From positions 99,192,845-99,256,844 of the forward strand of contig OZ026514.1 of NCBI GenBank assembly GCA_964019695.1: a stretch of 64,000 bases of DNA, written 5' to 3'. Positions within the stretch are counted from its first letter, which is position 1, and each line of letters starts with the position of its first letter. This DNA is from Loripinus fragilis. Lineage: Eukaryota; Mollusca; Bivalvia; Lucinida; Lucinidae. Of the stretch, positions 1 to 64,000 are shown piece after piece. Under the pieces are notes generated by a model. It saw only the letters and a program-made list of their open reading frames with translations. It was not told the DNA's origin and searched no databases. The translations under genes and the position numbers were made by a program.

Positions 1-198
1 CCTGTCTTAAGCGACTACTAAAAGAAGACCAAAAATTGGGTTTTCAGACCAATTATCACTTAATGCAGGTCAAAAGTATTGCAGAATGCTCCAATGGGAG
101 CATTCTGCAATACTTTTGACCTTCATTAAGCTACCATTTGTCATTAAGATCTGTGTTTGGTCTATTTTTTAGTGGCCGCTTAAGACAGGTTTTACTGT
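1..198. mobile_element. Foldback MITE, pogo/Tigger-like family, copy 1 (left end cut by window edge)
   Basis: Nearly palindromic element. The right end reads GGTTTTACTG followed by TA, the left half is its reverse complement, and the centre is GCAGAATGCTCC/GGAGCATTCTGC. Other copies in the window show the full termini CAGTAAAACCTGTG...CACAGGTTTTACTG flanked by TA, as expected of Tc1/mariner-pogo type non-autonomous elements. No transposase is encoded. The outer few bases are missing on the left because the window starts inside the element. Confidence 0.75.
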
Positions 199-473
199 AA
201 ACCACAAATTTGTAAAGAGCTTTTCTTGTAATGAGCCATTGAGATGGTAATAATGTGATTTTGTTTCATAGTCTTATTAATCTATTATCTTGCTAATTAA
301 GAAATAAGTCTCCTTCATGCCTGCATGCTTATGTAAATAAATCATTAACTGATAGAGTTTCTGCAGTAAAATGCACTCATGCTACCATCATTATCCCAAA
401 GTTTTGTAAGAGACATGCACAGATTTTTTTTAGGTGATGAGTGGAGGGTGGATCCCATTAACTCTATAAGCGT

Positions 474-674
474 TCAGGAGCGCAGTGGCTCAGTGTTAGA
501 GTGCTTGACTTGAGTCCGAAGGGTCAAAGGTTCGAGCCTCATTGTAGTCACTGTGTTGTGTCCTTGAGCAAGAACATTAATCCTAGCTTAGTACTGGTTC
601 AACGCAGGAAGACTGTCCATTTATAACTGAAAGATTGTTGATGGGTCGTAAAGAATCAAATCAAACAAAAAAAA
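474..674 (+). mobile_element. tRNA-derived SINE, family A, full-length with target-site duplication
   Basis: The 5' head has a box A-like GTGGCTCAGTG and a box B-like GGTTCGAGCC. The body contains the family signature TTGAGCAAG and GTACTGGTTCAAC, and the tail is ATCAAATCAAACAAAA. It is flanked by a perfect 10-bp direct repeat, CTATAAGCGT, at 464-473 and 675-684, so both ends are defined and retroposition is directly visible. Confidence 0.9.
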
Positions 675-689
675 CTATAAGCGTGCAAT

Positions 690-870
690 TATCGGCCTGC
701 CAGCGAAATGACGTTTTGCTGGCGTGCCATTGATGGCCCAACATTGAATGCTGGCTTGGTAGCTTTGTGATTTTTCACGGGATCCGGACCAGTATTGCTA
801 AAAAATCCTATATTTTGTGATTTTTCAGGGGGTCCGGACCCCTGTCTCGAACACTGGATCTGCACATGAG
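690..870. repeat. Dispersed repeat with a second copy at 35230-35455
   Basis: Shares the run GATGGCCCAACATTGAATGC, a shared CCAGTATTGCTAA and a GGGTCCGGACCCC block with 35230-35455. It ends near a GGATC(T/C)GCA motif. No coding potential is visible and the family was not identified. Confidence 0.6.
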
Positions 871-1009
871 AGACTAGCAGTATTCCTTTAAATAAGACTC
901 AGAAAGCATTATGTTATATTTGACCTATTGAGGCCTATCAACTACAGCACCTGGGTTTGATTGTATAAGATATATGATCAAAACTAACCATTTGGGATAA
1001 GACAAATAC

Positions 1010-1689
1010 TTAGACCAATTGTCAGGGCTTTAGACACCTAGCTGTTATGGCAAATTGCCAGAGCCTTAGACACCTGTCTAGGCCAATTGTCAGAAGCTTA
1101 GACACCTGTTTATGCCAGTTGTCATAGCCTTAGACATCTGTTATAGGTTGATTGTCAGAGCATAAGACATCTGTTAAGGCCAATTGCCAGAGCCTTAGAC
1201 ACCTGTTTAGGCAAATTTTCAGAAACTTAGACGCCAGTTTAGTCCAACGGCCAGGTCTTAAGGCCAATAGTCAGAACCTTAGATAGCTGTTTAGTCCACT
1301 TGTCAGAGTCTTAGAACCTTTTTTGGCAAATTATCAGAGCCTTAGACACCTGTTTAGACAAATTGTCAGAGCCTCAGACATTCTGTTTAGTCCACTGGTC
1401 AGAGATTTAGGCACCTGTTTAGGCCAATTGTCAGAGCCTTAGGCACCAATATAGGTCAATTGTCAGAGCCTCATATATATCAGAGCCTTAGACACCTAGA
1501 TGTTTAGGCTAATTGTCAGAGCCTTAGAAACCTAGCTGTTTAGTCCTGTTGTCAGCACCTCAGACATTCTGTTAAGGCCTATTGTCAGAGCCTCAGACAT
1601 CTGTTTAGGCCAGTTGTCAGAGCCTCAGACACATGTTTTGGCCAATTGTCAGAGCCTTAAGTACATGTTTTGGCAAATTGTCATTGTAG
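1010..1689. repeat. 32-bp minisatellite, left part
   Basis: Tandem units close to CCAATTGTCAGAGCCTTAG followed by ACACCTGTTTAGG, with variants of 32 to 36 bp (the longer ones add AGCT before GTTTAGG). The units are divergent and gapped, as in an old array. The array continues at 2203 after an insertion. Confidence 0.9.
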
Positions 1690-2197
1690 CCTCGGACCCA
1701 GTATAAACGGACTGGTCACTGACGGAAATACAAAGTAATGTTGTCGCTGCTTTATTTTAGCCCTATTTCAAAGTACTACCAGCCAATAAAATTGATTCTG
1801 AACATACCTGAGATTATAAATGGTTACTCTTGGTATAGGAAGTTGAAAATATACAAGTTACAGTAAAAAAAATATGAGTTTTTCTAATCTTTTTAGGTTG
1901 ATTTCTGACGATTTTTGGCTAAAGGTGCCAAAAATAGCTATAAAGGGTACCTTGGTTTCTTGCTGATGTTCACAAAGACGGATAAACTTTCAATAAATAT
2001 AACTATACAGTCTTAAAGATAGTATATTGAACCATTGCTTTTTGGAGAAAAATCACAGATATGCAGAGACATAACGGAGATATGATTATTTAATCTTCAA
2101 CATACGCCAGTTTTGAAAGCTCAGCCACGACATAGTATTTCCAATACTTTCATTTACCTGTATGTCAGTTACCAGTCCATGTATATTGGGTCCGAGG
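1690..2197. mobile_element. 508-bp TIR element inserted in the 32-bp minisatellite
   Basis: The left end CCTCGGACCCAGTATAAACG and the reverse complement of the right end, CCTCGGACCCAATATACATG, match over roughly 30 bp with a few mismatches. The element is flanked by the 5-bp direct repeat TGTAG (1685-1689 and 2198-2202). It interrupts the minisatellite, so it is younger than the array. No transposase frame is visible, so it is non-autonomous. Superfamily is not assigned; a 5-bp duplication is unusual for the common MITE groups. Confidence 0.8.
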
Positions 2198-2202
2198 TGT
2201 AG

Positions 2203-3560
2203 CACACCTAGCTGTTTAGTCCAATTGTCAGAGTTGTCAGAGCCTTAGTCAAATTGTCGTAGTCTTAGACACCTGTTTAGGCCACTTGTCAGAACCTTAG
2301 ACACCTAGCTGTTTTGTCAAATCGTCATAGTCAGCTAGCTGTTAAGGCAACTTGTCAGATAGTAAAACATTCTGTTCAGGAAAATCATCAGAGTCTTAGA
2401 CACCTGTTAAGGCAAGTTGTCATAGCTTTAGACATCATATTGTTAAGGCCAGTTGTCATACACCAATTAAGGCCAATTGTCAGAGCCTTGGACATTGAGG
2501 TGTTTAGGTCGCTTGTCAAAACCTTAGTCACCAGTTTAGGCCCATTGTCAGAGCCTTAGACACCTAACTGTTTAGGCCAATTGACAGAGCCTTAGACACG
2601 AGTTTAGGCCAATTGTCAGGGCCTCAGAAACCTAGATGTTTAGTCCAATTGTCAGAGCCTCAGACACCTGTTTTTAGGCAAATTGTTAGAGCCTTAGATA
2701 CCAAACTGTTTAGTCCAATTGTCAGAGCCTGAGACACCAGTTTAGGCCAATTGTCAGAGCCTCAGACACCTGTTAAGGCCAACTGTCAGAGCCTTAGTCA
2801 CCAGTTTAGGTCAATTTTCAGAGCCTTAGACACCAGTTTAGGCCAATTGTCAGGGCCTTAGGAACCTAGCCCATTTAGTCCAATTGTCAGATTCTCAGAC
2901 ACCTGTTCAGGCCAATTATTAGAGCCTCAGACACCTGTTTAGGCAAATTGTTGGAGCCTTAGACACCAAGCTGTTTAGACCAATTGCCATAGCCTTAGGC
3001 ACCTAGTTGTTCAGCCAATTGTCAGAGCTTTAGACATCTAGCTGTTTAGGCAAGTTTTCAGAGCCTTAGACACCTCTTTATGCTTATTGCCAGAGCCTAA
3101 TTAAGACACGAATCTATTTAGGCCAAATGTCTGATCCTTAGACACATAGTTACATGTCAGGACCTTAGACACCTCTTCAGGCCTATTATAAGAGCCTAAG
3201 ATGCCTGGCTGTTTAAACCAAATTGTAAGAACCTAATATACCTAGCTGTTAAGGTAAATTGGCAGAGTTGCCACCTTTTAGGCCAATTGTCAGAGCTGTA
3301 GTCATCTGTTTAGGCCAATTGTCAGAGCCTTTAAGACACAAAGCTATTTATGCCCAATTGTGAGGGCCTAATAGAACCTAGCTGTTAAGGCCAGTTTTCA
3401 GAGCCTTAAACACATATCTGTTTATGCACATTGTCATGGCCATAGACACCTGTGTAGGCCAAATGTCAGAGCCTTAGACACTTGTTTAGAGAATGGTTTA
3501 GGCAAATGATCAGAGCCTTAGACACATAGCTGTTTAGACCAAATGTCAGAGCCTAAGACC
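2203..3560. repeat. 32-bp minisatellite, right part
   Basis: Continuation of the array at 1010-1689 with the same unit, about 40 further copies. The open frame at 2314-2559 is only a stretch of repeat units without stops and is not a gene. Confidence 0.9.
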
Positions 3561-3574
3561 CCTAGCCTTTTAGT

Positions 3575-3666
3575 CTCATCCAACAGACTGGGGGAGCCAG
3601 GGATCAAACTAGAGCCCTCTGTGTACAAGTTTAGTGGTTTATCCACTGCACCACAGCGGCTCTTGA
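3575..3666 (-). mobile_element. tRNA-like SINE head, minus strand
   Basis: On the minus strand the order is GCCGCTGTGGTGCAGTGGAT (box A-like), then AGTTTGATCCCTGGC (box B-like), spaced as in a tRNA gene. It differs from SINE families A to C. It could be a decayed tRNA pseudogene or the head of another SINE; no clear tail is seen. Confidence 0.5.
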
Positions 3667-4403
3667 GGCAAATTGAGCTTTCATTCAAATTGAAATCAAA
3701 AGGACACACCCATTTTATTGGAAAAAAACTGTTGGAAATTTTTTTTTTAAAAAAGATCATGCAGAGTAAAGGCCTTTTCCCCTGTGAAGACTGCAATGAT
3801 AGTAATGCCTGGTAAATCTATTACAAATCTGTTGAAAGTATGTTTATTCAAGATTTTTTTGCTACCTGGGGTAAGCAGGCAGCATGATAACAAATTAAAT
3901 TAGTTATTTACTCTTTTTTCCACATTATATTGTTCTACGATTGCAAGAGTAGGACAGAGTGACTCTGTCTGCTAGTGACGTCTGCTCAGGTCCTGGAAAG
4001 GGGTTCATATGTATAAAGGGGTGGGGGTTCGCTTTGCTGATATTATCTCATTTTTCTTAAATATCCCATGATATTCTTAAATATCTGTTTATTCTTTTGT
4101 TTTCTGGATATCATGTTGCTGTTATTGTTCGTTGCCTCTTCCTCATGGTGCCTTGTGTGTGACTGTTGCATTTCCTGGTCAAAGGCCATACTCACTTGCT
4201 TTTTCATATTGTTTGCTTCCATAAAAAGATCTAGTCTGAAAAACACTTGATTGTATGCAGTCAGACGTAAAGGTAGACAACATTTTCCGCACAAAAAATA
4301 GTACCACAATAACGGTTAGTGGTGCATGCAGGCATATTGTCTGCTGAATAAAATAGATTTTTCAATTCAGCATGGCAACTAAAGTACAACTATCATGAAA
4401 ACA
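3667..4403. other. No gene seen
   Basis: AT-rich intergenic or intronic sequence. The open frames here (for example 4043-4309 minus) are AT-rich and have no recognisable family or splice context. Confidence 0.5.
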
Positions 4404-4610
4404 TGGGCCTTGGCATGGAAAAACCTTTCTTTGGGGTTTCCGACAAAGCGAAACTAAAATCAGTCTCCTCAGCTACAGAGACTAGCTAGAAAATTGAAAT
4501 TTCACCTGTAGCAAGTTTAGATATGATACTTTCCAAAAAGCGAATAACAAAGGTGCTGATCAGTCTGCGCCAATGCGCAGGCTGGTCTGCACCTTTTGTT
4601 TGCAAACAGC
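4404..4610. repeat. Foldback repeat family GGGCCT(C/T)G, decayed copy
   Basis: Contains the family blocks GGGGTTTCCGACAAAG, CTCAGCTACAGAGACTAGCT, AAAAAGCGAATAACAAAGGT and a CTGATCAG-containing hairpin. Related copies lie at 18032, 33850, 58203 and 62405; a further fragment lies at 4978-5035. Confidence 0.65.
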
Positions 4611-5035
4611 AAGTGCAGGTTTCAATTCATCAAGGCCTATTTAATACATGATGATGCTCAAATGGATATTTTTAGCAGGGTTTTGTTGACCAGACACTCC
4701 ACACTTTGTAATGCTTCATTAAACATCAAATTATGTGGAAAAGATGAATGGAGTGTTGCCTGCTCTATTTGTAGGTTATTGAAAAATTAGCTCATCATCA
4801 CCAGTTACCATATAATGAATGGGCTTTAAGTGCTGCCAATTTCTCTTAATTTTCAGAGGTGAATCTGGGATTCTTTAAGAAGGACAAAATTGTTCCAGAA
4901 TTGCCAAAACTGAGTGCTATACGATAGAAAGCTATATTGTCGGGGTGGCTTTGTTTTGACGGCTCACTAACAGGTCATATGGGCCTCTGTATCAGAATAC
5001 CTGACTTCCTTGCATGCAAACAACAAAGGTGCAGG

Positions 5036-5130
5036 CCGGGCCCCGAGGTTATTGAACTTTTTACATGCTCAACTCAACTAAGCATGAAGTTTATAAAGCT
5101 TTTTAAAGATGTTAAAATGCCAACAATGAC
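5036..5130. repeat. Fragment of the GGCC-GAGGTTATAAAACTTT element
   Basis: Matches the left end of the TIR elements at 17481, 38619, 47241 and 60986 (GAGGTTATTGAACTTTTT, then CATGCTCAACTCAACTAAGC). The right part is missing. Confidence 0.6.
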
Positions 5131-5420
5131 GAAAATCTGTTGCGATTGATGATCAAAGTTACCAAACCCAGATTATTCTGTCCAGATAGGAAAACATTCT
5201 TTCAAAACCCAGTATTTCATTGGAGTACCATTATTGCAGTTGCATATATAGTTACTGTACAGAGTTATCTCTGCTCTGTTATAGGATAATGTACAGTAAT
5301 TAATCAGAGTTTGTAGTTAAAAAATGTTAATATGGCAGACAGTGGTGACCCAGAGTCTGTGCAAATTTCCAAGTCTACTCATAGCCATTACTAACAGAAA
5401 TGTTACTAGGTTTTGTCCAA

Positions 5421-5540
5421 TTTAACCACTTGTTCAAACTTGCCCAGGAAAAGTGGGGTTAGGTGGTCTTAGGTGAACTGACTGTCCCAACATGACCATA
5501 GCTGTTGTCTGGAACGTAAGGCAACAAACCAAACCCAACA
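5421..5540 (+). mobile_element. SINE family B, 3' fragment
   Basis: Matches the 3' half of the complete family B element at 19542-19871: TTAACCACTTGTTCAAACTT, GCCCAGGAAA, GTGAACTGAC, CATGACCATAGCTGTTG and the ACGTAAGGCAACAAA tail. The tRNA-like head is absent, consistent with 5' truncation. Confidence 0.75.
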
Positions 5541-5577
5541 CTACACTACAACAGATTTGCCTGCTGGTATATTCTAC

Positions 5578-5762
5578 TGGTAACCTTTGCACTTTAGACC
5601 AAGATCAGGCCTGACAGAATGTTGTGCCTGATCTGCATCCAAACCATTTGACACAAACATGACAGTGTTTCTGAAATAATTTTTGGAAACATTTATTTTT
5701 TAAAAAAACTCAGTGGAAGACAAAAAAAACATGGGAAATTACCAAGCATGCAAAGAGTTAAA
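5578..5762. mobile_element. MITE family ending in AACTCTTTGC, copy
   Basis: Central palindrome GATCAGGCCTGACAG...CCTGATCTG and a right end GCATGCAAAGAGTTAA. This is one of many copies of a foldback family with TTAA-containing ends (others at 41385, 47096, 49340, 52196, 55281 and 58500). It is piggyBac-like by end sequence only. Confidence 0.65.
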
Positions 5763-5764
5763 GG

Positions 5765-6315
5765 TTGACATTGATACAAACAAGAAAAATCATCTTAAAT
5801 CTGGTCTATTTCTATTTTTTTTATTTTAATCAATATGTTTCTTGTGCTTATATTGATTCTGAAAACAAAATAGGATTTAAATCAAAGGGATTACAAGCCT
5901 TCTAAAGGTCAATATATTTATTTCATTAGGAACATGGAGTCATTATCTGTATTACACAGAGAACACTATCATTTTCTTTAGTCTATAAGTCTATATTTTT
6001 ATTACGTCTATAAGTAAAATTGACTGGTTGCAGATCTAAAATTGCAATAAAATCGTAGTTAGTTCATTTAATTAACCCATATTACTCTTGGGGGATCTTC
6101 AATAATGTTTGATACTTTTAAGATTGTCTATATTTTGAGGTGTCACAAGCCTGTGATTTTCAGATTTATATTTCTGTGTCTGAATATTGTTTTAGTAAAC
6201 AATACTGACTCTGGGTATACACTGTTTGTAAAAGTAATAAGTTTTACATTTCCAGTGCAGGAAGGTATAACAGAAGGGCATGAGGCCCTTGATTAATCAA
6301 CTGCGTCCTAGATCC
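5765..6315. other. No gene seen
   Basis: AT-rich sequence without recognisable repeats or exons. The 63-codon frame at 6105 has no supporting features. Confidence 0.5.
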
Positions 6316-6910
6316 TCTCACCGGGCATAATATTGAGAATTGGGTAGCTTAACCCTTTGTATACTGGAAAGCCCTAAAGGGGTACTTTAGCAAGCAGTGA
6401 AGACCCAGATGAAATGCGGCATCAGGGTCAGCACTGTTTGTTAAGATTAAAACAACCTTCAAGGACAGAAATATATCATAGTTTATAAAATTCTACTTGT
6501 GACCACTTAAAATGCACAATGGGTAGTCCCATACTTAAAGTATCAATATGTACGGGGAAAACCCATCAGAATACAAAAGCTTAATTTTTGAGTACCCTCA
6601 ACTGGCATGATATTGAGTATTGGGTAACTTAATTTTTGAGCATCCTCACCTGGCATGATATTGAGAATTGGGTAACTTAATTTTTTAGTACCCTCACCTG
6701 GCATGATATGGAGAAATGGTAACTTAATCTTGAGTACCCGCACCTGGCATAATATTGAGAATTGGAATTTTTGAGTACACTCACCTGGCATGATATTGAG
6801 AATTGGGTAACTTAATTTTTGAGTACACTCACCAGGCATGTAATATTGAGATTTGGGTAGCTTAATTTTTGAGTACCCTCACCTGGCATACTATTGAGAA
6901 TTGGGTAAAT
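6316..6910. repeat. 48-bp minisatellite
   Basis: An outlying unit lies at 6316-6352 and about seven units at 6570-6910. Each contains GAGTACCCTCACCTGGCAT and ATTGAGAATTGGGTAACTT. The minus-strand frames here only translate the repeat, as a 16-residue motif beginning MPGEGTQKLSYPILN. Confidence 0.9.
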
Positions 6911-7002
6911 ACCCAATATACAGCCTATCAGACCTATGCTATATGGAAGAGGAACTACTGGGTGCTTGTTTTTGTTTGTTTGTTTTTTGTTTGAAATAGC
7001 AT

Positions 7003-7301
7003 TAAAAGACATATTTGCCATGTTGAAAATTTGCGACTAGGACATGAATTACCTACATCAGTAAATGACAGAGTGATTTTGCCATATCACGAGGGTTTTA
7101 TTTTCATGAAGCTTCGCATCCGCGAAGTTTCATGAAAATAGAACCCTCACCAAAGATTCCAAAGTTACAGTATCTAGTGAGGCTAAATTTTTAGTTCCGG
7201 GTCTCAACCTTGCATCTTTCATCTCTTCCAAACATAGTACCAAGGATGCCGATGCTATCGCTGGAAACTTTTGTGATAGAGGTTGCTCATTGACCAAAAA
7301 C
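7003..7301. repeat. About 290-bp dispersed duplication, copy 1
   Basis: Aligns with 7908-8197 over its whole length, starting AAAAGACATATTTGCCATGT and ending GAGGTTGCTCATTGACCAAA. Both copies include an imperfect palindrome around TTCGCGAAG or CCGCGAAG (GAAACTTCGC...GCGAAGTTTC). The copies are in direct orientation about 900 bp apart. Confidence 0.8.
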
Positions 7302-7633
7302 CTACAACCTCATTATTTACCAATGTACCTGTTTATCGGCATCAAGAATGAAAAGGGTTCATAAAACGAATGATGAAAAATTAATTAGAATGCATCAAAA
7401 AATAAAGCCTAGCTAAATGGAAGAAGTTGAGAAAGAATTGAACGAGTGAATTGATAAATCTTTATCTTAAACTTTGCAAAGTAATAAAAGAACAGGTGCA
7501 AAGATCTATTTGATACCAGGTAAAAATGAACAACAAATATGAATCTGGGTAGTGCAAGAAAACACTACCATCTAAACATACAGCACACATTGGAATTTGT
7601 CTTTCGTTAAGTCATTCTTCCAACAAATGAACT

Positions 7634-7842
7634 AGAGAGCACAGTGGCTCAGTGGCAGAGTGCTTGACTCGAGACCGAGGGACCATGGGACCGCGGGTTC
7701 AAGCCTCTCCGGCTTCACTGTGTTGTGTCCTTGAGCAAGACACATTTAACCTTGCTTAGTACTAGTTCAACCCAGGAAGACCCATCCAGACATAACTGAA
7801 AAATTGTTGACTGGGACGTAAAGAATCAAATCAAACAGAAAT
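7634..7842 (+). mobile_element. tRNA-derived SINE, family A, full-length
   Basis: Box A-like GTGGCTCAGTGGCAGAGTG, box B-like GGTTCAAGCC, the TTGAGCAAGACA block and the AATCAAATCAAACAGAAA tail. It is flanked by a 13-bp direct repeat with one mismatch (CAACAAATGAACT at 7621 and CAACAAAAGAACT at 7843), which fixes both ends. Confidence 0.9.
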
Positions 7843-7907
7843 CAACAAAAGAACTGTAAATTTGGAAACTTTCGCAAAAATTTTATTTTCTCGAATCTAT
7901 ATCACCT

Positions 7908-8197
7908 AAAAGACATATTTGCCATGTTGAAAATTTGCGACTAGGGCATGAGTTACCTACATCTGTGAACGAGAGAGTGATTTTGCCATTTTGAGAGGGT
8001 TTTATTTTCATGAAACTTCGCATTCGCGAAGTTTCATGGAAATAAAACCACTCGTGAAAAATTCTTAATTTACAGTATCCAGTGAGGCTAAATTTCTAGT
8101 TTCGGGTCTCGACCCTCCCCGCATCTTTCATCAGTACCGGAGATGCCATAGTATTCACAGGAAACTTTTGTGAAAGAGGTTGCTCATTGACCAAAAC
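7908..8197. repeat. About 290-bp dispersed duplication, copy 2
   Basis: Direct copy of 7003-7301, somewhat diverged. Its central palindrome CATGAAACTTCGCATTCGCG/AAGTTTCATG is better preserved. No coding potential. Confidence 0.8.
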
Positions 8198-8395
8198 ATT
8201 GGAAGCATCTTATCTCAATGAAAATCACCTTGAATTGATCTACAGCTAAATGTTTGGTTTCACCAAGTCTCAATATGGATCATTTGATTCTAGCATCCCA
8301 AAAAGGGTGACTTAAAACAACATGCAGTGTATTTGACCCAGATGACAGCTTTTAGTTTGCCATATGATAAAAAAACATTTTCACCAAATTGAGCA

Positions 8396-8640
8396 AGCTT
8401 GGGATAATTTGGTATATTTCCCATTGACAAACAGTGCATGTAATTTGACACTTATCCCATTGACAATGTAATTTGGTACTCATCCCATTGACAAACATTG
8501 GTAATTTGACACTTATCCCATTGTCTAACAGTGTAATTTGACACTTATTCCATTGACAAACAGTGTAATTTGGTAATAATCCCATAGACAAACAGTGTAA
8601 TTTGGTACTTATCCTATTGACATTATTATTACAGTGTACT
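8396..8640. repeat. 32-bp minisatellite (CCCATTGACAAACAGTGTAA type)
   Basis: Seven to eight units of about 32-36 bp built on ATCCCATTGACAAACAGTG and TAATTTGGTACTT. It is unrelated in sequence to the 32-bp array at 1010-3560. The minus-strand frame across it is a translated repeat. Confidence 0.85.
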
Positions 8641-8664
8641 AAAAAAGTAATTTTCTTATTAATT

Positions 8665-8735
8665 AACATATGTTGTGGGTACTCAAAATAACCGTCTCAA
8701 TGAAACGGTTCCTTTGGGCACCCAAAACAAATGTT
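8665..8735. mobile_element. 71-bp hairpin element, copy 1 of 3
   Basis: Short near-perfect inverted repeat: AACATATGTTGTGGGTACTC on the left, ACCGTCTCAATGAAACGGT at the centre, GGGCACCCAAAACAAATGTT on the right. TTAA is present at both edges (8663-8666 and 8734-8737). Homologues lie at 47714-47787 and 50242-50318. Confidence 0.7.
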
Positions 8736-8739
8736 AAAA

Positions 8740-10312
8740 CCGATGGGTAAGAATAGTTTTACAATTTTATGCTGAAACATATTGTTCATCTAAACCTATG
8801 GTTGTAGACTCCATGGATTCAATGACTATTTATGCTTCCCAACCCCTCAATTATACAGAAAAAAAGTAAAAAAAAAAAAAATAATAATAAGAACGAAAAA
8901 AGTACTTACCAGAAAGAAAAACTATTATTAATCTCATTTGAAACATGCTGCTGAAAATCCAGTGTATAGAAACCATGTCTAAATCTTGAATGGGAGTGAA
9001 GATAAGTGAATCAAATTCCAAAGATAAATAGGTATGTTTTACGCCACTATCAATGGATCTTGTATTTATGGTGAAAACTCTGATATCCTGAGTTGATAGT
9101 CAGAATCATTCCTGCATTACACATTCAACATCTCATGTGTAAGTGCAGCACATTTGTTAACATTTGTACATTTCATTCACTGTAAAAATACATAAAAAAT
9201 AATTATCACATTGTAAATAACACATAATTAAAAAAAAATCGTCACAAATAGTTATGTCATATCATAACAATTTTGATTACCATTTCAAATTTAGCTTTAA
9301 GTAGATAGCATTTCATCATTACAGAATGTGATCTATCAGCATTTCCAGCCAGGAGTTAATCTTGGGCCCCTATGGGCCCGCCAGTGTTTTGCTGGCGGGC
9401 TGATAGTGGCCCGATTTTACGTCCTTACTGGGATTAATCCTTTTGCCCTCAGAATGGCCAAAAACTCTTTAAGTTTTGGCCATTCTGAGTGCAATAGGCT
9501 AATTAAATCATTCACATGAAACTTTCCTTTTACAGATGTCTTAATATTGATAAAGTATATTAAATACATGTTTAGGCAAACATTTAAAGCTTTTATTAAT
9601 ATTATTCTTTTTTAGGATCAGTATGTTTCTTCTTACCCAAGCCAAGGTTGAGTAAAAAAAATAACATGAAAAATTAATTTAACATGAAATGAATTAATAA
9701 ATAATCAAATAATTAAACAATTAAAAATAAATAATGTTTAACTTTGCTCTTTTCATATGAATTAAAAGCTTTTTCTAATTTTGATTTTTTTTCCTCAATA
9801 CAGAATTTAAAAAAAAATGGATTACAATACTTAATCATTTTTATGTCATTCCCTTCATTTCGATATTTTAACAAAAGGTAATTATACAATAATCCATAAT
9901 TCTACTTTCTATCCGAATATACACAGCTGTTCTCTATCAATCCAATATTTTCTATCATATTAATTTTTTTCTTTATTATTATTACTGTTGTTTTTTTACA
10001 GATCATCTTTAAAATGGTGCAAAATGAAAAAAATAAATTTGAAATTGACCCTTCAAAAGAGATTTCATATTACCTGTGAATTTTCAAAGATTTTTTTTGC
10101 AGGTTATCATTAAAATGTTACAAAGAAATATCAAAGAAAATTTTAATTTTGATATTGACTCTTCAAAAGAGACTTCAGATTACATGTGAATTTTCTTTGA
10201 AAAAAAGAAAATTAACATGAAATTTGAAGCTGTGTTTTTCACAAGAAAAAAGTGCTATCTGTTAATGCTAGAGTTTCACGCATACAGCATTAATTTAAAG
10301 TTTTATGCCTTA
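8740..10312. other. AT-rich interval, no gene seen
   Basis: Mostly low-complexity AT-rich DNA. It holds a foldback segment at about 9351-9500 (CCGCCAGTGTTTTGCTGGCGG, and a second hairpin AGAATGGCCAAAA/TTTTGGCCATTCT). It also holds a diverged direct duplication of about 95 bp at 9998-10088 and 10098-10196 (shared CTTCAAAAGAGA(T/C)TTCA). Confidence 0.55.
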
Positions 10313-10472
10313 ATGACATTTATTATATAAACAAGAAATGCAAGACGTCTTTAGTAAGAAAGCAATAAGCGTAATGGCAGAGCTTAATACACCTGGAAAT
10401 GATGTTAATGAATAAGTACCTAGTAATGAATGCTACAGAATAAATGCCTCATAATATATAATCATAACTCAA

Positions 10473-10612
10473 TTAAGCGGAAAACAGTAGGTCAGTGGTA
10501 TGATTTCTCGCAAGGTGTCCCAGGTATTTATATAATCCTCCTGGCGGCCTGGAGCTCCTTAATTTCTTGGCGTAGATCTGGGCGTTACCTGTTGCTGTAG
10601 CACAGGTAATGA
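10473..10612 (-). CDS. Candidate 3' terminal exon of an unidentified minus-strand gene
   Basis: On the minus strand a strong acceptor (GTTTCTTTTACAG) at 10625-10613 opens a 140-base stretch ending in TAA at 10475-10473. It encodes about 46 residues, including NAQIYAKKLRSSRPPGG and YLGHLARNHTTDLLFSA. It is clearly richer in G+C than the surrounding AT-rich DNA, uses a mixed codon set, and carries no repeat seen elsewhere in the window. A minus-strand AATAAA lies at 10323-10318, about 150 bases past the stop, suitable for polyadenylation. The incoming phase is 1. I do not recognise the family and could not find the preceding exon, which should lie at higher coordinates beyond the 26-bp minisatellite. 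It could be a chance open frame, but acceptor, composition, stop and poly(A) signal agree. Confidence 0.45.
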
Positions 10613-11139
10613 CTGTAAAAGAAACATGATAAACTACAAAGTTGATATGGTACAGACAGTTTTTACTGTTTCTATAAATCACTGCCTAGGGTGGTTATGC
10701 GTTTGAATAAGAAATATCATTTCGTAGAGTAAGTGGCAGTTTATACCTGGGCTGCTATAGATGTGTTTTGGTAAAAATGTCATTTTGAAGTGGAATGGCT
10801 GTTGATACTGAGTTTTGATATGCAAAATTCAGGGGTGTTGAATTAGAAAATTTTGTAAGTAAATGAACAAAATATTTTCATCCAAAATAAATCACACTAA
10901 TGCCATCCAAAAAATGACATAGTGCAAAGAGCTTTAGTTTAACCCTTACTATAGCATTAGTGAAACACTTTTGAAGATTTATCACCTCGACAAGTGGCCA
11001 AGCCCTAGACTAGCCTGTGCATCCTGACAATCTCACCAGAGCCTTTGCTGCAGCAGATTTTGAATTATAAGAGATGATGAAGGCTCACTTCAAAATTTAG
11101 ACCTATAGTTGATTTAGACCTATAGTTCTACTGCATAGC

Positions 11140-13010
11140 TGTACCCATAGAGGAAACCAGTGGCTATGTTCCATAGAGGAAATCAAGTGGCAATGTTCCA
11201 TAGAGAAAACAAGTGGCAATGTCCTATGGATGAAACAAGTGGCAATGTCCCATAGAGAAAACAAGTGGCAACATGTCCCATAGAGAAACAAGTGGCAACA
11301 TATCCCATAGAGAAAACAAGTGGCAATATGACATAGAAAAATCAAGTGGCAATGTCCCATAGAGGAAACAAGTGGCAATGTCTCATTATGGAAAAATGGC
11401 AATGTCCATTAGAGGAAACAAGTGGCAATGTCCCATAGAGGAATCAAGTGGCAATGTACCATGGAGAAAACAAGTGGCTATGTCCCAAAGAGGAAACAAA
11501 TGGCAATGTCCAATAGAGGAATCAAGTGGCAATGTACCATGGAGAAAACAAGTGACAATGTCCCATAGAGGAAACAAGTGGCAATGCCCTGTAGAGGAAA
11601 CAAATGGCAATGTCCCATAGAGGAATCAAGTGGCAATGTACCACGGAAAAAACCAGTGGCTATGTCCCAAAGAGGAAACAAATGGCAATGTCCCGTAGAG
11701 GAATCAAGTGGCAATGTACCATGGAGAAAACAAGTGACAATGTCCCATAGAGGAAACAAGTGGCAATGCCCTGTAGAGGAAACAAATGGCAATGTCCCAT
11801 AGAGGAATCAAGTGGCAATGTACCATGGAGAAAACAAGTGGATATGTCCAAAAGAGGAAACAAATGGCAATGTCCCATAGAGGAATCAAGTGGCAATGTA
11901 CCATGGAGAAAACAAGTGACAATGTCCCGTAGAGGAAACAAGTGGCAATGCCCTGTAGAGAAAACAAATGGCAATTTCCCATAGAGGAATCAATTGGCAA
12001 TGTACCACGGAGAAACCAGTGGCTATGTCCCATAGAGGTAACAAGTAGCAATGTTCCATAGAGGAAACAAGTGGCAATGTTCCATATAGGAAACAAGTGG
12101 CAATACCACATAGATAAAACAAGTGACAACATGTCCCATAGAGAAAACAAGTGACAATGTATCATAGAGGAAACAAGTGGCAATGTTCCATAGAGGTAAC
12201 AAGTGTTAGTATTTCCCATAGAGGAAACAAGTACTAATGTCCCACAGAGGAAACGAATTGCAATGTCCCATAGAGGAAACCAGTGGCTATGTTCCATATA
12301 GAAAACTAGTGACAATGTCCCATAGAGAAAACAAGTGGCAATGTCCCATAGAGGAAACAAGTGGCAATGTCCCATAGAGGAAACAAGTGGCAATGTCCCA
12401 TGGATGAAACAAGTGACAATATCCCAAAGAGAAAACAAGTGACAATGTCCCATGGAGAAACAAGTGGCTATGTCCCAAAGAGAAAACAAGTGGCAATGTC
12501 CCATAGAGAAAACAAGAGGCAATGTCACAGAGAAAACAAGTGGCAATGTCCCATGAATGAAACAAGTGGCAATGTCCTATGGATGAAACAAGTGGCAATG
12601 TCCCATAGAGAAAACAAGTGGCAATGTCCCATGGAGAAAACAAGTGGCAATGTCCCATAGAGAAAACAAGTGGCAATGTCCCATGGAGAAAACAAGTGGC
12701 AATGTCCCATAGAGAAAACAAGTGACAATGACCCATAGAGAAAACAGTGGCAATGTACCATAGAGAAAATAAGTGGCAATGTACCATGGATGAAACAAGT
12801 AGCAATGTCCCATGGATGAAACAAGTGGTACTGTCCCATAGAGAAAACTAGTGGCAAAGTCCAATGGATGAAACAAGCGACAATTAATGTCTGATATTGA
12901 AAACAAGTGACAATGTCCCATAGAGAAAAAACAATTGGCAGCAATGTCCCATGGATAAAACAAGTGGCAATGTCAGTCCCATAGAGAAAAACAATTGGCT
13001 ACATCTTTTT
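11140..13010. repeat. 26-bp minisatellite, about 70 units
   Basis: Unit AAGTGGCAATGTCCCATAGA followed by GAAAAC or GGAAAC. The 26-bp period is not a multiple of three, so a unit read in all three frames gives a 26-residue super-period. Because few units contain stops, long open frames arise on both strands (up to 280 codons on the minus strand at 11704-12546); these are artefacts. A higher-order pattern of about 182 bp (seven units) is visible at about 11400-11990. Confidence 0.95.
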
Positions 13011-13099
13011 ATACCTTCAGCATTTATGCAGAGAGGTTTATAGTTTTCTTCTTTCCATTTGTATGTTCATTTGTTCATTCATTCGCTCGCTCATTCCTA

Positions 13100-13860
13100 C
13101 TTCCTTTATGTCAAAGTTTCGGTTAAAGTTTCTCCAGTGGTGTGTAACACAGTTACCACTGATCATATTTGAACCATAGTGTCCCTGGAGGGTTTGCATT
13201 CACATCATGACTTCAGACCCCAGGGTCCCTGCCCCTGGTGGGGCTGGAGGTCAAAATCTAGGACACTTTAAAAGTGTACAACAAAGTTTTGGTTAAAGTT
13301 TCTCAAGTGGTGTATATCTCAGTAACCACATATCAGAAATAATTAATAATTGACCCATAATTGCCCATAGTTACCCAAGAGGGTTGGCATGCACATCATG
13401 ACTCCAGACCCCTGGATCCCTGCCCCTGGGTGAGGCTGCAGGTCAAAATCTAGGACACATTTAAAATGTGCTGTCTTGTTTTTCTTACTTATTCAGATAT
13501 CTAACCAACCATGTATTAGAAAGCATTCATACTTGCATGGACAATTGGTACCATTCATTACTTTTGACTCAATGATTTCAGACCCTTGGTTGCTGCCACA
13601 GAGGTCAAAATCTAGGACATCTGAAGATTTTTTTCTTTTTTTTCTTTAATAGAATCATAAGTTTTGAACAACAGGCACTATTTTTGACTTCTGATTTTAG
13701 GGATCATGACCCAGGGTGGGGCTTGAGGTCAAAATCTAGCACACTTTTAAAGTGTTATTCTATTTTTCTGATTTATGCAGATATTTTACCAAACATTTAT
13801 TAGAAAGCATTCATATTTGGATAATTGGTACCATGCATAGTTGACTTTGACTCAATGGCT
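13100..13860. repeat. Degenerate tandem repeat, about 180-230 bp unit, 3-4 copies
   Basis: Recurring blocks: GGTTAAAGTTTCTC(C/A)AGTGG, TGACTTCAGACCCC, CCTGCCCCTGG and GAGGTCAAAATCTAGGACAC. Copies decay and shorten towards the right. Confidence 0.8.
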
Positions 13861-13894
13861 TCAGATCCTTGAGGAGCAATGTAGCTTGGTGGAG

Positions 13895-13990
13895 TACCCA
13901 ACTTACTCCCACTATAGGCACATTGTTATGTCCTTGAGCAAGATATTTTATCCTCATTGCTCAGTTCTGGTTCAACCCAGGAAACCGACT
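13895..13990 (+). mobile_element. SINE family A, internal fragment
   Basis: Contains TATGTCCTTGAGCAAGATAT and CAGTTCTGGTTCAACCCAGG. The head is degenerate and the tail is missing. Confidence 0.6.
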
Positions 13991-14174
13991 CCACAGCATA
14001 GCATCAACCAAACTCATTTCCCCACTACAAAGGTTTTCAAAGAGAAAAAAAGCATCAATTTATTCACCTATCTAGAATTCTTGGACGCCATAAGGAATTA
14101 ACTTCAATTAGCAGAATGAAAAACTGATCAAAATAAACTTCTGACAGTCAGGAATCTCTGCTGTCTTTGTCTCT

Positions 14175-14420
14175 ATTGATAAACCTGGAAAGTCATGACA
14201 TCTTGTTATTGCATGCTTGGTAATTTTGCATGCTTTTTTATTGTCTGTAGATTTTGTTTAAACAATACTGCAAACTATCTTTCAGGGAATACTATCAGAG
14301 TGTCAAACAGTTTGCATCAAGATCAGGCCCAATATTTTTTTGTTGGGCTTGATCTGTGTCCATTCTGCTTGCAGTAGACAAAAGTCCCAAGTATGTGTTA
14401 ATATGGCAAGTTGCTGCAGA
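14175..14420. mobile_element. Foldback MITE of the AACTCTTTGC family, decayed
   Basis: GCATGCTTGGTAATTTTGCA, GAATACTATCAGAGTGTCAA, and the central palindrome AGATCAGGCCCAA...TTGGGCTTGATCT match the family. The outer ends are poorly preserved. Confidence 0.55.
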
Positions 14421-14579
14421 TTCCATTAACCCAAACCTTTTTGTGGGACAACGGCAACCAGCACAAAAGCGGCGTCTGATCAGGTTCTCCACGATTTACT
14501 TACAGAAGATTCTTTTAAAAATGAAAAATACCACCCAACAACTCTAAAATTGGATTTGGACTAGTCCAATCGGTAAGGA

Positions 14580-14970
14580 TTGGAATATACATTCGGCATA
14601 AATGGGTTAATCATCAATGTAATAGAATTGCTGAAAAGGTGTATCAGCCTTATAACAAGAGTGGTCAAAAACCTATTGTTCATGCAGTCTGATCCAAATC
14701 AAGAGATCCCATATTCTATTCTTTGGTATTCTATTCTCTGGTCTAGGTCTGGCAACATTCTTATCTTCCATACCACTGATTTCAGTAGGTAGCTCTGAGT
14801 ATTGGTGCACCACTTTACTATTATTTTTTCATTTTGGACTTTTTATCTGGAGGTCACCAGTCCTGGGTACTTCATGTGTGCAAGTAGTGAAAGCTGAGTC
14901 GAGAGACTGTGCATATGGGTAGGCTTTGTCTGAGTTGCTGGTGATCAACCTATGCAATAATTGTTTGTTT
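14580..14970. other. No gene seen
   Basis: AT-rich unique-looking sequence. The 70-codon frame at 14580 has no family or splice support. Confidence 0.4.
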
Positions 14971-15155
14971 GTTTGATTTGATTCTTTACGTCCCATCAAC
15001 AATCTTTCAGTTGTATAGGGACGAGTCTTCCTGGGTACTAAACTAGGATAAATGTGTCTTGCTCAAGGACCACAAGGCAGTGACACCGGTGAGGCTCGAA
15101 CCCGCGGCCGTTTGGTCTCGAGTCAAGCACTCTACCACTACGCCACTGCACTCCC
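14971..15155 (-). mobile_element. tRNA-derived SINE, family A, minus strand
   Basis: In reverse orientation: the tail GTTTGATTTGATTCTTTACG comes first, then GTGTCTTGCTCAAGGAC, then box B (GGCTCGAACCC) and box A (CACTCTACCACTACGCCACT). Essentially full length. Target duplication is not clear because both flanks are simple GT/TTTG repeats. Confidence 0.85.
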
Positions 15156-15488
15156 TGTGTGTGTGTAGGTTCAGTCTCAATAAGTACCAAAATCATACGG
15201 CTTGCTGACATTTATCAAATTTAGGAAAGGGATAGTTTTTATGTGCCCCACCTATTTTGCTACCACTAAAATCCATTAAAGCCCAGTGGGAGACCACTTT
15301 GTTTTTCCTTCTATTTTTCTGTTTTTCTCCTGTTTTTCCTAATTGAAATTGACAACTGGAGTGCTCAGTGAAGTGATTGCATCAAGGTGATGATTAATGA
15401 TCAAGTTGAGATTTTCTTCAATTTAAACCAAAGCATGTTTTATCTTTGAATCATTTTTATTTCTTATACTCTATACTTTGTGCTTTAA

Positions 15489-15550
15489 GTCCCAGTAACT
15501 ATTTTTCAGTCATGTTGAGACATTTCCTTGGTTGAACCAGTACTAGAGGA
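15489..15550 (-). mobile_element. SINE family A, 3' fragment, minus strand
   Basis: TCCCAGTAACTATTTTTCAG and GGTTGAACCAGTACTA match the 3' half of family A in reverse orientation; the head is absent. Confidence 0.6.
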
Positions 15551-15879
15551 GAGTTCAACAATGCTAGCGTTCATAGGCACTCATTGTTCTGGTACCTATC
15601 TTTTTTCATACTGTGTAAAGCCTGGCATCAGTACAATGAGTGCTTGAGAGCGCTCGCTTAATTGAACTCGCCTCCGGGTTACCTGCTTTTTTAATACTGA
15701 CCATCTGTAAACTGCAATTAATAAGGATATGGTGAGAAGTATGTTGAAGTTTGACAATTCAAGTATGTTAAAAAATATGCTTCGACCTAAATATTTGGTG
15801 TTAAATTTTGATAAGTCTGAATTTTTTAATGGCCAATGTGTAGTATTCAACTTTCTGTCCATCTATCCTTCCTCTTTTG

Positions 15880-16545
15880 TGGACACTATATAACTAAGGT
15901 GATCATTTATCAACCTATTTCTTCTAAATTTCATTTATGCATTACTAACCAATGGGTTTTGTCTGATGAACACTAACTATGATGGCTGCCAAAATGGCCA
16001 ATGCCTCCATTTGCACTTGTGGACACTATAGTAAAGTCATTAATGAGCAGGACATGTGATTTCCAACAATGTGGCATTTTGACAAGTGTGGTCTCAGTCT
16101 CCTTTAATGCTTAGAAACTCCAAATGATGTTCATTCGGAGACTATTGTAGAAAAGGTTCTGATGATCTGATCAGACTGTGCCTATGCACAGGCTGATCTG
16201 AGCCTTTGCTGGTTGCAAATACCACATTGTCGGAAATCTCATGTCGCTGCTATTTTGTCACTTGATGATTTCCAAAGATATATGCATTATTTTTATCAAT
16301 CTTTCGACCATGTTCAAATATGAGTTTTGACCAAGATAGTTGCCAAAATGGTTCCTGCCTCTCCATTTGTACTTATGGACACTATAGTAAAGTAATTTTT
16401 CACTTGTGACGTATTCGTTATTTTTATCAATCTCTCGACCATGTTCAAAATTTGGATTTTGTCTAATGTGCACTTACCAAGAAGACTGCCAGAATGGCCA
16501 CTGCCTCTCCATTTGCACTTATGGACACTATATATATAGCTAAGT
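15880..16545. repeat. Degenerate repeat of about 150 bp, 3-4 copies
   Basis: Recurring blocks: GGACACTATA, TTTTATCAATCT(T/C)TCGACCA, TGCC(A/T)(A/C)AATGG and CCATTTGCACTTATGGAC. The array is interrupted by the MITE at 16047-16250. Confidence 0.7.
16047..16250. mobile_element. Foldback MITE, GCGACATGAGATTTCC family, copy 1
   Basis: Left end GCAGGACATGTGATTTCCAA and right end GGAAATCTCATGTCGCTGC are inverted copies. A central hairpin is GATCAGACTGTGCCTATGCA...CAGGCTGATCTG. A second, better preserved copy is at 61914-62037. Confidence 0.7.
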
Positions 16546-16974
16546 TATCTTCCAAATTTCATATATATATATATATGAATTACTTTAATCAATGTCTTGG
16601 ACAAGTTCAACTATATTAAGGGTTTGTCCAATGTATGATCATCCTTAGTGTGTTCAATGAAGGACAATGTGTGGGGTCCTCCGTCAGAATGCCCCAGCTC
16701 TAGTAATTCTCACAACCTTTGGCAATATCTGTCCCAAGCAGTGTATTATCTCTAAGAACTATTTGCAGCAGAAAGCCTACTAAGTAAATATGCATCAAGG
16801 TGAATCTGTATCAACAGCTACCCATTAATATTATCTTTATAGAAATTCTTGTTATAAATGGGTGTAACTCTTCTAAACTTTCTTTAATCCAGGTTTAAAC
16901 TAATTAGTGGAACAGGAAAAACCTGTGTTAACAAAATAGTTCCAGAGGAGCAGTCTGGTTAACCCTTAACTCCA

Positions 16975-17045
16975 CACAAGTGCCTTTGGACGCCTTTGAA
17001 ATGATAGATTTTTGAAAATACTATGTAAAATGGGACATTAATTTG
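16975..17045. repeat. Half copy of the TTAACTCTTTACTCC foldback element
   Basis: CTTAACTCCAC, TTTGAAATGATAGATTTTTG and AAAATACTATGTAAAATGG match the left arm of the complete element at 57945-58175. Confidence 0.5.
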
Positions 17046-17258
17046 TGGGTTGCATGCGGGTTAGAGCCTCACTTTGGAAGCACTGTGCTTTGTCCTTGAG
17101 CAAGACACTTAATATTGTCTGCTTAGTACTGGTTCAACCCAGGAATGAGTGTTTGAATTTAGTACTGAATATGGTTCAACCAAGTAAGACCCATCCGGAC
17201 ATGACTGAAAAAATGTTGACTGGGACGTAAAGAATCAAGACAAACAAAAATCAACAAA
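17046..17258 (+). mobile_element. SINE family A, rearranged copy
   Basis: TTAGAGCCTCAC, TTTGTCCTTGAGCAAGACAC, GTACTGGTTCAACCCAGGAA and the ACGTAAAGAATCAAG tail are present. The head is lost and a partial internal duplication (TTTAGTACTGAATATGGTTC) precedes the tail. Confidence 0.7.
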
Positions 17259-17480
17259 TCTGAACCTCCTTACAGAAGGGTTGGCCTAGCTCTTATAAAA
17301 ACTTAACCTGTTTTTGCCAAATCATTGGAGTTGAATACAAGATCTGTTGCATGCTCTGTGGCTTTATACACAGTGATTGGCAAGGTGGCTGGTGTCTGTG
17401 CAGATATGTCATCTAGAATTGTAGTAAATATTGGCTTTTCATTTTTTCACAGTATCATAACTTTTGCAAGTCTTAGATCA

Positions 17481-17711
17481 GGCCCTGAGGTTACAAAACT
17501 TTTTTCATGCTCAACTCAACTGAGTATGAAATTTATCATGCTCATAACAATTGTTGGCATTTTAACATTTATCAGCATGATAAATACAACATCTGATAGT
17601 ACTAGTTGTAAGCAAGAAAAGTCTTTATTTTTCAGCAATTTAGTTTTATGAGCAGTTGAAATTTCATGCTCAGTTGATATGAGCATGAAAGTTTTATTAC
17701 CTCTGAGGGCC
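17481..17711. mobile_element. TIR element, GGCC(C/T)NGAGG family, copy
   Basis: Left end GGCCCTGAGGTTACAAAACT and right end AGTTTTATTACCTCTGAGGG/CC are inverted. Inner inverted arms include CATGCTCAACTCAACTGAGT. Related copies are at 38619, 47241, 49820 and 60986. No coding capacity. Confidence 0.8.
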
Positions 17712-17714
17712 TGG

Positions 17715-17890
17715 GAGAGCCCAGTGGCTCAATGGTAGAGTGCTTGACTCGAGGCCGCTGGGCCACAGGTTCAAGCCTCACTGCGTTGTGTCCTTGAGAG
17801 AGACATATTAATCCTAGCTTAGTACTGGTTCAACCCTACATAACTGAAAGATTGTTGATGGGATGTAAAGAATCAAATCAACAAACAAAC
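17715..17890 (+). mobile_element. tRNA-derived SINE, family A
   Basis: Box A-like CAGTGGCTCAATGGTAGAGT, box B-like GGTTCAAGCC, body and ATCAAATCAACAAACAAAC tail. It sits directly against the right end of the TIR element at 17481-17711. GGCCTGG occurs on both sides and may be the target duplication. Confidence 0.85.
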
Positions 17891-18031
17891 TTCAGGCCTG
17901 GCCCAACAAAACTTCAGCCCTGATCTGAGTCCAGATTGTTTGACACTACTCTGATGGTATTCCTGAACATTTTTTTTTAAAAGTAAATTAAATATGCAAA
18001 ATTACCCACCTTGCAAAGTTAGCTGATTTAC

Positions 18032-18275
18032 ATATGGGCCTCGCCGCCAGAAAACATGTCTTCGGGGTTATGCGAACAACAAAGGTGCAGACCAGCCTGC
18101 GCATCCGTGCAGTCTGATCAGCACCTTTGTTATTCGCTTTTTGGAAAGAATCATATCTAGACTTGCTACAAGCAAAATGTCAATTTTCTAGCCAGTCTAT
18201 GTAGCTGAGGAGACTGGTTTGAATCTCACTTTGTCGGACACCCGAAGACAGGTTTTCTTCAAGGAGGCCCATATA
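18032..18275. mobile_element. Foldback MITE, ATGGGCCTCG family, best copy
   Basis: The left end ATATGGGCCTCG and right end AGGAGGCCCATAT are inverted. Inner arms CATGTCTTCGGGGTT and CCCGAAGACAGGTT match, and there is a central hairpin AACAAAGGTGCAGACC...GGTCTGATCAGCACCTTTGTT-like. Decayed relatives are at 4404, 33850, 58203 and 62405. Confidence 0.75.
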
Positions 18276-18279
18276 TTTT

Positions 18280-19430
18280 GGTAAATCTGAAAGGGAAAGT
18301 CCTGAATGTTATGGTATCAGGGTGACTTGTCATGTTTTCCTGTGATATATCTTGATGACATGCAGTTTTCTTGGAACTTTGCCCCTCTGTTGAGTTAGTT
18401 TGATCAGTACCTCTCAGCAATTGCAGATAAAGACAGATAACCGTATTCCAATGTGATTACAGTATATGCTCCAAAAAGTGCACACCTGACATCTAACTTA
18501 GAGCCGTGAATGGCATTGTATTCCAGTTGTTCTTCTTTGTTTGTAAATGCAGCTTAAACGCTTTGGCAAACTGAGTAATTTCCCTTGCCTACTGATCTGA
18601 GCCTTCTAATACCAAAATTAATAAATTGGCTCATTTATTAAGCACTGGGTGCTTATCCAGAGCTTATGGTATGTACTATAGTATCAAAAACGATGGAAAA
18701 TTTTGCAATGGGGGAAATTTTCATGTTTCAGCAACTAGACACAGTGCATGTGAGAATCAAGAGGAGGAGGGGGTCCGGATCTCCCTGGAAATTCACAAGT
18801 GGCTATAGGTTGTCTTTGAAATACTGGTACTGATCCTCCCTGAGAAGCAATTGGTAAAAAAAATTGCTTCTAGAGCAGGGTCCGTACAGCCTTCTGCTAA
18901 ATAAGTTCAGATGACTAAAAAAATGTTTTAATAAGACACCCCCCCCCCCCCCCCCCCCCCCCCCAGGAAACAGCTGATGAAGTACATCTGAGTGGCAAAC
19001 TTTGTAGAATCTGATCAGACTAAATTGACCTTATCTTTGCTTTATCTCCATTTTATATCTTGATTATCTGGGAGATAATGCATGGATAAATTAGGGGTCT
19101 TTCATGCAAAAAACATCTATGTGTCTAGATCCACATCTGAACTAAGGGTGAGGTTGGCGCCGTGAAACTGGATTAAGCCCTCCAGTAAAATACTTTTACT
19201 GACCATTCCAAGGCGGTACTGCTTTTGTGGATCATTTGTGTTTATATCTTGTGTTTGTCATGCTTTCGCCTCTGTTCATTGCTGCCTTGTGGTCACTTGC
19301 TTGGAAAGGTCTGACCTCTTTGCTCTTGTTTGTGATGTTTAATTGTTTTTGCCTCTTTCCTGTCAGGCTTGGTACTTGATTGTATCTATTCCTGATCATT
19401 GCCGTCTTTCTTTGGTCTGTAATCTTGATC
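18280..19430. other. No gene seen; contains a 26-base poly(C) tract
   Basis: AT-rich sequence with a homopolymer of about 26 C at 18939-18964. A short block near 19150 (GTTGGCGCCGTGAAACTGGA) looks like a fragment of a dispersed repeat. No exon-like stretch was found. Confidence 0.5.
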
Positions 19431-19435
19431 CTGGT

Positions 19436-19979
19436 ACAAGTAAAACCTGTGTAAAACTGCCACTCTCAATAAAAAAAATTGGTTTTCAAGACCAATCAAC
19501 GCTTAATGCAGGTCAAAAGTATTGCAGAATGCTTCAAGGGGGGACCGGGCCGCGTAGCGCAGTCGGTAACGTGTCTGGCTACAGATGCATGTCTGACTGC
19601 AGATCCAGGGGTCGCGAGTTCGATCCCGGCCTGGTCTCATACTTTCGTGGAGATTGATCATGAATGAATTTCTACGGTCATTCTCCTCCCTTCGGCTGAT
19701 TCATTCAAGAAGGGTTGTTGTCAGTTACAAGCGAAAGTATGTGCACAAATTACTGGTTAACCGCTTGTTCAAGCCTGCCCAGGGAAACGTGTGGTTAAGT
19801 GAACTGACCTTCCCGCAATGACCATAGCTGTTGACTTGGGACGTAAAGCAACAAAAACAAACAAACAAAGTTTCAAGGGGAGCATTCTGCAATACTTTCG
19901 ACCTTCATTAAGCTACCATATGTCATTAAGATCTTTGTTTTGTCTAATTTTGAGGGGCCGTTTTACACAGGTTTTACAT
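19436..19979. mobile_element. pogo/Tigger-like MITE split by a SINE
   Basis: Left half 19436-19541 (AGTAAAACCTGTGTAAAAC start) and right half 19872-19979 (ending CACAGGTTTTAC) together form the usual element of about 210 bp. The break is in the central loop, at TTCAAGGGG, where the family B SINE is inserted. Confidence 0.85.
19542..19871 (+). mobile_element. tRNA-derived SINE, family B, full-length, nested in a MITE
   Basis: Head with box A-like GCGTAGCGCAGTCGGTAACG and box B-like GAGTTCGATCCC. The body is unrelated to family A and the tail is ACAAAAACAAACAAACAAAG-like. It is flanked by a perfect 9-bp duplication TTCAAGGGG (19533-19541, 19872-19880). Clean retroposition into the loop of the MITE shows the SINE is the younger element. 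Confidence 0.9.
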
Positions 19980-20349
19980 ATTTTTTTATGATTTTGATAT
20001 CATTCACAGCAGGCAGCCTGTTTGTTTTTGATGTCATAATTCTATGACATAAAGCATGTCTTGTTGCATTTAGCAAGAAGGAAATAGCAAGAAAAAATAA
20101 CTGCAAATGCATTTAGTCTGCATGTTATGTTGAGATAAGATACCCTGTTAGTTAGCGATACAAAATTGTGTCTTTTTTATCTGAAAACTGAACATTTGAC
20201 TGGAAGTAAAAGGTATGTTCCAAAAATAGGTTCATGATAATGAAGATGTACTTTGGTAAGTTGGATCGCAAAAGTCATGTGGCCAAATTGGTGGGGAAAA
20301 CTCATGCAAACAGTAACCAAGGAATGGGCAGCTGAGCAATTAGACTATA

Positions 20350-20465
20350 CAGTAAATCTTCTAAATCTAAAAAATGTTGGTTATCAGGGTTGGAATTATT
20401 AAAATGCTTGTCAGAATAGCAAACAGCAGAGAAGTCTCTGATCAGACTGCCTCTTCAGATCACCA
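20350..20465. repeat. Dispersed repeat with copies near 33090 and 49130
   Basis: Shared order: TAAAAAATGTTGGTTATCAG, GG(T/C)TGGAATT, TTGTCA(G/A)AATAG(C/T)(A/)AACAG and CTGATCAGACT. Not coding. Confidence 0.5.
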
Positions 20466-21327
20466 AACCATGTTAGGTCAGCTTCACAAGGGAAGGCTTT
20501 GTCGGGATTGGAGAATCACAACCCTTGGTTATTAAGACAAGATGATGTTAGGTAAAAATGATTTAGAGATCTTCGTCTCTGAACTTATTATGGGCCAATC
20601 ACCTTGGCCTTACAAAGTATGTTCAATTGATGATCCTAAGGTTGATATTCATATTGTAAAACCTTATATTAAGGTAAACTCAGTGTCAGGTGAGAGCTTC
20701 ATGGTACTAAGGTCCTCTGGTTTGCATACTCATTTTCGGAACTACGTGTACTAAAGCAGCGTGAAAAGACAATTGAAAATGATGATAAAAGTAGTCTGTT
20801 TCTTGTTGTCATACTAATGCATGTGGAATGGTGATGGGATTTGAGCCAAGATTAATTGTAAAGCCATCAGTTTGGTCTTGGTTATCAGGATCCTGCCACT
20901 CCTTTAATCAGTAGAATAATAAAGGTAAAATTTGCCAACAACAACTACTGTCTTTTTCTTGTCATGCCAAGGAGAAAAGAGACCCTCTACTCAAGAAGGT
21001 AAACACGGTAGCAGTACCTTATTGTGAGGGAGAGTGCCTATAAAATCTATGGCAAACAGGGTTCTCCCTAGGACTTAGACTGGCTCCAGTCCTTAAAACA
21101 ATTTTTCATCAATGTACCATATCATATACTTGTAGCTAATCTTACTCTGATGGCTTTGTTTTAAACAATTTTTCATCAATGTGCCATATCATATACTTGT
21201 AGCTAATTGTACTCTGATGGCTCTGTTTTAAACAATTTTTCATCAATGTGCCATATCATATACTTGTAGCTAATCGTACTCTGATGGCTCTGTTTTAAAC
21301 AATTTTTCATCAATGTGCCATATCATA

Positions 21328-22726
21328 CACTGAACCGAAGTTCTAAGTAGCCACTTTTCAATTTCATTTTTTTCGGATTAAGCGCTTATGGTATTGAAAT
21401 GAAGTTTTGCCCAAATATGTGTCTTTCAGTGGACTAAAGTTGAGCGGTGCTTTAGAAGAGTTTTCTATCACGACACAATTTTTGAGTTGAAAAATGCATA
21501 AATCAACTTTTTGAAGAAAATTAGCGTTTTGGGTGCATTTTTTATTGACTTGAAGTTCAGGTGATTACAAACCCGTCTAGCCGACTTTAAAAGCACCAAA
21601 CACTTGCAGGGATTTTTTTCGGGTGTCTCAGGGGCCGTTATAAGGCCCTGTCCCAATGGCAAATGCCTACATTTTTTCCCAAGTTGAACAAAAAAAATCC
21701 CAATCAGAAGGTCATTTTTATGTAAATCAATATAGTTTACAAATTGCCTTCATTTTCAATGGACTTTTAATCAAAATAAAGCATATGATCAGAAATAAGA
21801 GTGATTCAATGCAGTTTAAGCGTCCCTGTTTAAGAAAATACTATAAAAATGAATGAAGAAAATTTCCCAATTTCGGTTAAAATGCCAAAAATTTCCCAAA
21901 GCAAAAGGCCCTAGGGCCCCTTCCCAAAAAGGTTGAAAAAATCCCTGACTTGATTTTTTGCTTATGACAGATTTTTTATGAACTTTTTAAAAATCTCAAT
22001 TTCTGCAATTTTCCCGATATTTTCATAAATCATCGGCTGCGCATACTAAAATCATTTTATGTATTTTATTTAATGTGAACATGTTTGACCAAACACAATA
22101 CAGATTGATCAGCCTATTTTCTAACGATATTTTTTTCAAGACTGGTGTCTACTTCCGGTTTTAACGTGAAACTTTAAAGGTCACTTAAATTGCATTATGT
22201 AAAGATTTTCTTAATCTTTTTAAGAAGAACAGTGGCGTCTATTCATAATGAACAATCGCTAAAAATTTCAATGCCATGCCACAAATAATAAAGCGTACAG
22301 AGCAATGCAAAGTTTGTATGCATAAAACATGGTTAAAGCTAAAACTCTTTGACAAAGCTGTCATAGTGGCTCTCATCATGTTAACGAAGAAGAGAAATGG
22401 AGAGTTCAATTGTCACACAAGTTTTAATTCTTTTTCATCTGATATCACAGCTGTTATTAACAGCTTCAAACTTATTAAAATATAAATGGATAACGTGTCT
22501 GAGCAATATTTTATATCACACTAAAAGTGTGACTTTTTGAAATGATGGTACCTTTTCTCGAACTTTGCCTGTGCAAGATCTACCTGTCATTTTGAAATGA
22601 GATAATGTGCAGAGTCTCAACAAAGTCTCTGATTTTTTCATAGCATTAAAATTTTGTAATAGCGGTTTATATTTTCTGAACAGGCTGAAAAAATGTAAGG
22701 TGGCTACTTATAACATCGTTTCAGTG
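21328..22726. mobile_element. 1.4-kb TIR element inserted in the 67-bp satellite (TA target)
   Basis: Left end CACTGAACCGAAGTTCTAAG followed by TAGCCAC. The reverse complement of the right end is CACTGAAACGATGTTATAAG followed by TAGCCAC, so the TIRs agree at 23 or more of 27 positions. It is flanked by TA on both sides, and removing it with one TA restores a normal satellite unit (CATATCATATACTTG). No transposase frame longer than about 70 codons is present, so it is non-autonomous, Tc1/mariner-like by target site. Confidence 0.85.
21607..21947. mobile_element. 341-bp TIR element nested in the 1.4-kb element
   Basis: Starts CAGGGATTTTTTTC and ends GAAAAAATCCCTG. Inner arms also match (GGGGCC...GGCCCT). 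It is flanked by the 5-bp direct repeat ACTTG (21602-21606, 21948-21952). The CAGGG start is hAT-like, but an 8-bp duplication is not seen, so the superfamily is open. Confidence 0.75.
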
Positions 22727-23606
22727 TATACTTGTAGCTAATCGTACTCTGATGGCTCTGTTTTAAACAATTTTTCATCAATGTGCCATATCATATACTT
22801 GTAGCTAATCGTACTCTGATGGCTCTGTTTTAAACAATTTTTCATCAATGTGCCATATCATATACTTGTAGCTAATCGTACTCTGATGGCTCTGTTTTAA
22901 ACAATTTTTCATCAATGTGCCATATCATATACTTGTAGCTAATTGTACTCTGATGGCTCTGTTTTAAAAAAATTTTCATCAATGTGCCATATCATATACT
23001 TGTAGCTAATCGTACTCTGATGGCTCTGTTTTAAACAATTTTTCATCAATGTGCCATATCATATACTTGTAGCTAATCGTACTCTGATGGCTCTGTTTTA
23101 AACAATTTTTCATCAATGTGCCATATCATATACTTGTAGCTAATCGTACTCTGATGGCTCTGTTTTAAACAATTTTTCATCAATGTGCCATATCATATAC
23201 TTGTAGCTAATCGTACTCTGATGGCTCTGTTTTAAACAGAGCCATCAGAGTATTAGACTAGCTACAAGTATATGATATGACACATTGATGAAAAATTGTT
23301 TTAAGGACTGGAGCCAGTCTACCTAAGACTCTAACCTAAACTCTCAATGCAACATGAAATAAGAAAGTCTTGATGATATAATTTAGTCAACTTTCACCAA
23401 GCCATTTTTTTCTTGCCAGCTAGGGTTCACTCAGCTGTGTTCTGATTGGTCAATTTGAACATTATTTTCAAGATTTTCATTTGCCCTTAAGTTTCATTTT
23501 GCCATTCCCAGATGTTTGCCCATTCTGATGAAAAAATACTGCATCAGTCTCTGAAGTTGGATGCATTTACCTTAACGTCAGAATGTTGTTTAAGAAATAG
23601 ATTAAC

Positions 23607-23757
23607 GCTCGCAGTGATTTGTTGCTTAATATATCACTAGCTGGAGGTCAGTCATTAAAGCTAATTAATCATGAGCGCTAAGCGGGAATGATTTATCCAC
23701 TTACGACTGACCGACAGACAGTGATATATTAGGCAACAAATCGCTGCCAGTGCAAAT
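23607..23757. repeat. Inverted repeat
   Basis: Arms CGCAGTGATTTGTTGCTTAA/TATATCACT and AGTGATATATTAGGCAACAA/ATCGCTG are inverted, and GGTCAGTC/GACTGACC lie further in. Non-coding foldback of about 150 bp. Confidence 0.6.
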
Positions 23758-24096
23758 TTATTTCAATTCTAACACACAACAAGATTAAAGATATGAATGA
23801 AACCTTCATAATGTATAATGATTCCGCCATCTTGAACAGTCTGTCAGAATTTCCTGCAACTCTTTTTTAGACTGAAACGCGTATTTTTATGTGCATTTTG
23901 AACGTCAAGTAGTTGTAAAAACGATGTTACGCCGTCTATTGTCAACGTTACAATGCCGTATAAATGACGTCATGAAATCAAACTGGCGACCGAATGATGT
24001 TACGCAGCCCGTGCCCAGTCCGTGCAGTGATTTATCAACCAATAAATCACTGAGTTTAACCATTGGCTATATGGGCAAGGAGTGTTAGAATCTGAA

Positions 24097-24181
24097 AGAA
24101 TTTTTTTTAAAAAGTTAACTCTGAAAAAAGTCAGCAGACAAGAACAAAAGCATGAAAATTAGCCAGCATGCAACAAGTTAA
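24097..24181. repeat. Half copy of the AACTCTTTGC MITE family
   Basis: AAAGTTAACTCTGAAAAAAG, CAGCAGACAAGAACAAAAGC and CCAGCATGCAACAAGTTAA match one arm of the family. Part of the other arm (GACCAGGACTGACAGAACGT...GATCTGGATC) is at 24327-24385. Confidence 0.5.
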
Positions 24182-24386
24182 TGAGATAATTCAATGAAAT
24201 ATGTTGTGTGATTTGGCTTATCAGCAAGAGGAGAGTGAGTATGCACCAGCGCTCTCTGCTAATCTGATTTGACAATAAGTCAATAGAAGATAAAAAACAT
24301 ATGCTGCACACCATTAGAAAAGCTCCCTTAACTCTTGACTTCAACCAGACCAGGACTGACAGAACGTTGGTGCTGATCTGGATCTT

Positions 24387-24581
24387 TGTTTGATTTGATT
24401 CTTTACGTCCCATCATCAATCTTTCAGTTATGTAGGGACAAGTCTTCCTGGGTTGAACCAGTACTAAGCTAGGATTAATGTAACTTGCTCAAGGACACAA
24501 CGCAGTGATGCCGGTGAGGCTCGAACCTGGGGCCTCTCTGTCTCAAGTCAAGCACTCTACACTGAGCCACTGCGCTCTCCA
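24387..24581 (-). mobile_element. tRNA-derived SINE, family A, minus strand
   Basis: Reverse order of tail (GTTTGATTTGATTCTTTACG), body (AACTTGCTCAAGGACACAAC), box B (GGCTCGAACC) and box A (CACTCTACACTGAGCCACTG). Full length; target duplication is not clear. Confidence 0.85.
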
Positions 24582-24589
24582 GTTTTTCT

Positions 24590-27235
24590 TTATCTTTGAT
24601 AATGTAGAAATTTAACCATGCTTATTGCCTTTCTAGCATACAATTTCATAAGATTTAGTAGTGAATTCTATATGATTTAAACTATTCTAAAAAATTTTCC
24701 ACATTTTGTAAGGTTTCTCTTACCAAAGGGTGATCACATCAAAAGGGCCTGGCACAATTAACGGCTACTTATTGGCCAATAAATGTGTGTCATCAAAGAT
24801 CAGATATGAAGAATAAGTGTCTTTTTGGTCCACATTTCATAAATAAATCTGGCGAGACCGTGAGATAGTATGATAAATGCACAATTTTTCTGTGACCCTA
24901 TTTGGTTTGAAGCCGATTTTCTTGAACACATTTTTGACCGTGGTTGGAAAAGAATTGCAATGCAACAGATAATGACATACCTTGAATTTGTACTTATAAA
25001 AATAAATTGTCCAATTGTCCATGGCCTTTTTGATGAATTGATAAGTTGCACTGTATGTGTTTTTTTTTTTGCTGTTGGGGTTAACATACTCTTACTATGT
25101 TTATCATATGACATCACGTATGGAGTGAAATAATGCCATGCATTAAAATGGATAAACCACTAGTAACTAATTATATAAGTAACGTTTTGAAATGACGTCC
25201 ATAACAACGTTGTGTACATGATAAATTGATAATGACAAAATCTTAACTTTTTTATGCCAGAAATGAGATTTTAAAGTAATATTAATGTCATATGATAAAA
25301 AGAATCTAGCATTCGTGCTCTTGTATTAAAACAACACAGAATAGACCCATAGCAATTTTTAAGTAAATGAGCATAGAAACATTATAAGGTTGAACAGATC
25401 TTTTATATTTTTTTCTCCTTTTATTATATTTATTTCTTTTTTTTAAAGAAAAAAAGATTGAATAGAATGGCTACAATAGCAAGAAGAGATTATAAGCAAG
25501 CTAACATGTTTCCAACCAGCAAGGGTGGATTAAATGCCAACAAACATAGATAGCAAGCTGCTTGGCTTTCTTGTTTTGTCAGATATGCTACAAGAGCCTT
25601 TTTCTCAAGCTGAACATATTATTTATCTGCATATTTTCCCTATCAATAGCTCTTTTTATAATCAGACCAAATATTTTCTGTAACTCATTTCTACAGAAAT
25701 GCATAAAAAAATAAGCTGAATTGGTAAGGGAATATAAGGAAGAGGGGAAGGAAATTGTGAAAGCAAAATCCAAGTTTTCTGAGCTCAGTGATTCAAAGCA
25801 TTGTTGTTAGTGTCATTCAGCAATATTTATTATGAAAAATATTTCCAGTTTGCCCACTGGGAAAATCCTGACATCATTATTTTTGGATAACTGTTAAAGT
25901 CAAAAATCATATTTGAACGATATGGTTAACCTATGAAAGAACTAATGACTAGATAAATCAAAGGTCACGATAGACCTTTGACCTCCAGCCAAGGTTGCTC
26001 ATATTGTACATCCACCTGCTGAGACCCAATCAAATAAAATTCTATATGGAGCATCCATTGGATGAGACAACCTACTTATGATGAAATGGTTCAGATGATC
26101 AGATCACATGACCGAAATGGCTGCCATACCCTGGTAATGTTAGGTAGTATCTGGTCAAGAAAAGAGAGAGGATCCAAGAAACAACAACAACAAAAAATCT
26201 AACTATGATTGAATGATTGTTAAATATGTAAATGTATACACAGCTTTAGATTATGTTGATGTTTATAACACCTAAAAGTAAACATGTGATGTCAAAGGTG
26301 AGCTGGTGAGCATTCGTTCCCTACAGGTAAACTGGACAATGCAGGTGATTTTGAGATGACAGTGCAGTATCTTTTTTTTTTCATTTATTATTTTTAGTTT
26401 GTTTTGCAGATGTAAATCTGTATAATTAAACAAGGAGATTCCGACAGGGAGGTCACAATATGTTTTGATACTAAATTTACCAAATCAGTAGATCTCATAC
26501 AGTTATTGAAAGTATTAATTGTTTTTGGGTTTACCTTACGCCACTTTCATAAACTGTTTGTGGAATCGTACCTGGTGAGCTTTAGATTATATTGATGATT
26601 ATTTTTTGTTATCTATTTATTTACTTATTTAACTATTTATTTTTGTTTTGTTTGACCGTACAATTTAGTTGTAGATTAACTCACAGTTTGGAATGAAGTC
26701 AACTGTTATTATGTTGCTATATTGCTGCATTCATACTTGGTGATTATTATCCGTTTTACAGGTGGGAGCAATGATAAAGCTGATCATACCTGTTATTGAA
26801 AAGAGGCCTTATTCATTAAAGAATCTATCCTGAGGGTGGGATAGAAAAAGCTGTTGCGAGGATCACCGTTTGACATCAATAGGCTTGCCGAGTGATGACA
26901 AACAGTTATTACAAGGGAAGCATTTTTCTTTCCCACCCAGATTCTTTTTCTTGCCACAATTTTAAGTTTAAATAACGCTCCCGAAAATAGCTGAATACGC
27001 TGAGATGCTGACATGATTATGATGATGTCACTCTAACATACTAATGAAGTCACTTGACAATAATGTTGCAAGAGTTCCAATACAATCCTCACATGATAGC
27101 CTGGGTAAGATAACATGGGTAAGATAAGATTTTCTATCCTAGGGTAAAATCTCAGGTATCCTTAAACGGTGTGCAAGAAAATGCTTTCTTTCCTGTGCAT
27201 GATGATCCTTTGAAGAAGTTTATAGGATTTTATGG
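24590..27235. other. No gene seen
   Basis: About 2.6 kb of AT-rich, mostly unique-looking sequence. The frames at 24800-25117 and 26793-27014 (minus) have no family resemblance and no convincing splice context. The one structured part is the dispersed repeat at 25106-25330. Confidence 0.5.
25106..25330 (-). repeat. Dispersed repeat, inverted relative to 62775-62997
   Basis: TGCCATGCATTAAAATGGAT, AAACCACTAGTAACTAATTA, TAACGTTTTGAAATGACGT and CATATGATAAAAAGAATCTA all reappear, reverse-complemented, at 62775-62997. Confidence 0.7.
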
Positions 27236-27383
27236 CTTCTTAGTTTGGCAACTGTTTGATACTCTAATGTTTTTTTTTCGAAAAACTTTATTTTGAAAAA
27301 AGGCACAGTAGACTACAAAAAAATTCCCAGCATGCAAAGATTTTAGTTCAATGCAGGTTTTCCAACCAAAATATGAACTTATT

Positions 27384-27594
27384 ACAGTAAAACCTGTGTT
27401 AAACAGCCTCTCGCAAAAATATCAAAAATTGGTTTTCAAGATCAATTATCGCTTAATGCAGGTCTAAAGTTTTGCAGAATGCTCCAAGGGGAGAGCATTC
27501 TGCAGTACTTTCGACCTCCATTAAGCTACCATTTCTCATTAAGATCTTTGTTTTGTCTATTTTTGAGTGGCCGTTTTACACAGGTTTTACTGTA
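27384..27594. mobile_element. pogo/Tigger-like MITE, complete
   Basis: TACAGTAAAACCTGTGTTAA at the left and CACAGGTTTTACTGTA at the right, with TA on both sides and a central GCAGAATGCTCC...GGAGAGCATTCTGC palindrome. About 210 bp. Confidence 0.85.
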
Positions 27595-27868
27595 TTGTGA
27601 AAACAGTGTGTTCAATGCAAAAATTTACCATTATCTCGAAAAAATGTTAATGAAGAGATAAAAATTAAAATCAAACATCTTATGTAAGCTTCAATGATAA
27701 AGCACTATATGAGATAAGAACTACAATCAATCTATTTCAATCCTTTATTATCTGATATGCTGCGCACTATGAACAAAAATAATAATGAAAAAAAGAGAAA
27801 AAAGAAACAGAATCACTTTTTTAGCAAAACATTTGAAGTCCACAGTTCATACCACAAGAAAAGATTAA

Positions 27869-28305
27869 GGCCAGAATTTTTTTATTAGTTGATTTACAAA
27901 CCCTCCTACTGTAATTTTCCGGAAAGTAAGAAAAAAATAAAATTTAATTACTAAAAATTTTTTTTTAATTTTATCCACCGACTCTAAATATTATTTGTTT
28001 CCTTGAAAAAATAATATTTTTTTGAGGTTATGTCTGTGTATTTTTGAGAGTGACACAGTAAAAAATGATTGTCCTGTCCAGATTTTTAGGAAAATGATAA
28101 AATATTTAAAAATTTAATACAGACTGTTGGTTTGCCTTACTAGTTTTACTGTTTTTTTCTGGAGATATTAAAAAAAAAAAAAAGCTCTGAAAATGACCTG
28201 AGTTAAGTGGTCAGTTTCAGAGCTTTTTTATTTAGTTTTTTTCGTCCCCGACCATAAATCTGATTTTTTTTCCCCCGTAAATCAACTAATAAAAAAATTC
28301 TGGCC
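27869..28305. mobile_element. PIF/Harbinger-like MITE, 437 bp, copy 1
   Basis: Terminal inverted repeats GGCCAGAATTTTTTTATTAG and its complement (CTAATAAAAAAATTCTGGCC), flanked by the 3-bp duplication TAA (27866-27868, 28306-28308), typical of PIF/Harbinger. Internal stem: AGCTCTGAAAATGACC...GGTCAGTTTCAGAGCTT. A second copy is at 39264-39736. Confidence 0.85.
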
Positions 28306-28605
28306 TAAGGAAGGGTACCGTTGAATGTTACTTTACCTATAACTTAGGGAAAACAGGTTGTTGGTGCTGATTTGGATGCTACCAATGCTTTTTTGTATAA
28401 AGAAGTTGAAACAATCTAATCTAGAGCTAAGTGTCTTGGAAAAGGGGCCATAACTCAGACAACAGCTAATTAATTATATTTGACCTGTACTTTAGGATTA
28501 TAAACTGTATATGAAATATGAATCTTTCAAGAGAAACTATCATTTTGCCAAAAAAGAAGTTGAAAAGCAGCCATAACCCCTGCGAAATTTGTTCTACAAA
28601 TTGGA

Positions 28606-31400
28606 GGTGTTCTTTAGAACTGTTCTAGAACTGTTCTAAACAGGTAAATATGTTCATTCTAGAACTCATGTTCTACAACTGTTCTAGAACATTGTTATAG
28701 AACAAATCAAACACATTCTAGAACTGATTTCCATTCTATAAGCATTCTTGAAATATTCTAGAACATTTTTAGAACAAATCAAGAACCAGTTAGTTCTACA
28801 AATGTTCTAATAATATTCTAGAACATTTTTAGAACTTTTCAAGAACAAAATAAGTTGATAGAAACTTCTAAAAAATGATTCAAATTAAGTTCTAGAACAT
28901 TTGTCTTACTTTTTAGAACTAGTTATTCTACAAATTTACTAATAAATTCTAGAACATTTTTGGAACTTCTCAAGAGCAGAAAGCATCAGATAGCTCAGTG
29001 GTTGGGCACTTGCCTCTGGTTCTAGAGGTCCCAGGTTCAATCCCTGCTTGTGGTGAGGAAACTTTCTGTGTCCGAACACGCTTTCTCTGGTGTCATTTGC
29101 AAGGATGACACTAGATAAGTGCATGGTCCTTTGGATCGGGACGTTAACTGGATGTCCCCTTTGAAGGGAAGGTCACCCCTTGTGCAGGTTAAAGAACCCT
29201 ACAGTAATTTAGATATGGTTAATTATTTGTAGGCTTTCATCCTGCAACCTGGAATGTACAAAGTACGCTTGCCGATAATACTCGCAAGCGAGGGTCTGGC
29301 AGTATATAGAGAAAGAAAGAAAAAAAAGGGCAAAACAAGTAAAAGAAAAATCGAATTAAGTTCTAGAACTCATTTAGTACTTTTAAAGAACTAGCAAGTT
29401 CTAGAAATGTTCTAAAAAGTTCTAGAACATTTTTAGAACATTTAAAGAGGAAACATGTCATAACCAGATGGATGATGGGAGAAGCATGGCTGCAAGAATT
29501 GGAGGGTAAATGTGGAGGCTCTTCAAAAACATTTGTTTTGGAATTTCTAGATGGCAAACATGATAGTAGTTTTGCCTGAGACAGTGAGTAGACCTGAGAA
29601 ACAGTTTCTCTAAGGTTTTAAATGTTGATTAATGGTGGGGTTGTTGTTTGTTAGTTTTTTTAGCAAATGCAAGACAATGTTTTGAAATGGGTGGGGTAAT
29701 ACAGGGTGGCATGTTACCACAATGAGAAGATGATCATGGCTTAATTACTATAAACAGAGGTTGAGCAGTTAACATCCAATAAGTTTTCCAAAAACTACAA
29801 TGTTACAGTTTTGCAATAAATGTTATTTATTTTTTCAATTCACTGATAATTCGGGAGAAATATTTTACTGAAATTTACTGAACCAGCAAGTTCTACAAAA
29901 GTTAAAAAATGTTCTAGAATATTTTTAGAACAGTTCTAGAACAAGCATGTCATTATCATTAATTTAACCAGATTGATGTTGGGAAAAACATGGCTGCCAT
30001 AATTGGAGAGATTATGAAGGCTGAGCCCAAAAAGCACTTGTGGCAGTTTCTAGATGGCAAATTGACAGTATTATAGTCTGGGACAGTGATTAGGCTTGAG
30101 ACACAATTTCTTAAGTTTTAATGTTAATTGTTGCTGTAGTTGCTGTTTTTCCATGGTCAAATGCATGGCAATGTTTTGAAATGGGTGAGGTAACAGGGTG
30201 GCAATAACTAACAACATTTAGGCCAACTTAGGGCCCTATAATAATTCTCCTCCAGTTGATGTTTATTTATTTATTGTGTGATTACTTACTGGGGTTTGAA
30301 ACCAATGTCAACAGTTTTCCAGATATATAAAGGTAGCATTCGATGGAATCTTATTTCCAAACCCTATATGGGACATTTTTGGGGAGGTGTTCAACAACTG
30401 TTTTAAAAAAAAGTTCAGTTGAACATTTGCCGAACAAACCACTAGAACATTCCTGAAATTGTTCTTAAACTATTCTAAAATGCTCTAAATAAATTCAGGG
30501 GCATTAATAGAATGTTTTTATGACATGATTTTTGAAGAGTTGTTCTACAGTTTTTCCAGAAAATTTCAAAAGGTTTGTTCTGGATCAGTTCTAGAAGAAG
30601 CCAAGGTTTATTCTAGAACAGTTCTAGAACAAACCATTAGAACATTTCTGGAATTGTTCTGGAACCATTCTAAAAATGTTCTAGAATGATTCAGACATTT
30701 ATAGAACGTTAAATGAGACATTTTTAGGGGTGTTCTACAATTGTTCCAGAAAAATTCTAAAGGTTTGTTCTAGATCAGTTCTAGAACAAACCAAGGTTAA
30801 TTCTAGAACAGTTCTAGAACAAACCATTAGAACATTTCTGGAATAGTTCTGGAACCATTCTACATATGTTCTAGAACTGTTCTGAGACATTTATAGAACG
30901 TTAAATGGGACATTTTATGAGGGTTGTTCTACAATTGTTCCAGAAAAATTCTAAAGGTTTGTTCTAGATCAGTTCTAGAACAAACCAAGGTTAATTCTAG
31001 AACAGTTCTAGAACAAACCACTAGAACATTTCTGGAATAGTTCTGGAACCATTCTACAGATGTTCTAGAACTATTCCGAGACATTTATAGAACGTTAAAT
31101 GGGACATTTTATGAGGGGTGTTCTACAATTGTTCCATAAAAGTTCTAAAGATTTGTTCTGGAACTGTTCTAGAACAAACTTGATTTGTTCTAAAACTGTT
31201 CTAGGAAAAACTTTTAGAATTTTCTGGAACTTTTCTAGAACAAATCTTTTAACCTTGGCTAGAACATTTGTAGAACAAAAAATTGTCCCATTTAACGTTC
31301 TACATCTGTCCCATAAACGTTCTAGAACATATCTAGAACAGTTGTAGAATATAGTTCTAGAAAATTCTAGAACTCTTCTAGAATGGTTCTAGACCATTTC
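28606..31400. repeat. Dispersed array rich in TTCTAGAA palindromes
   Basis: Degenerate repeat field built on GTTCTAGAACATTTTTAGAA and AATTCTAGAACAGTTCTAGA. A 190-bp higher-order unit is clear at about 30550-31140 (AACGTTAAATGGGACATTTT, then GTTCTACAATTGTTCC). By eye about 30 copies of TTCTAGAA. It is interrupted by a SINE (28985-29320) and by two related 270-bp blocks (29455-29720, 29965-30210; shared TTTCTAGATGGCAAA). The core matches the nTTCnnGAAn form of heat-shock elements. Confidence 0.85.
28985..29320 (+). mobile_element. tRNA-derived SINE, family C
   Basis: Head with box A-like TAGCTCAGTGGTTGGGCACT and box B-like GGTTCAATCCC. The body has GGATCGGGACGTTAACTGGA and CAGGTTAAAGAACCC, and ends in AGAAAGAAAGAAAAAAAA. 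It is distinct from families A and B and is inserted in the TTCTAGAA field. Confidence 0.85.
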
Positions 31401-31429
31401 GCAGGGGAAACCCTATTACACCTGAAGGA

Positions 31430-33230
31430 TTTGACCTGAAATCACACTTGACATAATTTATGTTTATATACCTGTGTCAACATCAGGGTTTGTCAGTGCT
31501 GCCAGACAGCTAAAATAGATTGAACTAAATTTAGCCCAGGACAGGTAGACATCACTTTTTTCACAACTGCCTGACAACTAAAAATAGGTATTGGAAAACG
31601 GCATGATTTCTTATTTATATTTCAAAGGTCAAATGTTTTAATTAAGAATTTGTTCATTTTATGAAAACAATAATTTAAAAAATGCAACTCTTTTGCACAT
31701 CTCATAAGTTTCTGAAACTTGAAAAGCAATTGTTGAAATAATCTTGTTTTCAGTGCACTAGGAACATCTGACTAGAGTAAATTTATAAATATGAAAATAC
31801 TTTATATAAAACTAGGAAAAGAGAGACAGTGCCATATAACAAAACAATTGGTGCATTCTTTTGAGGTTAACATCGGGATTTGTCAACCCGAAAACAGTGA
31901 AGTTCACCGAGGCAAAAATTGTATAATGTGGCATATATATCATTTAGGTCTACATTGTTTGCAATCAATTTCCTCTCTTTGCACTAGTCTTGCTAGGCAG
32001 AAGTGAGTTAATATGCAACCTTTAAAAAACTGTGAATGGAATGCATCAATGGTTGTTATGATGGTTGGAACACATTCTTGAAGCAGATTAAGTTGATATG
32101 GATATCAAAATATTGATATCTTGAAATTGAAATGTGCGCATTGAAGATTAGCATTGTAATTGTTCCTGTTTAAGTTACTTGCTTCCATCCAAGTGTTGCT
32201 GATAAAATTGTTGCAAATGGCTGCAGAATGATTTCTTGGAATGCATACTTACATTGGGATTATGGCCTGTGGTAACTGATCTCAAGGCTTTCTTTGCAAT
32301 CAGGCCTATCCACATAGTTTTGGTTATCTTGAGCAGAATATCATAATAATGATATCTGTAATGAGTGCGCATTATTTTTTAATTGTAAATTTAAAAAAAA
32401 AAGCTATGAGGCTGGCATCCATTTGTCTGTCTAACCCCCATGATGTTGTGCAGGGCACATTGTATTGAGGTTACAGCCAACCAAGTTTTAACAGAGTTAT
32501 TGCCCTTTGAAGATTGAAATCTGGTTGGTTTGTTTCCTAATATTGCCTCCTACAGTTTTCGTCAGATTGAGTAGAAACTATTTGTGTATCTTTCTCATAG
32601 TAAGATCAATTGCATGACGTGGTGCAGCATGTGTGTATTTTACATTGAGGTCCTAGTTGCACAAATTTAACAGTACTACCCTTTAATGAGTCGGATCTAC
32701 TGATGTGGCTGGGTAGTGGGAAAGCAGAACAAGCTTCCAGCATACCTACAGGTGAGCACAGGAAGACAGTAGTGGACACCACCGTACATAGTGACAACAG
32801 CTTCAGATGGAAACTTAGGCTTATATCGCAGAAGTTTGGAAGCGTAAAAAATAAGACAATTCCTCATAATATCAGTGAAATAAACTAGATCAAGGGAAAG
32901 CAGAAAAAGTTTTGCCAGGAATCAGACAGAAAAATGATAAAAGAAAATTCAATTATCACTTTTTAAAGATTATGAGAATTATCAGTATTAAATACACTGC
33001 AGGAAGCTTCAATATTACTAAATTCCTAGTGCTCCAGAAGAGCTTACACAATTCAACTTTTCCAGTGTTCCAGACACAGAGTTTAACCTATAAATGTTCT
33101 AAAATTTCGAACTTTTTCCCCGTTCTGTTCTCATTAATAAAGTGTTGTTTATCAAGGCTGGAATTCACAAATCGCTTGTCAGAATATGAAACAGGGAAGA
33201 CCCTGATCAAACCGCTGATATCTAGGCCTT
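31430..33230. other. No convincing gene; decayed repeats
   Basis: AT-rich sequence. It includes a decayed ACAGAGTTATTGCCCTTTGA repeat near 32490 and a copy of the 20350/49130 repeat near 33090-33220. An open stretch at 32670-32749 followed by CAGGTGAGC was considered as an exon and not accepted. Confidence 0.45.
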
Positions 33231-33234
33231 TAAG

Positions 33235-33760
33235 CATGACCTAGTGGACCTCTACCAAGATTGTTCAAATAATGCCCCTGGGGTCAAAAATGGCCCGCCC
33301 CTGGGGTCACATGTTTTACATAGGCTTATATATAGGGAAAACATGAAAAATCTTCTTGGCCTAGTCTTGATATTTGGTATGTAGAATCATCTATTGGACC
33401 TCTACCAAGTGTGTTCAAATTATACCCCTAGGGCCAAAATTGGGCCCACCCCCAGAGGTCACATGTTTAACATAGGCTTATATAGGGAAAACATGAAAAA
33501 CTCTTCTTGTCTGAAATCACTAGGCCTAGAGCCTTGATATTTGGTATGTAGCATCACCTCATGGACCTCTACCACATTTGTTCACAGTATGCCCCTGGGG
33601 CCAAAAATAGCTCGGCCCCAGGGGTCATGTGGTTGACTTTGGCTAAATAGGAAAACATGAAAAAATCTTCTTGTCTGAAACCACAAGGCCCTTGATATGT
33701 AGCATCAACGAGTGGACAAGTTTATTCAATTTATGCCCCTGGAGCCAAAAATACCCCCCC
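33235..33760. repeat. Degenerate tandem repeat of about 150 bp, 4 copies
   Basis: Blocks GTGGACCTCTACCAAG, TTCAAAT(A/T)ATGCCCCTGG, GGTCACATGTTT(T/A)ACATAGG and CTTGATATTTGGTATGTAG repeat with progressive decay. The GGACCTCTACCAA block is related to the repeat at 48260-48940. Confidence 0.8.
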
Positions 33761-33849
33761 CCCCCCATATAAATTTTGTTTTTTCAGAATATGGTCATGT
33801 TGCATATCAAATCTAATTGATGATCATTATATTGGCCTTGACGCAAGAA

Positions 33850-34095
33850 ACCCTATCTTAAGGGTTTGCGAACAACAAAGGCGCAGACCAGACTGCGCAT
33901 CCTCATAGTCTGATCAGCCCCTTTGGTACGGTATTCACTTATTGGAAGGTATAATATCGAGACTTCCTACAAGTGACATTTCAATTTTTTAGCTAGTCTC
34001 TGTAGCTGAGGAGACAGGTTTGAGTCTTGTTTTGTCAGAACCCCTTTGTTTTGTCAGAACCCCCAAAGACAGGTTTTTGTCACATCAAGGCCCAT
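33850..34095. repeat. Foldback repeat, ATGGGCCTCG family, decayed copy
   Basis: GCGAACAACAAAGGCGCAGA, ACTGCGCATCCTCATAGTCT, GTAGCTGAGGAGACAGGTTT and a right end CAAGGCCCATATATT match 18032-18275. There is a small internal duplication of TTTGTCAGAACCCC. Confidence 0.7.
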
Positions 34096-34587
34096 ATATT
34101 ATTGCGACATCAAATATTTTGATAATTTTGGTTGGGGGAAAAATGCTCAGTTTTAATCGTGCCTTTAACACATCGGATAGGTGGCAGTCGAAAATGTTGA
34201 TATATATAATCAACAAACGTAGAGCAAAAATTGTTAGAAACAGAGTTTTTGATTACCTTTTGTCGTCTGACTGGCGACAAATGGCAATCAAAAACACTGT
34301 TTCTGGCGATTTTTTATTTGCATTCGTAGATTTTTAAGAGCGTTTTTGATTGCCGCCTATCCAGTGTGTTTAATAGTGTTATATTTTGATTAACTACTGC
34401 AAATAAGATGTGTGGAAGAGACCTTTTCCTATGGTAAGATGGAATTTTCCTGAAGAAAATGATGATCAATTGGTCTAGTGCTACACCACTGCCTAATATA
34501 TATCAATGATGCCAAAATTTCTCAATGAAATTTATTGGCTAAACTTTACTCTGATGAATTTAGCTTTTCCAATTTTTTTTTTACTCA

Positions 34588-34796
34588 CAGTAAAAGTGTC
34601 TTAAGTGGCCACTCAAAAAGAAGACCCAAAAGATTGGTTTTCAAGACCCATTATTGCTTAATGCTGGTCAAAAGTATTGCAGAATGCTCCAATGGGAGCA
34701 TTCTGCAATACTTTTGACCTGTATTAAGCTCCATTTGTCATTAAGATCTTTGTTTTGTCTATTTTGGAGTGGCCGCTATAGACAGGTTTTACTGTA
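34588..34796. mobile_element. pogo/Tigger-like MITE
   Basis: CAGTAAAAGTGTCTTAAGTG at the left, ACAGGTTTTACTGTA at the right, perfect central palindrome GAATGCTCC/AA/TGGGAGCATTC-like. The TAAG-containing inner ends match copies 1 and 40380, suggesting a subfamily distinct from the GTAAAAC copies. Confidence 0.8.
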
Positions 34797-34911
34797 TTTC
34801 CAATGACAGTGGCTAATATGGTGGTGAAAGAGCCTGCCAGTTGGGAAAGCTTGAAGTATGTGTATTATAGAAAACTTTAACAACTTCTTGTCAAAAACTA
34901 CTAGGCTGATT

Positions 34912-35018
34912 TGAAAATAATTTGGCACAAAAGGTCTTTAGGTGACCCTCTACCAAGATAGTGAACTATCTTGGTAGAGCGTCACCCAAGTACCTTTTGT
35001 GCCAAATTATTTTCAAAC
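34912..35018. repeat. Inverted repeat with arms of about 50 bp
   Basis: Left arm TTTGGCACAAAAGGTCTTTA and GACCCTCTACCAAGATAGT. Right arm is the near reverse complement ACTATCTTGGTAGAGCGTC and GTACCTTTTGTGCCAAA. The spacer is almost nil, so this is a strong potential hairpin. Confidence 0.75.
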
Positions 35019-35229
35019 TGTATTGTTGCGTTGAAATACATGGCTTGAATAACAAAGCCATTATAAGCCATTCATTGACCAGATTTGATTCACCTTTGGT
35101 TTAAATGGTGAAAATCCGTGCAGCTCATGTGGGGATCCAGAAAGTTTTGCCAGAGGGGGTCCAAATTTGACATTGGTTTGTTTTTTGGTTTTTTTGATGA
35201 GGGGAAGAATGATACAAATACCACTATTA

Positions 35230-35455
35230 GTGGGCCATCAACAGCGCGCCTGCAAAACCCCATTTAAATGGCGTTTCGCTGGAGGGCCGATGATGGCCCA
35301 ACATTGAATGCTGGATTGGTAGCTTTGTGATTCTAAGGGGATTCAGACCAGTATTGCTAAGGAACCCTATACTTTTGTAATTTCCCAGGGGGGGAGGGGG
35401 TCCGGACCCCCTGTCTCCCCCCCCCCCCCCCCCTCTCTGGATCCGCAAATGCAGC
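35230..35455. repeat. Dispersed repeat, second copy of 690-870
   Basis: GATGATGGCCCAACATTGAA, TGGTAGCTTTGTGATT and GGGTCCGGACCCCC align with 690-870. This copy has gained G and C homopolymer tracts at 35388-35433. Confidence 0.6.
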
Positions 35456-35688
35456 TGCCGTCTTAAACTCTGTCAGGATTTTCATCCAGCAGAATGGTAA
35501 TGTTTGAAATATGTTGCAATAATTTTGCACCTGTATCAGAGAGTTCATGCAGAGGTTGATGGCTAAGTTTTTTGGACCATACTGTCAATTATTTCAGCTT
35601 TTCAAAGATACCTGTAATTATTATCATGGCATCTTTCTTATGCTATTTATTTCTCAAATATGGCTGGTTTGAGTAATTCAGAAGATTA

Positions 35689-35883
35689 GTTTGATATGAT
35701 TCTTTACATCCCAGTCAACTATTTATCAGTTATGTTGAGATGGGTCTTCCTTGGTTAAACCAGTACTAAGCAAGGATAAATGTGTCTTGCTGCAAGGACA
35801 CAACACAGTGATGCTGGTGAGGCTTGAACCTGTGGCCACTCGGTCTCGAGTCAAGCACTCTACCACTGAGCCACAGTGCTCCC
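35689..35883 (-). mobile_element. tRNA-derived SINE, family A, minus strand
   Basis: Tail GTTTGATATGATTCTTTACA, body GTCTTGCTGCAAGGACACAA, box B GGCTTGAACC, box A CACTCTACCACTGAGCCACA. Full length. Confidence 0.85.
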
Positions 35884-36099
35884 CTAAGAAGAATGTTGCT
35901 GAAAGCTAGTCACTTTTTGAAAGCTCTTAACAATCTATATTGAACTATCCTCGAAATCTGTGGGGGTGGGGTTAAATTTGGCCCTCCTGAAAGATAATTA
36001 GAACTGTGACCCCCTATTTTTCTTTTAAAAGGTAAAATGATAGATCTAGTCCATGAAACAAAAACAAAAATTTAAGATTTTCAAAGTCAGCTTTTTTAT

Positions 36100-37020
36100 G
36101 CCCCCGCCATTTATAATGGGGGGGGGGGGCATATAGCATTACCCTTGTCCGTACGTCCGTCCGTCCGTACGTACGTACATACGTACGTCCCGTACGTACG
36201 AAAAATGGTTTCCGGGCGATATCTTTTGAATACATTGGTGTATTGGATTCATATTTCATACACAGGTATACAAGCATAAAATACAGGTCAAGTTCGATTA
36301 CGTACAAATTCCACTGATTCTTATCAGAGTTATGGCCCTTGATCTCGAATGAAAAATGGTTTCCGGGCGATATCTTTTGAATACATTGATGTATTGGATT
36401 CATATTTCATACACAGGTGTATAATCATAAAACACAGGTCAAGTTCGATTATGGACAAAATCCACCAATTATTATCAGAGTTATGGCCCTTGATCTGCGA
36501 ATGAAAAATGGTTTCCGGGCAATATCTTTTGAATACATTGATCTATTGGATTCATATTTCATACACAGGTATATATTTATAAAATACAGGTCAAGTTCAA
36601 TTATGGGTAAAATCCACCAATTATTATCAGAGTTATGGCCCTTGATCTCGGTATGAAAAATGGTTTCTGGGCGATATCTTTTGAATACATTGGTGAATTG
36701 GATTCATATTTCATACACAGGTATATAATCATAAAACACTGGTCAAGGTCGATTATGGACAAAATCCACCAATTATTATCAGAGTTATGGCCCTTGATCT
36801 CTATGAAAAATGGTTTCTGGGCGATATCTTTTGAATACATTGGTGTATTGGATTCATATTTCATACACAGGTATATAATCATTAAATACAGGTCAAGTTC
36901 GATTAAGGATTAAATCCACCGATTATAATCAGAGTTATGGCCCTTTGTTAATGTCAATGCCCTATTTATGCGAATTTGGCAATAGCGGGGGCATCCGTGT
37001 CCCATGGACACATTTCTAGT
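36100..37020 (+). mobile_element. Helitron/pearl-like non-autonomous element with tandem-repeat core
   Basis: The order is: a GCCCCCGCC start, a TCCG/TACG microsatellite (36149-36200), and about five tandem units of 118-155 bp containing TGAAAAATGGTTTCCGGGCG and TTATCAGAGTTATGGCCCTT. A GC-rich end AGCGGGGGCAT follows, then a 6-bp hairpin GTGTCC-CAT-GGACAC (36997-37011) and finally CTAGT (37016-37020), followed by T. A hairpin just before a CTRRT terminus is the 3' signature of Helitrons. A microsatellite next to a tandem core is typical of bivalve pearl elements. The 5' terminus is not firmly fixed. Frames across the core are translated repeats. Confidence 0.7.
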
Positions 37021-37438
37021 TAATATATAATTTACTTAAAAATTGAAATCCAATTTTTGGGGAATTTCCAAAATTATCATGCCGTTTCTTGTCATGGCTA
37101 GAGCTAACAAATATATTTTCACATTTTCTTAAAAGCTTGAGAAATGAAAAATTTAGCACGGTGACATATCCTTTTTATTTCATAAATTGACAGTCCATGC
37201 ATAAAACAAACTGAGTATTGAAAAGATTTCAACGTGGGAAGTATTTAGTAGCATATGTCCTTTAATAATCACATCCAGCTCTTTGATTTTGTTATTTCAG
37301 AAAGAAACAAATTTCAAAGTAAGGATTTTATGTGTCGTTGTAATTAAGTAGAGGTATTCTATATCAAAACATAATCATTTATATAATCATGTGATTATTT
37401 AATATCTGAAATAAATGAGTGTTGTAAACATTTATATT
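37021..37438. other. No gene seen
   Basis: AT-rich sequence without recognised repeats or exons. Confidence 0.5.
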
Positions 37439-37668
37439 GTCGTGCCAGCCAAGACTGTCAGTGACATCATGTTTTGTTTACAAAGTTATCAGAGACTTGG
37501 AATCGATAGTCACATGTGTATTAATCCTATCCACAGGATAGGATTAATATGCAAGTAATCAATCGATTCGCGTTAGCTCAAGTGATGTGTACAAGTTAAT
37601 GTTTAGTTGTTTACATAACAATTGTACACAAAACATGACGTCACTGTCATTCTTGAATGGCAGGACAG
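37439..37668. mobile_element. 230-bp foldback element
   Basis: Left end CGTGCCAGCCAAGACTGTCA and GTGACATCATGTTTTGT; right end ACAAAACATGACGTCAC and TGAATGGCAGGACAG are inverted. The centre is the palindrome ATCCTATCCACAGGATAGGAT. No coding capacity. Confidence 0.65.
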
Positions 37669-37719
37669 TACAAGTTCTACTTGATATGCATTTGTAATGT
37701 TTGTGATATCATATTAATG

Positions 37720-38340
37720 TATTTGCATGAAAAAAATTTACAGCTGGCATAGTACTATAGATATTGCCTGACCCTTGGGTCTGCACTGTAATCACTATGT
37801 GAGTCCATCTGTCACCAGCTAGTGAAAATGCCCATAATTCTTGAACCACATGGCATATTTTGATCACATTTGGCATACAAATGCAATTCAACATTACGCC
37901 TTTTTTGATGGACGAGGGTTTGCTCAGCATCAGTTCAGCCAGTAAATTGTGGTCAGTCAGTGAAAATGCTAATAACTCTTGAACAGCATGGTATATTTGG
38001 ATCAAATTTAGCATACTTATTTATTTTAACATCTTGATTTTTTTTATAAATTCCAAGAAACCCTCCAAAGTAATATTAACTTTTATATTTTATGGGCAGA
38101 TCTTATACACAAGTATCTATATCAAGTCTAGCAAAAAATGCACAAACTATTTAAATGATACTTAAACTGGGGTCCAATAATTTATTGCATGACCCTTGTG
38201 TCTGCACTATAATCACTATGTGAGTCTTGCACGACCCTTGGGTCTGTACTATAATCTTGTACGATCCTTGGGTCTGCATAATAATCACTATGTGAGTCTG
38301 TCTGTCTGTGGTCAGTTAGTGAAAATGCTCATCACGGGTC
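37720..38340. repeat. Degenerate tandem repeat
   Basis: Blocks ACCCTTGGGTCTGCACT(G/A)TA, ATCACTATGTGAGTC, GTGAAAATGC and TTGAAC(C/A)(A/G)CATGG(C/T)ATATTT occur two to four times. The right part (38180-38330) holds short partial units. Confidence 0.65.
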
Positions 38341-38618
38341 TTGCACATTACTTTCAGTTGATTAGAATAGTATCCACATTGCTGGTTTTCCTTTAGATGC
38401 AACTGAAAAATTATATAATATATATGGGCCAGTTCATGACGTTTTGGTAATGATGGCATATGCATAAAGTCATTCTGAAAGCATGATGTAGTAGATTAAT
38501 GAATATGCCAAAATTTTGGCCTGAGCATTCGTCTATATCCTTTCTATGTTTGTGCGAGCAGCGGAGGCTCTGGTGAGACTGCCCTGAAGTGCAAGCTCAT
38601 TCATCTGAGCCCTGCCAT

Positions 38619-38830
38619 GGCCGAGAGGTTATAGAACTTTTTTCATGCTCAACTCAACTGAGCACTAAATTTCAACTGCTCATAAAATTTCTACAATTCC
38701 GACAAATAAGGAAGTTTCTTGTTTTAAGTTAGACTCTCAGATGTTGTATTTATCATGATGACAAATGTTAAAATGCCAACAATCATTGGCATTTTAACAT
38801 TTATGAGCAGGATAAATTTCATGCTCAGGT
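38619..38830. mobile_element. TIR element, GGCC-GAGG family, 3' decayed
   Basis: Left end GGCCGAGAGGTTATAGAACT, arms CATGCTCAACTCAACTGAGC, and a central palindrome TGTTAAAATGCCAACAATCA/TTGGCATTTTAACA. The right terminus is not preserved. Confidence 0.7.
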
Positions 38831-39263
38831 GACTGAATCCATGCATGAAATCAGACGAATTCTGATCTCGTTCTACACTATTTTACAGTATATATAACAG
38901 CCCAGGTCAGCATGACCGAGTTTCTAGTGGTTCCACGTTAATGCCTCATTTTGCATGAACCAGATCACATGCTTTATGTTATTGCACACTGGTTACCCCT
39001 GTTGTTAGTAATTAACTGCGGATTGTAATGTATTTGTGAATACTACAAATTTCACTCATTAACTTCATTTATTTGTTTGCTATGTAAAGGTGTATCTGAT
39101 TTGTTTCATAATGAGGAAAAACAATCCACTCTTGGGAGGAAAATTGCTCATTTGCCAATGATAAAAACATGAGCCGAGTTGGCGAATCCTTGCTGTTCAT
39201 CCATTATCATATTGCTTGCACTTTTCTGTCGCAAAAATTGCATCTGTTGATCCATCTGCCTAA

Positions 39264-39736
39264 GGCAAGAATTTTTATATTAGTTGATTTACAGAAATTT
39301 TTTTTTTCAGATTTAGGGTCGGGGGACAAAAAAATGAAAAAAGCTCTGAAAATGACCAGTTAACTGGTCATTTTCAGAGCTTTTTTTTTTTTTTTTTTTA
39401 AGCTTTTTTTTTTTTTTTTTTAAGCTTTTTTTTTTTTTTTGATATCTCCAGAAAAAACAGTAGAACTAGTAAGACAAACCAACAGTCTGTATTTAAATTT
39501 TGAATATTCTATCATTTTCCTAAAAATCTGGACAGGACAATCACTTTTAACAGTGTCACTCTCATTAATACACAGACAGGACCTCAAAAAAAAATTTTTT
39601 TCAACGAAACAAATAATATTTAGAGTCGGTGGATTAAATATAAAAATAATTTTAGAAATCAAATTTTTTTTCTTTACTTTTACGGAAAATTACAGCAGGA
39701 GGTTTGTAAATCAACTAATAAAAAAAAATTCTGGCC
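39264..39736. mobile_element. PIF/Harbinger-like MITE, 473 bp, copy 2
   Basis: Same ends as 27869-28305 (left end with GGCAAGAATTTTTATATTAG, right end ATTCTGGCC) and TAA on both sides (39261-39263, 39737-39739). The interior is in the opposite orientation relative to copy 1, and carries a T16-18/AAGC duplication at 39380-39440. The open frames across it are not genes. Confidence 0.85.
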
Positions 39737-39739
39737 TAA

Positions 39740-40378
39740 TTTTACCATTGTTTCGAATTGCTTCTAAAGTGAAAGCTTTCTGGCAAGAATTTGAACACAT
39801 ATGCAACAGAGTTGACTTTCATGATGAAAATTATCAACAGGATAAAGTCTTAGTGATTCGGATAAAGTCTTAGTGATTTGAAATGTCTGGTAGAAAGAGT
39901 AAAGAATAGTCATTATAAGTTTTTCAGCAAAAAAATGGGACAATTAAGTCTATAAAATTCTTGTATTGTGTCTACACTTCATCTTTCATTTTTTTCTTCG
40001 ACTTGGGACATTTTTTTTTACAAGAAAGCTTGAACAAGAAAAATGGCCATGTATACAGGGCTCTACATTAAACATGTTTTAAAAGGTGAAATGCACAGCT
40101 TCTCAAAACCCCCCAAATGGATACATACATGACAAATTGACAATTAAACTGTGCACCTTATTGACATATTATCATTCAATGTAACCACCAACCAAAAGGT
40201 GGTGTCAGAATTTCATCATACATGTATTCCATACAATTGAAAAAAAAAATGTTATCAAATTTCAATTGCGTGATTTAATTGTGAAAGCCTTGAATATGTT
40301 GTCATTCACAGGTTGTAAGATTCAAAAGAATATTATATTTCTTCGGTTAGAGAAATATAACTTACTTTTGTGATACTT
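39740..40378. other. No gene seen
   Basis: AT-rich sequence; a short direct duplication GGATAAAGTCTTAGTGATT at 39840-39878. Confidence 0.45.
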
Positions 40379-40379
40379 A

Positions 40380-40581
40380 CAGTGAAACTGGTCTTAAGCA
40401 GCCACTAAAAAGAAGACCAAAAATTGGTTTTCAAGACCGATTATCGCTTAATGCAGGTCAAAAGTATTGCAGAATGCTCCAAGCATCTGCAATACTTTCG
40501 ACCTTCATTAAGTTACCATTTGTCTTCAAGACCTTTGTTTTGTCTATTTTTAAGTGGCCGCTTAAGACAGGTTTTACTGTA
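40380..40581. mobile_element. pogo/Tigger-like MITE
   Basis: CAGTGAAACTGGTCTTAAGC at the left and AAGACAGGTTTTACTGTA at the right. The central loop is shortened (GAATGCTCCAAGCATCTGC). Confidence 0.8.
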
Positions 40582-40877
40582 TATATGTAAAACAACAACA
40601 AAAACAAGAAGCGTTAATGGACAGGTAGTATTTTTCAGGCAGGTCTTGTTGCTGTTTATGTAATTAAGGAATCATAATCATGTTCTCCCTGTGGTTCACT
40701 TCAAATGAAACCTAGGAGTAAACCTGTCACCCATCACTCATCACCTGATTATTGCATCAATCAACTATCTAACTTCAAACACAAAATCATGTAGATAACA
40801 GCCTGTCAGATAATCCAGGCCTGCTTGATTGTGCAAAGGATGGTTAATCCGGTAGCTGCATTGGTGCAAAGCCAAGA

Positions 40878-40913
40878 CCAGGTCAGCATGCACAATTGTG
40901 CATGCTGACCTGG
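40878..40913. repeat. 36-bp perfect palindrome
   Basis: CCAGGTCAGCATGCACAA followed by its exact reverse complement TTGTGCATGCTGACCTGG. It belongs to a decayed dispersed foldback (GGTTAATCC(G)GTAGCTGCAT). Confidence 0.85.
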
Positions 40914-41384
40914 TTTGGGCTGCACACGTTTTACATTTCTAAACCTTGTTGAATCTCTTTCATGCAATCAAATCCAGTAGCTATATAGGTCCATGATCAT
41001 GTTTTAGATTGAAATAGTTTGCCACATGGCCGGGCGCATGGCAAAGTCCATTTTCCCAAGAGTTGTCCCCCATTAATCTTAGATTTATTGGTGATGAAGC
41101 ATTATCTGATCAGTGCCATTAAGTACAGCATACCTTTGAAATTAAGTGACATATTGGCATTCCCTTGGCATGCAGGGGTGAATTTGCCAAAATTCTTGTG
41201 CACTAAATTGTAGGCTAATGCAGTTTGAACATTCCTGTAAAAAGTCAAACTGAAAACACGCCTAAACTTTTGAACCTAGAGATTTGAAGTTTCAGAATTA
41301 ACCATAAAGAAACATATCAGAAGATATCTTGATTCTAGTAAGTCTGAATACAAAAACCCTGTATTTGGACCCAGATAAAATCAT

Positions 41385-41520
41385 CAAAAAAGATCTGGAT
41401 CCAAACCGAATGACACTCTGATTGTGTTCCTGAAAGAATTTTTTGAAAATATTGATTTTGTAAAAAGTCAGCAGACAAAAACAAAAGCATGTAAAATTAC
41501 CCAGCATGCAAAAAGTTAAT
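41385..41520. mobile_element. MITE, AACTCTTTGC family, partial
   Basis: GATCTGGATCCAAACCGAAT, GTGTTCCTGAAAGAATTTTT, GTCAGCAGACAAAAACAAAA and CCCAGCATGCAAAAAGTTAA form one arm; the other arm is reduced. Confidence 0.6.
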
Positions 41521-41728
41521 CTATGATGTTTCAACCACATATATGAACAAGATGATTTGCAATTTCAGGTGTCTTGTGTCACTTCACCCTACATTAATCA
41601 ACATTAAGAAAAATGGAGATGCATTTTTGGACACCTCCTTTCTTTGAGGTGTTAATTTAAGGAAAAACATAGGATTGATTTCAAGCACTACATAAAGCTA
41701 AGATTTTTGTATCTTTTGTGTTTTTCAG

Positions 41729-41869
41729 AGAGCCAAGTCTATCAGAGAAGCAGGCATATGCTGACTCGCTGGTGAAGCTTGAAGAAGCCCAGAAGTACCT
41801 GGGGCAGGCGTATTGTGTTCTTGTACTAGGTCTTGGGCTAGAGCAACAGCACCATATGTCATGTGGAAT
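41729..41869 (+). CDS. PPP1R36: PPP1R36-like exon A
   Basis: Acceptor TGTGTTTTTCAG, 46 complete codons from [16 protein letters not shown] through [13 protein letters not shown] to HHMSCG, donor AAT/GTAAGTACC. Read through the donor, the frame meets TAA at once. The last about 75 bases plus the donor are the founding unit of the 79-bp array that follows. Confidence 0.9.
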
Positions 41870-44800
41870 GTAAGTACCTGGGGCAGGCTTATTGTGTTCT
41901 TGTACTGGGCCTTGGTCTGGAGCAGCAGCACCATATGTCATGTGAAATGTAAGTACCTGGGGCAGGCCTATTGTGTTCTTGTACTGGGCCTTGGGCTGGA
42001 GCAGCAACACCATATGTCATGTGGAATGTAAGTACCTGGGGCAGGCCTATTGTGTTCTTGTACTAGGTCTTGGGCTGAAGCAGCAGCACCATAAGTCATG
42101 TGGAATGTAAGTACCTTGGGCAGGCCTATTGTGTTCTTGTACTAGGTCTTGGGCTGAAGCAGCAGCACCATATGTCATGTGGAATGTAAGTACCTGGGGC
42201 AGGCCTATTGTGTTCTTGTACTGGGCCTTGGGCTGGAGCAGCAGCACCATATGTCATGTGGAATGTAAGCACCTGGGGCAGGCCTATTGTGTTCTTGTAC
42301 TGGGCCTTGGGCTGGAGCAGCAGCACCATATGTCCTGTGGAATGTAAGTACCTGGGGCAGGCCTATTGTGTTCTTGTACTGGACCTTGGGCTTGAGCAGC
42401 AGCACCATATGTCATGTGGAATGTAAGTACCTGGGGCTGGCCTATTGTGTTCTTGTTCTGGGTCTTGGGCTGGAGCAGCAGCACCATATGTCATGTGAAA
42501 TGTAAGTACATGTACCTGGGGCAGGCTTATTGTGTTCTTGTACTGGGTCTTGGGCTGGAGCAGCAGCACCATATGTCATGTGGAATGTAAGTACCTGGGG
42601 CAGGCCTATTGTGTTCTTGTACTGGACCTTGGGCTTGAGCAGCAGCACCATATGTCATGTTGAATGTTAGTACCTGGGGCACCCCTATTGTGTTCTTGTA
42701 CTGGGCCTTGGGCTGGAGCAGCAGCACCATATGTCATGTGGAATGTAAGTACCTGGGGCAGGCCCATTGTGTTTTTGTACTTGGTCTTGGGCTGAAGCAA
42801 CAGCACCATATGTCATGTGGAATGTAAGTACCTGGGGCAGGCCTATTGTGCTTTTGTACTGGGCCTTTGGTTGGAGCAACAGCACCATATGTCATGTGGA
42901 ATGTAAGTACCTTGGGCAGGCCTATTGTGCTCTTGTACTGGGTCTTGGGCTGGAGCAGCAGCACCATATGTCATTTGGAATGTAAGTACCTGGGGCACCC
43001 CTATTGTGTTCTTGTACCGGGCCTTGGGCTGGAGCAACAGCACCATATGTCATGTGGAATGTAAGTACCTTGGGCAGGCCTATTGTGTTCTTGTACTGGG
43101 TCTTGGGCTGGAGAAGCAGCACCATATGTCATGTGGAATGTAAGTACCTGGGGCAGGCTTATTGTGTTCTTGTACTGGGCCTTGGGCTGGAGCAGCAACA
43201 CCATATGTCATGTGGAATGTAAGTACCTGGGGCAGGCCTATTGTGTTTTTGTACTTGGTATTGGGCTGAAGCAACAGCACCATATGTCATGTGAAATGTA
43301 AGTACCCGGGGCAGGCCTATTGTTTTCTTGTACTTGGCCTTTGGCTGGAGCAGCAGCACCATATGTCATGTGGAATGTAAGTACCTTGGGCAGGCCTATT
43401 GTGCTCTTGTACTGGGTCTTGGGCTGGAGCAGCAGCACCATATGTCATTTGGAATGTAAGTACCTGGGGCACCCCTATTGTGTTCTTGTACTGGGCCTTG
43501 GGCCGGAGCAACAGCACCATATGTCATGTGGAATGTAAGTACCTGGGGCAGGCCTATTGTGTTCTTGTACTGGGCCTTGGGCTGGAGCAGCAACACCATA
43601 TGTCATGTGGAATGTAAGTACCTGGGGCAGGCCTATTGTGTTTTTGTACTTGGTCTTGGGCTGAAGCAACAGCACCATATGTCATGTGAAATGTAAGTAC
43701 CTGGGGCAGGCCTATTGTTTTCTTGTACTTGGCCTTTGGCTGGAGCAGCAGCACCATATGTCATGTGGAATGTAAGTACCTTGGGCAGGCCTATTGTGTT
43801 CTTGTACTAGGTCTTGGGCTAGAGCAGCAGCACCATATGTCATGTGGAATGTAAGTACCTGGGGCTGGCCTATTGTGTTCTTGTTCTGGGTCTTGGGCTG
43901 GAGCAGCAGCACCATATGTCATGTGGAATGTAAGTACCAGGGGCTGGCCTATTGTGTTCTTGTTCTGTGTCTTGGGCTGGAGCAGCAGCACCATATGTCA
44001 TGTGAAATGTAAGTACATGTACCTGGGGCAGGCTTATTGTGTTCTTGCACTGGGTCTTGGGCTGGAGCATCAGCACCATATGTCATGTGGAATGTAAGTA
44101 CCTGGGGCAGGCCTATTGTGTTCTTGTACTGGACCTTGGGCTTGAGCAGCAGCACCATATGTCATGTTGAATGTTAGTACCTGGGGCACCACCGATTGTG
44201 TTTTTGTACCGGGCCTTGGGCTGGAGCAGCAGCACCATATGTCATGTGGAATGTAAGTACCTGGGGCAGGCCTATTGTGTTCTTGTACTGGGCCTTGGGC
44301 TGGAGCAGCAGCACCATATGTCATGTGGAATGTAAGTACCTGGGGCAGGCCTATTGTGCTTTTGTACTGGGCCTTGGGCTGGAGCAACAGCACCATATGT
44401 CATTTGGAATGTTAGTACCTGGGGCAGGCCTATTGTGTTCTTGTACTGGGCCTTGGGCTGGAGCAGCAGCACTATATGTCATGTGGAATGTAAGTACCTG
44501 GGGCAGGACTATTGTGTTCTTGTACTGGGTCTTGGGCTTGAGCAGCAACACCATAAGTCCTGTGGAATGTAAGTACCTGGGACAGGCCTATTGTTTTCTT
44601 GTACTGGGTCTTTGGCTGGAGCAGCAGCACCATATGTCATGTGGAATGTAAGTACCTTGCGCAGGCCTATTGTGTTCTTGTACTGGGCCTTGGGGTGGAG
44701 CAACATCACCATATGTCATGTGGAATGTAAGTACCTGGGGCAGGCCTATTGTGTTTTTGTACTTGGTCTTGGGCTGAAGCAACAGCACCATATGTCATGT

Positions 44801-47559
44801 GAAATGTAAGTACCTGGGGCAGGCCTATTGTTTTCTTGTACTTGGCCTTTGGCTGGAGCAGCAGCACCATATGTCATGTGGAATGTAAGTACCTTGGGCA
44901 GGCCTATTGTGCTCTTGTACTGGGCCTTGGGCTGTAGCAGCAGCACCATATGTCATTTGGAATGTAAGTACCTGGGGCACCCCTATTGTGTTCTTGTACT
45001 GGGCCTTGGGCTGGAGCAACATCACCATATGTCATGTGGAATGTAAGTACCTGGGGCAGGCCTATTGTGTTTTTGTTCTTGGTCTTGGGCTGAAGCAACA
45101 GCACCATATGTCATGTGAAATGTAAGTACCTGGGGCAGGCCTATTGTTTTCTTGTATTTGGCCTTTGGCTGGAGCAGCAGCACCATATGTCATGTGGAAT
45201 GTAAGTACCTTGGGCAGGCCTATTGTGCTCTTGTACTGGGCCTTGGGCTGGAGCAGCAGCACCATATGTCATTTGGAATGTAAGTACTTGGGGCACCCCT
45301 ATTGTGTTCTTGTACTGGGCCTTGGGCTGGAGCAACAGCACCATATGTCATGCGGAATGTAAGTACCTTGGGCAGGCCTATTGTGCTCTTGTACTGGGCC
45401 TTGGGCTGGAGCAGCAGCACCATATGTCATTTGGAATGTAAGTACTTGGGGCACCCCTATTGTGTTCTTGTACTGGGCCTTGGGCTGGAGCAATAGCACC
45501 ATATGTCATGTGGAATGTAAGTACCTTGGGCAGTCCTATTGTGTTCTTGTACTGGGCCTTGGGCTGGAGCAGCAGCACCATATGTCATGTGGAATGTAAG
45601 TACCTTGGGCAGGCCTATTGTGCTCTTGTACTGGGCCTTGGGCTGGAGCAGCAGCACCATATATCATGTGGAATGTAAGTACCTTGGGCAGGGCTTATTG
45701 TGTTCTTGTACTTGGCCTTGGACTGGAGCAACAGCACCATATGTCATGTGGAATGTAAGTACCTGGGGCAGGCCTATTGTGTTCTTGTACTGGACCTTGG
45801 GCTGGAGCAGCAACACCATATGTCATGTGGAATGTAAGTACCTGGGGCAGGCCTATTGTGTTCTTGTACTGGGCCTTGGGCTGGAGCAGCAGCACCATAT
45901 GTCATGTGGAATGTAAGTACCTGGGGCAGGGCTATTGTGTTCTTGTACTGGGCCTTGGGGTGGAGCAGTAGCACCATAAGTCATGTGGAATGTAAGTGCA
46001 GATATACTTAAATAGTATAACCAGAAACGATTTGGGAAATAAGCTTTTAATAGATTTTAATTTTTGAACCTATGCAATATTTTTGCAATCTTTACCATAA
46101 TTTTAGAACCTTTATCATATTTCTAGAGCCTTTATCACAATTTCAGAACCTTTCCATGATTTTAGAACCTTTACCATAAGTTTAGAACCTTAACTGAAAT
46201 TTAAGAACCTTTACCATAATTTCAGAACCTTTACCATAATTTATAACCTTTACCATAATTTCAGAACCAATTTGAGAACCTTTACCATAATTTAAGAACA
46301 ATCACCATAATTGTAGAACCTTTACCATAATTTATAACCTTTACCATAATTTCAGAACCAATTTGAGAACCTTTACCATAATTTAAGAGCCTTTAACATA
46401 ATTTCAGAACCTTTACCATAATTTTAGAACCTTTACCATAATTTTATAACCTTTACCATTATTTATAACCTTTATCATAATTTCTGAACCTTTACCATAA
46501 TTTCTGAACCTTTACCATAATTGGAGAACCTTTACCATAATTGGAGAACCTTTACCATAATTGGAGAACCTTTACCATTATTTCAGAACCTTTACCATAA
46601 TTTCAGAACCTTTACCATAATTTTAGAACCTTTATTATAATTGCAGAACAATGACCATAATTTTAGAACCTTTTCCATAATTTTTGGAATCTTTACCATA
46701 ATTTTTGGAACCTTTACCATAATTTTTGGAACCTTTACCATAATTTCAGAACCTTTACCATAATTTTAGAACCTTTACCAAATATTAGAACCTATACCAC
46801 AATTTCAGGACCTTCACTATAATTTTAGAGCTGTTACCATAATTTTTTAACCTTTACCTTTAATTTTAGAACCTTTTGCCATAATTTTAGAACCGTTACC
46901 ATAATTGCAGAACCTTTACCATAATTTTAGAACCGTTACCATAATTGCAGAACCTTTACCATAATTTTAGAACCTTACCATAATTGCAGAACCTTTACAT
47001 TTACCATTATTTTTGAACCTTACTTGTTTGAATGATTTTTTATCGCCTGCTGATATATTTTCGTATTAACTTTGTTTTTAAAATTCTTCCATGAATAACA
47101 TAAGAGTGTCATCGGTTTGGCCCCACATATTGTCAGGCCTGATCTCATCAGGGTCCAAACTGTTTGCAAAGGTTATCAGCAGACAACAAAAATCACCGCT
47201 AGCAAGGAAAGAGTTTAAGGTGAAGAAGAAATAACTCCCTGGCCCAGAGGTTATAAAACTTTTTTTCATGCTCAACTCAACTGAGTACGAAATTTCAGCT
47301 GCTAATAAAAACTAAAATATCGACAAAATAGAGAAGTTTATTGCTTTATTTAAGTCTCTCAGACGTTGTATTTATCAAGCTAATAAATGTCAAAATGCCA
47401 ACAATTGTTGGCATTTTTACATTTATGAGCAGGATAAATTATGTGCTAAACTGAGTTGAGCATGAATAAAGTTTATAACCTCTGGGCCTGGCCACTTTTG
47501 TACATTTCAGATCCAGGGTATCCTCTACTGACAAAGACAGGTCCATGTTTGAGGTAAGC

Positions 47560-47648
<89 letters not shown>

Positions 47649-50600
47649 CCTTTGCCATTATCAGGCCTCTACGTTAAGAATGCTTAATTAAAAATCATTT
47701 TTCTTTTTTCTCAAACATATTATGTGGGTACTCAAAAGAACCTTCTCACTGAGAGGGTTCTTTTAAGCTCCCAAAACATATGTTAAAACAGAAGGTTAAG
47801 CAAATATTAATTTAAAGCTTAAGAATATCGTTTATCTTGACCTATGCATTATCAGCTGCAGCAGGGAGCACAGTAGCTCAGTGGTAGAGTGCTTGACATC
47901 ATCGTTATCGTCATCATCAGCATTATCATCATCATCATTGTCATCATCATCATCAATAATGTCATCGTCGTCGTCATCGTGGTCATCATCATCACCATCA
48001 TCATCATCATCACCATCCCCATCCCCATCATCATCATCATCAACATCATCATCATCACTATCATCATCATCCAAACAAATGTACATTGTATGTGTATACG
48101 TAGTTCTGAAAACAGCCAGCCCTTTTAAAATGTGTGTGTTTTTAGCTCAAACGATCACTTTGTGCTCAAAGATGAGCTTTTGTGATCATTCTTTGATCGA
48201 CCTGCATTGTGTGTATACTTTTTTTTTTAAACAACATCTCCTAAATATCTGGCAAATTTAAAATAGTAAGGCCCTCTACCAAAATTGCTCAATGGTTCTG
48301 CTCCGCCCAACAAAATGGCCACCAGAGCTAAACAAGAAAATCTTCAAACATCTTCTTTTCCTGAACTGCTGGTACTTATTCAAAATAATTGAACACATAC
48401 ATTTAATGTTCCTCATAGGCCCTCTACCAAATATGCCCAAAAGGTTTCACTCTGCTGAACAAAATTGCCACCAGATTTAAAATAAAAAAAAATTCAAATG
48501 TTTTCTCCTGAACTTTTGGCTCTTATTCAAAATCACACAAATATTCCTCATAAGGCCCTCTACCAAATTGCCCAAATAGTTCCTCTCCACTAAACAAAAT
48601 AGACACCAGAGCCACATCTACTCCTGCATCTTCGCAAGCCAAGGGTACTAAGTCCACTTCATTCCTTACGCACGTAAGGAATGAAGTGGACTTAGTACCC
48701 TTGGCTTGCGAAGATGCCACTCCTGAAATGCTGGCCCAAATTCAAAATAATTTCACACAAATTTTCCTCATGAAGCCCTCTGCTAAAAATGTCCAAATAG
48801 TTTTACTCTTTCTAACAAAATAGCTGCCAGAGTTAAAAATAGAAAATCTGTTCTGGAATTTCTAGCCCAAATTCAGAATAATTTTCAAAAATGTCATTCA
48901 TAAGGCCCTCTACCAAATTGCCATGATGGTTTTGCTGTGCTCAAAAAATTTTATATGTTTGTTCCAACATAAATATTTATGAATTTATACTCACAACAAT
49001 ATTACATATGCTACCCTATGTCACTATTTTCTCATTTCAGAATTTGTACTCATTCTGTACTTTTGTGGTGTGGATCTCCTTCAAGAGAAAGGACCATGAA
49101 GCAGTAAAGAAGGAAGTTGGCAGGTACGGTAAATGTTCTAAAATTTTGAAAACTTTTCTCTTTCTGTTCTCAAATAAAACGTTGGTCTTCAGGGCTGGAA
49201 TTTGCAAAATTGTTGTCAAAATAGTAAACAGGGAATACCCTGATCAGACTTTTTCTTTTGAAGCAGTCTGATCTGAGTCTGCACTGTTTTTGTAGGCTTG
49301 TTTGGGCGGCGCAACTAGTCTTCGAAACTTTAGAACATTTATCATAGTAGAGAAATTTAACTCTGCATGCTGGGTAATTTTTCATGCTTTTGTTGTCGTC
49401 TGCTGACATTTCAAAGTTAACTTCTTTCAGGAACAATATAAGAGTGTCAAACAGTTTGACATTCTGTCAGTCCTGATCTGGGTCCAAACTGTTTGTAAAG
49501 ATTGTAAAAATTTAGCTCTTTGTATTGTAACTCTTTCAAAATTAAGTTTTTCAAAAAACTCTTTCTTGAAGGATATAAGAGAGTCAAACAGTTTGGATCC
49601 AGATCAGGACTGACATTCTATCAGTCCTGATCTGGCAAAGATTATCAACAGATGACAAAAGTCACCACTAGCAAAGAAAGAGTTAATCCCATATTTTCAG
49701 CTCACCAGCTTTTGTGTGCATAGCATGATAAATACCATCCTTGGTAACCCTGGCGTGACCCATTCCATACCCACTGTGATGAATGCAGTGGTAACCGAAT
49801 GGTTCACTCCTGAGTTACCGAGGATGGATAAATACAACATCTGAGAAAGCCTCACTGGCGTCACTGCGTTGTGTCCTTGAGCAAGACACATTGATCCTAG
49901 CTTAGTACTGGTTCAACCCAGGAAGACCTGTCCCTTTATAACTAAAAGATTGTTGATGGATGTAAAGAATCAAACAAACAAACAAACAAACAAATAAAAC
50001 AACATCTGAGAGTTTGAAAACAAGAAATGTCTGTTGTTGTTTTTTTTACAGCATTTTAGTTTTAAAGAGCAATTGAAATTTCATTCTCCGCTGAGTTGAG
50101 CATGAAAAAAAGTTTTTATCTTCTTTCAGGATGCTGCGTTCCAACACTTTTAATCCTGCCATAAGAGTGAAAAATGCACCCGAAGGTAAGTTTTCTATTT
50201 TATACATAGTCAAAATTGTAATTGTTTTCTTGCCCATTGACTTAAACATGTGTTTTGGATGCTCAAAAGAACAGTCTCATTGAGACGGTTCTTTTGAGTA
50301 CCCACAACATATGTTTTAAATGAGAAATAAGAAAAATAATTTTAAATAACACACTCATAACCGAGGCCTGTTATATCTATATTACCACAAAATCTACATG
50401 CCAATTTTGAACACAACATTTAACTTCCTTATGAGGTGTGTAAAAAGTAGAGATTGAATTGCAATTAGCTTTGTCTGTTTGATTTGATTCTTTACATCCC
50501 AGTCAAGAATTTTTCAGTTATATCGGGACAGGTCATCCTGGGTTGAACCAGTACTAAGCTAGGATTAATGTGTCTTGCTCAAGGACACAACGCAGTGACG

Positions 50601-53600
50601 CGAGTGAGGATTGAACCTGCAGCCCTTCAGTCTCGAGTCAAGCACTCTACCACTGAGCCACTGCGCTCCCAAATTGCAAATAGCATAAAAAGTAAGTGCC
50701 CAGGTAATACGCAAATCACACACAGCAGAACAGCCCACGGCACCGCGAGGAAGAGCCACAGAACACTAACAGTCACAAGGCATCAGGAAGACAATTAAAG
50801 TAGAGCAACCAGCTCTGTCTTGACTCTTTCTCGTCAAGATGATTGCAAAACTAGAAAGGACACTGAGTACTGCATAACAAAACAAGGACCAAGCACAGAA
50901 CCCACACAAACAATGGGAGCTACAATAAAACAATAAATTAACAACAACAGAACCACTGCCATAGAACGGACACCAGCCTAATATCTCTGATCAGAATATT
51001 AGAAAATGTTATGACCACCACTTCTGAACCATATAGTTATTTATTATACAGTAAAACCTGTGTAAAACGACCACTTTCAAAAAGACAAAAAATCGTTTTC
51101 AAAACCAATTATCTCAAAATGCAGGTCAAAAGTATTGCAGAATGCTCCAATGCAGAATGCTCCCTTTGGAGCATTCTGCAATACTTTCTATCTTCATTTA
51201 ACTTCCATTTGTCATTAAGATCTTTGTTTTGTCTATTTTTGAGTGGCCGTTTTACACAGGTTTTATTGTATATAACCTAAAAACAGAAGATTTCTCATTG
51301 GTCGAAAGGGATCTATTTTGGAAAGTCATATTCAGTAAAACCTGTGTAAAACAGCCACTCAAAAATAGACAAAACGAAGATCATAATAACAATTGGTAGC
51401 TTATTGAAGGTTGAAAGTATTACAGAATGCTTTCCTTGGAGCATTCTGCAATACTTTTCACCTGCATTAAGTGATAATTGGTCTTGATAACCAATTTTTG
51501 GTCTTTTTGAGAGTGGCCGTTTTACACAGGTTTTACTGTTGTGTAAACAACTCATAAGATACCTACCATGCACTTATATGAGGATGTCAATGGGGTTTAC
51601 TGCGAATCATGGCCCTAAAATTTATTGATTAATGAATTTGGCCCTAAATTTTAATGGTTAGCAAATTTTTAGGGTAAATTTTACCGAATAACGGAATGAG
51701 AGGTGCAAGTGATTAGCCAATTTAGGCTTAAAAATATAATGATTAGCGATTTTTCGGCAAAAAAATTACCAAATAGCGGAATGGTGTGTTTTATCGGTTA
51801 GCGAATTCGATGGAAAAAGCTATTGTACCTCGTAAATGCCTCTAGACAGGTTTTAATTTTTACTGATTACTGATTTTTGGGGCTAATTTTTACCTTTTAC
51901 TGATTTTTGGGCCAAAATTTTACTGATTACTGATTTTTGGGCCAAAATTTAACTGATTAGCGAATTTTGGTGAAAATTTTATTGATCAGCGATTTCAGAG
52001 GTACCCCATTGAGACCCTCTTATATGAGCATGTGCAAATATTGGGTTAAATATGGTATTATTATTACAGAAAAAGAGGTGGAGAAGAAAGAGGAGGGTGG
52101 AAGAAGAGAAATACAAGTGGAGAAAAAAATCACACCTGCTGAATATAGAAGACTTCATCCGTAAGATACATTATTTACTGAATACTTACACACTTAACTC
52201 TTTGCCTACTGGGCTTTGCATGCTTTTTTGCCGTCAAAACCAACTTTTTTATATGGCGCACAGTGCTTGACTTGAGACCGAGGGGCCGCAGGTTGGAGCC
52301 TCACCGGCGTCACTGTTTTGTGTCCTTGAGTAAGACGACATTTATCATTGCTTAGTACTGGTTCAACCAAGGAAGACCTGTCCCCACATAACTGCAAAAT
52401 TGTTGACGGGGACATATAGAATCAAATCGAACAAAAATCAACTTTTTTGAAAAATTCTTTCGGGAATACCATCAGATTGTCACAGTTTGGATCCAGATCA
52501 GGACCGACATTTTTTCGGGCCTGATCTGGGTCCAAACTGTTTGCAAATGTTATCAGCAGATGACACTAGTAGGCAAAGAGTTCGCCCTTTATATACCTAT
52601 GGAGTTATCCATAAAGTTGGATACAATGAAGTTAAGATTGTCCATTTTATGTTGAGGGGTCACAGTTTACAAATTCTAAATAATTTTGAATTTCTTTCTC
52701 TAAAAATCATTTTTGTCTCTAAAGCAAAAAATGCCGACCCTGATGAAATGCTGTGACATATATCACCGGGGTCCTCACTGTTTGCCAAAGTACATGTTTT
52801 CTTCAATGTACATTATTATATACACTGTAAAGCATTATGCAGGGCTCTATGGCAATGTTCGACAGTTCTAGTGTTCAATTAATATACCATGTACACCAAA
52901 AAAAAAAAAAAAAGTTGCAAAAAAGTGGTAAAATGCTTGACAAAGCCTCGCATTTTGTATCTTTTCTCAACTCATTCAATAGGTTCAATAATATATATGC
53001 ATTTAAGAAGATACCCTCTATACATGTACTGATTTGTTGACTTCTTTTCAATACTTTCAGGAAAAGGCCAGCAATCAAGTCTATAATTCAGTAAGTATTC
53101 AAATAATTCAGTAAGTATACAATTATTTCAGTAAGTATACAATTAATTCAGTAAGTTTACAATTGATTCAGTGAGTATACAATTAATTCAGTAAGTATTC
53201 AATTAATTCAGTGAGTAAACAAATAATTCAGTAAGTATTCAAGCAATTCGTAAGTAAACTGACCTACAGAAATAATCTGTCATATATTTCAATGGTAATT
53301 TTGATTTTTGATTCTGTATGCCCTAATACTGATCGGATTCTAATGAAATAATGAGCATGTATAGCAAAATTAATGTGCTTAAGAAATCAAGTTTTAACTT
53401 TATTATGCACATGCTGAATACTGCGTTATGGAGACGTCAACGTCAAACTTTGAATGGCTATTTCTCTGTCAATAATGGGAATAATTTTTAACTGCAACGG
53501 AATCAGCAGACACCAGAAAACAGTGCATCTACAAAATGGTGAGAAACGGTTTAGTATTGACAAAGAAAATCAATTTATTCATATCAAAGTTACATTTTCA

Positions 53601-56600
53601 AATTTATGTCATCCTCAGTTCTCCACTGAGGACAATTTTTTGAAACTTTAGGGTGGCAATTTGTTTGGCAATCTCCAAACTATACTTCCAACTTGGTTTA
53701 CTTTTTCTTAACACTCATTAAGCTTCTTGCACAATGTAAATTATCTGAAAAAGTGTGAACGCCAGAGTGACACCGAACGTTGGTGACTGCAATTCTAAAT
53801 TTCATTTGCTTTGTTTTAATTGAGATGTTTGTCATGGCCTATGACCAAATTTTAAATCTTGACCAAATTAATAAAGATCCTGGGACCAATTAAAAACTGT
53901 CGGGTTTCTTTTGTTGTTGAGTATTTAAAATGATTACAGTCTACTCTCGATACCTCGAATTTCAAGGGACTGGGCAAAATATGTCGAGTTATCAGTAGTT
54001 CGAGGTAACCAAATCATGACGTATACCCACCATTTTGGGGCGAAATAATTCACGTTCTACCTGTCCATTAATAGATCGTTACTATAAGGAGCTATTTCAT
54101 TTATAAACTACGGGATGAATTGACCCAAGAATCAATTGACATTTGAAATTGAAACATTAAAACTTCTCAGGTACCGCTACAGTCCTGACATATATGACTA
54201 TTTTTTCACTTTCTAAGACTAAATAAAATAAACATAGCATTTTCAGTTGGCAACTGGTCCCGCGGTCGCAGGTTTTACCCTTCCGTAAGTAGTCAAATTT
54301 TAAGCCCCAACAGTGGTCATGCACGTTTTAATTGTGCACATGCCTTCCTAATCTATTTTTGTCATGACATGACCAATGTCCGAAAATAGCCTTAAACGCA
54401 CAAGTCTGTTTTCAAAATAAAAAAAATGGCCCGAGAAACAATTAAGTTATACTTTGGCCTTACTTTGGCCTTATTTAAAACGAGCAGTCATCGGACAGAG
54501 ATTGCTCAAATATGACACATTAGCTCATGTAGCCGCTTTGAAGTTGTACCACAATAGATCAATAGAATTCGGCGACCGCGGTCAATTATGTAATTATACA
54601 TATACAACACACTCATTTACAACTGCATGTGTCACACACGTGGACCAAGTGATCAAACAATTGGTGGTTTTAATGGGGATAATTAACGTTGAAAGCGGTG
54701 GATTAATTGGAGACACATTCAGATAAAAAGGTAATTTCTTATGAAATGGAATCGAGTTATGCGTTGTAAAATACACTAAAATTGATCAGCGGGACCAGTT
54801 TTTCGTAACGAGTTAACAGTTTTATTGACTTAGCCGTTGTCGAGATAAACGTTGTGGAATTGCAATAATATATAGGGGAAAATACCGGGACCGGGCCGTC
54901 AGGTTGAGATAAGTGATAGTATTGAGTTATGCATAGTTGAGTTAACGAAAGTCGACTGTACTTAGCTTGTACAGTAGGATCACGTAAATTCTAAGTCTTA
55001 AGAACTAGAGGTTTTATTTTGAATTATCAGTAGTTGGAATTATAGGGAGGTAGACAGAAAATTATATATCCTCCAAAAATGATTAGTATCAAAAGAAACG
55101 TTTCTTTAATGCATCTGAAACTTTTTTTTCAAAAATATTTCATAAATAGGTCCTTTTCTCTGATTGCATTGTGTCTTAAATTTAATTCGAATTAGCGAGT
55201 ATTTAAAACAATCAGCGTTCAAATTTTCATGGTTTTACTGTATTTTGTTACCTTACAGTCCTGGCAGTCAGTGTTGTTCTTTTAACTCTTTGCATCACAC
55301 TTTTTTTTTTCTTGTCTTTTGATTTTTTTTTCAAAATAAACATTTTCCAAAAATTATTTTAGGAACATCATGAGTGTCAAAACAGTTTGGACCCAGTATG
55401 ATTTTTTATCAAAATAAACATTTTCAAAAAAGTAATTTAGGAATATCATCAGTGCCCTTGTCTGGCCTGATCTGGGTCCAAACGTTTTTGCAAAGGTTAT
55501 CAACAAACAACACTAGAGTTAAAGAATAATAATAAGGCTTGTTATTTCATATTTATAAAGCAAGATCTTGTTCTTCTTTTGCACAATTTATAAAATCAGA
55601 TTGCTTAGTTCCAAAAATGTTTCCTATACGAAGTGTATGAAAACAGTTGGTAGCGATAAGTGAAAATTGGTGAAATTGAGTCTCATAGTATAAGTACCCA
55701 AGTTAGAATGTTCAATGTACTGTACAGTCAGACCTGTGTAAAACGGCCACTCAGATCTTAATGACAAATGGTAGCTTAATGAAGGTCAAACATATTGCAG
55801 AATGCTCCCCTTGGAGCATTCTGCAGTATTTTTTACCTTCATTATTAAAGCGATATTTGGTCTTGAAAACCAATTTTCGGTCTTTTTGAGAGCAGCCATT
55901 TTACACAGGTTTTACTTTACTGTATTGTATCTATTGCAGTCAGCGATCTCCTGCTGTTGTGGCTATATTGCCGTCACCCAAGGAAGAAGCTCATTGGTTG
56001 TTTAAAACTAGAAGACCTCTCTCACCAAAGTAAGTTGGGAAGTTTCTTCACCTCCCTATTGTAATGATACAATACAGGGCTGTGGAAATACCATGCCCGA
56101 CTTGCCCTACCTGGTCCCATTTCATTCAGGACAAGTTGAAATTTCTATTTACTTGTCCTTGGACAAGAACAAATTGATGTATAAAGTTAATACAATTCTG
56201 TATTTCATATTTTGATTAATTATTACAAGCTCACATATTGCATTGAAAACAGTGTGGACCCTGATCAGCTGGCTTCTTCAGAAGCCAGCTGATCTGGATC
56301 TACACTGTTAACAAGAGAGTTCATATCTGGTTTCATATTTCAAAAGAGTAAATTGTTTAAGCATGGAAAGGTACATGTATAAGCTAATCTGTTCTTTCAG
56401 ACAAGTGAAAATTTTCTTCGGGCAAGTATGTTATGGCCATTTACTTGTCCCTGAACAAGTAGAATTTTTTACTATTTCCACACCCCTGATACAATATATT
56501 CCCTATGTAAAGCCATGTTCATGTTCTGTAAGAATGAACTATTCTGTAGGTGTGTCATGTCATAATTTACCAATTGAACAGAGAAATTATAGGAAAATAA

Positions 56601-59600
56601 CCAATTTTATAAAGAAATTATAGGAAAATGACCAGTTTTATGAAGAAACTATAGCAACATAAATAATTTTACAAAAAAATTATAGGAAAATATCCAATTT
56701 TACAGAGAAACAGTCACAGTTTATCTTTAAGACTGTATCTTTATATTCATTGAGTTTATGCGGCTTTAAGAACATCAGTAAGAAACCAAGGCACCCATTT
56801 AGCTATTTTTGCTGAAAACCGTCAGAATTCCAGCCAAAATTATGGTTACACTTTAGTTCTATTTTCTGAGCTAGCAATATTTCAACTTAACATACGGTAC
56901 ATTTGATTTGAAATAACTTGTTACAATCTCAGCTATTATTCTGTATCAATTCTAATGGTTGTTTAAAAAAGCGCTAAAACGAAGCCACAACAACATAGTT
57001 TTTAATTTCCGCCAGTGACCAGTTCAGGTATACTGGTCCCAGGTTGCATGAATAATGCTCATTTTAATGGTGTCTTTATGGTGTTACAGCTTGCTGAACA
57101 AGAAAGGCCATGAAAATGATGATGATGATGAAGATATTTACTTCATTATGTTGCATGAATAATCCTCATTATAAAGATGCCTTTATTGTGTTATAGCTCA
57201 CTGAGCAAGAAAGGCCATGAAAATGATGATGTAGATATTACTTGATTATGTTGCATGAATAATGCTCATTTTAATGGTGTCTTTATTGTGTTGTAGCTCA
57301 CTGAGCAAGAAAGGCCATGAAAATGATGATGTAGATATTACTTGATTATGTTGCATGAATAATGCTCATTTTAAAGGTGTCTCTATTGTGTTGTAGCTTA
57401 CTGAGCAAGAAAGGCCATGAAAATAATGATGATGTAGATATTTACTTAATTATCTTGCATGAATAATGCTCATTTTAATGGTGTCTCTATTGTGTTGTAG
57501 CTCACTGAGCAAGAAAGGCCATGAAAATAATGATGATGTAGATATTTACTTGATTATGGTGTATGAATAATACATTTTAATGGTGTCTTTATTGTGTTGT
57601 AGCTCACTGAGCAAGAAAGGCCATGAAAATAATGATGATGTAGATATTTACTTGATTATGGTGTATGAATAATTCTCATTTTAATGATGTCTTTATTGTG
57701 TTGTAGCTCACTGAGCAAGAAAGGCCATGAAAATAATGATGATGTAGATATTTACTTGATTATGTTGTATGAATAATTCTCATTTTAATGCTGTCTTTAT
57801 TGTGTTGTAGCTCACTGAGCAAGAAAGGCCATGAAAATGATGATGATGAAGAACTAGAAGAACCAGATTTAAATAAATCCGGACTCGTTTCTTTCAAGAA
57901 AACTTTCAAGTAAGATATACGGGCAGCGATATGAGAAGCTTGTCTTAACTCTTTACTCCATAATAAAGGCCTTTTGAGGCCTTTGAAATATCATGTATTT
58001 GAAAATATTATGGAAAATGGAGCATTTCTCCAAAAGAGCTCCAAAAGAGCAAATGCTCCATTTTCCATAATATTTTCAAAAGTATTCAAAACTTAACTTT
58101 AATTTTTCTTGAATTTTTCAATGTTGTCTAAAAATAGAAAATGATGTCATTATAGCCTATGGAGTAAAGAGTTAAGGGTTTCTGACCAAGTAAGGCTAAA
58201 AACAGCCTGCTCAACTACAGAGACTAGTTAGTATATTGAAATTATGCATGGAGCTAGATGGGCTATTGTGTTTTCCAGATAGCGAATAACAAAGATGCTG
58301 ATCAGACTGAGTGGATGCGCAGGCTGGTCTGCATCTTTGTTGTTCCCATGCAACAACATCAGGTTTTCTCACCTTGAGGCTCATACAGGGTAGTTTATGA
58401 CTGGGGTTAATGGCTGTGATAATAAAAGTAATAAAATATGGCTTTTGAGTATGGACATTTGTGGGGTCTAGATGCAATGTTAGAATTAAAACCAATTACT
58501 CTTTGTTTGTTATAACGGTGACTTGTTGCTACTGATAATCTTTGCAAACAGTTTGGATCCAGATAACAACTGACAGAACTGATCTGGATCCAAACAGTTT
58601 GATTCACTGATAGTGTTCCTGATTTTTTTGTGGTTGTTGGAAAAGGTAATTTTGAAAAAAAGTCAGCAGATGACAACAAAAGCATGCAAAACCCCTATAA
58701 CTTTTTTTTATTAGACAAGAAATTAATGAAAAACAAAAAGGTAGTTTCTAAAGGTTTTGTTTTGCTTGTTAAAAATGCTATATTTTATATTTCACATATG
58801 AAAATATACCGGTAATTATTTGTAATCTACAATAAATTCCAATAAAGGGGGTACATGCATTAAGGGGCTAAAATGGCCCCCTTTGGAGCCAAAAACTGAA
58901 AATTGCTTTCCACAAATTTCTTTTGATGGGTTTATTAGAAGAATGACTGAAGTGTAAAATTTCGGCATTTATTTAAATTTTACCGTTGCTATGGTAACAA
59001 AAATGGCCGACAAAATAGGCATAAAATAGAGAAATTGCCATTTTTGACTAAATTTAAGGCTTTTAGAGACCATTTTTTTTAGAATTAGATATCAGCACAG
59101 CTAAATACCAAAAAATCCTTTTAATATGTTGTGTGTCATGATAATTCTCATCATCTGTTTAAATATCTTTTTGGTATTTGCTTGTGCTCTATGTTAATTG
59201 CTCTGTCAAACGTGTCAAATTTGCTCCAAAATGGTCAATTTCCTATTTTCAGCCTATTTTGATGGCCATTTTTGTTACCATAGCAATGGTAAAAGTCAAA
59301 CTAATACCAGACTGATACACTTCGGCCATTGTTCTAATAAACTAGTAAGAAGAATTTTGGTGAAATGTGAACTTCATATTTTGGCCTCATAGGGGGCCAA
59401 AATAGCCTCTTAATGCACGTAGCTCTTTTCTAGTATTTCATATATTGTTGTGTGTACCATATTCAGCCAAACAAAGGCACATGCTCCTAAAAATCACACT
59501 GAGTACTTAACAAGCTGTTCACACTATCTAGACCTGATTTCTAGTCTATCCAGTGGTGTCATTTCATCATTCATATAAATTCTTTGAGTGGATTTTGATC

Positions 59601-62600
59601 AGCTGGCTTAATGAAGCCAGCTGATCTGGAATTAAGCCAGCTGATCTGGATTTACACTCTTTTTGAAAGAGGGTATAGGATTTTGAAAAAGTTATGCTCA
59701 CTTATAATATGGTAGTAATTAAATGTTATGTATTTTCTCGTTGCAGATAGCCAATTTGCTTTTATCTTCTGATTCATTTGAAAGAGTGTGGGACTCACAA
59801 ACTCATGAGTTTGAATCCCATCGTTGGCAAGGTGTATGAGAATAAAGTGTCTTGCTCAAGAAAACAACACAACTGTGTTGTGTTCTTGAACAAGACACTT
59901 AATTCTCATATCTTAGTACTGGTTCAACCCCAAAACATGTCCCGTTATGACTGAAAAATTGTTGACTGTGAAGTACATGTAAAGCATCAACAGAAACAAA
60001 CCAATTTCCTGATTATTACATATATTGTATTGTTTAGGTGACTCATTCGGGAAACAGATTTAAACAAGTCTGAGACTTATTTCTGTATCCCTTTCAAATG
60101 TAATGTATTGTGTATATGATTTGTTTGTATCTTGATGTACTTATATTTGAATAAAATACTGTTTACACCAATTTCCTGATCGCTGTTTGTTTCAGGTGTG
60201 GTATAATTGGTGAGCCCTTAAGTCAGTACAATGCTATCACTCTGTCCCCTGTTGGGGCTGATAATGAAGACGAGGACAATGAAGGGGAAGAAGGGGAACA
60301 GAAACAGTAAGTGGGGCTACTCAAAGGGGATAAAATAGTACAAATTATACAGGCTTCCAGATAAGCCGTTTGTCAGTACAATGCTATAACTCTATCCCCT
60401 ATTAAGGCTTATAATGAAGACAAGGACAATGAAGGGGAAGAAGGGGAACAGAAACAGTAAGTGGGGCTACTCTAAGGGAATAAAATAGTAGAAACAGTAA
60501 GTGGGGCTACTCAAAAGGAATAAAATAGTAGAAACAGTAAGTGGGGCTACTCTAAGGGGATAAAATAGTAGAAACTGTAAGTGGGGCTACTCAAAGGGAA
60601 TAAAATAGTAGAAACTGTAAGTGGGGCTACTCAAAGGGAATAAAATAGTAGAAACTGTAAGTGGGGCTACTCAAAGGGAATAAAATAGTAGAAATTGTAA
60701 GTGGGGCTACTAAAAGGGAATAAAATAGTAGAAACTGTAAGTGGGGCTACTCAAAGGGAATAAAATAGTAGAAATAATAAGTGGGGCTACTCAAAGGGAA
60801 TAAAACAGCAGAAATTATAAGTGGGGCTACTCACTCAAAGGGAATAAAATAGTAGAAATTATAATTGGGGCTACTCAAAGGGAATGAAATAGTAGAAACA
60901 GTAAGTGGGGCTACTCAAAAGGAATAAAATAGTAGAAATAGCAAGTGGGGCTACTCAAAGGGAATAAAATTGTAGAAATTATACTGGCCCCCAGGTTATA
61001 AAACTTTTTTCATACTCAACTCAACTGAGCCCGAATTTTCAACTGCTAATAAAAACTAAAATACCGACAAATAAAGAAGTTTCCTGCTTTAAGTAACTCA
61101 GATGCTGTATTTAGCATGCTAATAAATGTTAAAATGCCAACAATTGCTGGCATTTTAACATTTATGAGCAGGATAAATTTCATGCTCAGGTGAGTTGAGC
61201 ATGAGAAAAGTTTAATAACCTCAGGGCCAGGCCTCCAGATAAGAGTGTGTATTTTAAAATTATTTTTCTTATTTCGCAAGAAAAACATGTTGTCAAGCAC
61301 CTGCTGGATGTGATACTAATGAGCTCCTGCATGACATAACTGACTACAGTAAAACCTGTGTAAAACGGCCACTCAAAATTAGACAAAACAAAGGTCTTAA
61401 TGACAAGTAGTAGCTTAATGAACTAGTAGCTTAATGAAGGTGGAAAGTATTGCAGAATGCTCCTTTGGAGCATTCTGCAATATTTTTGACCTGCATTAAA
61501 CGATAATTGGTCTTGAAAACCATTTTTTGGTCTTTATGAGTGGCTGTTTTACGCAAGTTTTACTGTATGCACAGGCTGATCTGAGTCTTTGTTAGCTCAT
61601 GAAGAAAAATTAGGCCTTGGCTAGCCATTCAGTCTTATTTGAGTGGATTCATGTCCAAGCTCATCTGAGTATTCACTGGAGACACAGTTTTATTTTGTTG
61701 GTTCAGTTTAATTTTAGGTGAGAACAGCAAGATATTAATGTTGATTTTAACATTTTAGAACTTTTTCAATATCTTCTAGATACTCTTAAAATCTATTTGG
61801 GTATAATATACATTTTATGTAACAAATCACAATATATCAGTCCCAAGTAGCAAACAAAATTATGTGCACCCACCAAAATTCAGATCAATTTGCCCATCCT
61901 CCAAAAGGTAAGTGAGCTGCGACAGGTGATTTCCAACAATGTGGCATTTTGATAAGTGTAGACTATATATGCGCAGGCTAATCTGAGGCTTTGCTGGTCG
62001 CACATACCATATTGTTGGAAATCTCATGTCGCAGCTCAAGTGAGTATGACCAGGAAATACCACAATCACACACCACAGACTAACTCATGGCACTGCAAGG
62101 AAGAGCCACAGAACACTAATATTCATAAGACATCATTAAGACAATACAGTAAAACCTGTGTAAAACGGCCACTCAAAAATAGACAAAATATAGATCTTAA
62201 TGACAAATGGTAGCTTAATGAAGGTCGAAAGTATTGCAGAATGCTCCCTCACCTGCAGTAAGTGATAATTGGTCTTGAAAATCAATTTGTGGTCTTTTGG
62301 AGAGTGGGCATACAGGCCGTCATACTTTGGTTCAAAAATTTTGTTTTCTATTTCAGAGAAGAAGAAAACAATGAAAAAGCGGGTCAGCCAGGTAGGTGCT
62401 GTTACATTTGGGCCTCGACGTGACAAAACCTGTCTTCGGGGTTCCCGACAAAAAAGAGACTCAAACTGGTCTTTTCAGCTACAGGGACTAGCTAGAAAAC
62501 GGAAATTTCGTTCTTTCCAAAAAGCGAATAATGAAGGCACTGATCAGTCTGCGTGGATGACAGATTTTCTCACGTTGAGGCCCATTTTATAGTGGAAAAC

Positions 62601-63709
62601 TCAACGTACCTGTTGAAGTCAAAGTAAATTTAGAATACATTACATTCAGAAGAATGGACATATATAGAGGATATTACATGAGTGCACATGTTTTATTTAA
62701 TTTATTAAACAAGTTGAGGAAAAGAGATAAAATGCGAGGCTTGTTGAGCATATCTCTTTTTCGCAATAAGTCTAATAAATTCAATAAAACAGAAGCACGA
62801 ATGTTAGATTCTATTTATCATATGGCATTAAAATTATTTTGAAATCATATGCTTGGCGTGAAAACATTAGTGTTTTGCCATATGTGTGACGTTAAAAACT
62901 TCATTTCTTAACGTTACCCGAAAATCTGTAAACCACTAGTGGTTTATCAATTTTAATGCATGGCGTTATTTCAGTCCTAGATGCAACATCATATGAGGGG
63001 CATTTGGAAAGTTCTTAGCATGGGTTTATATCTCAGTAACCGATTTACAAACCCTATCATGTTTAGTATCAATTTAAAGAGATATCTTTCTTCTATGCTA
63101 TAGTGTTTCCCGCAATGCGGAATAGCGGGGCGCTGCGCCATGCTGCCCCTGGTCCCCGCCCCGCTGCCCTAAAATCCAGATAATTTGCCTTTTTGAGCGC
63201 CCTGTTTGCCCTTTTCTCTGTTTTACTTTGCCCTTTTAGCGGATCACGGACGATAGCTGACCACTTCAATTAAATACATCGATGTCTGACTTCAATTAAA
63301 AACATCCGGTAATGCGTAATTATCACCGCGGGAGGCGGTTGGCTGATAGAAATAGAATACCTCATGTCATATTCAGAAGTGTGTCGAGTGGTTCCCTGCA
63401 CTAATGAGCTTATATTGTGTCTCTTGTGTATTGCGGTGACCAGCATTGTGGGAAATTCCGAATACACAGGAGAAAATCAATATTGTGAGGTAATTTATTA
63501 CACCGTCAAAGGTTATTGCAGTGGACTTGATTAAACAGACACATGTTATGCATTCTTTTGATAATAATTGTAGTTTGCTAAGCTAAATTTTTACTGTGAG
63601 TTTCATTAGAAAAATCATTGCAGAGCCGCCAAAGTCAGCAAGTATAAGCTTTCTGAAAAAGCTTGGTCTTTGCCATTCAACAGAACATGTAGAAACATAT
63701 TTAGGCTGA
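41729..63709 (+). CDS. PPP1R36: PPP1R36-like gene (protein phosphatase 1 regulatory subunit 36), 11 exons, 5' part not found
   Basis: Exons: 41729-41869, 47511-47553, 49041-49123, 50130-50185, 52070-52160, 53061-53090, 55940-56029, 57811-57909, 60196-60306, 62357-62391, 63624-63709. All introns are GT-AG and all ten junctions keep phase, giving 287 residues and a TGA stop at 63707. The family core is seen in order: YCVLVLGLG then [77 protein letters not shown]. These match what is known of the PPP1R36 (PPPI_inhib) domain, an inhibitory PP1 partner studied in testis. The tail is acidic ([23 protein letters not shown]). Vertebrate proteins are about 420 residues, so roughly the N-terminal third is missing; the first exon begins in phase 2. 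A KSGLVSF stretch in exon 8 resembles a weak RVxF PP1-docking motif. Unusually, four junctions lie inside minisatellites. Confidence 0.88.
41795..45990 (+). repeat. 79-bp minisatellite carrying exon A end and its splice donor, about 53 units
   Basis: Each unit runs from GTACCTGGGGCAGGCCTATT through the exon A coding sequence for CVLVLGLG and QHHMSCG to GGAATGTAAGTACC. The 5' splice donor GTAAGTAC is kept in nearly every unit. Two units near 42500 and 44010 carry a 6-bp insertion (GTACATGTACC) and a few have GTTAG in place of GTAAG. Higher-order blocks repeat (compare 43240-43540 with 44740-45060). The open frames on both strands are translated repeat, not separate genes. Confidence 0.95.
46080..47015. 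repeat. About 20-bp intronic minisatellite, about 46 units
   Basis: Unit GAACCTTTACCATAATTTNA, with variants TTGGA, TTGCA and TTTTTG. It lies in the intron after the 79-bp array. No splice junction is inside. Confidence 0.95.
47096..47219. mobile_element. MITE, AACTCTTTGC family, partial
   Basis: AACATAAGAGTGTCATCGGT, GGGTCCAAACTGTTTGCAAA, CAGCAGACAACAAAAATCAC and GGAAAGAGTTTAA. Intronic. Confidence 0.6.
47241..47488. mobile_element. TIR element, GGCCCAGAGG family, complete
   Basis: Perfect outer ends GGCCCAGAGGTTATAAA and TTTATAACCTCTGGGCC; inner arms CATGCTCAACTCAACTGAG and CTGAGTTGAGCATG. Central palindrome GCCAACAATTGTTGGC. It ends 22 bases before the next exon. Confidence 0.9.
47511..47553 (+). 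CDS. PPP1R36: PPP1R36-like exon B
   Basis: 43 bases; acceptor TACATTTCAG, donor GAG/GTAAGCC. Encodes [14 protein letters not shown] after the split codon shared with exon A. A CAT microsatellite begins 5 bases into the following intron. Confidence 0.9.
47558..47648. repeat. (CAT)n microsatellite, about 30 units, directly after a splice donor
   Basis: Uninterrupted CAT repeat starting at GTAAGCCATCATCAT. The minus-strand poly-methionine frame is an artefact. Confidence 0.95.
47714..47787. mobile_element. Hairpin element of about 72 bp, copy 2
   Basis: GTGGGTACTCAAAAGAACCT, CTCACTGAGAGGGTTCTTTT, CCAAAACATATGTTAA. Homologue of 8665-8735 and 50242-50318. Confidence 0.75.
47865..48072. repeat. 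SINE family A head running into an (ATC)n microsatellite
   Basis: 47865-47897 is a SINE head (GGGAGCACAGTAGCTCAGTG, GTAGAGTGCTTGAC). From 47898 it changes abruptly to an interrupted ATC/GTC repeat to 48072. Poly-D, poly-M and poly-S frames here are artefacts. Confidence 0.85.
48260..48940. repeat. Degenerate tandem repeat of about 140 bp, 5 copies
   Basis: AAGGCCCTCTACCAAA(A)TTGC, CCAAATAGTT, AACAAAAT(G/A)GCCACCAGAGC, CTGAA(C/A)TGCTGG and TTCAAAATAATT recur. Related to the repeat at 33235-33760. Confidence 0.8.
48626..48717. repeat. Perfect 45-bp-arm palindrome
   Basis: The left arm GCATCTTCGCAAGCCAAGGG...CATTCCTTACG is followed by CA and then its exact 45-base reverse complement. It sits inside a degenerate repeat copy. 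A perfect arm pair in decayed surroundings means a recent origin (or an assembly fold-back). No coding role. Confidence 0.9.
49041..49123 (+). CDS. PPP1R36: PPP1R36-like exon C
   Basis: 83 bases; acceptor TTCTCATTTCAG, donor GGCAG/GTACGG. Encodes [16 protein letters not shown] and EAVKKEVG. This is one of the best conserved parts of the family. Confidence 0.9.
49130..49300. repeat. Dispersed repeat (family of 20350 and 33090) right after exon C
   Basis: AAATGTTCTAAAATTTTGAA, CAGGGCTGGAATTTGC, AGTAAACAGGGAATACCCTG and CTGATCAGACT match 33090-33220. It begins within 10 bases of the donor. Confidence 0.6.
49340..49687. mobile_element. Two adjacent MITEs of the AACTCTTTGC family
   Basis: First at about 49350-49520 (TCTGCATGCTGGGTAATTTT, GTCTGCTGAC, GAGTGTCAAACAGTTTG). 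Second at about 49500-49687 (GTTTGGATCCAGATCAGGAC/CAGTCCTGATCTG palindrome and AAAGAAAGAGTTAA end). Confidence 0.65.
49820..50121. mobile_element. GGCC-GAGG TIR element fragment, split by a SINE, next to exon D
   Basis: GATAAATACAACATCTGAGA before the SINE; AGTTTTAAAGAGCAATTGAA and GAGTTGAGCATGAAAAAAAG after it match the right arm of the family. The element breaks off in its terminal AAGTTTNTAT, 8 bases before the acceptor of exon D. Confidence 0.7.
49847..49998 (+). mobile_element. SINE family A, 5' truncated, with target duplication
   Basis: Begins AAGCCTCACTGGCGTCACTG, so the tRNA-like head is missing; the tail is AATCAAACAAACAAACAAAC. A perfect 13-bp duplication ACAACATCTGAGA flanks it (49834-49846, 49999-50011), so the truncation happened at insertion. 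Confidence 0.9.
50130..50185 (+). CDS. PPP1R36: PPP1R36-like exon D
   Basis: 56 bases; acceptor TATCTTCTTTCAG, donor GAAG/GTAAGT. Encodes [18 protein letters not shown], the LLRSDTFNP-type motif of the family. Confidence 0.9.
50242..50318. mobile_element. Hairpin element of about 72 bp, copy 3
   Basis: ACATGTGTTTTGGATGCTCA, AAAGAACAGTCTCATTGAGA, CGGTTCTTTTGAGTACCCAC, AACATATGTTTTAA: almost perfect palindrome in inverse orientation to copy 2. Confidence 0.8.
50470..50671 (-). mobile_element. tRNA-derived SINE, family A, minus strand
   Basis: Tail GTTTGATTTGATTCTTTACA, body GTGTCTTGCTCAAGGACACA, box B GGATTGAACC, box A CACTCTACCACTGAGCCACT. It is flanked by a 13-bp duplication with one mismatch (AATTGCAATTAGC at 50457, AATTGCAAATAGC at 50672). 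Confidence 0.9.
51050..51271. mobile_element. pogo/Tigger-like MITE
   Basis: CAGTAAAACCTGTGTAAAAC at the left and ACACAGGTTTTATTGTA at the right; the central loop carries a small duplication (GCAGAATGCTCC twice). Intronic, 60 bp from the next copy. Confidence 0.85.
51333..51540. mobile_element. pogo/Tigger-like MITE, second in tandem
   Basis: CAGTAAAACCTGTGTAAAAC and ACACAGGTTTTACTG ends; central CTTTCCTTGGAGCATTCTGC. Confidence 0.85.
51598..52005. repeat. Degenerate 25-35 bp tandem repeat
   Basis: Variants of TTTTACTGATTACTGATTTT and TGGGCCAAAA; earlier units read ATTAGCGAATTTTTNGG. It ends about 60 bases before exon E. Confidence 0.75.
52070..52160 (+). CDS. PPP1R36: PPP1R36-like exon E
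   Basis: 91 bases; acceptor TATTATTATTACAG, donor CATCC/GTAAGA. Encodes a lysine/glutamate-rich stretch ([19 protein letters not shown]) and [11 protein letters not shown]. Confidence 0.9.
52196..52582. mobile_element. AACTCTTTGC MITE with a SINE inside
   Basis: Perfect 15-bp terminal inverted repeats AACTCTTTGCCTACT and AGTAGGCAAAGAGTT. Inner palindrome GGATCCAGATCAGGACCGAC...CTGATCTGGGTCC. The SINE at 52251-52438 interrupts the left arm. Confidence 0.85.
52251..52438 (+). mobile_element. SINE family A nested in a MITE
   Basis: The head is shortened (GCGCACAGTGCTTGACTTGA), with box B-like GGTTGGAGCC and tail AATCAAATCGAACAAAAAT. A 10-bp duplication CAACTTTTTT is at 52241-52250 and 52439-52448. 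Confidence 0.85.
52905..53035 (-). repeat. Dispersed repeat, inverse copy of 62655-62770
   Basis: AAAGCCTCGCATTTTGTATC, TTTTCTCAACTCATTCAATA and ACCCTCTATACATGT are the reverse complement, with changes, of sequence at 62655-62770. It ends 25 bases before exon F. Confidence 0.65.
53061..53090 (+). CDS. PPP1R36: PPP1R36-like exon F (30-base microexon)
   Basis: Acceptor ATACTTTCAG, donor TTCA/GTAAGT. Encodes KRPAIKSII between split codons, continuing RRLHP. Its 3' end and donor seed the 21-bp array that follows. Confidence 0.88.
53081..53258 (+). repeat. 21-bp minisatellite carrying the exon F donor, about 9 units
   Basis: Unit AATTCAGTAAGTATACAATT. Each unit repeats the exon end TTCA and the donor GTAAGT (two units have GTGAGT). 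The last unit is AATTCGTAAGTAAAC. Confidence 0.92.
53260..53934. other. Intron sequence, no repeat or exon recognised
   Basis: AT-rich. The 65-codon frame at 53454 has no family resemblance; the phase of the neighbouring exons leaves no need for an extra exon here. Confidence 0.5.
53937..54958. mobile_element. 1.0-kb pogo/Tigger-like TIR element, non-autonomous
   Basis: Left end CAGTCTACTCTCGATACCTC; reverse complement of the right end CAGTCGACTTTCGTTAACTC. It is flanked by TA on both sides (53935-53936, 54959-54960). GTCGAGTTATCAGTAGTTCG resembles the inner ends of Tigger elements. The 90-codon frame at 54454 is not transposase-like by eye. Confidence 0.6.
55281..55525. mobile_element. MITE, AACTCTTTGC family
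   Basis: TTAACTCTTTGCATCACAC at the left; GTTTGGACCCAG, CCTGATCTGGGTCCAAACG inside; a small duplication of TTTTCAAAATAAACATTTTC; right end AGAGTTAAAG. Confidence 0.7.
55725..55922. mobile_element. pogo/Tigger-like MITE ending 17 bases before exon G
   Basis: CAGTCAGACCTGTGTAAAAC and ACACAGGTTTTACTTTACTG with TA on both sides. The T-rich right end lies in the branch-point/polypyrimidine region of the next acceptor. Confidence 0.85.
55940..56029 (+). CDS. PPP1R36: PPP1R36-like exon G
   Basis: 90 bases; acceptor GTATCTATTGCAG, donor CAAA/GTAAGT. Encodes [20 protein letters not shown] and FKTRRPLSP. The QRSP...LPSPKE segment is characteristic of the family. Confidence 0.9.
56250..56310. repeat. 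Hairpin, dispersed foldback core
   Basis: GATCAGCTGGCTTCTTCAGA followed by AGCCAGCTGATC. A similar triplicated core is at 59595-59650 (GATCAGCTGGCTTAATGAAG). Confidence 0.7.
56575..56710. repeat. About 30-bp tandem repeat, 4-5 units
   Basis: Variants of AAATTATAGGAAAATAACCA followed by ATTTTATAAAG. Intronic. Confidence 0.8.
57060..57830 (+). repeat. About 103-bp repeat carrying a splice acceptor and exon start, 8 units
   Basis: Each unit has the acceptor TTTATTGTGTTGTAG followed by exon H start CTCACTGAGCAAGAAAGGCC and ATGAAAATGATGATG, then intron-like GATATTTACTTGATTATG. Acceptor AGs end at 57089, 57196, 57296, 57396, 57500, 57602, 57706 and 57810. Only the last leads into the full exon; using earlier ones without skipping the rest reads into a stop (for example ATGAATAA). 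Confidence 0.95.
57811..57909 (+). CDS. PPP1R36: PPP1R36-like exon H
   Basis: 99 bases; acceptor TGTGTTGTAG (eighth copy), donor TTCAA/GTAAGA. Encodes [20 protein letters not shown] and [12 protein letters not shown]. Phase agrees with exons G and I. LVSF is a weak RVxF-like stretch. Confidence 0.88.
57945..58175. mobile_element. TTAA-flanked MITE, 231 bp
   Basis: TTAA at both ends, perfect inner 14-bp inverted repeats CTCTTTACTCCATA and TATGGAGTAAAGAG. Strong central palindrome AAAATATTATGGAAAATGGA/GCATTT...AAATGC. piggyBac-like by target site. It starts 35 bases after the exon H donor. Confidence 0.85.
58203..58390. repeat. Foldback repeat, ATGGGCCTCG family, decayed
   Basis: CTGCTCAACTACAGAGACTA, GATAGCGAATAACAAAGATG, CTGATCAGACTGAG, GCGCAGGCTGGTCTGC and CACCTTGAGGCTCATA match the family. 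Confidence 0.65.
58500..58692. mobile_element. MITE, AACTCTTTGC family
   Basis: AATCTTTGCAAACAGTTTGG, GATCCAGATAACAACTGACA/GATCTGGATCCAAACAG palindrome, AAAGTCAGCAGATGACAACA and AAAGCATGCAAAAC. Confidence 0.65.
58852..59421. mobile_element. 570-bp long-arm foldback element
   Basis: Left end TACATGCATTAAGGGGCTAA and right end GCCTCTTAATGCACGTA are inverted. Arms extend inward through AATGGCCCCCT...AGGGGGCCA, TTTATTAGAAGAATG...CATTGTTCTAATAAA and TTGCTATGGTAACAAAAATG...CATTTTTGTTACCATAGCAA. Each arm is about 200 bp. No coding capacity. Confidence 0.8.
59783..60000 (+). mobile_element. tRNA-derived SINE, divergent family A relative
   Basis: GAGTTTGAATCCC (box B-like), GTTCTTGAACAAGACACTTA, TTAGTACTGGTTCAACCCCA and ACTGAAAAATTGTTGACTG. 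An internal inverted duplication is present (AGTGTCTTGCTCAAGAAAAC...GTTCTTGAACAAGACACT). Confidence 0.65.
60196..60306 (+). CDS. PPP1R36: PPP1R36-like exon I
   Basis: 111 bases; acceptor CTGTTTGTTTCAG, donor AAACA/GTAAGT. Encodes [20 protein letters not shown] and an acidic tract [14 protein letters not shown] decayed copy of its 3' half lies at 60372-60457. Confidence 0.88.
60307..60975 (+). repeat. 40-bp minisatellite carrying the exon I donor, about 14 units, with a partial exon copy
   Basis: Unit GTAAGTGGGGCTACTCAAAG followed by GGAATAAAATAGTAGAAACT. The first step was a larger duplication: 60372-60457 repeats the end of exon I (CAGTACAATGCTATAACTCT to GAACAGAAACA) and is followed by the donor again. 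Later units keep only AAACA or AAACT plus GTAAGTGGGG; a few have lost the GT (AATAAG, GCAAG). Confidence 0.92.
60986..61228. mobile_element. TIR element, GGCC-AGG family, complete
   Basis: GGCCCCCAGGTTATAAAACT and AGTTTAATAACCTCAGGGCC; inner arms CATACTCAACTCAACTGAG and GAGTTGAGCATGAG. It begins about 10 bases after the 40-bp array. Confidence 0.85.
61346..61567. mobile_element. pogo/Tigger-like MITE
   Basis: TACAGTAAAACCTGTGTAAA and GCAAGTTTTACTGTA; a small internal duplication of TAGTAGCTTAATGAA. Confidence 0.85.
61914..62037. mobile_element. Foldback MITE, GAGCTGCGACA family, copy 2
   Basis: Perfect 11-bp ends GAGCTGCGACA and TGTCGCAGCTC. Arms GTGATTTCCAACAATGTGGC and ATATTGTTGGAAATCTCATG. 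Homologue of 16047-16250. Confidence 0.8.
62145..62310. mobile_element. pogo/Tigger-like MITE, 3' truncated, upstream of exon J
   Basis: ACAGTAAAACCTGTGTAAAA start; the right arm breaks off at GGAGAGTGGGCATAC, 46 bases before exon J. The central hairpin is reduced to one side. Confidence 0.8.
62357..62391 (+). CDS. PPP1R36: PPP1R36-like exon J (35 bases)
   Basis: Acceptor TTTTCTATTTCAG, donor CCAG/GTAGGT. Encodes [11 protein letters not shown]. Phase 2 in, phase 1 out, consistent with exons I and K. It is short and acidic, with less family support than the core exons, but frame and sites fit. Confidence 0.75.
62405..62590. repeat. Foldback repeat, GGGCCTCGACG family, starting 13 bases after exon J
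   Basis: GGGCCTCGACGTGACAAAAC, CTGTCTTCGGGGTTCCCGAC, CAGCTACAGGGACTAGCTAG, AAAAAGCGAATAATGAAGGC and CACGTTGAGGCCCA match 18032-18275. Confidence 0.75.
62655..62997 (+). repeat. Dispersed repeat, related inversely to 52905-53035 and 25106-25330
   Basis: The left part (62655-62770) matches 52905-53035 and the right part (62775-62997) matches 25106-25330, both in reverse orientation. So one larger repeat is represented here almost whole and elsewhere in pieces. The 62-codon frame is part of the repeat. Confidence 0.7.
63100..63480. repeat. GC-rich repeat-like block, no gene
   Basis: Contains GCGGAATAGCGGGGCGCTGC, CCCCGCCCCGCTGCCC and TTTGCCCTTTTCTCTGTTTT, unlike the AT-rich surroundings. No open frame fits the gene's phase. 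Confidence 0.4.
63624..63709 (+). CDS. PPP1R36: PPP1R36-like terminal coding exon K
   Basis: Acceptor AAAATCATTGCAG, then 27 codons encoding [20 protein letters not shown] and HVETYLG, and TGA at 63707-63709. Phase matches exon J (G/AG). Confidence 0.8.
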
Positions 63710-63710
63710 C

Positions 63711-63732
63711 AATCTATCTATCTATCTATCTA

Positions 63733-63814
<82 letters not shown>

Positions 63815-63885
63815 TGTCTATCTATCTACCTATGTCCATCTATCTATCTACCTATGTCCATCTATCTATCTCTGTCTGTTTGTCT
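63711..63885. repeat. Compound tetranucleotide microsatellite in the 3' UTR
   Basis: Blocks of CTAT, CTGT, CTGC, then CTAT/CTAC again, beginning within a few bases of the stop codon. The frame at 63670 that reads it is not coding. Confidence 0.95.
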
Positions 63886-63939
63886 ACTTATTGAGTTGAG
63901 TTCTAGAAAATGTGATCATACAAAGAACATATCCTGTCA

Positions 63940-63945
63940 AATAAA
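63940..63945 (+). promoter_or_regulatory. Poly(A) signal AATAAA for the PPP1R36-like gene
   Basis: AATAAA 230 bases after the stop, with ATTAAA at 63960-63965 as a second candidate. The cleavage site would fall near or just past the window end. Confidence 0.6.
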
Positions 63946-64000
63946 AACACTGCTTTACTATTAAAGTGCCAATCACTACTGCAGTAGACAGCAAACTTTT

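Follow-up and report, generated by a model that had tools for sequence, protein, structure and literature searches.

Four splice junctions of a PPP1R36 gene in the bivalve Loripinus fragilis lie in unrelated tandem arrays

A PPP1R36 gene of Loripinus fragilis carries tandem arrays at the donors of exons A, F and I and at the acceptor of exon H. These are 4 of the 18 internal junctions of the gene, part of which lies in a 64,000-nucleotide stretch of genomic DNA, hereafter the window. The repeat unit of each array contains exon bases, the GT or AG of the splice site, and intron bases, the composition of a minisatellite at an exon-intron boundary. All four arrays reported in a preliminary description of the locus are present and were recovered by TRF, with the correction that the period of array F is 20 bp, not 21 bp. 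They differ in unit length, composition and exon share. The description had also called them unrelated and independent in origin, and indeed none of the six array pairs gives a blastn-short match at E values up to 10. The arrays probably arose by neutral tandem duplication across junctions and expanded into the introns of an intact gene, where they were tolerated.

Table 1. Exons and repeats of the PPP1R36 locus (positions in the window)
Feature	Start	End	Strand	Remarks
Exon A	41729	41869	+	donor GT at 41870; 98% identical to relative P0001 over 46 aa
Exon B	47511	47553	+	tblastn with relatives, alignment
Exon C	49041	49123	+	tblastn with relatives, alignment
Exon D	50130	50185	+	tblastn with relatives, alignment
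Exon E	52070	52160	+	tblastn with relatives, alignment
Exon F	53061	53090	+	donor GT at 53091; alignment with relatives
Exon G	55940	56029	+	tblastn with relatives, alignment
Exon H	57811	57909	+	tblastn with relatives, alignment
Exon I	60196	60306	+	donor GT at 60307; tblastn with relatives, alignment
Exon J	62357	62391	+	weak tblastn match (P0011 tail, E=0.016), alignment
Claimed exon K	63624	63709	+	without support from relatives
Array A	41793	45997	+	79-bp unit, 53.1 copies (TRF); spans exon A donor
Array F	53084	53256	+	20-bp unit, 8.7 copies (TRF); spans exon F donor
Array H	57043	57852	+	~104-bp unit, 7.9 copies (TRF); spans exon H acceptor
Array I	60450	60978	+	40-bp unit, 13.1 copies (TRF); on duplicated exon I donor
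Duplicate of the end of exon I plus donor and adjacent intron bases	60372	60490	+	150-bp offset, 110/119 identical
Control array	46058	46998	+	20-bp unit (TRF); inside intron A, no junction
CAT microsatellite	47560	47648	+	~30 copies; after 6 intron bases of exon B donor, junction excluded

The assignment of the gene to PPP1R36, first made in the preliminary description, is borne out by a domain match and by homologous proteins. The joined protein, taken with the claimed exon K, matches PF14895 (PPPI_inhib) over residues 24-226 with E=3.8e-23 and 82.7 bits, above the gathering cut-off of 25 bits. A database search with the same protein finds 109 homologues at E up to 0.001, some of which bear the name PPP1R36, in Mercenaria, Ruditapes, Mya and Mytilus. 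The best homologue, an unnamed sequence, shares 84% identity over 91% of the query, and proteins of Ruditapes, Mercenaria and Mactra antiquata share 71-78% identity over 81-93%. PPP1R36 is reported to be germline-enriched and linked to autophagy (PMC4838909).

Exons A to J are supported by relatives. The tblastn matches considered are those of three of the eight relatives used as queries, with low-scoring rows and matches inside array A left out. The ten exons are intact, with GT-AG sites present, and join in frame into 259 residues with no stops. An eleventh exon, K, had been proposed to continue this frame. It does not match the type of C-terminal tail (for example GMSRQKTDVSETVTDAFPDD) common to the 7 of 10 aligned relatives that reach the C-terminus, and it lacks support from them. 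The proposed eleven exons thus become ten.

Five queries for the N-terminal part of the relatives' proteins (~142 residues) did not locate it within the window among the best eight matches of each. The best of these matches (39519-39719) scores 24.6 bits with E=0.079, is 28% identical and is interrupted by a stop. Four tail queries likewise gave no convincing copy of the relatives' C-terminal tail exon within the window; the last exon may lie beyond position 64000. Pfam searches of nine of the 34 listed open reading frames, all upstream of exon A, yielded two sub-threshold matches (DUF732 and an hAT-like RNase H) and none above the cut-off. No gene was identified by these searches in positions 1-41700, which contain many tandem arrays, for example one of 70 copies of 26 bp at 11144-12974.

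The missing ends could mean that the locus is a partial or decaying copy of the gene, in which damage to junctions escapes selection, as full-length gene models exist in Mercenaria (P0005), Mya (P0010) and Sinanodonta (P0009). We regard such a copy as improbable, given the ten intact exons with their GT-AG sites, the high identity to relatives, and the first copy of array A, within exon A, where only synonymous changes are seen. In addition, the models of Mactra antiquata (P0002) and Ruditapes (P0003, P0025) likewise begin right before exon A, passing from unrelated residues directly into it, and the last exon may simply fall past the end of the window. The region upstream of exon A is possibly a very long intron of the PPP1R36 gene, which could give rise to models that start with unrelated residues.

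The unit of array A is composed of 77 exon bases followed by GT. The GT is kept in 53 of 53 copies, and the 9-mer AATGTAAGT at the donor is found in 49 of them. The motif AAGT occurs both at the point in the exon where the unit begins and behind the GT of the final copy, at the resumption of the intron (AAGTGCAGATA). This 4-base match may thus have served the first duplication. The bases behind the GT in copies 1-52 would be derived from exon sequence. A search for proteins containing the array, with its reading frame as the query, found none; it returned two PPP1R36 matches, each covering 17% of the query.

The copies of array A are diverged, with a mean pairwise identity of 0.918. This argues against the possibility that the arrays are artefacts of assembly. 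Long arrays are generally error-prone, but no evidence of an artefact was found at this locus, and we consider one extremely improbable. Among the 53 copies, eight identical pairs lie at least three copies apart.

Each unit of array F consists of 7 bases of the exon and 13 of the intron, and GT is kept in 9 of 9 donors. In array H, AG is kept in 8 of 8 copies, and exon H is joined by the last copy, whose AG ends at 57810. Copies 2 to 7 have 38-42 exon bases in common with exon H, and copy 1 just 8, with at most two mismatches allowed in each case.

Array I differs from its initial description, in which the exon I donor was placed within the array. The donor at 60307 does carry one 40-bp unit, but it lies outside the contiguous array. 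The array begins at 60450, on a duplicate that comprises the end of the exon, its donor and adjacent intron bases. This duplicate contains changes of G to K, D to Y and E to K at residues conserved in relatives, and exon I itself has none of the three. Counting the exon's own unit at 60300, array I has 14 copies, of which 10 contain GT and the four distal ones have lost it. Array I appears to have formed in two steps, a 150-bp-offset duplication and a 40-bp expansion on the second copy, presumably in that order.

The preliminary description had placed the functional splice site at the exon-proximal edge of each array. Two lines of evidence support this placement, the proteins of relatives and copy 1 of array A, in which all changes are synonymous. 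The relatives' proteins cross all four joins without extra residues, which fits the use of the first donor copy for exons A, F and I and of the last acceptor copy for exon H. The predicted PPP1R36 joins accordingly contain no array-derived residues, a comparison made with relatives as proteins alone. At all four junctions, the relatives' proteins are compatible with the exon-proximal copy alone.

Between the consensus of array A and its copy 1, which lies in the exon, there are five coding differences, all of them synonymous. The 48 other copies of standard length (four of the 53, of odd length, were left out) show 171 differences, 77 synonymous and 94 nonsynonymous. The contrast between copy 1 and the others is significant with all differences counted (Fisher P=0.02) and with each distinct change counted once (17 synonymous, 33 nonsynonymous; P=0.008). 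Copy 1 thus looks like coding sequence under selection. The test is modest, and the signal is not unique to copy 1, as copy 26 has four synonymous and no nonsynonymous differences.

The other copies of array A, intronic ones included, also have more synonymous changes than randomly expected (45% versus 24%). Shared variants and transitions may underlie this excess in the intronic copies.

The remaining copies are decoys in that their use would truncate the protein. In-frame stops follow in all 79 copies tested (52 of array A, 8 of F, 12 of I and 7 of H); these include three copies of array I without GT, and a further GT-less copy at 60770 was left out. Among decoys that keep GT or AG, a premature stop is encountered in 76 of 76. 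Every one of the 72 donor copies leads to the same stop, the TAA within the functional GTAAGT, located right behind the split codon.

Many of the decoys match the functional site itself. The same 9-mer is present in 48 of 52 decoys of array A, 5 of 8 of array F and 4 of 12 of array I; in array H, none of the seven decoys is identical to the functional acceptor from -20 to +3. Given the identical 9-mers in arrays A and F, the choice between copies must depend on position or context. Exon definition would favour the splice site nearest to the other end of the exon. With 48 decoys sharing the functional 9-mer over 4.1 kb, exon A is a naturally occurring test case for splice-site choice by the spliceosome.

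The decoys could instead be functional, forming a splicing rheostat in which copy number sets the use of decoys and hence the share of transcripts sent to decay. Such a role would agree with the retention of GT in arrays A (53/53) and F (9/9) and of AG in array H (8/8), functional sites included, and with the stop behind every retained decoy (76/76). Repeats that alter splicing have also been reported (PMC6692358, PMC5954066). However, the donor is not clearly better conserved than the rest of the array A unit. Its columns (-4 to +5) have a conservation of 0.969 versus 0.951 elsewhere, and 19 of the 79 nine-base windows of the unit are conserved as well as the donor. The decoys of array A therefore appear to be neither purged nor preserved, and column conservation points to no clear selection on these donors in either direction. 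In array I, the decoys decay by loss of GT. We judge the rheostat to be very improbable. Neutral tandem duplication is consistent with the same two observations, the four of 14 copies of array I without GT and the indifferent fate of the array A decoys.

The placement of the arrays is less readily explained by neutral duplication. Under random placement, about 0.3 arrays would be expected to span a junction, and four do. The estimate is based on seed units placed uniformly between exon A and exon J, with 18 internal junctions, and on arrays taken from TRF rows with nested rows merged. For the seven arrays with at least four copies, 0.26 junction-spanning arrays are expected (P=4e-5). The expectation is 0.31 for a list of 10 arrays (P=1.3e-4) and 0.31 for 12 arrays including CAT repeats (P=1.4e-4), and it is 0.32 if the seed of array I is taken as 150 bp (P=9e-5); four are seen in every case. 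These P values are post hoc, the gene having been picked among many genes for the noticed pattern. The enrichment is thus a reason for a genome-wide count, not proof of a mechanism. Though significant, it does not show a shared mechanism for the four arrays, such as the preliminary description had suggested.

One such mechanism would make exon-intron boundaries in this lineage hot spots at which tandem duplications start, for example by break repair or slippage at transcribed junctions. The ratio of four junction-spanning arrays among seven points in this direction. So does the exon I donor, which was amplified twice, by the 150-bp-offset duplication and by a 40-bp unit that once more extends across the junction, which is no longer functional there, as does the CAT array that begins 6 bases past the junction of exon B. 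Set against these observations, the statistic concerns one striking gene among many and includes three control arrays only, and the four arrays, with their differing unit lengths, composition and exon share, have no common sequence. GC skew on the coding strand is positive in all four junction arrays (+0.10 to +0.47), but is likewise positive in two of the three intronic arrays compared. It thus does not single out R-loops as the cause, and the idea was dropped as it does not discriminate junction from intronic arrays. Hot spots are a tentative reading and, in our estimate, an unlikely one.

Several other repeats are found in the window. The CAT microsatellite beside exon B represents a fifth junction with an adjoining array. 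An interspersed element (GGTTATAAAACTTTTTTCATGCTCAACTCAACTGAG) occurs at 47411-47494, 61150-61233, 5039-5133, 17481-17575 and 38619-38713; by eye, one copy lies right after the end of array I and another before exon B. An intron repeat, in most copies with a palindromic core, GCAGAATGCTCC...GGAGCATTCTGC, was located, partly by eye, at 51060-51545, 55724-55925, 61345-61565 and 62150-62310. The core of its last copy is incomplete, and copies end ~20 bases short of the acceptor of exon G and ~50 bases short of that of exon J. Repeats with a tRNA-promoter-like stretch (CAGTGGCTCAGTGGTAGAGTGCTTGACT, GGTTCGAGCCTC), which we take to be SINE-like, are present at 457-544, 7616-7703, 17696-17783 and 24490-24560 and, by eye, near 47860 and 52250. 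A tRNA scan detects no tRNA in them, and the window as a whole gives no match in that scan or in Rfam at gathering scores.

Minisatellites at exon-intron boundaries are a known kind of structure, and four in one gene are unusual in degree. Turri and colleagues reportedly described in 1995 a minisatellite that gives rise to multiple splice donors in the human gene IFI6, also called 6-16 or G1P3. That system resembles the clam arrays in that a repeat supplies several splice donors. It reportedly involves one junction with several donors in use, whereas the clam gene has four junctions and up to 53 copies. The clam arrays further comprise an acceptor as well as donors, and their inner copies are candidate sites, unlike the donors of the human gene.

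The preliminary description knew of no comparable case. Its claim goes too far for boundary minisatellites as such, which are in print, but agrees with the literature searched where several junctions within the same gene are concerned. In human genes that lie in segmental duplications, internal tandem repeats are found at exon-intron boundaries, with 27 intron modifications, preferentially by minisatellites (PMC2812944). The units of those minisatellites average ~30 bp, and the arrays differ from those of the clam in being shorter (~4 repeats on average) and in belonging to recent paralogues. The passages of that source covered here do not mention a gene with several such boundaries, and no case of several junctions in one gene amplified into arrays was found in the literature searched.

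A further parallel is provided by intron gain through tandem duplications that cross a junction or copy AGGT segments, as presented in a paper that cites Rogers 1989 and fission yeast cases (PMC4974935). There, too, tandem duplication copies splice signals and one copy stays intronic. Those cases create a new intron, whereas in the clam gene introns that were already there appear to have grown longer, with no change to the joined protein.

Taken as neutral, the history of the arrays, in a region rich in minisatellites, would have begun at each of the four junctions with a small tandem duplication, one end exonic and one intronic, that produced a second copy of the splice site. Extra copies on the intron side would be removed with the intron and so be nearly neutral. 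Slippage or unequal exchange could then have expanded them to 8-53 copies. The spliceosome would take the exon-proximal copy mainly by position, as expected from exon definition. Transcripts using a decoy, all with an in-frame stop, would be subject to nonsense-mediated decay at a tolerable cost. The order of events in array growth is the one we infer. Apart from the placement of the arrays, neutral duplication leaves the synonymous excess in the other copies of array A (45% versus 24%) unexplained. The use of splice sites is deduced from the proteins of relatives, and copy 26 weakens the signal of copy 1.

A broader proposition is that, in this bivalve lineage, minisatellites arise preferentially at exon-intron boundaries. 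Many genes would then have junctions with decoy arrays, variable in copy number and kept by positional choice and decay. We hold this generalization to be rather unlikely. If junctions are hot spots of tandem duplication, they would constitute an added mutational source for the evolution of splice sites and the growth of introns.
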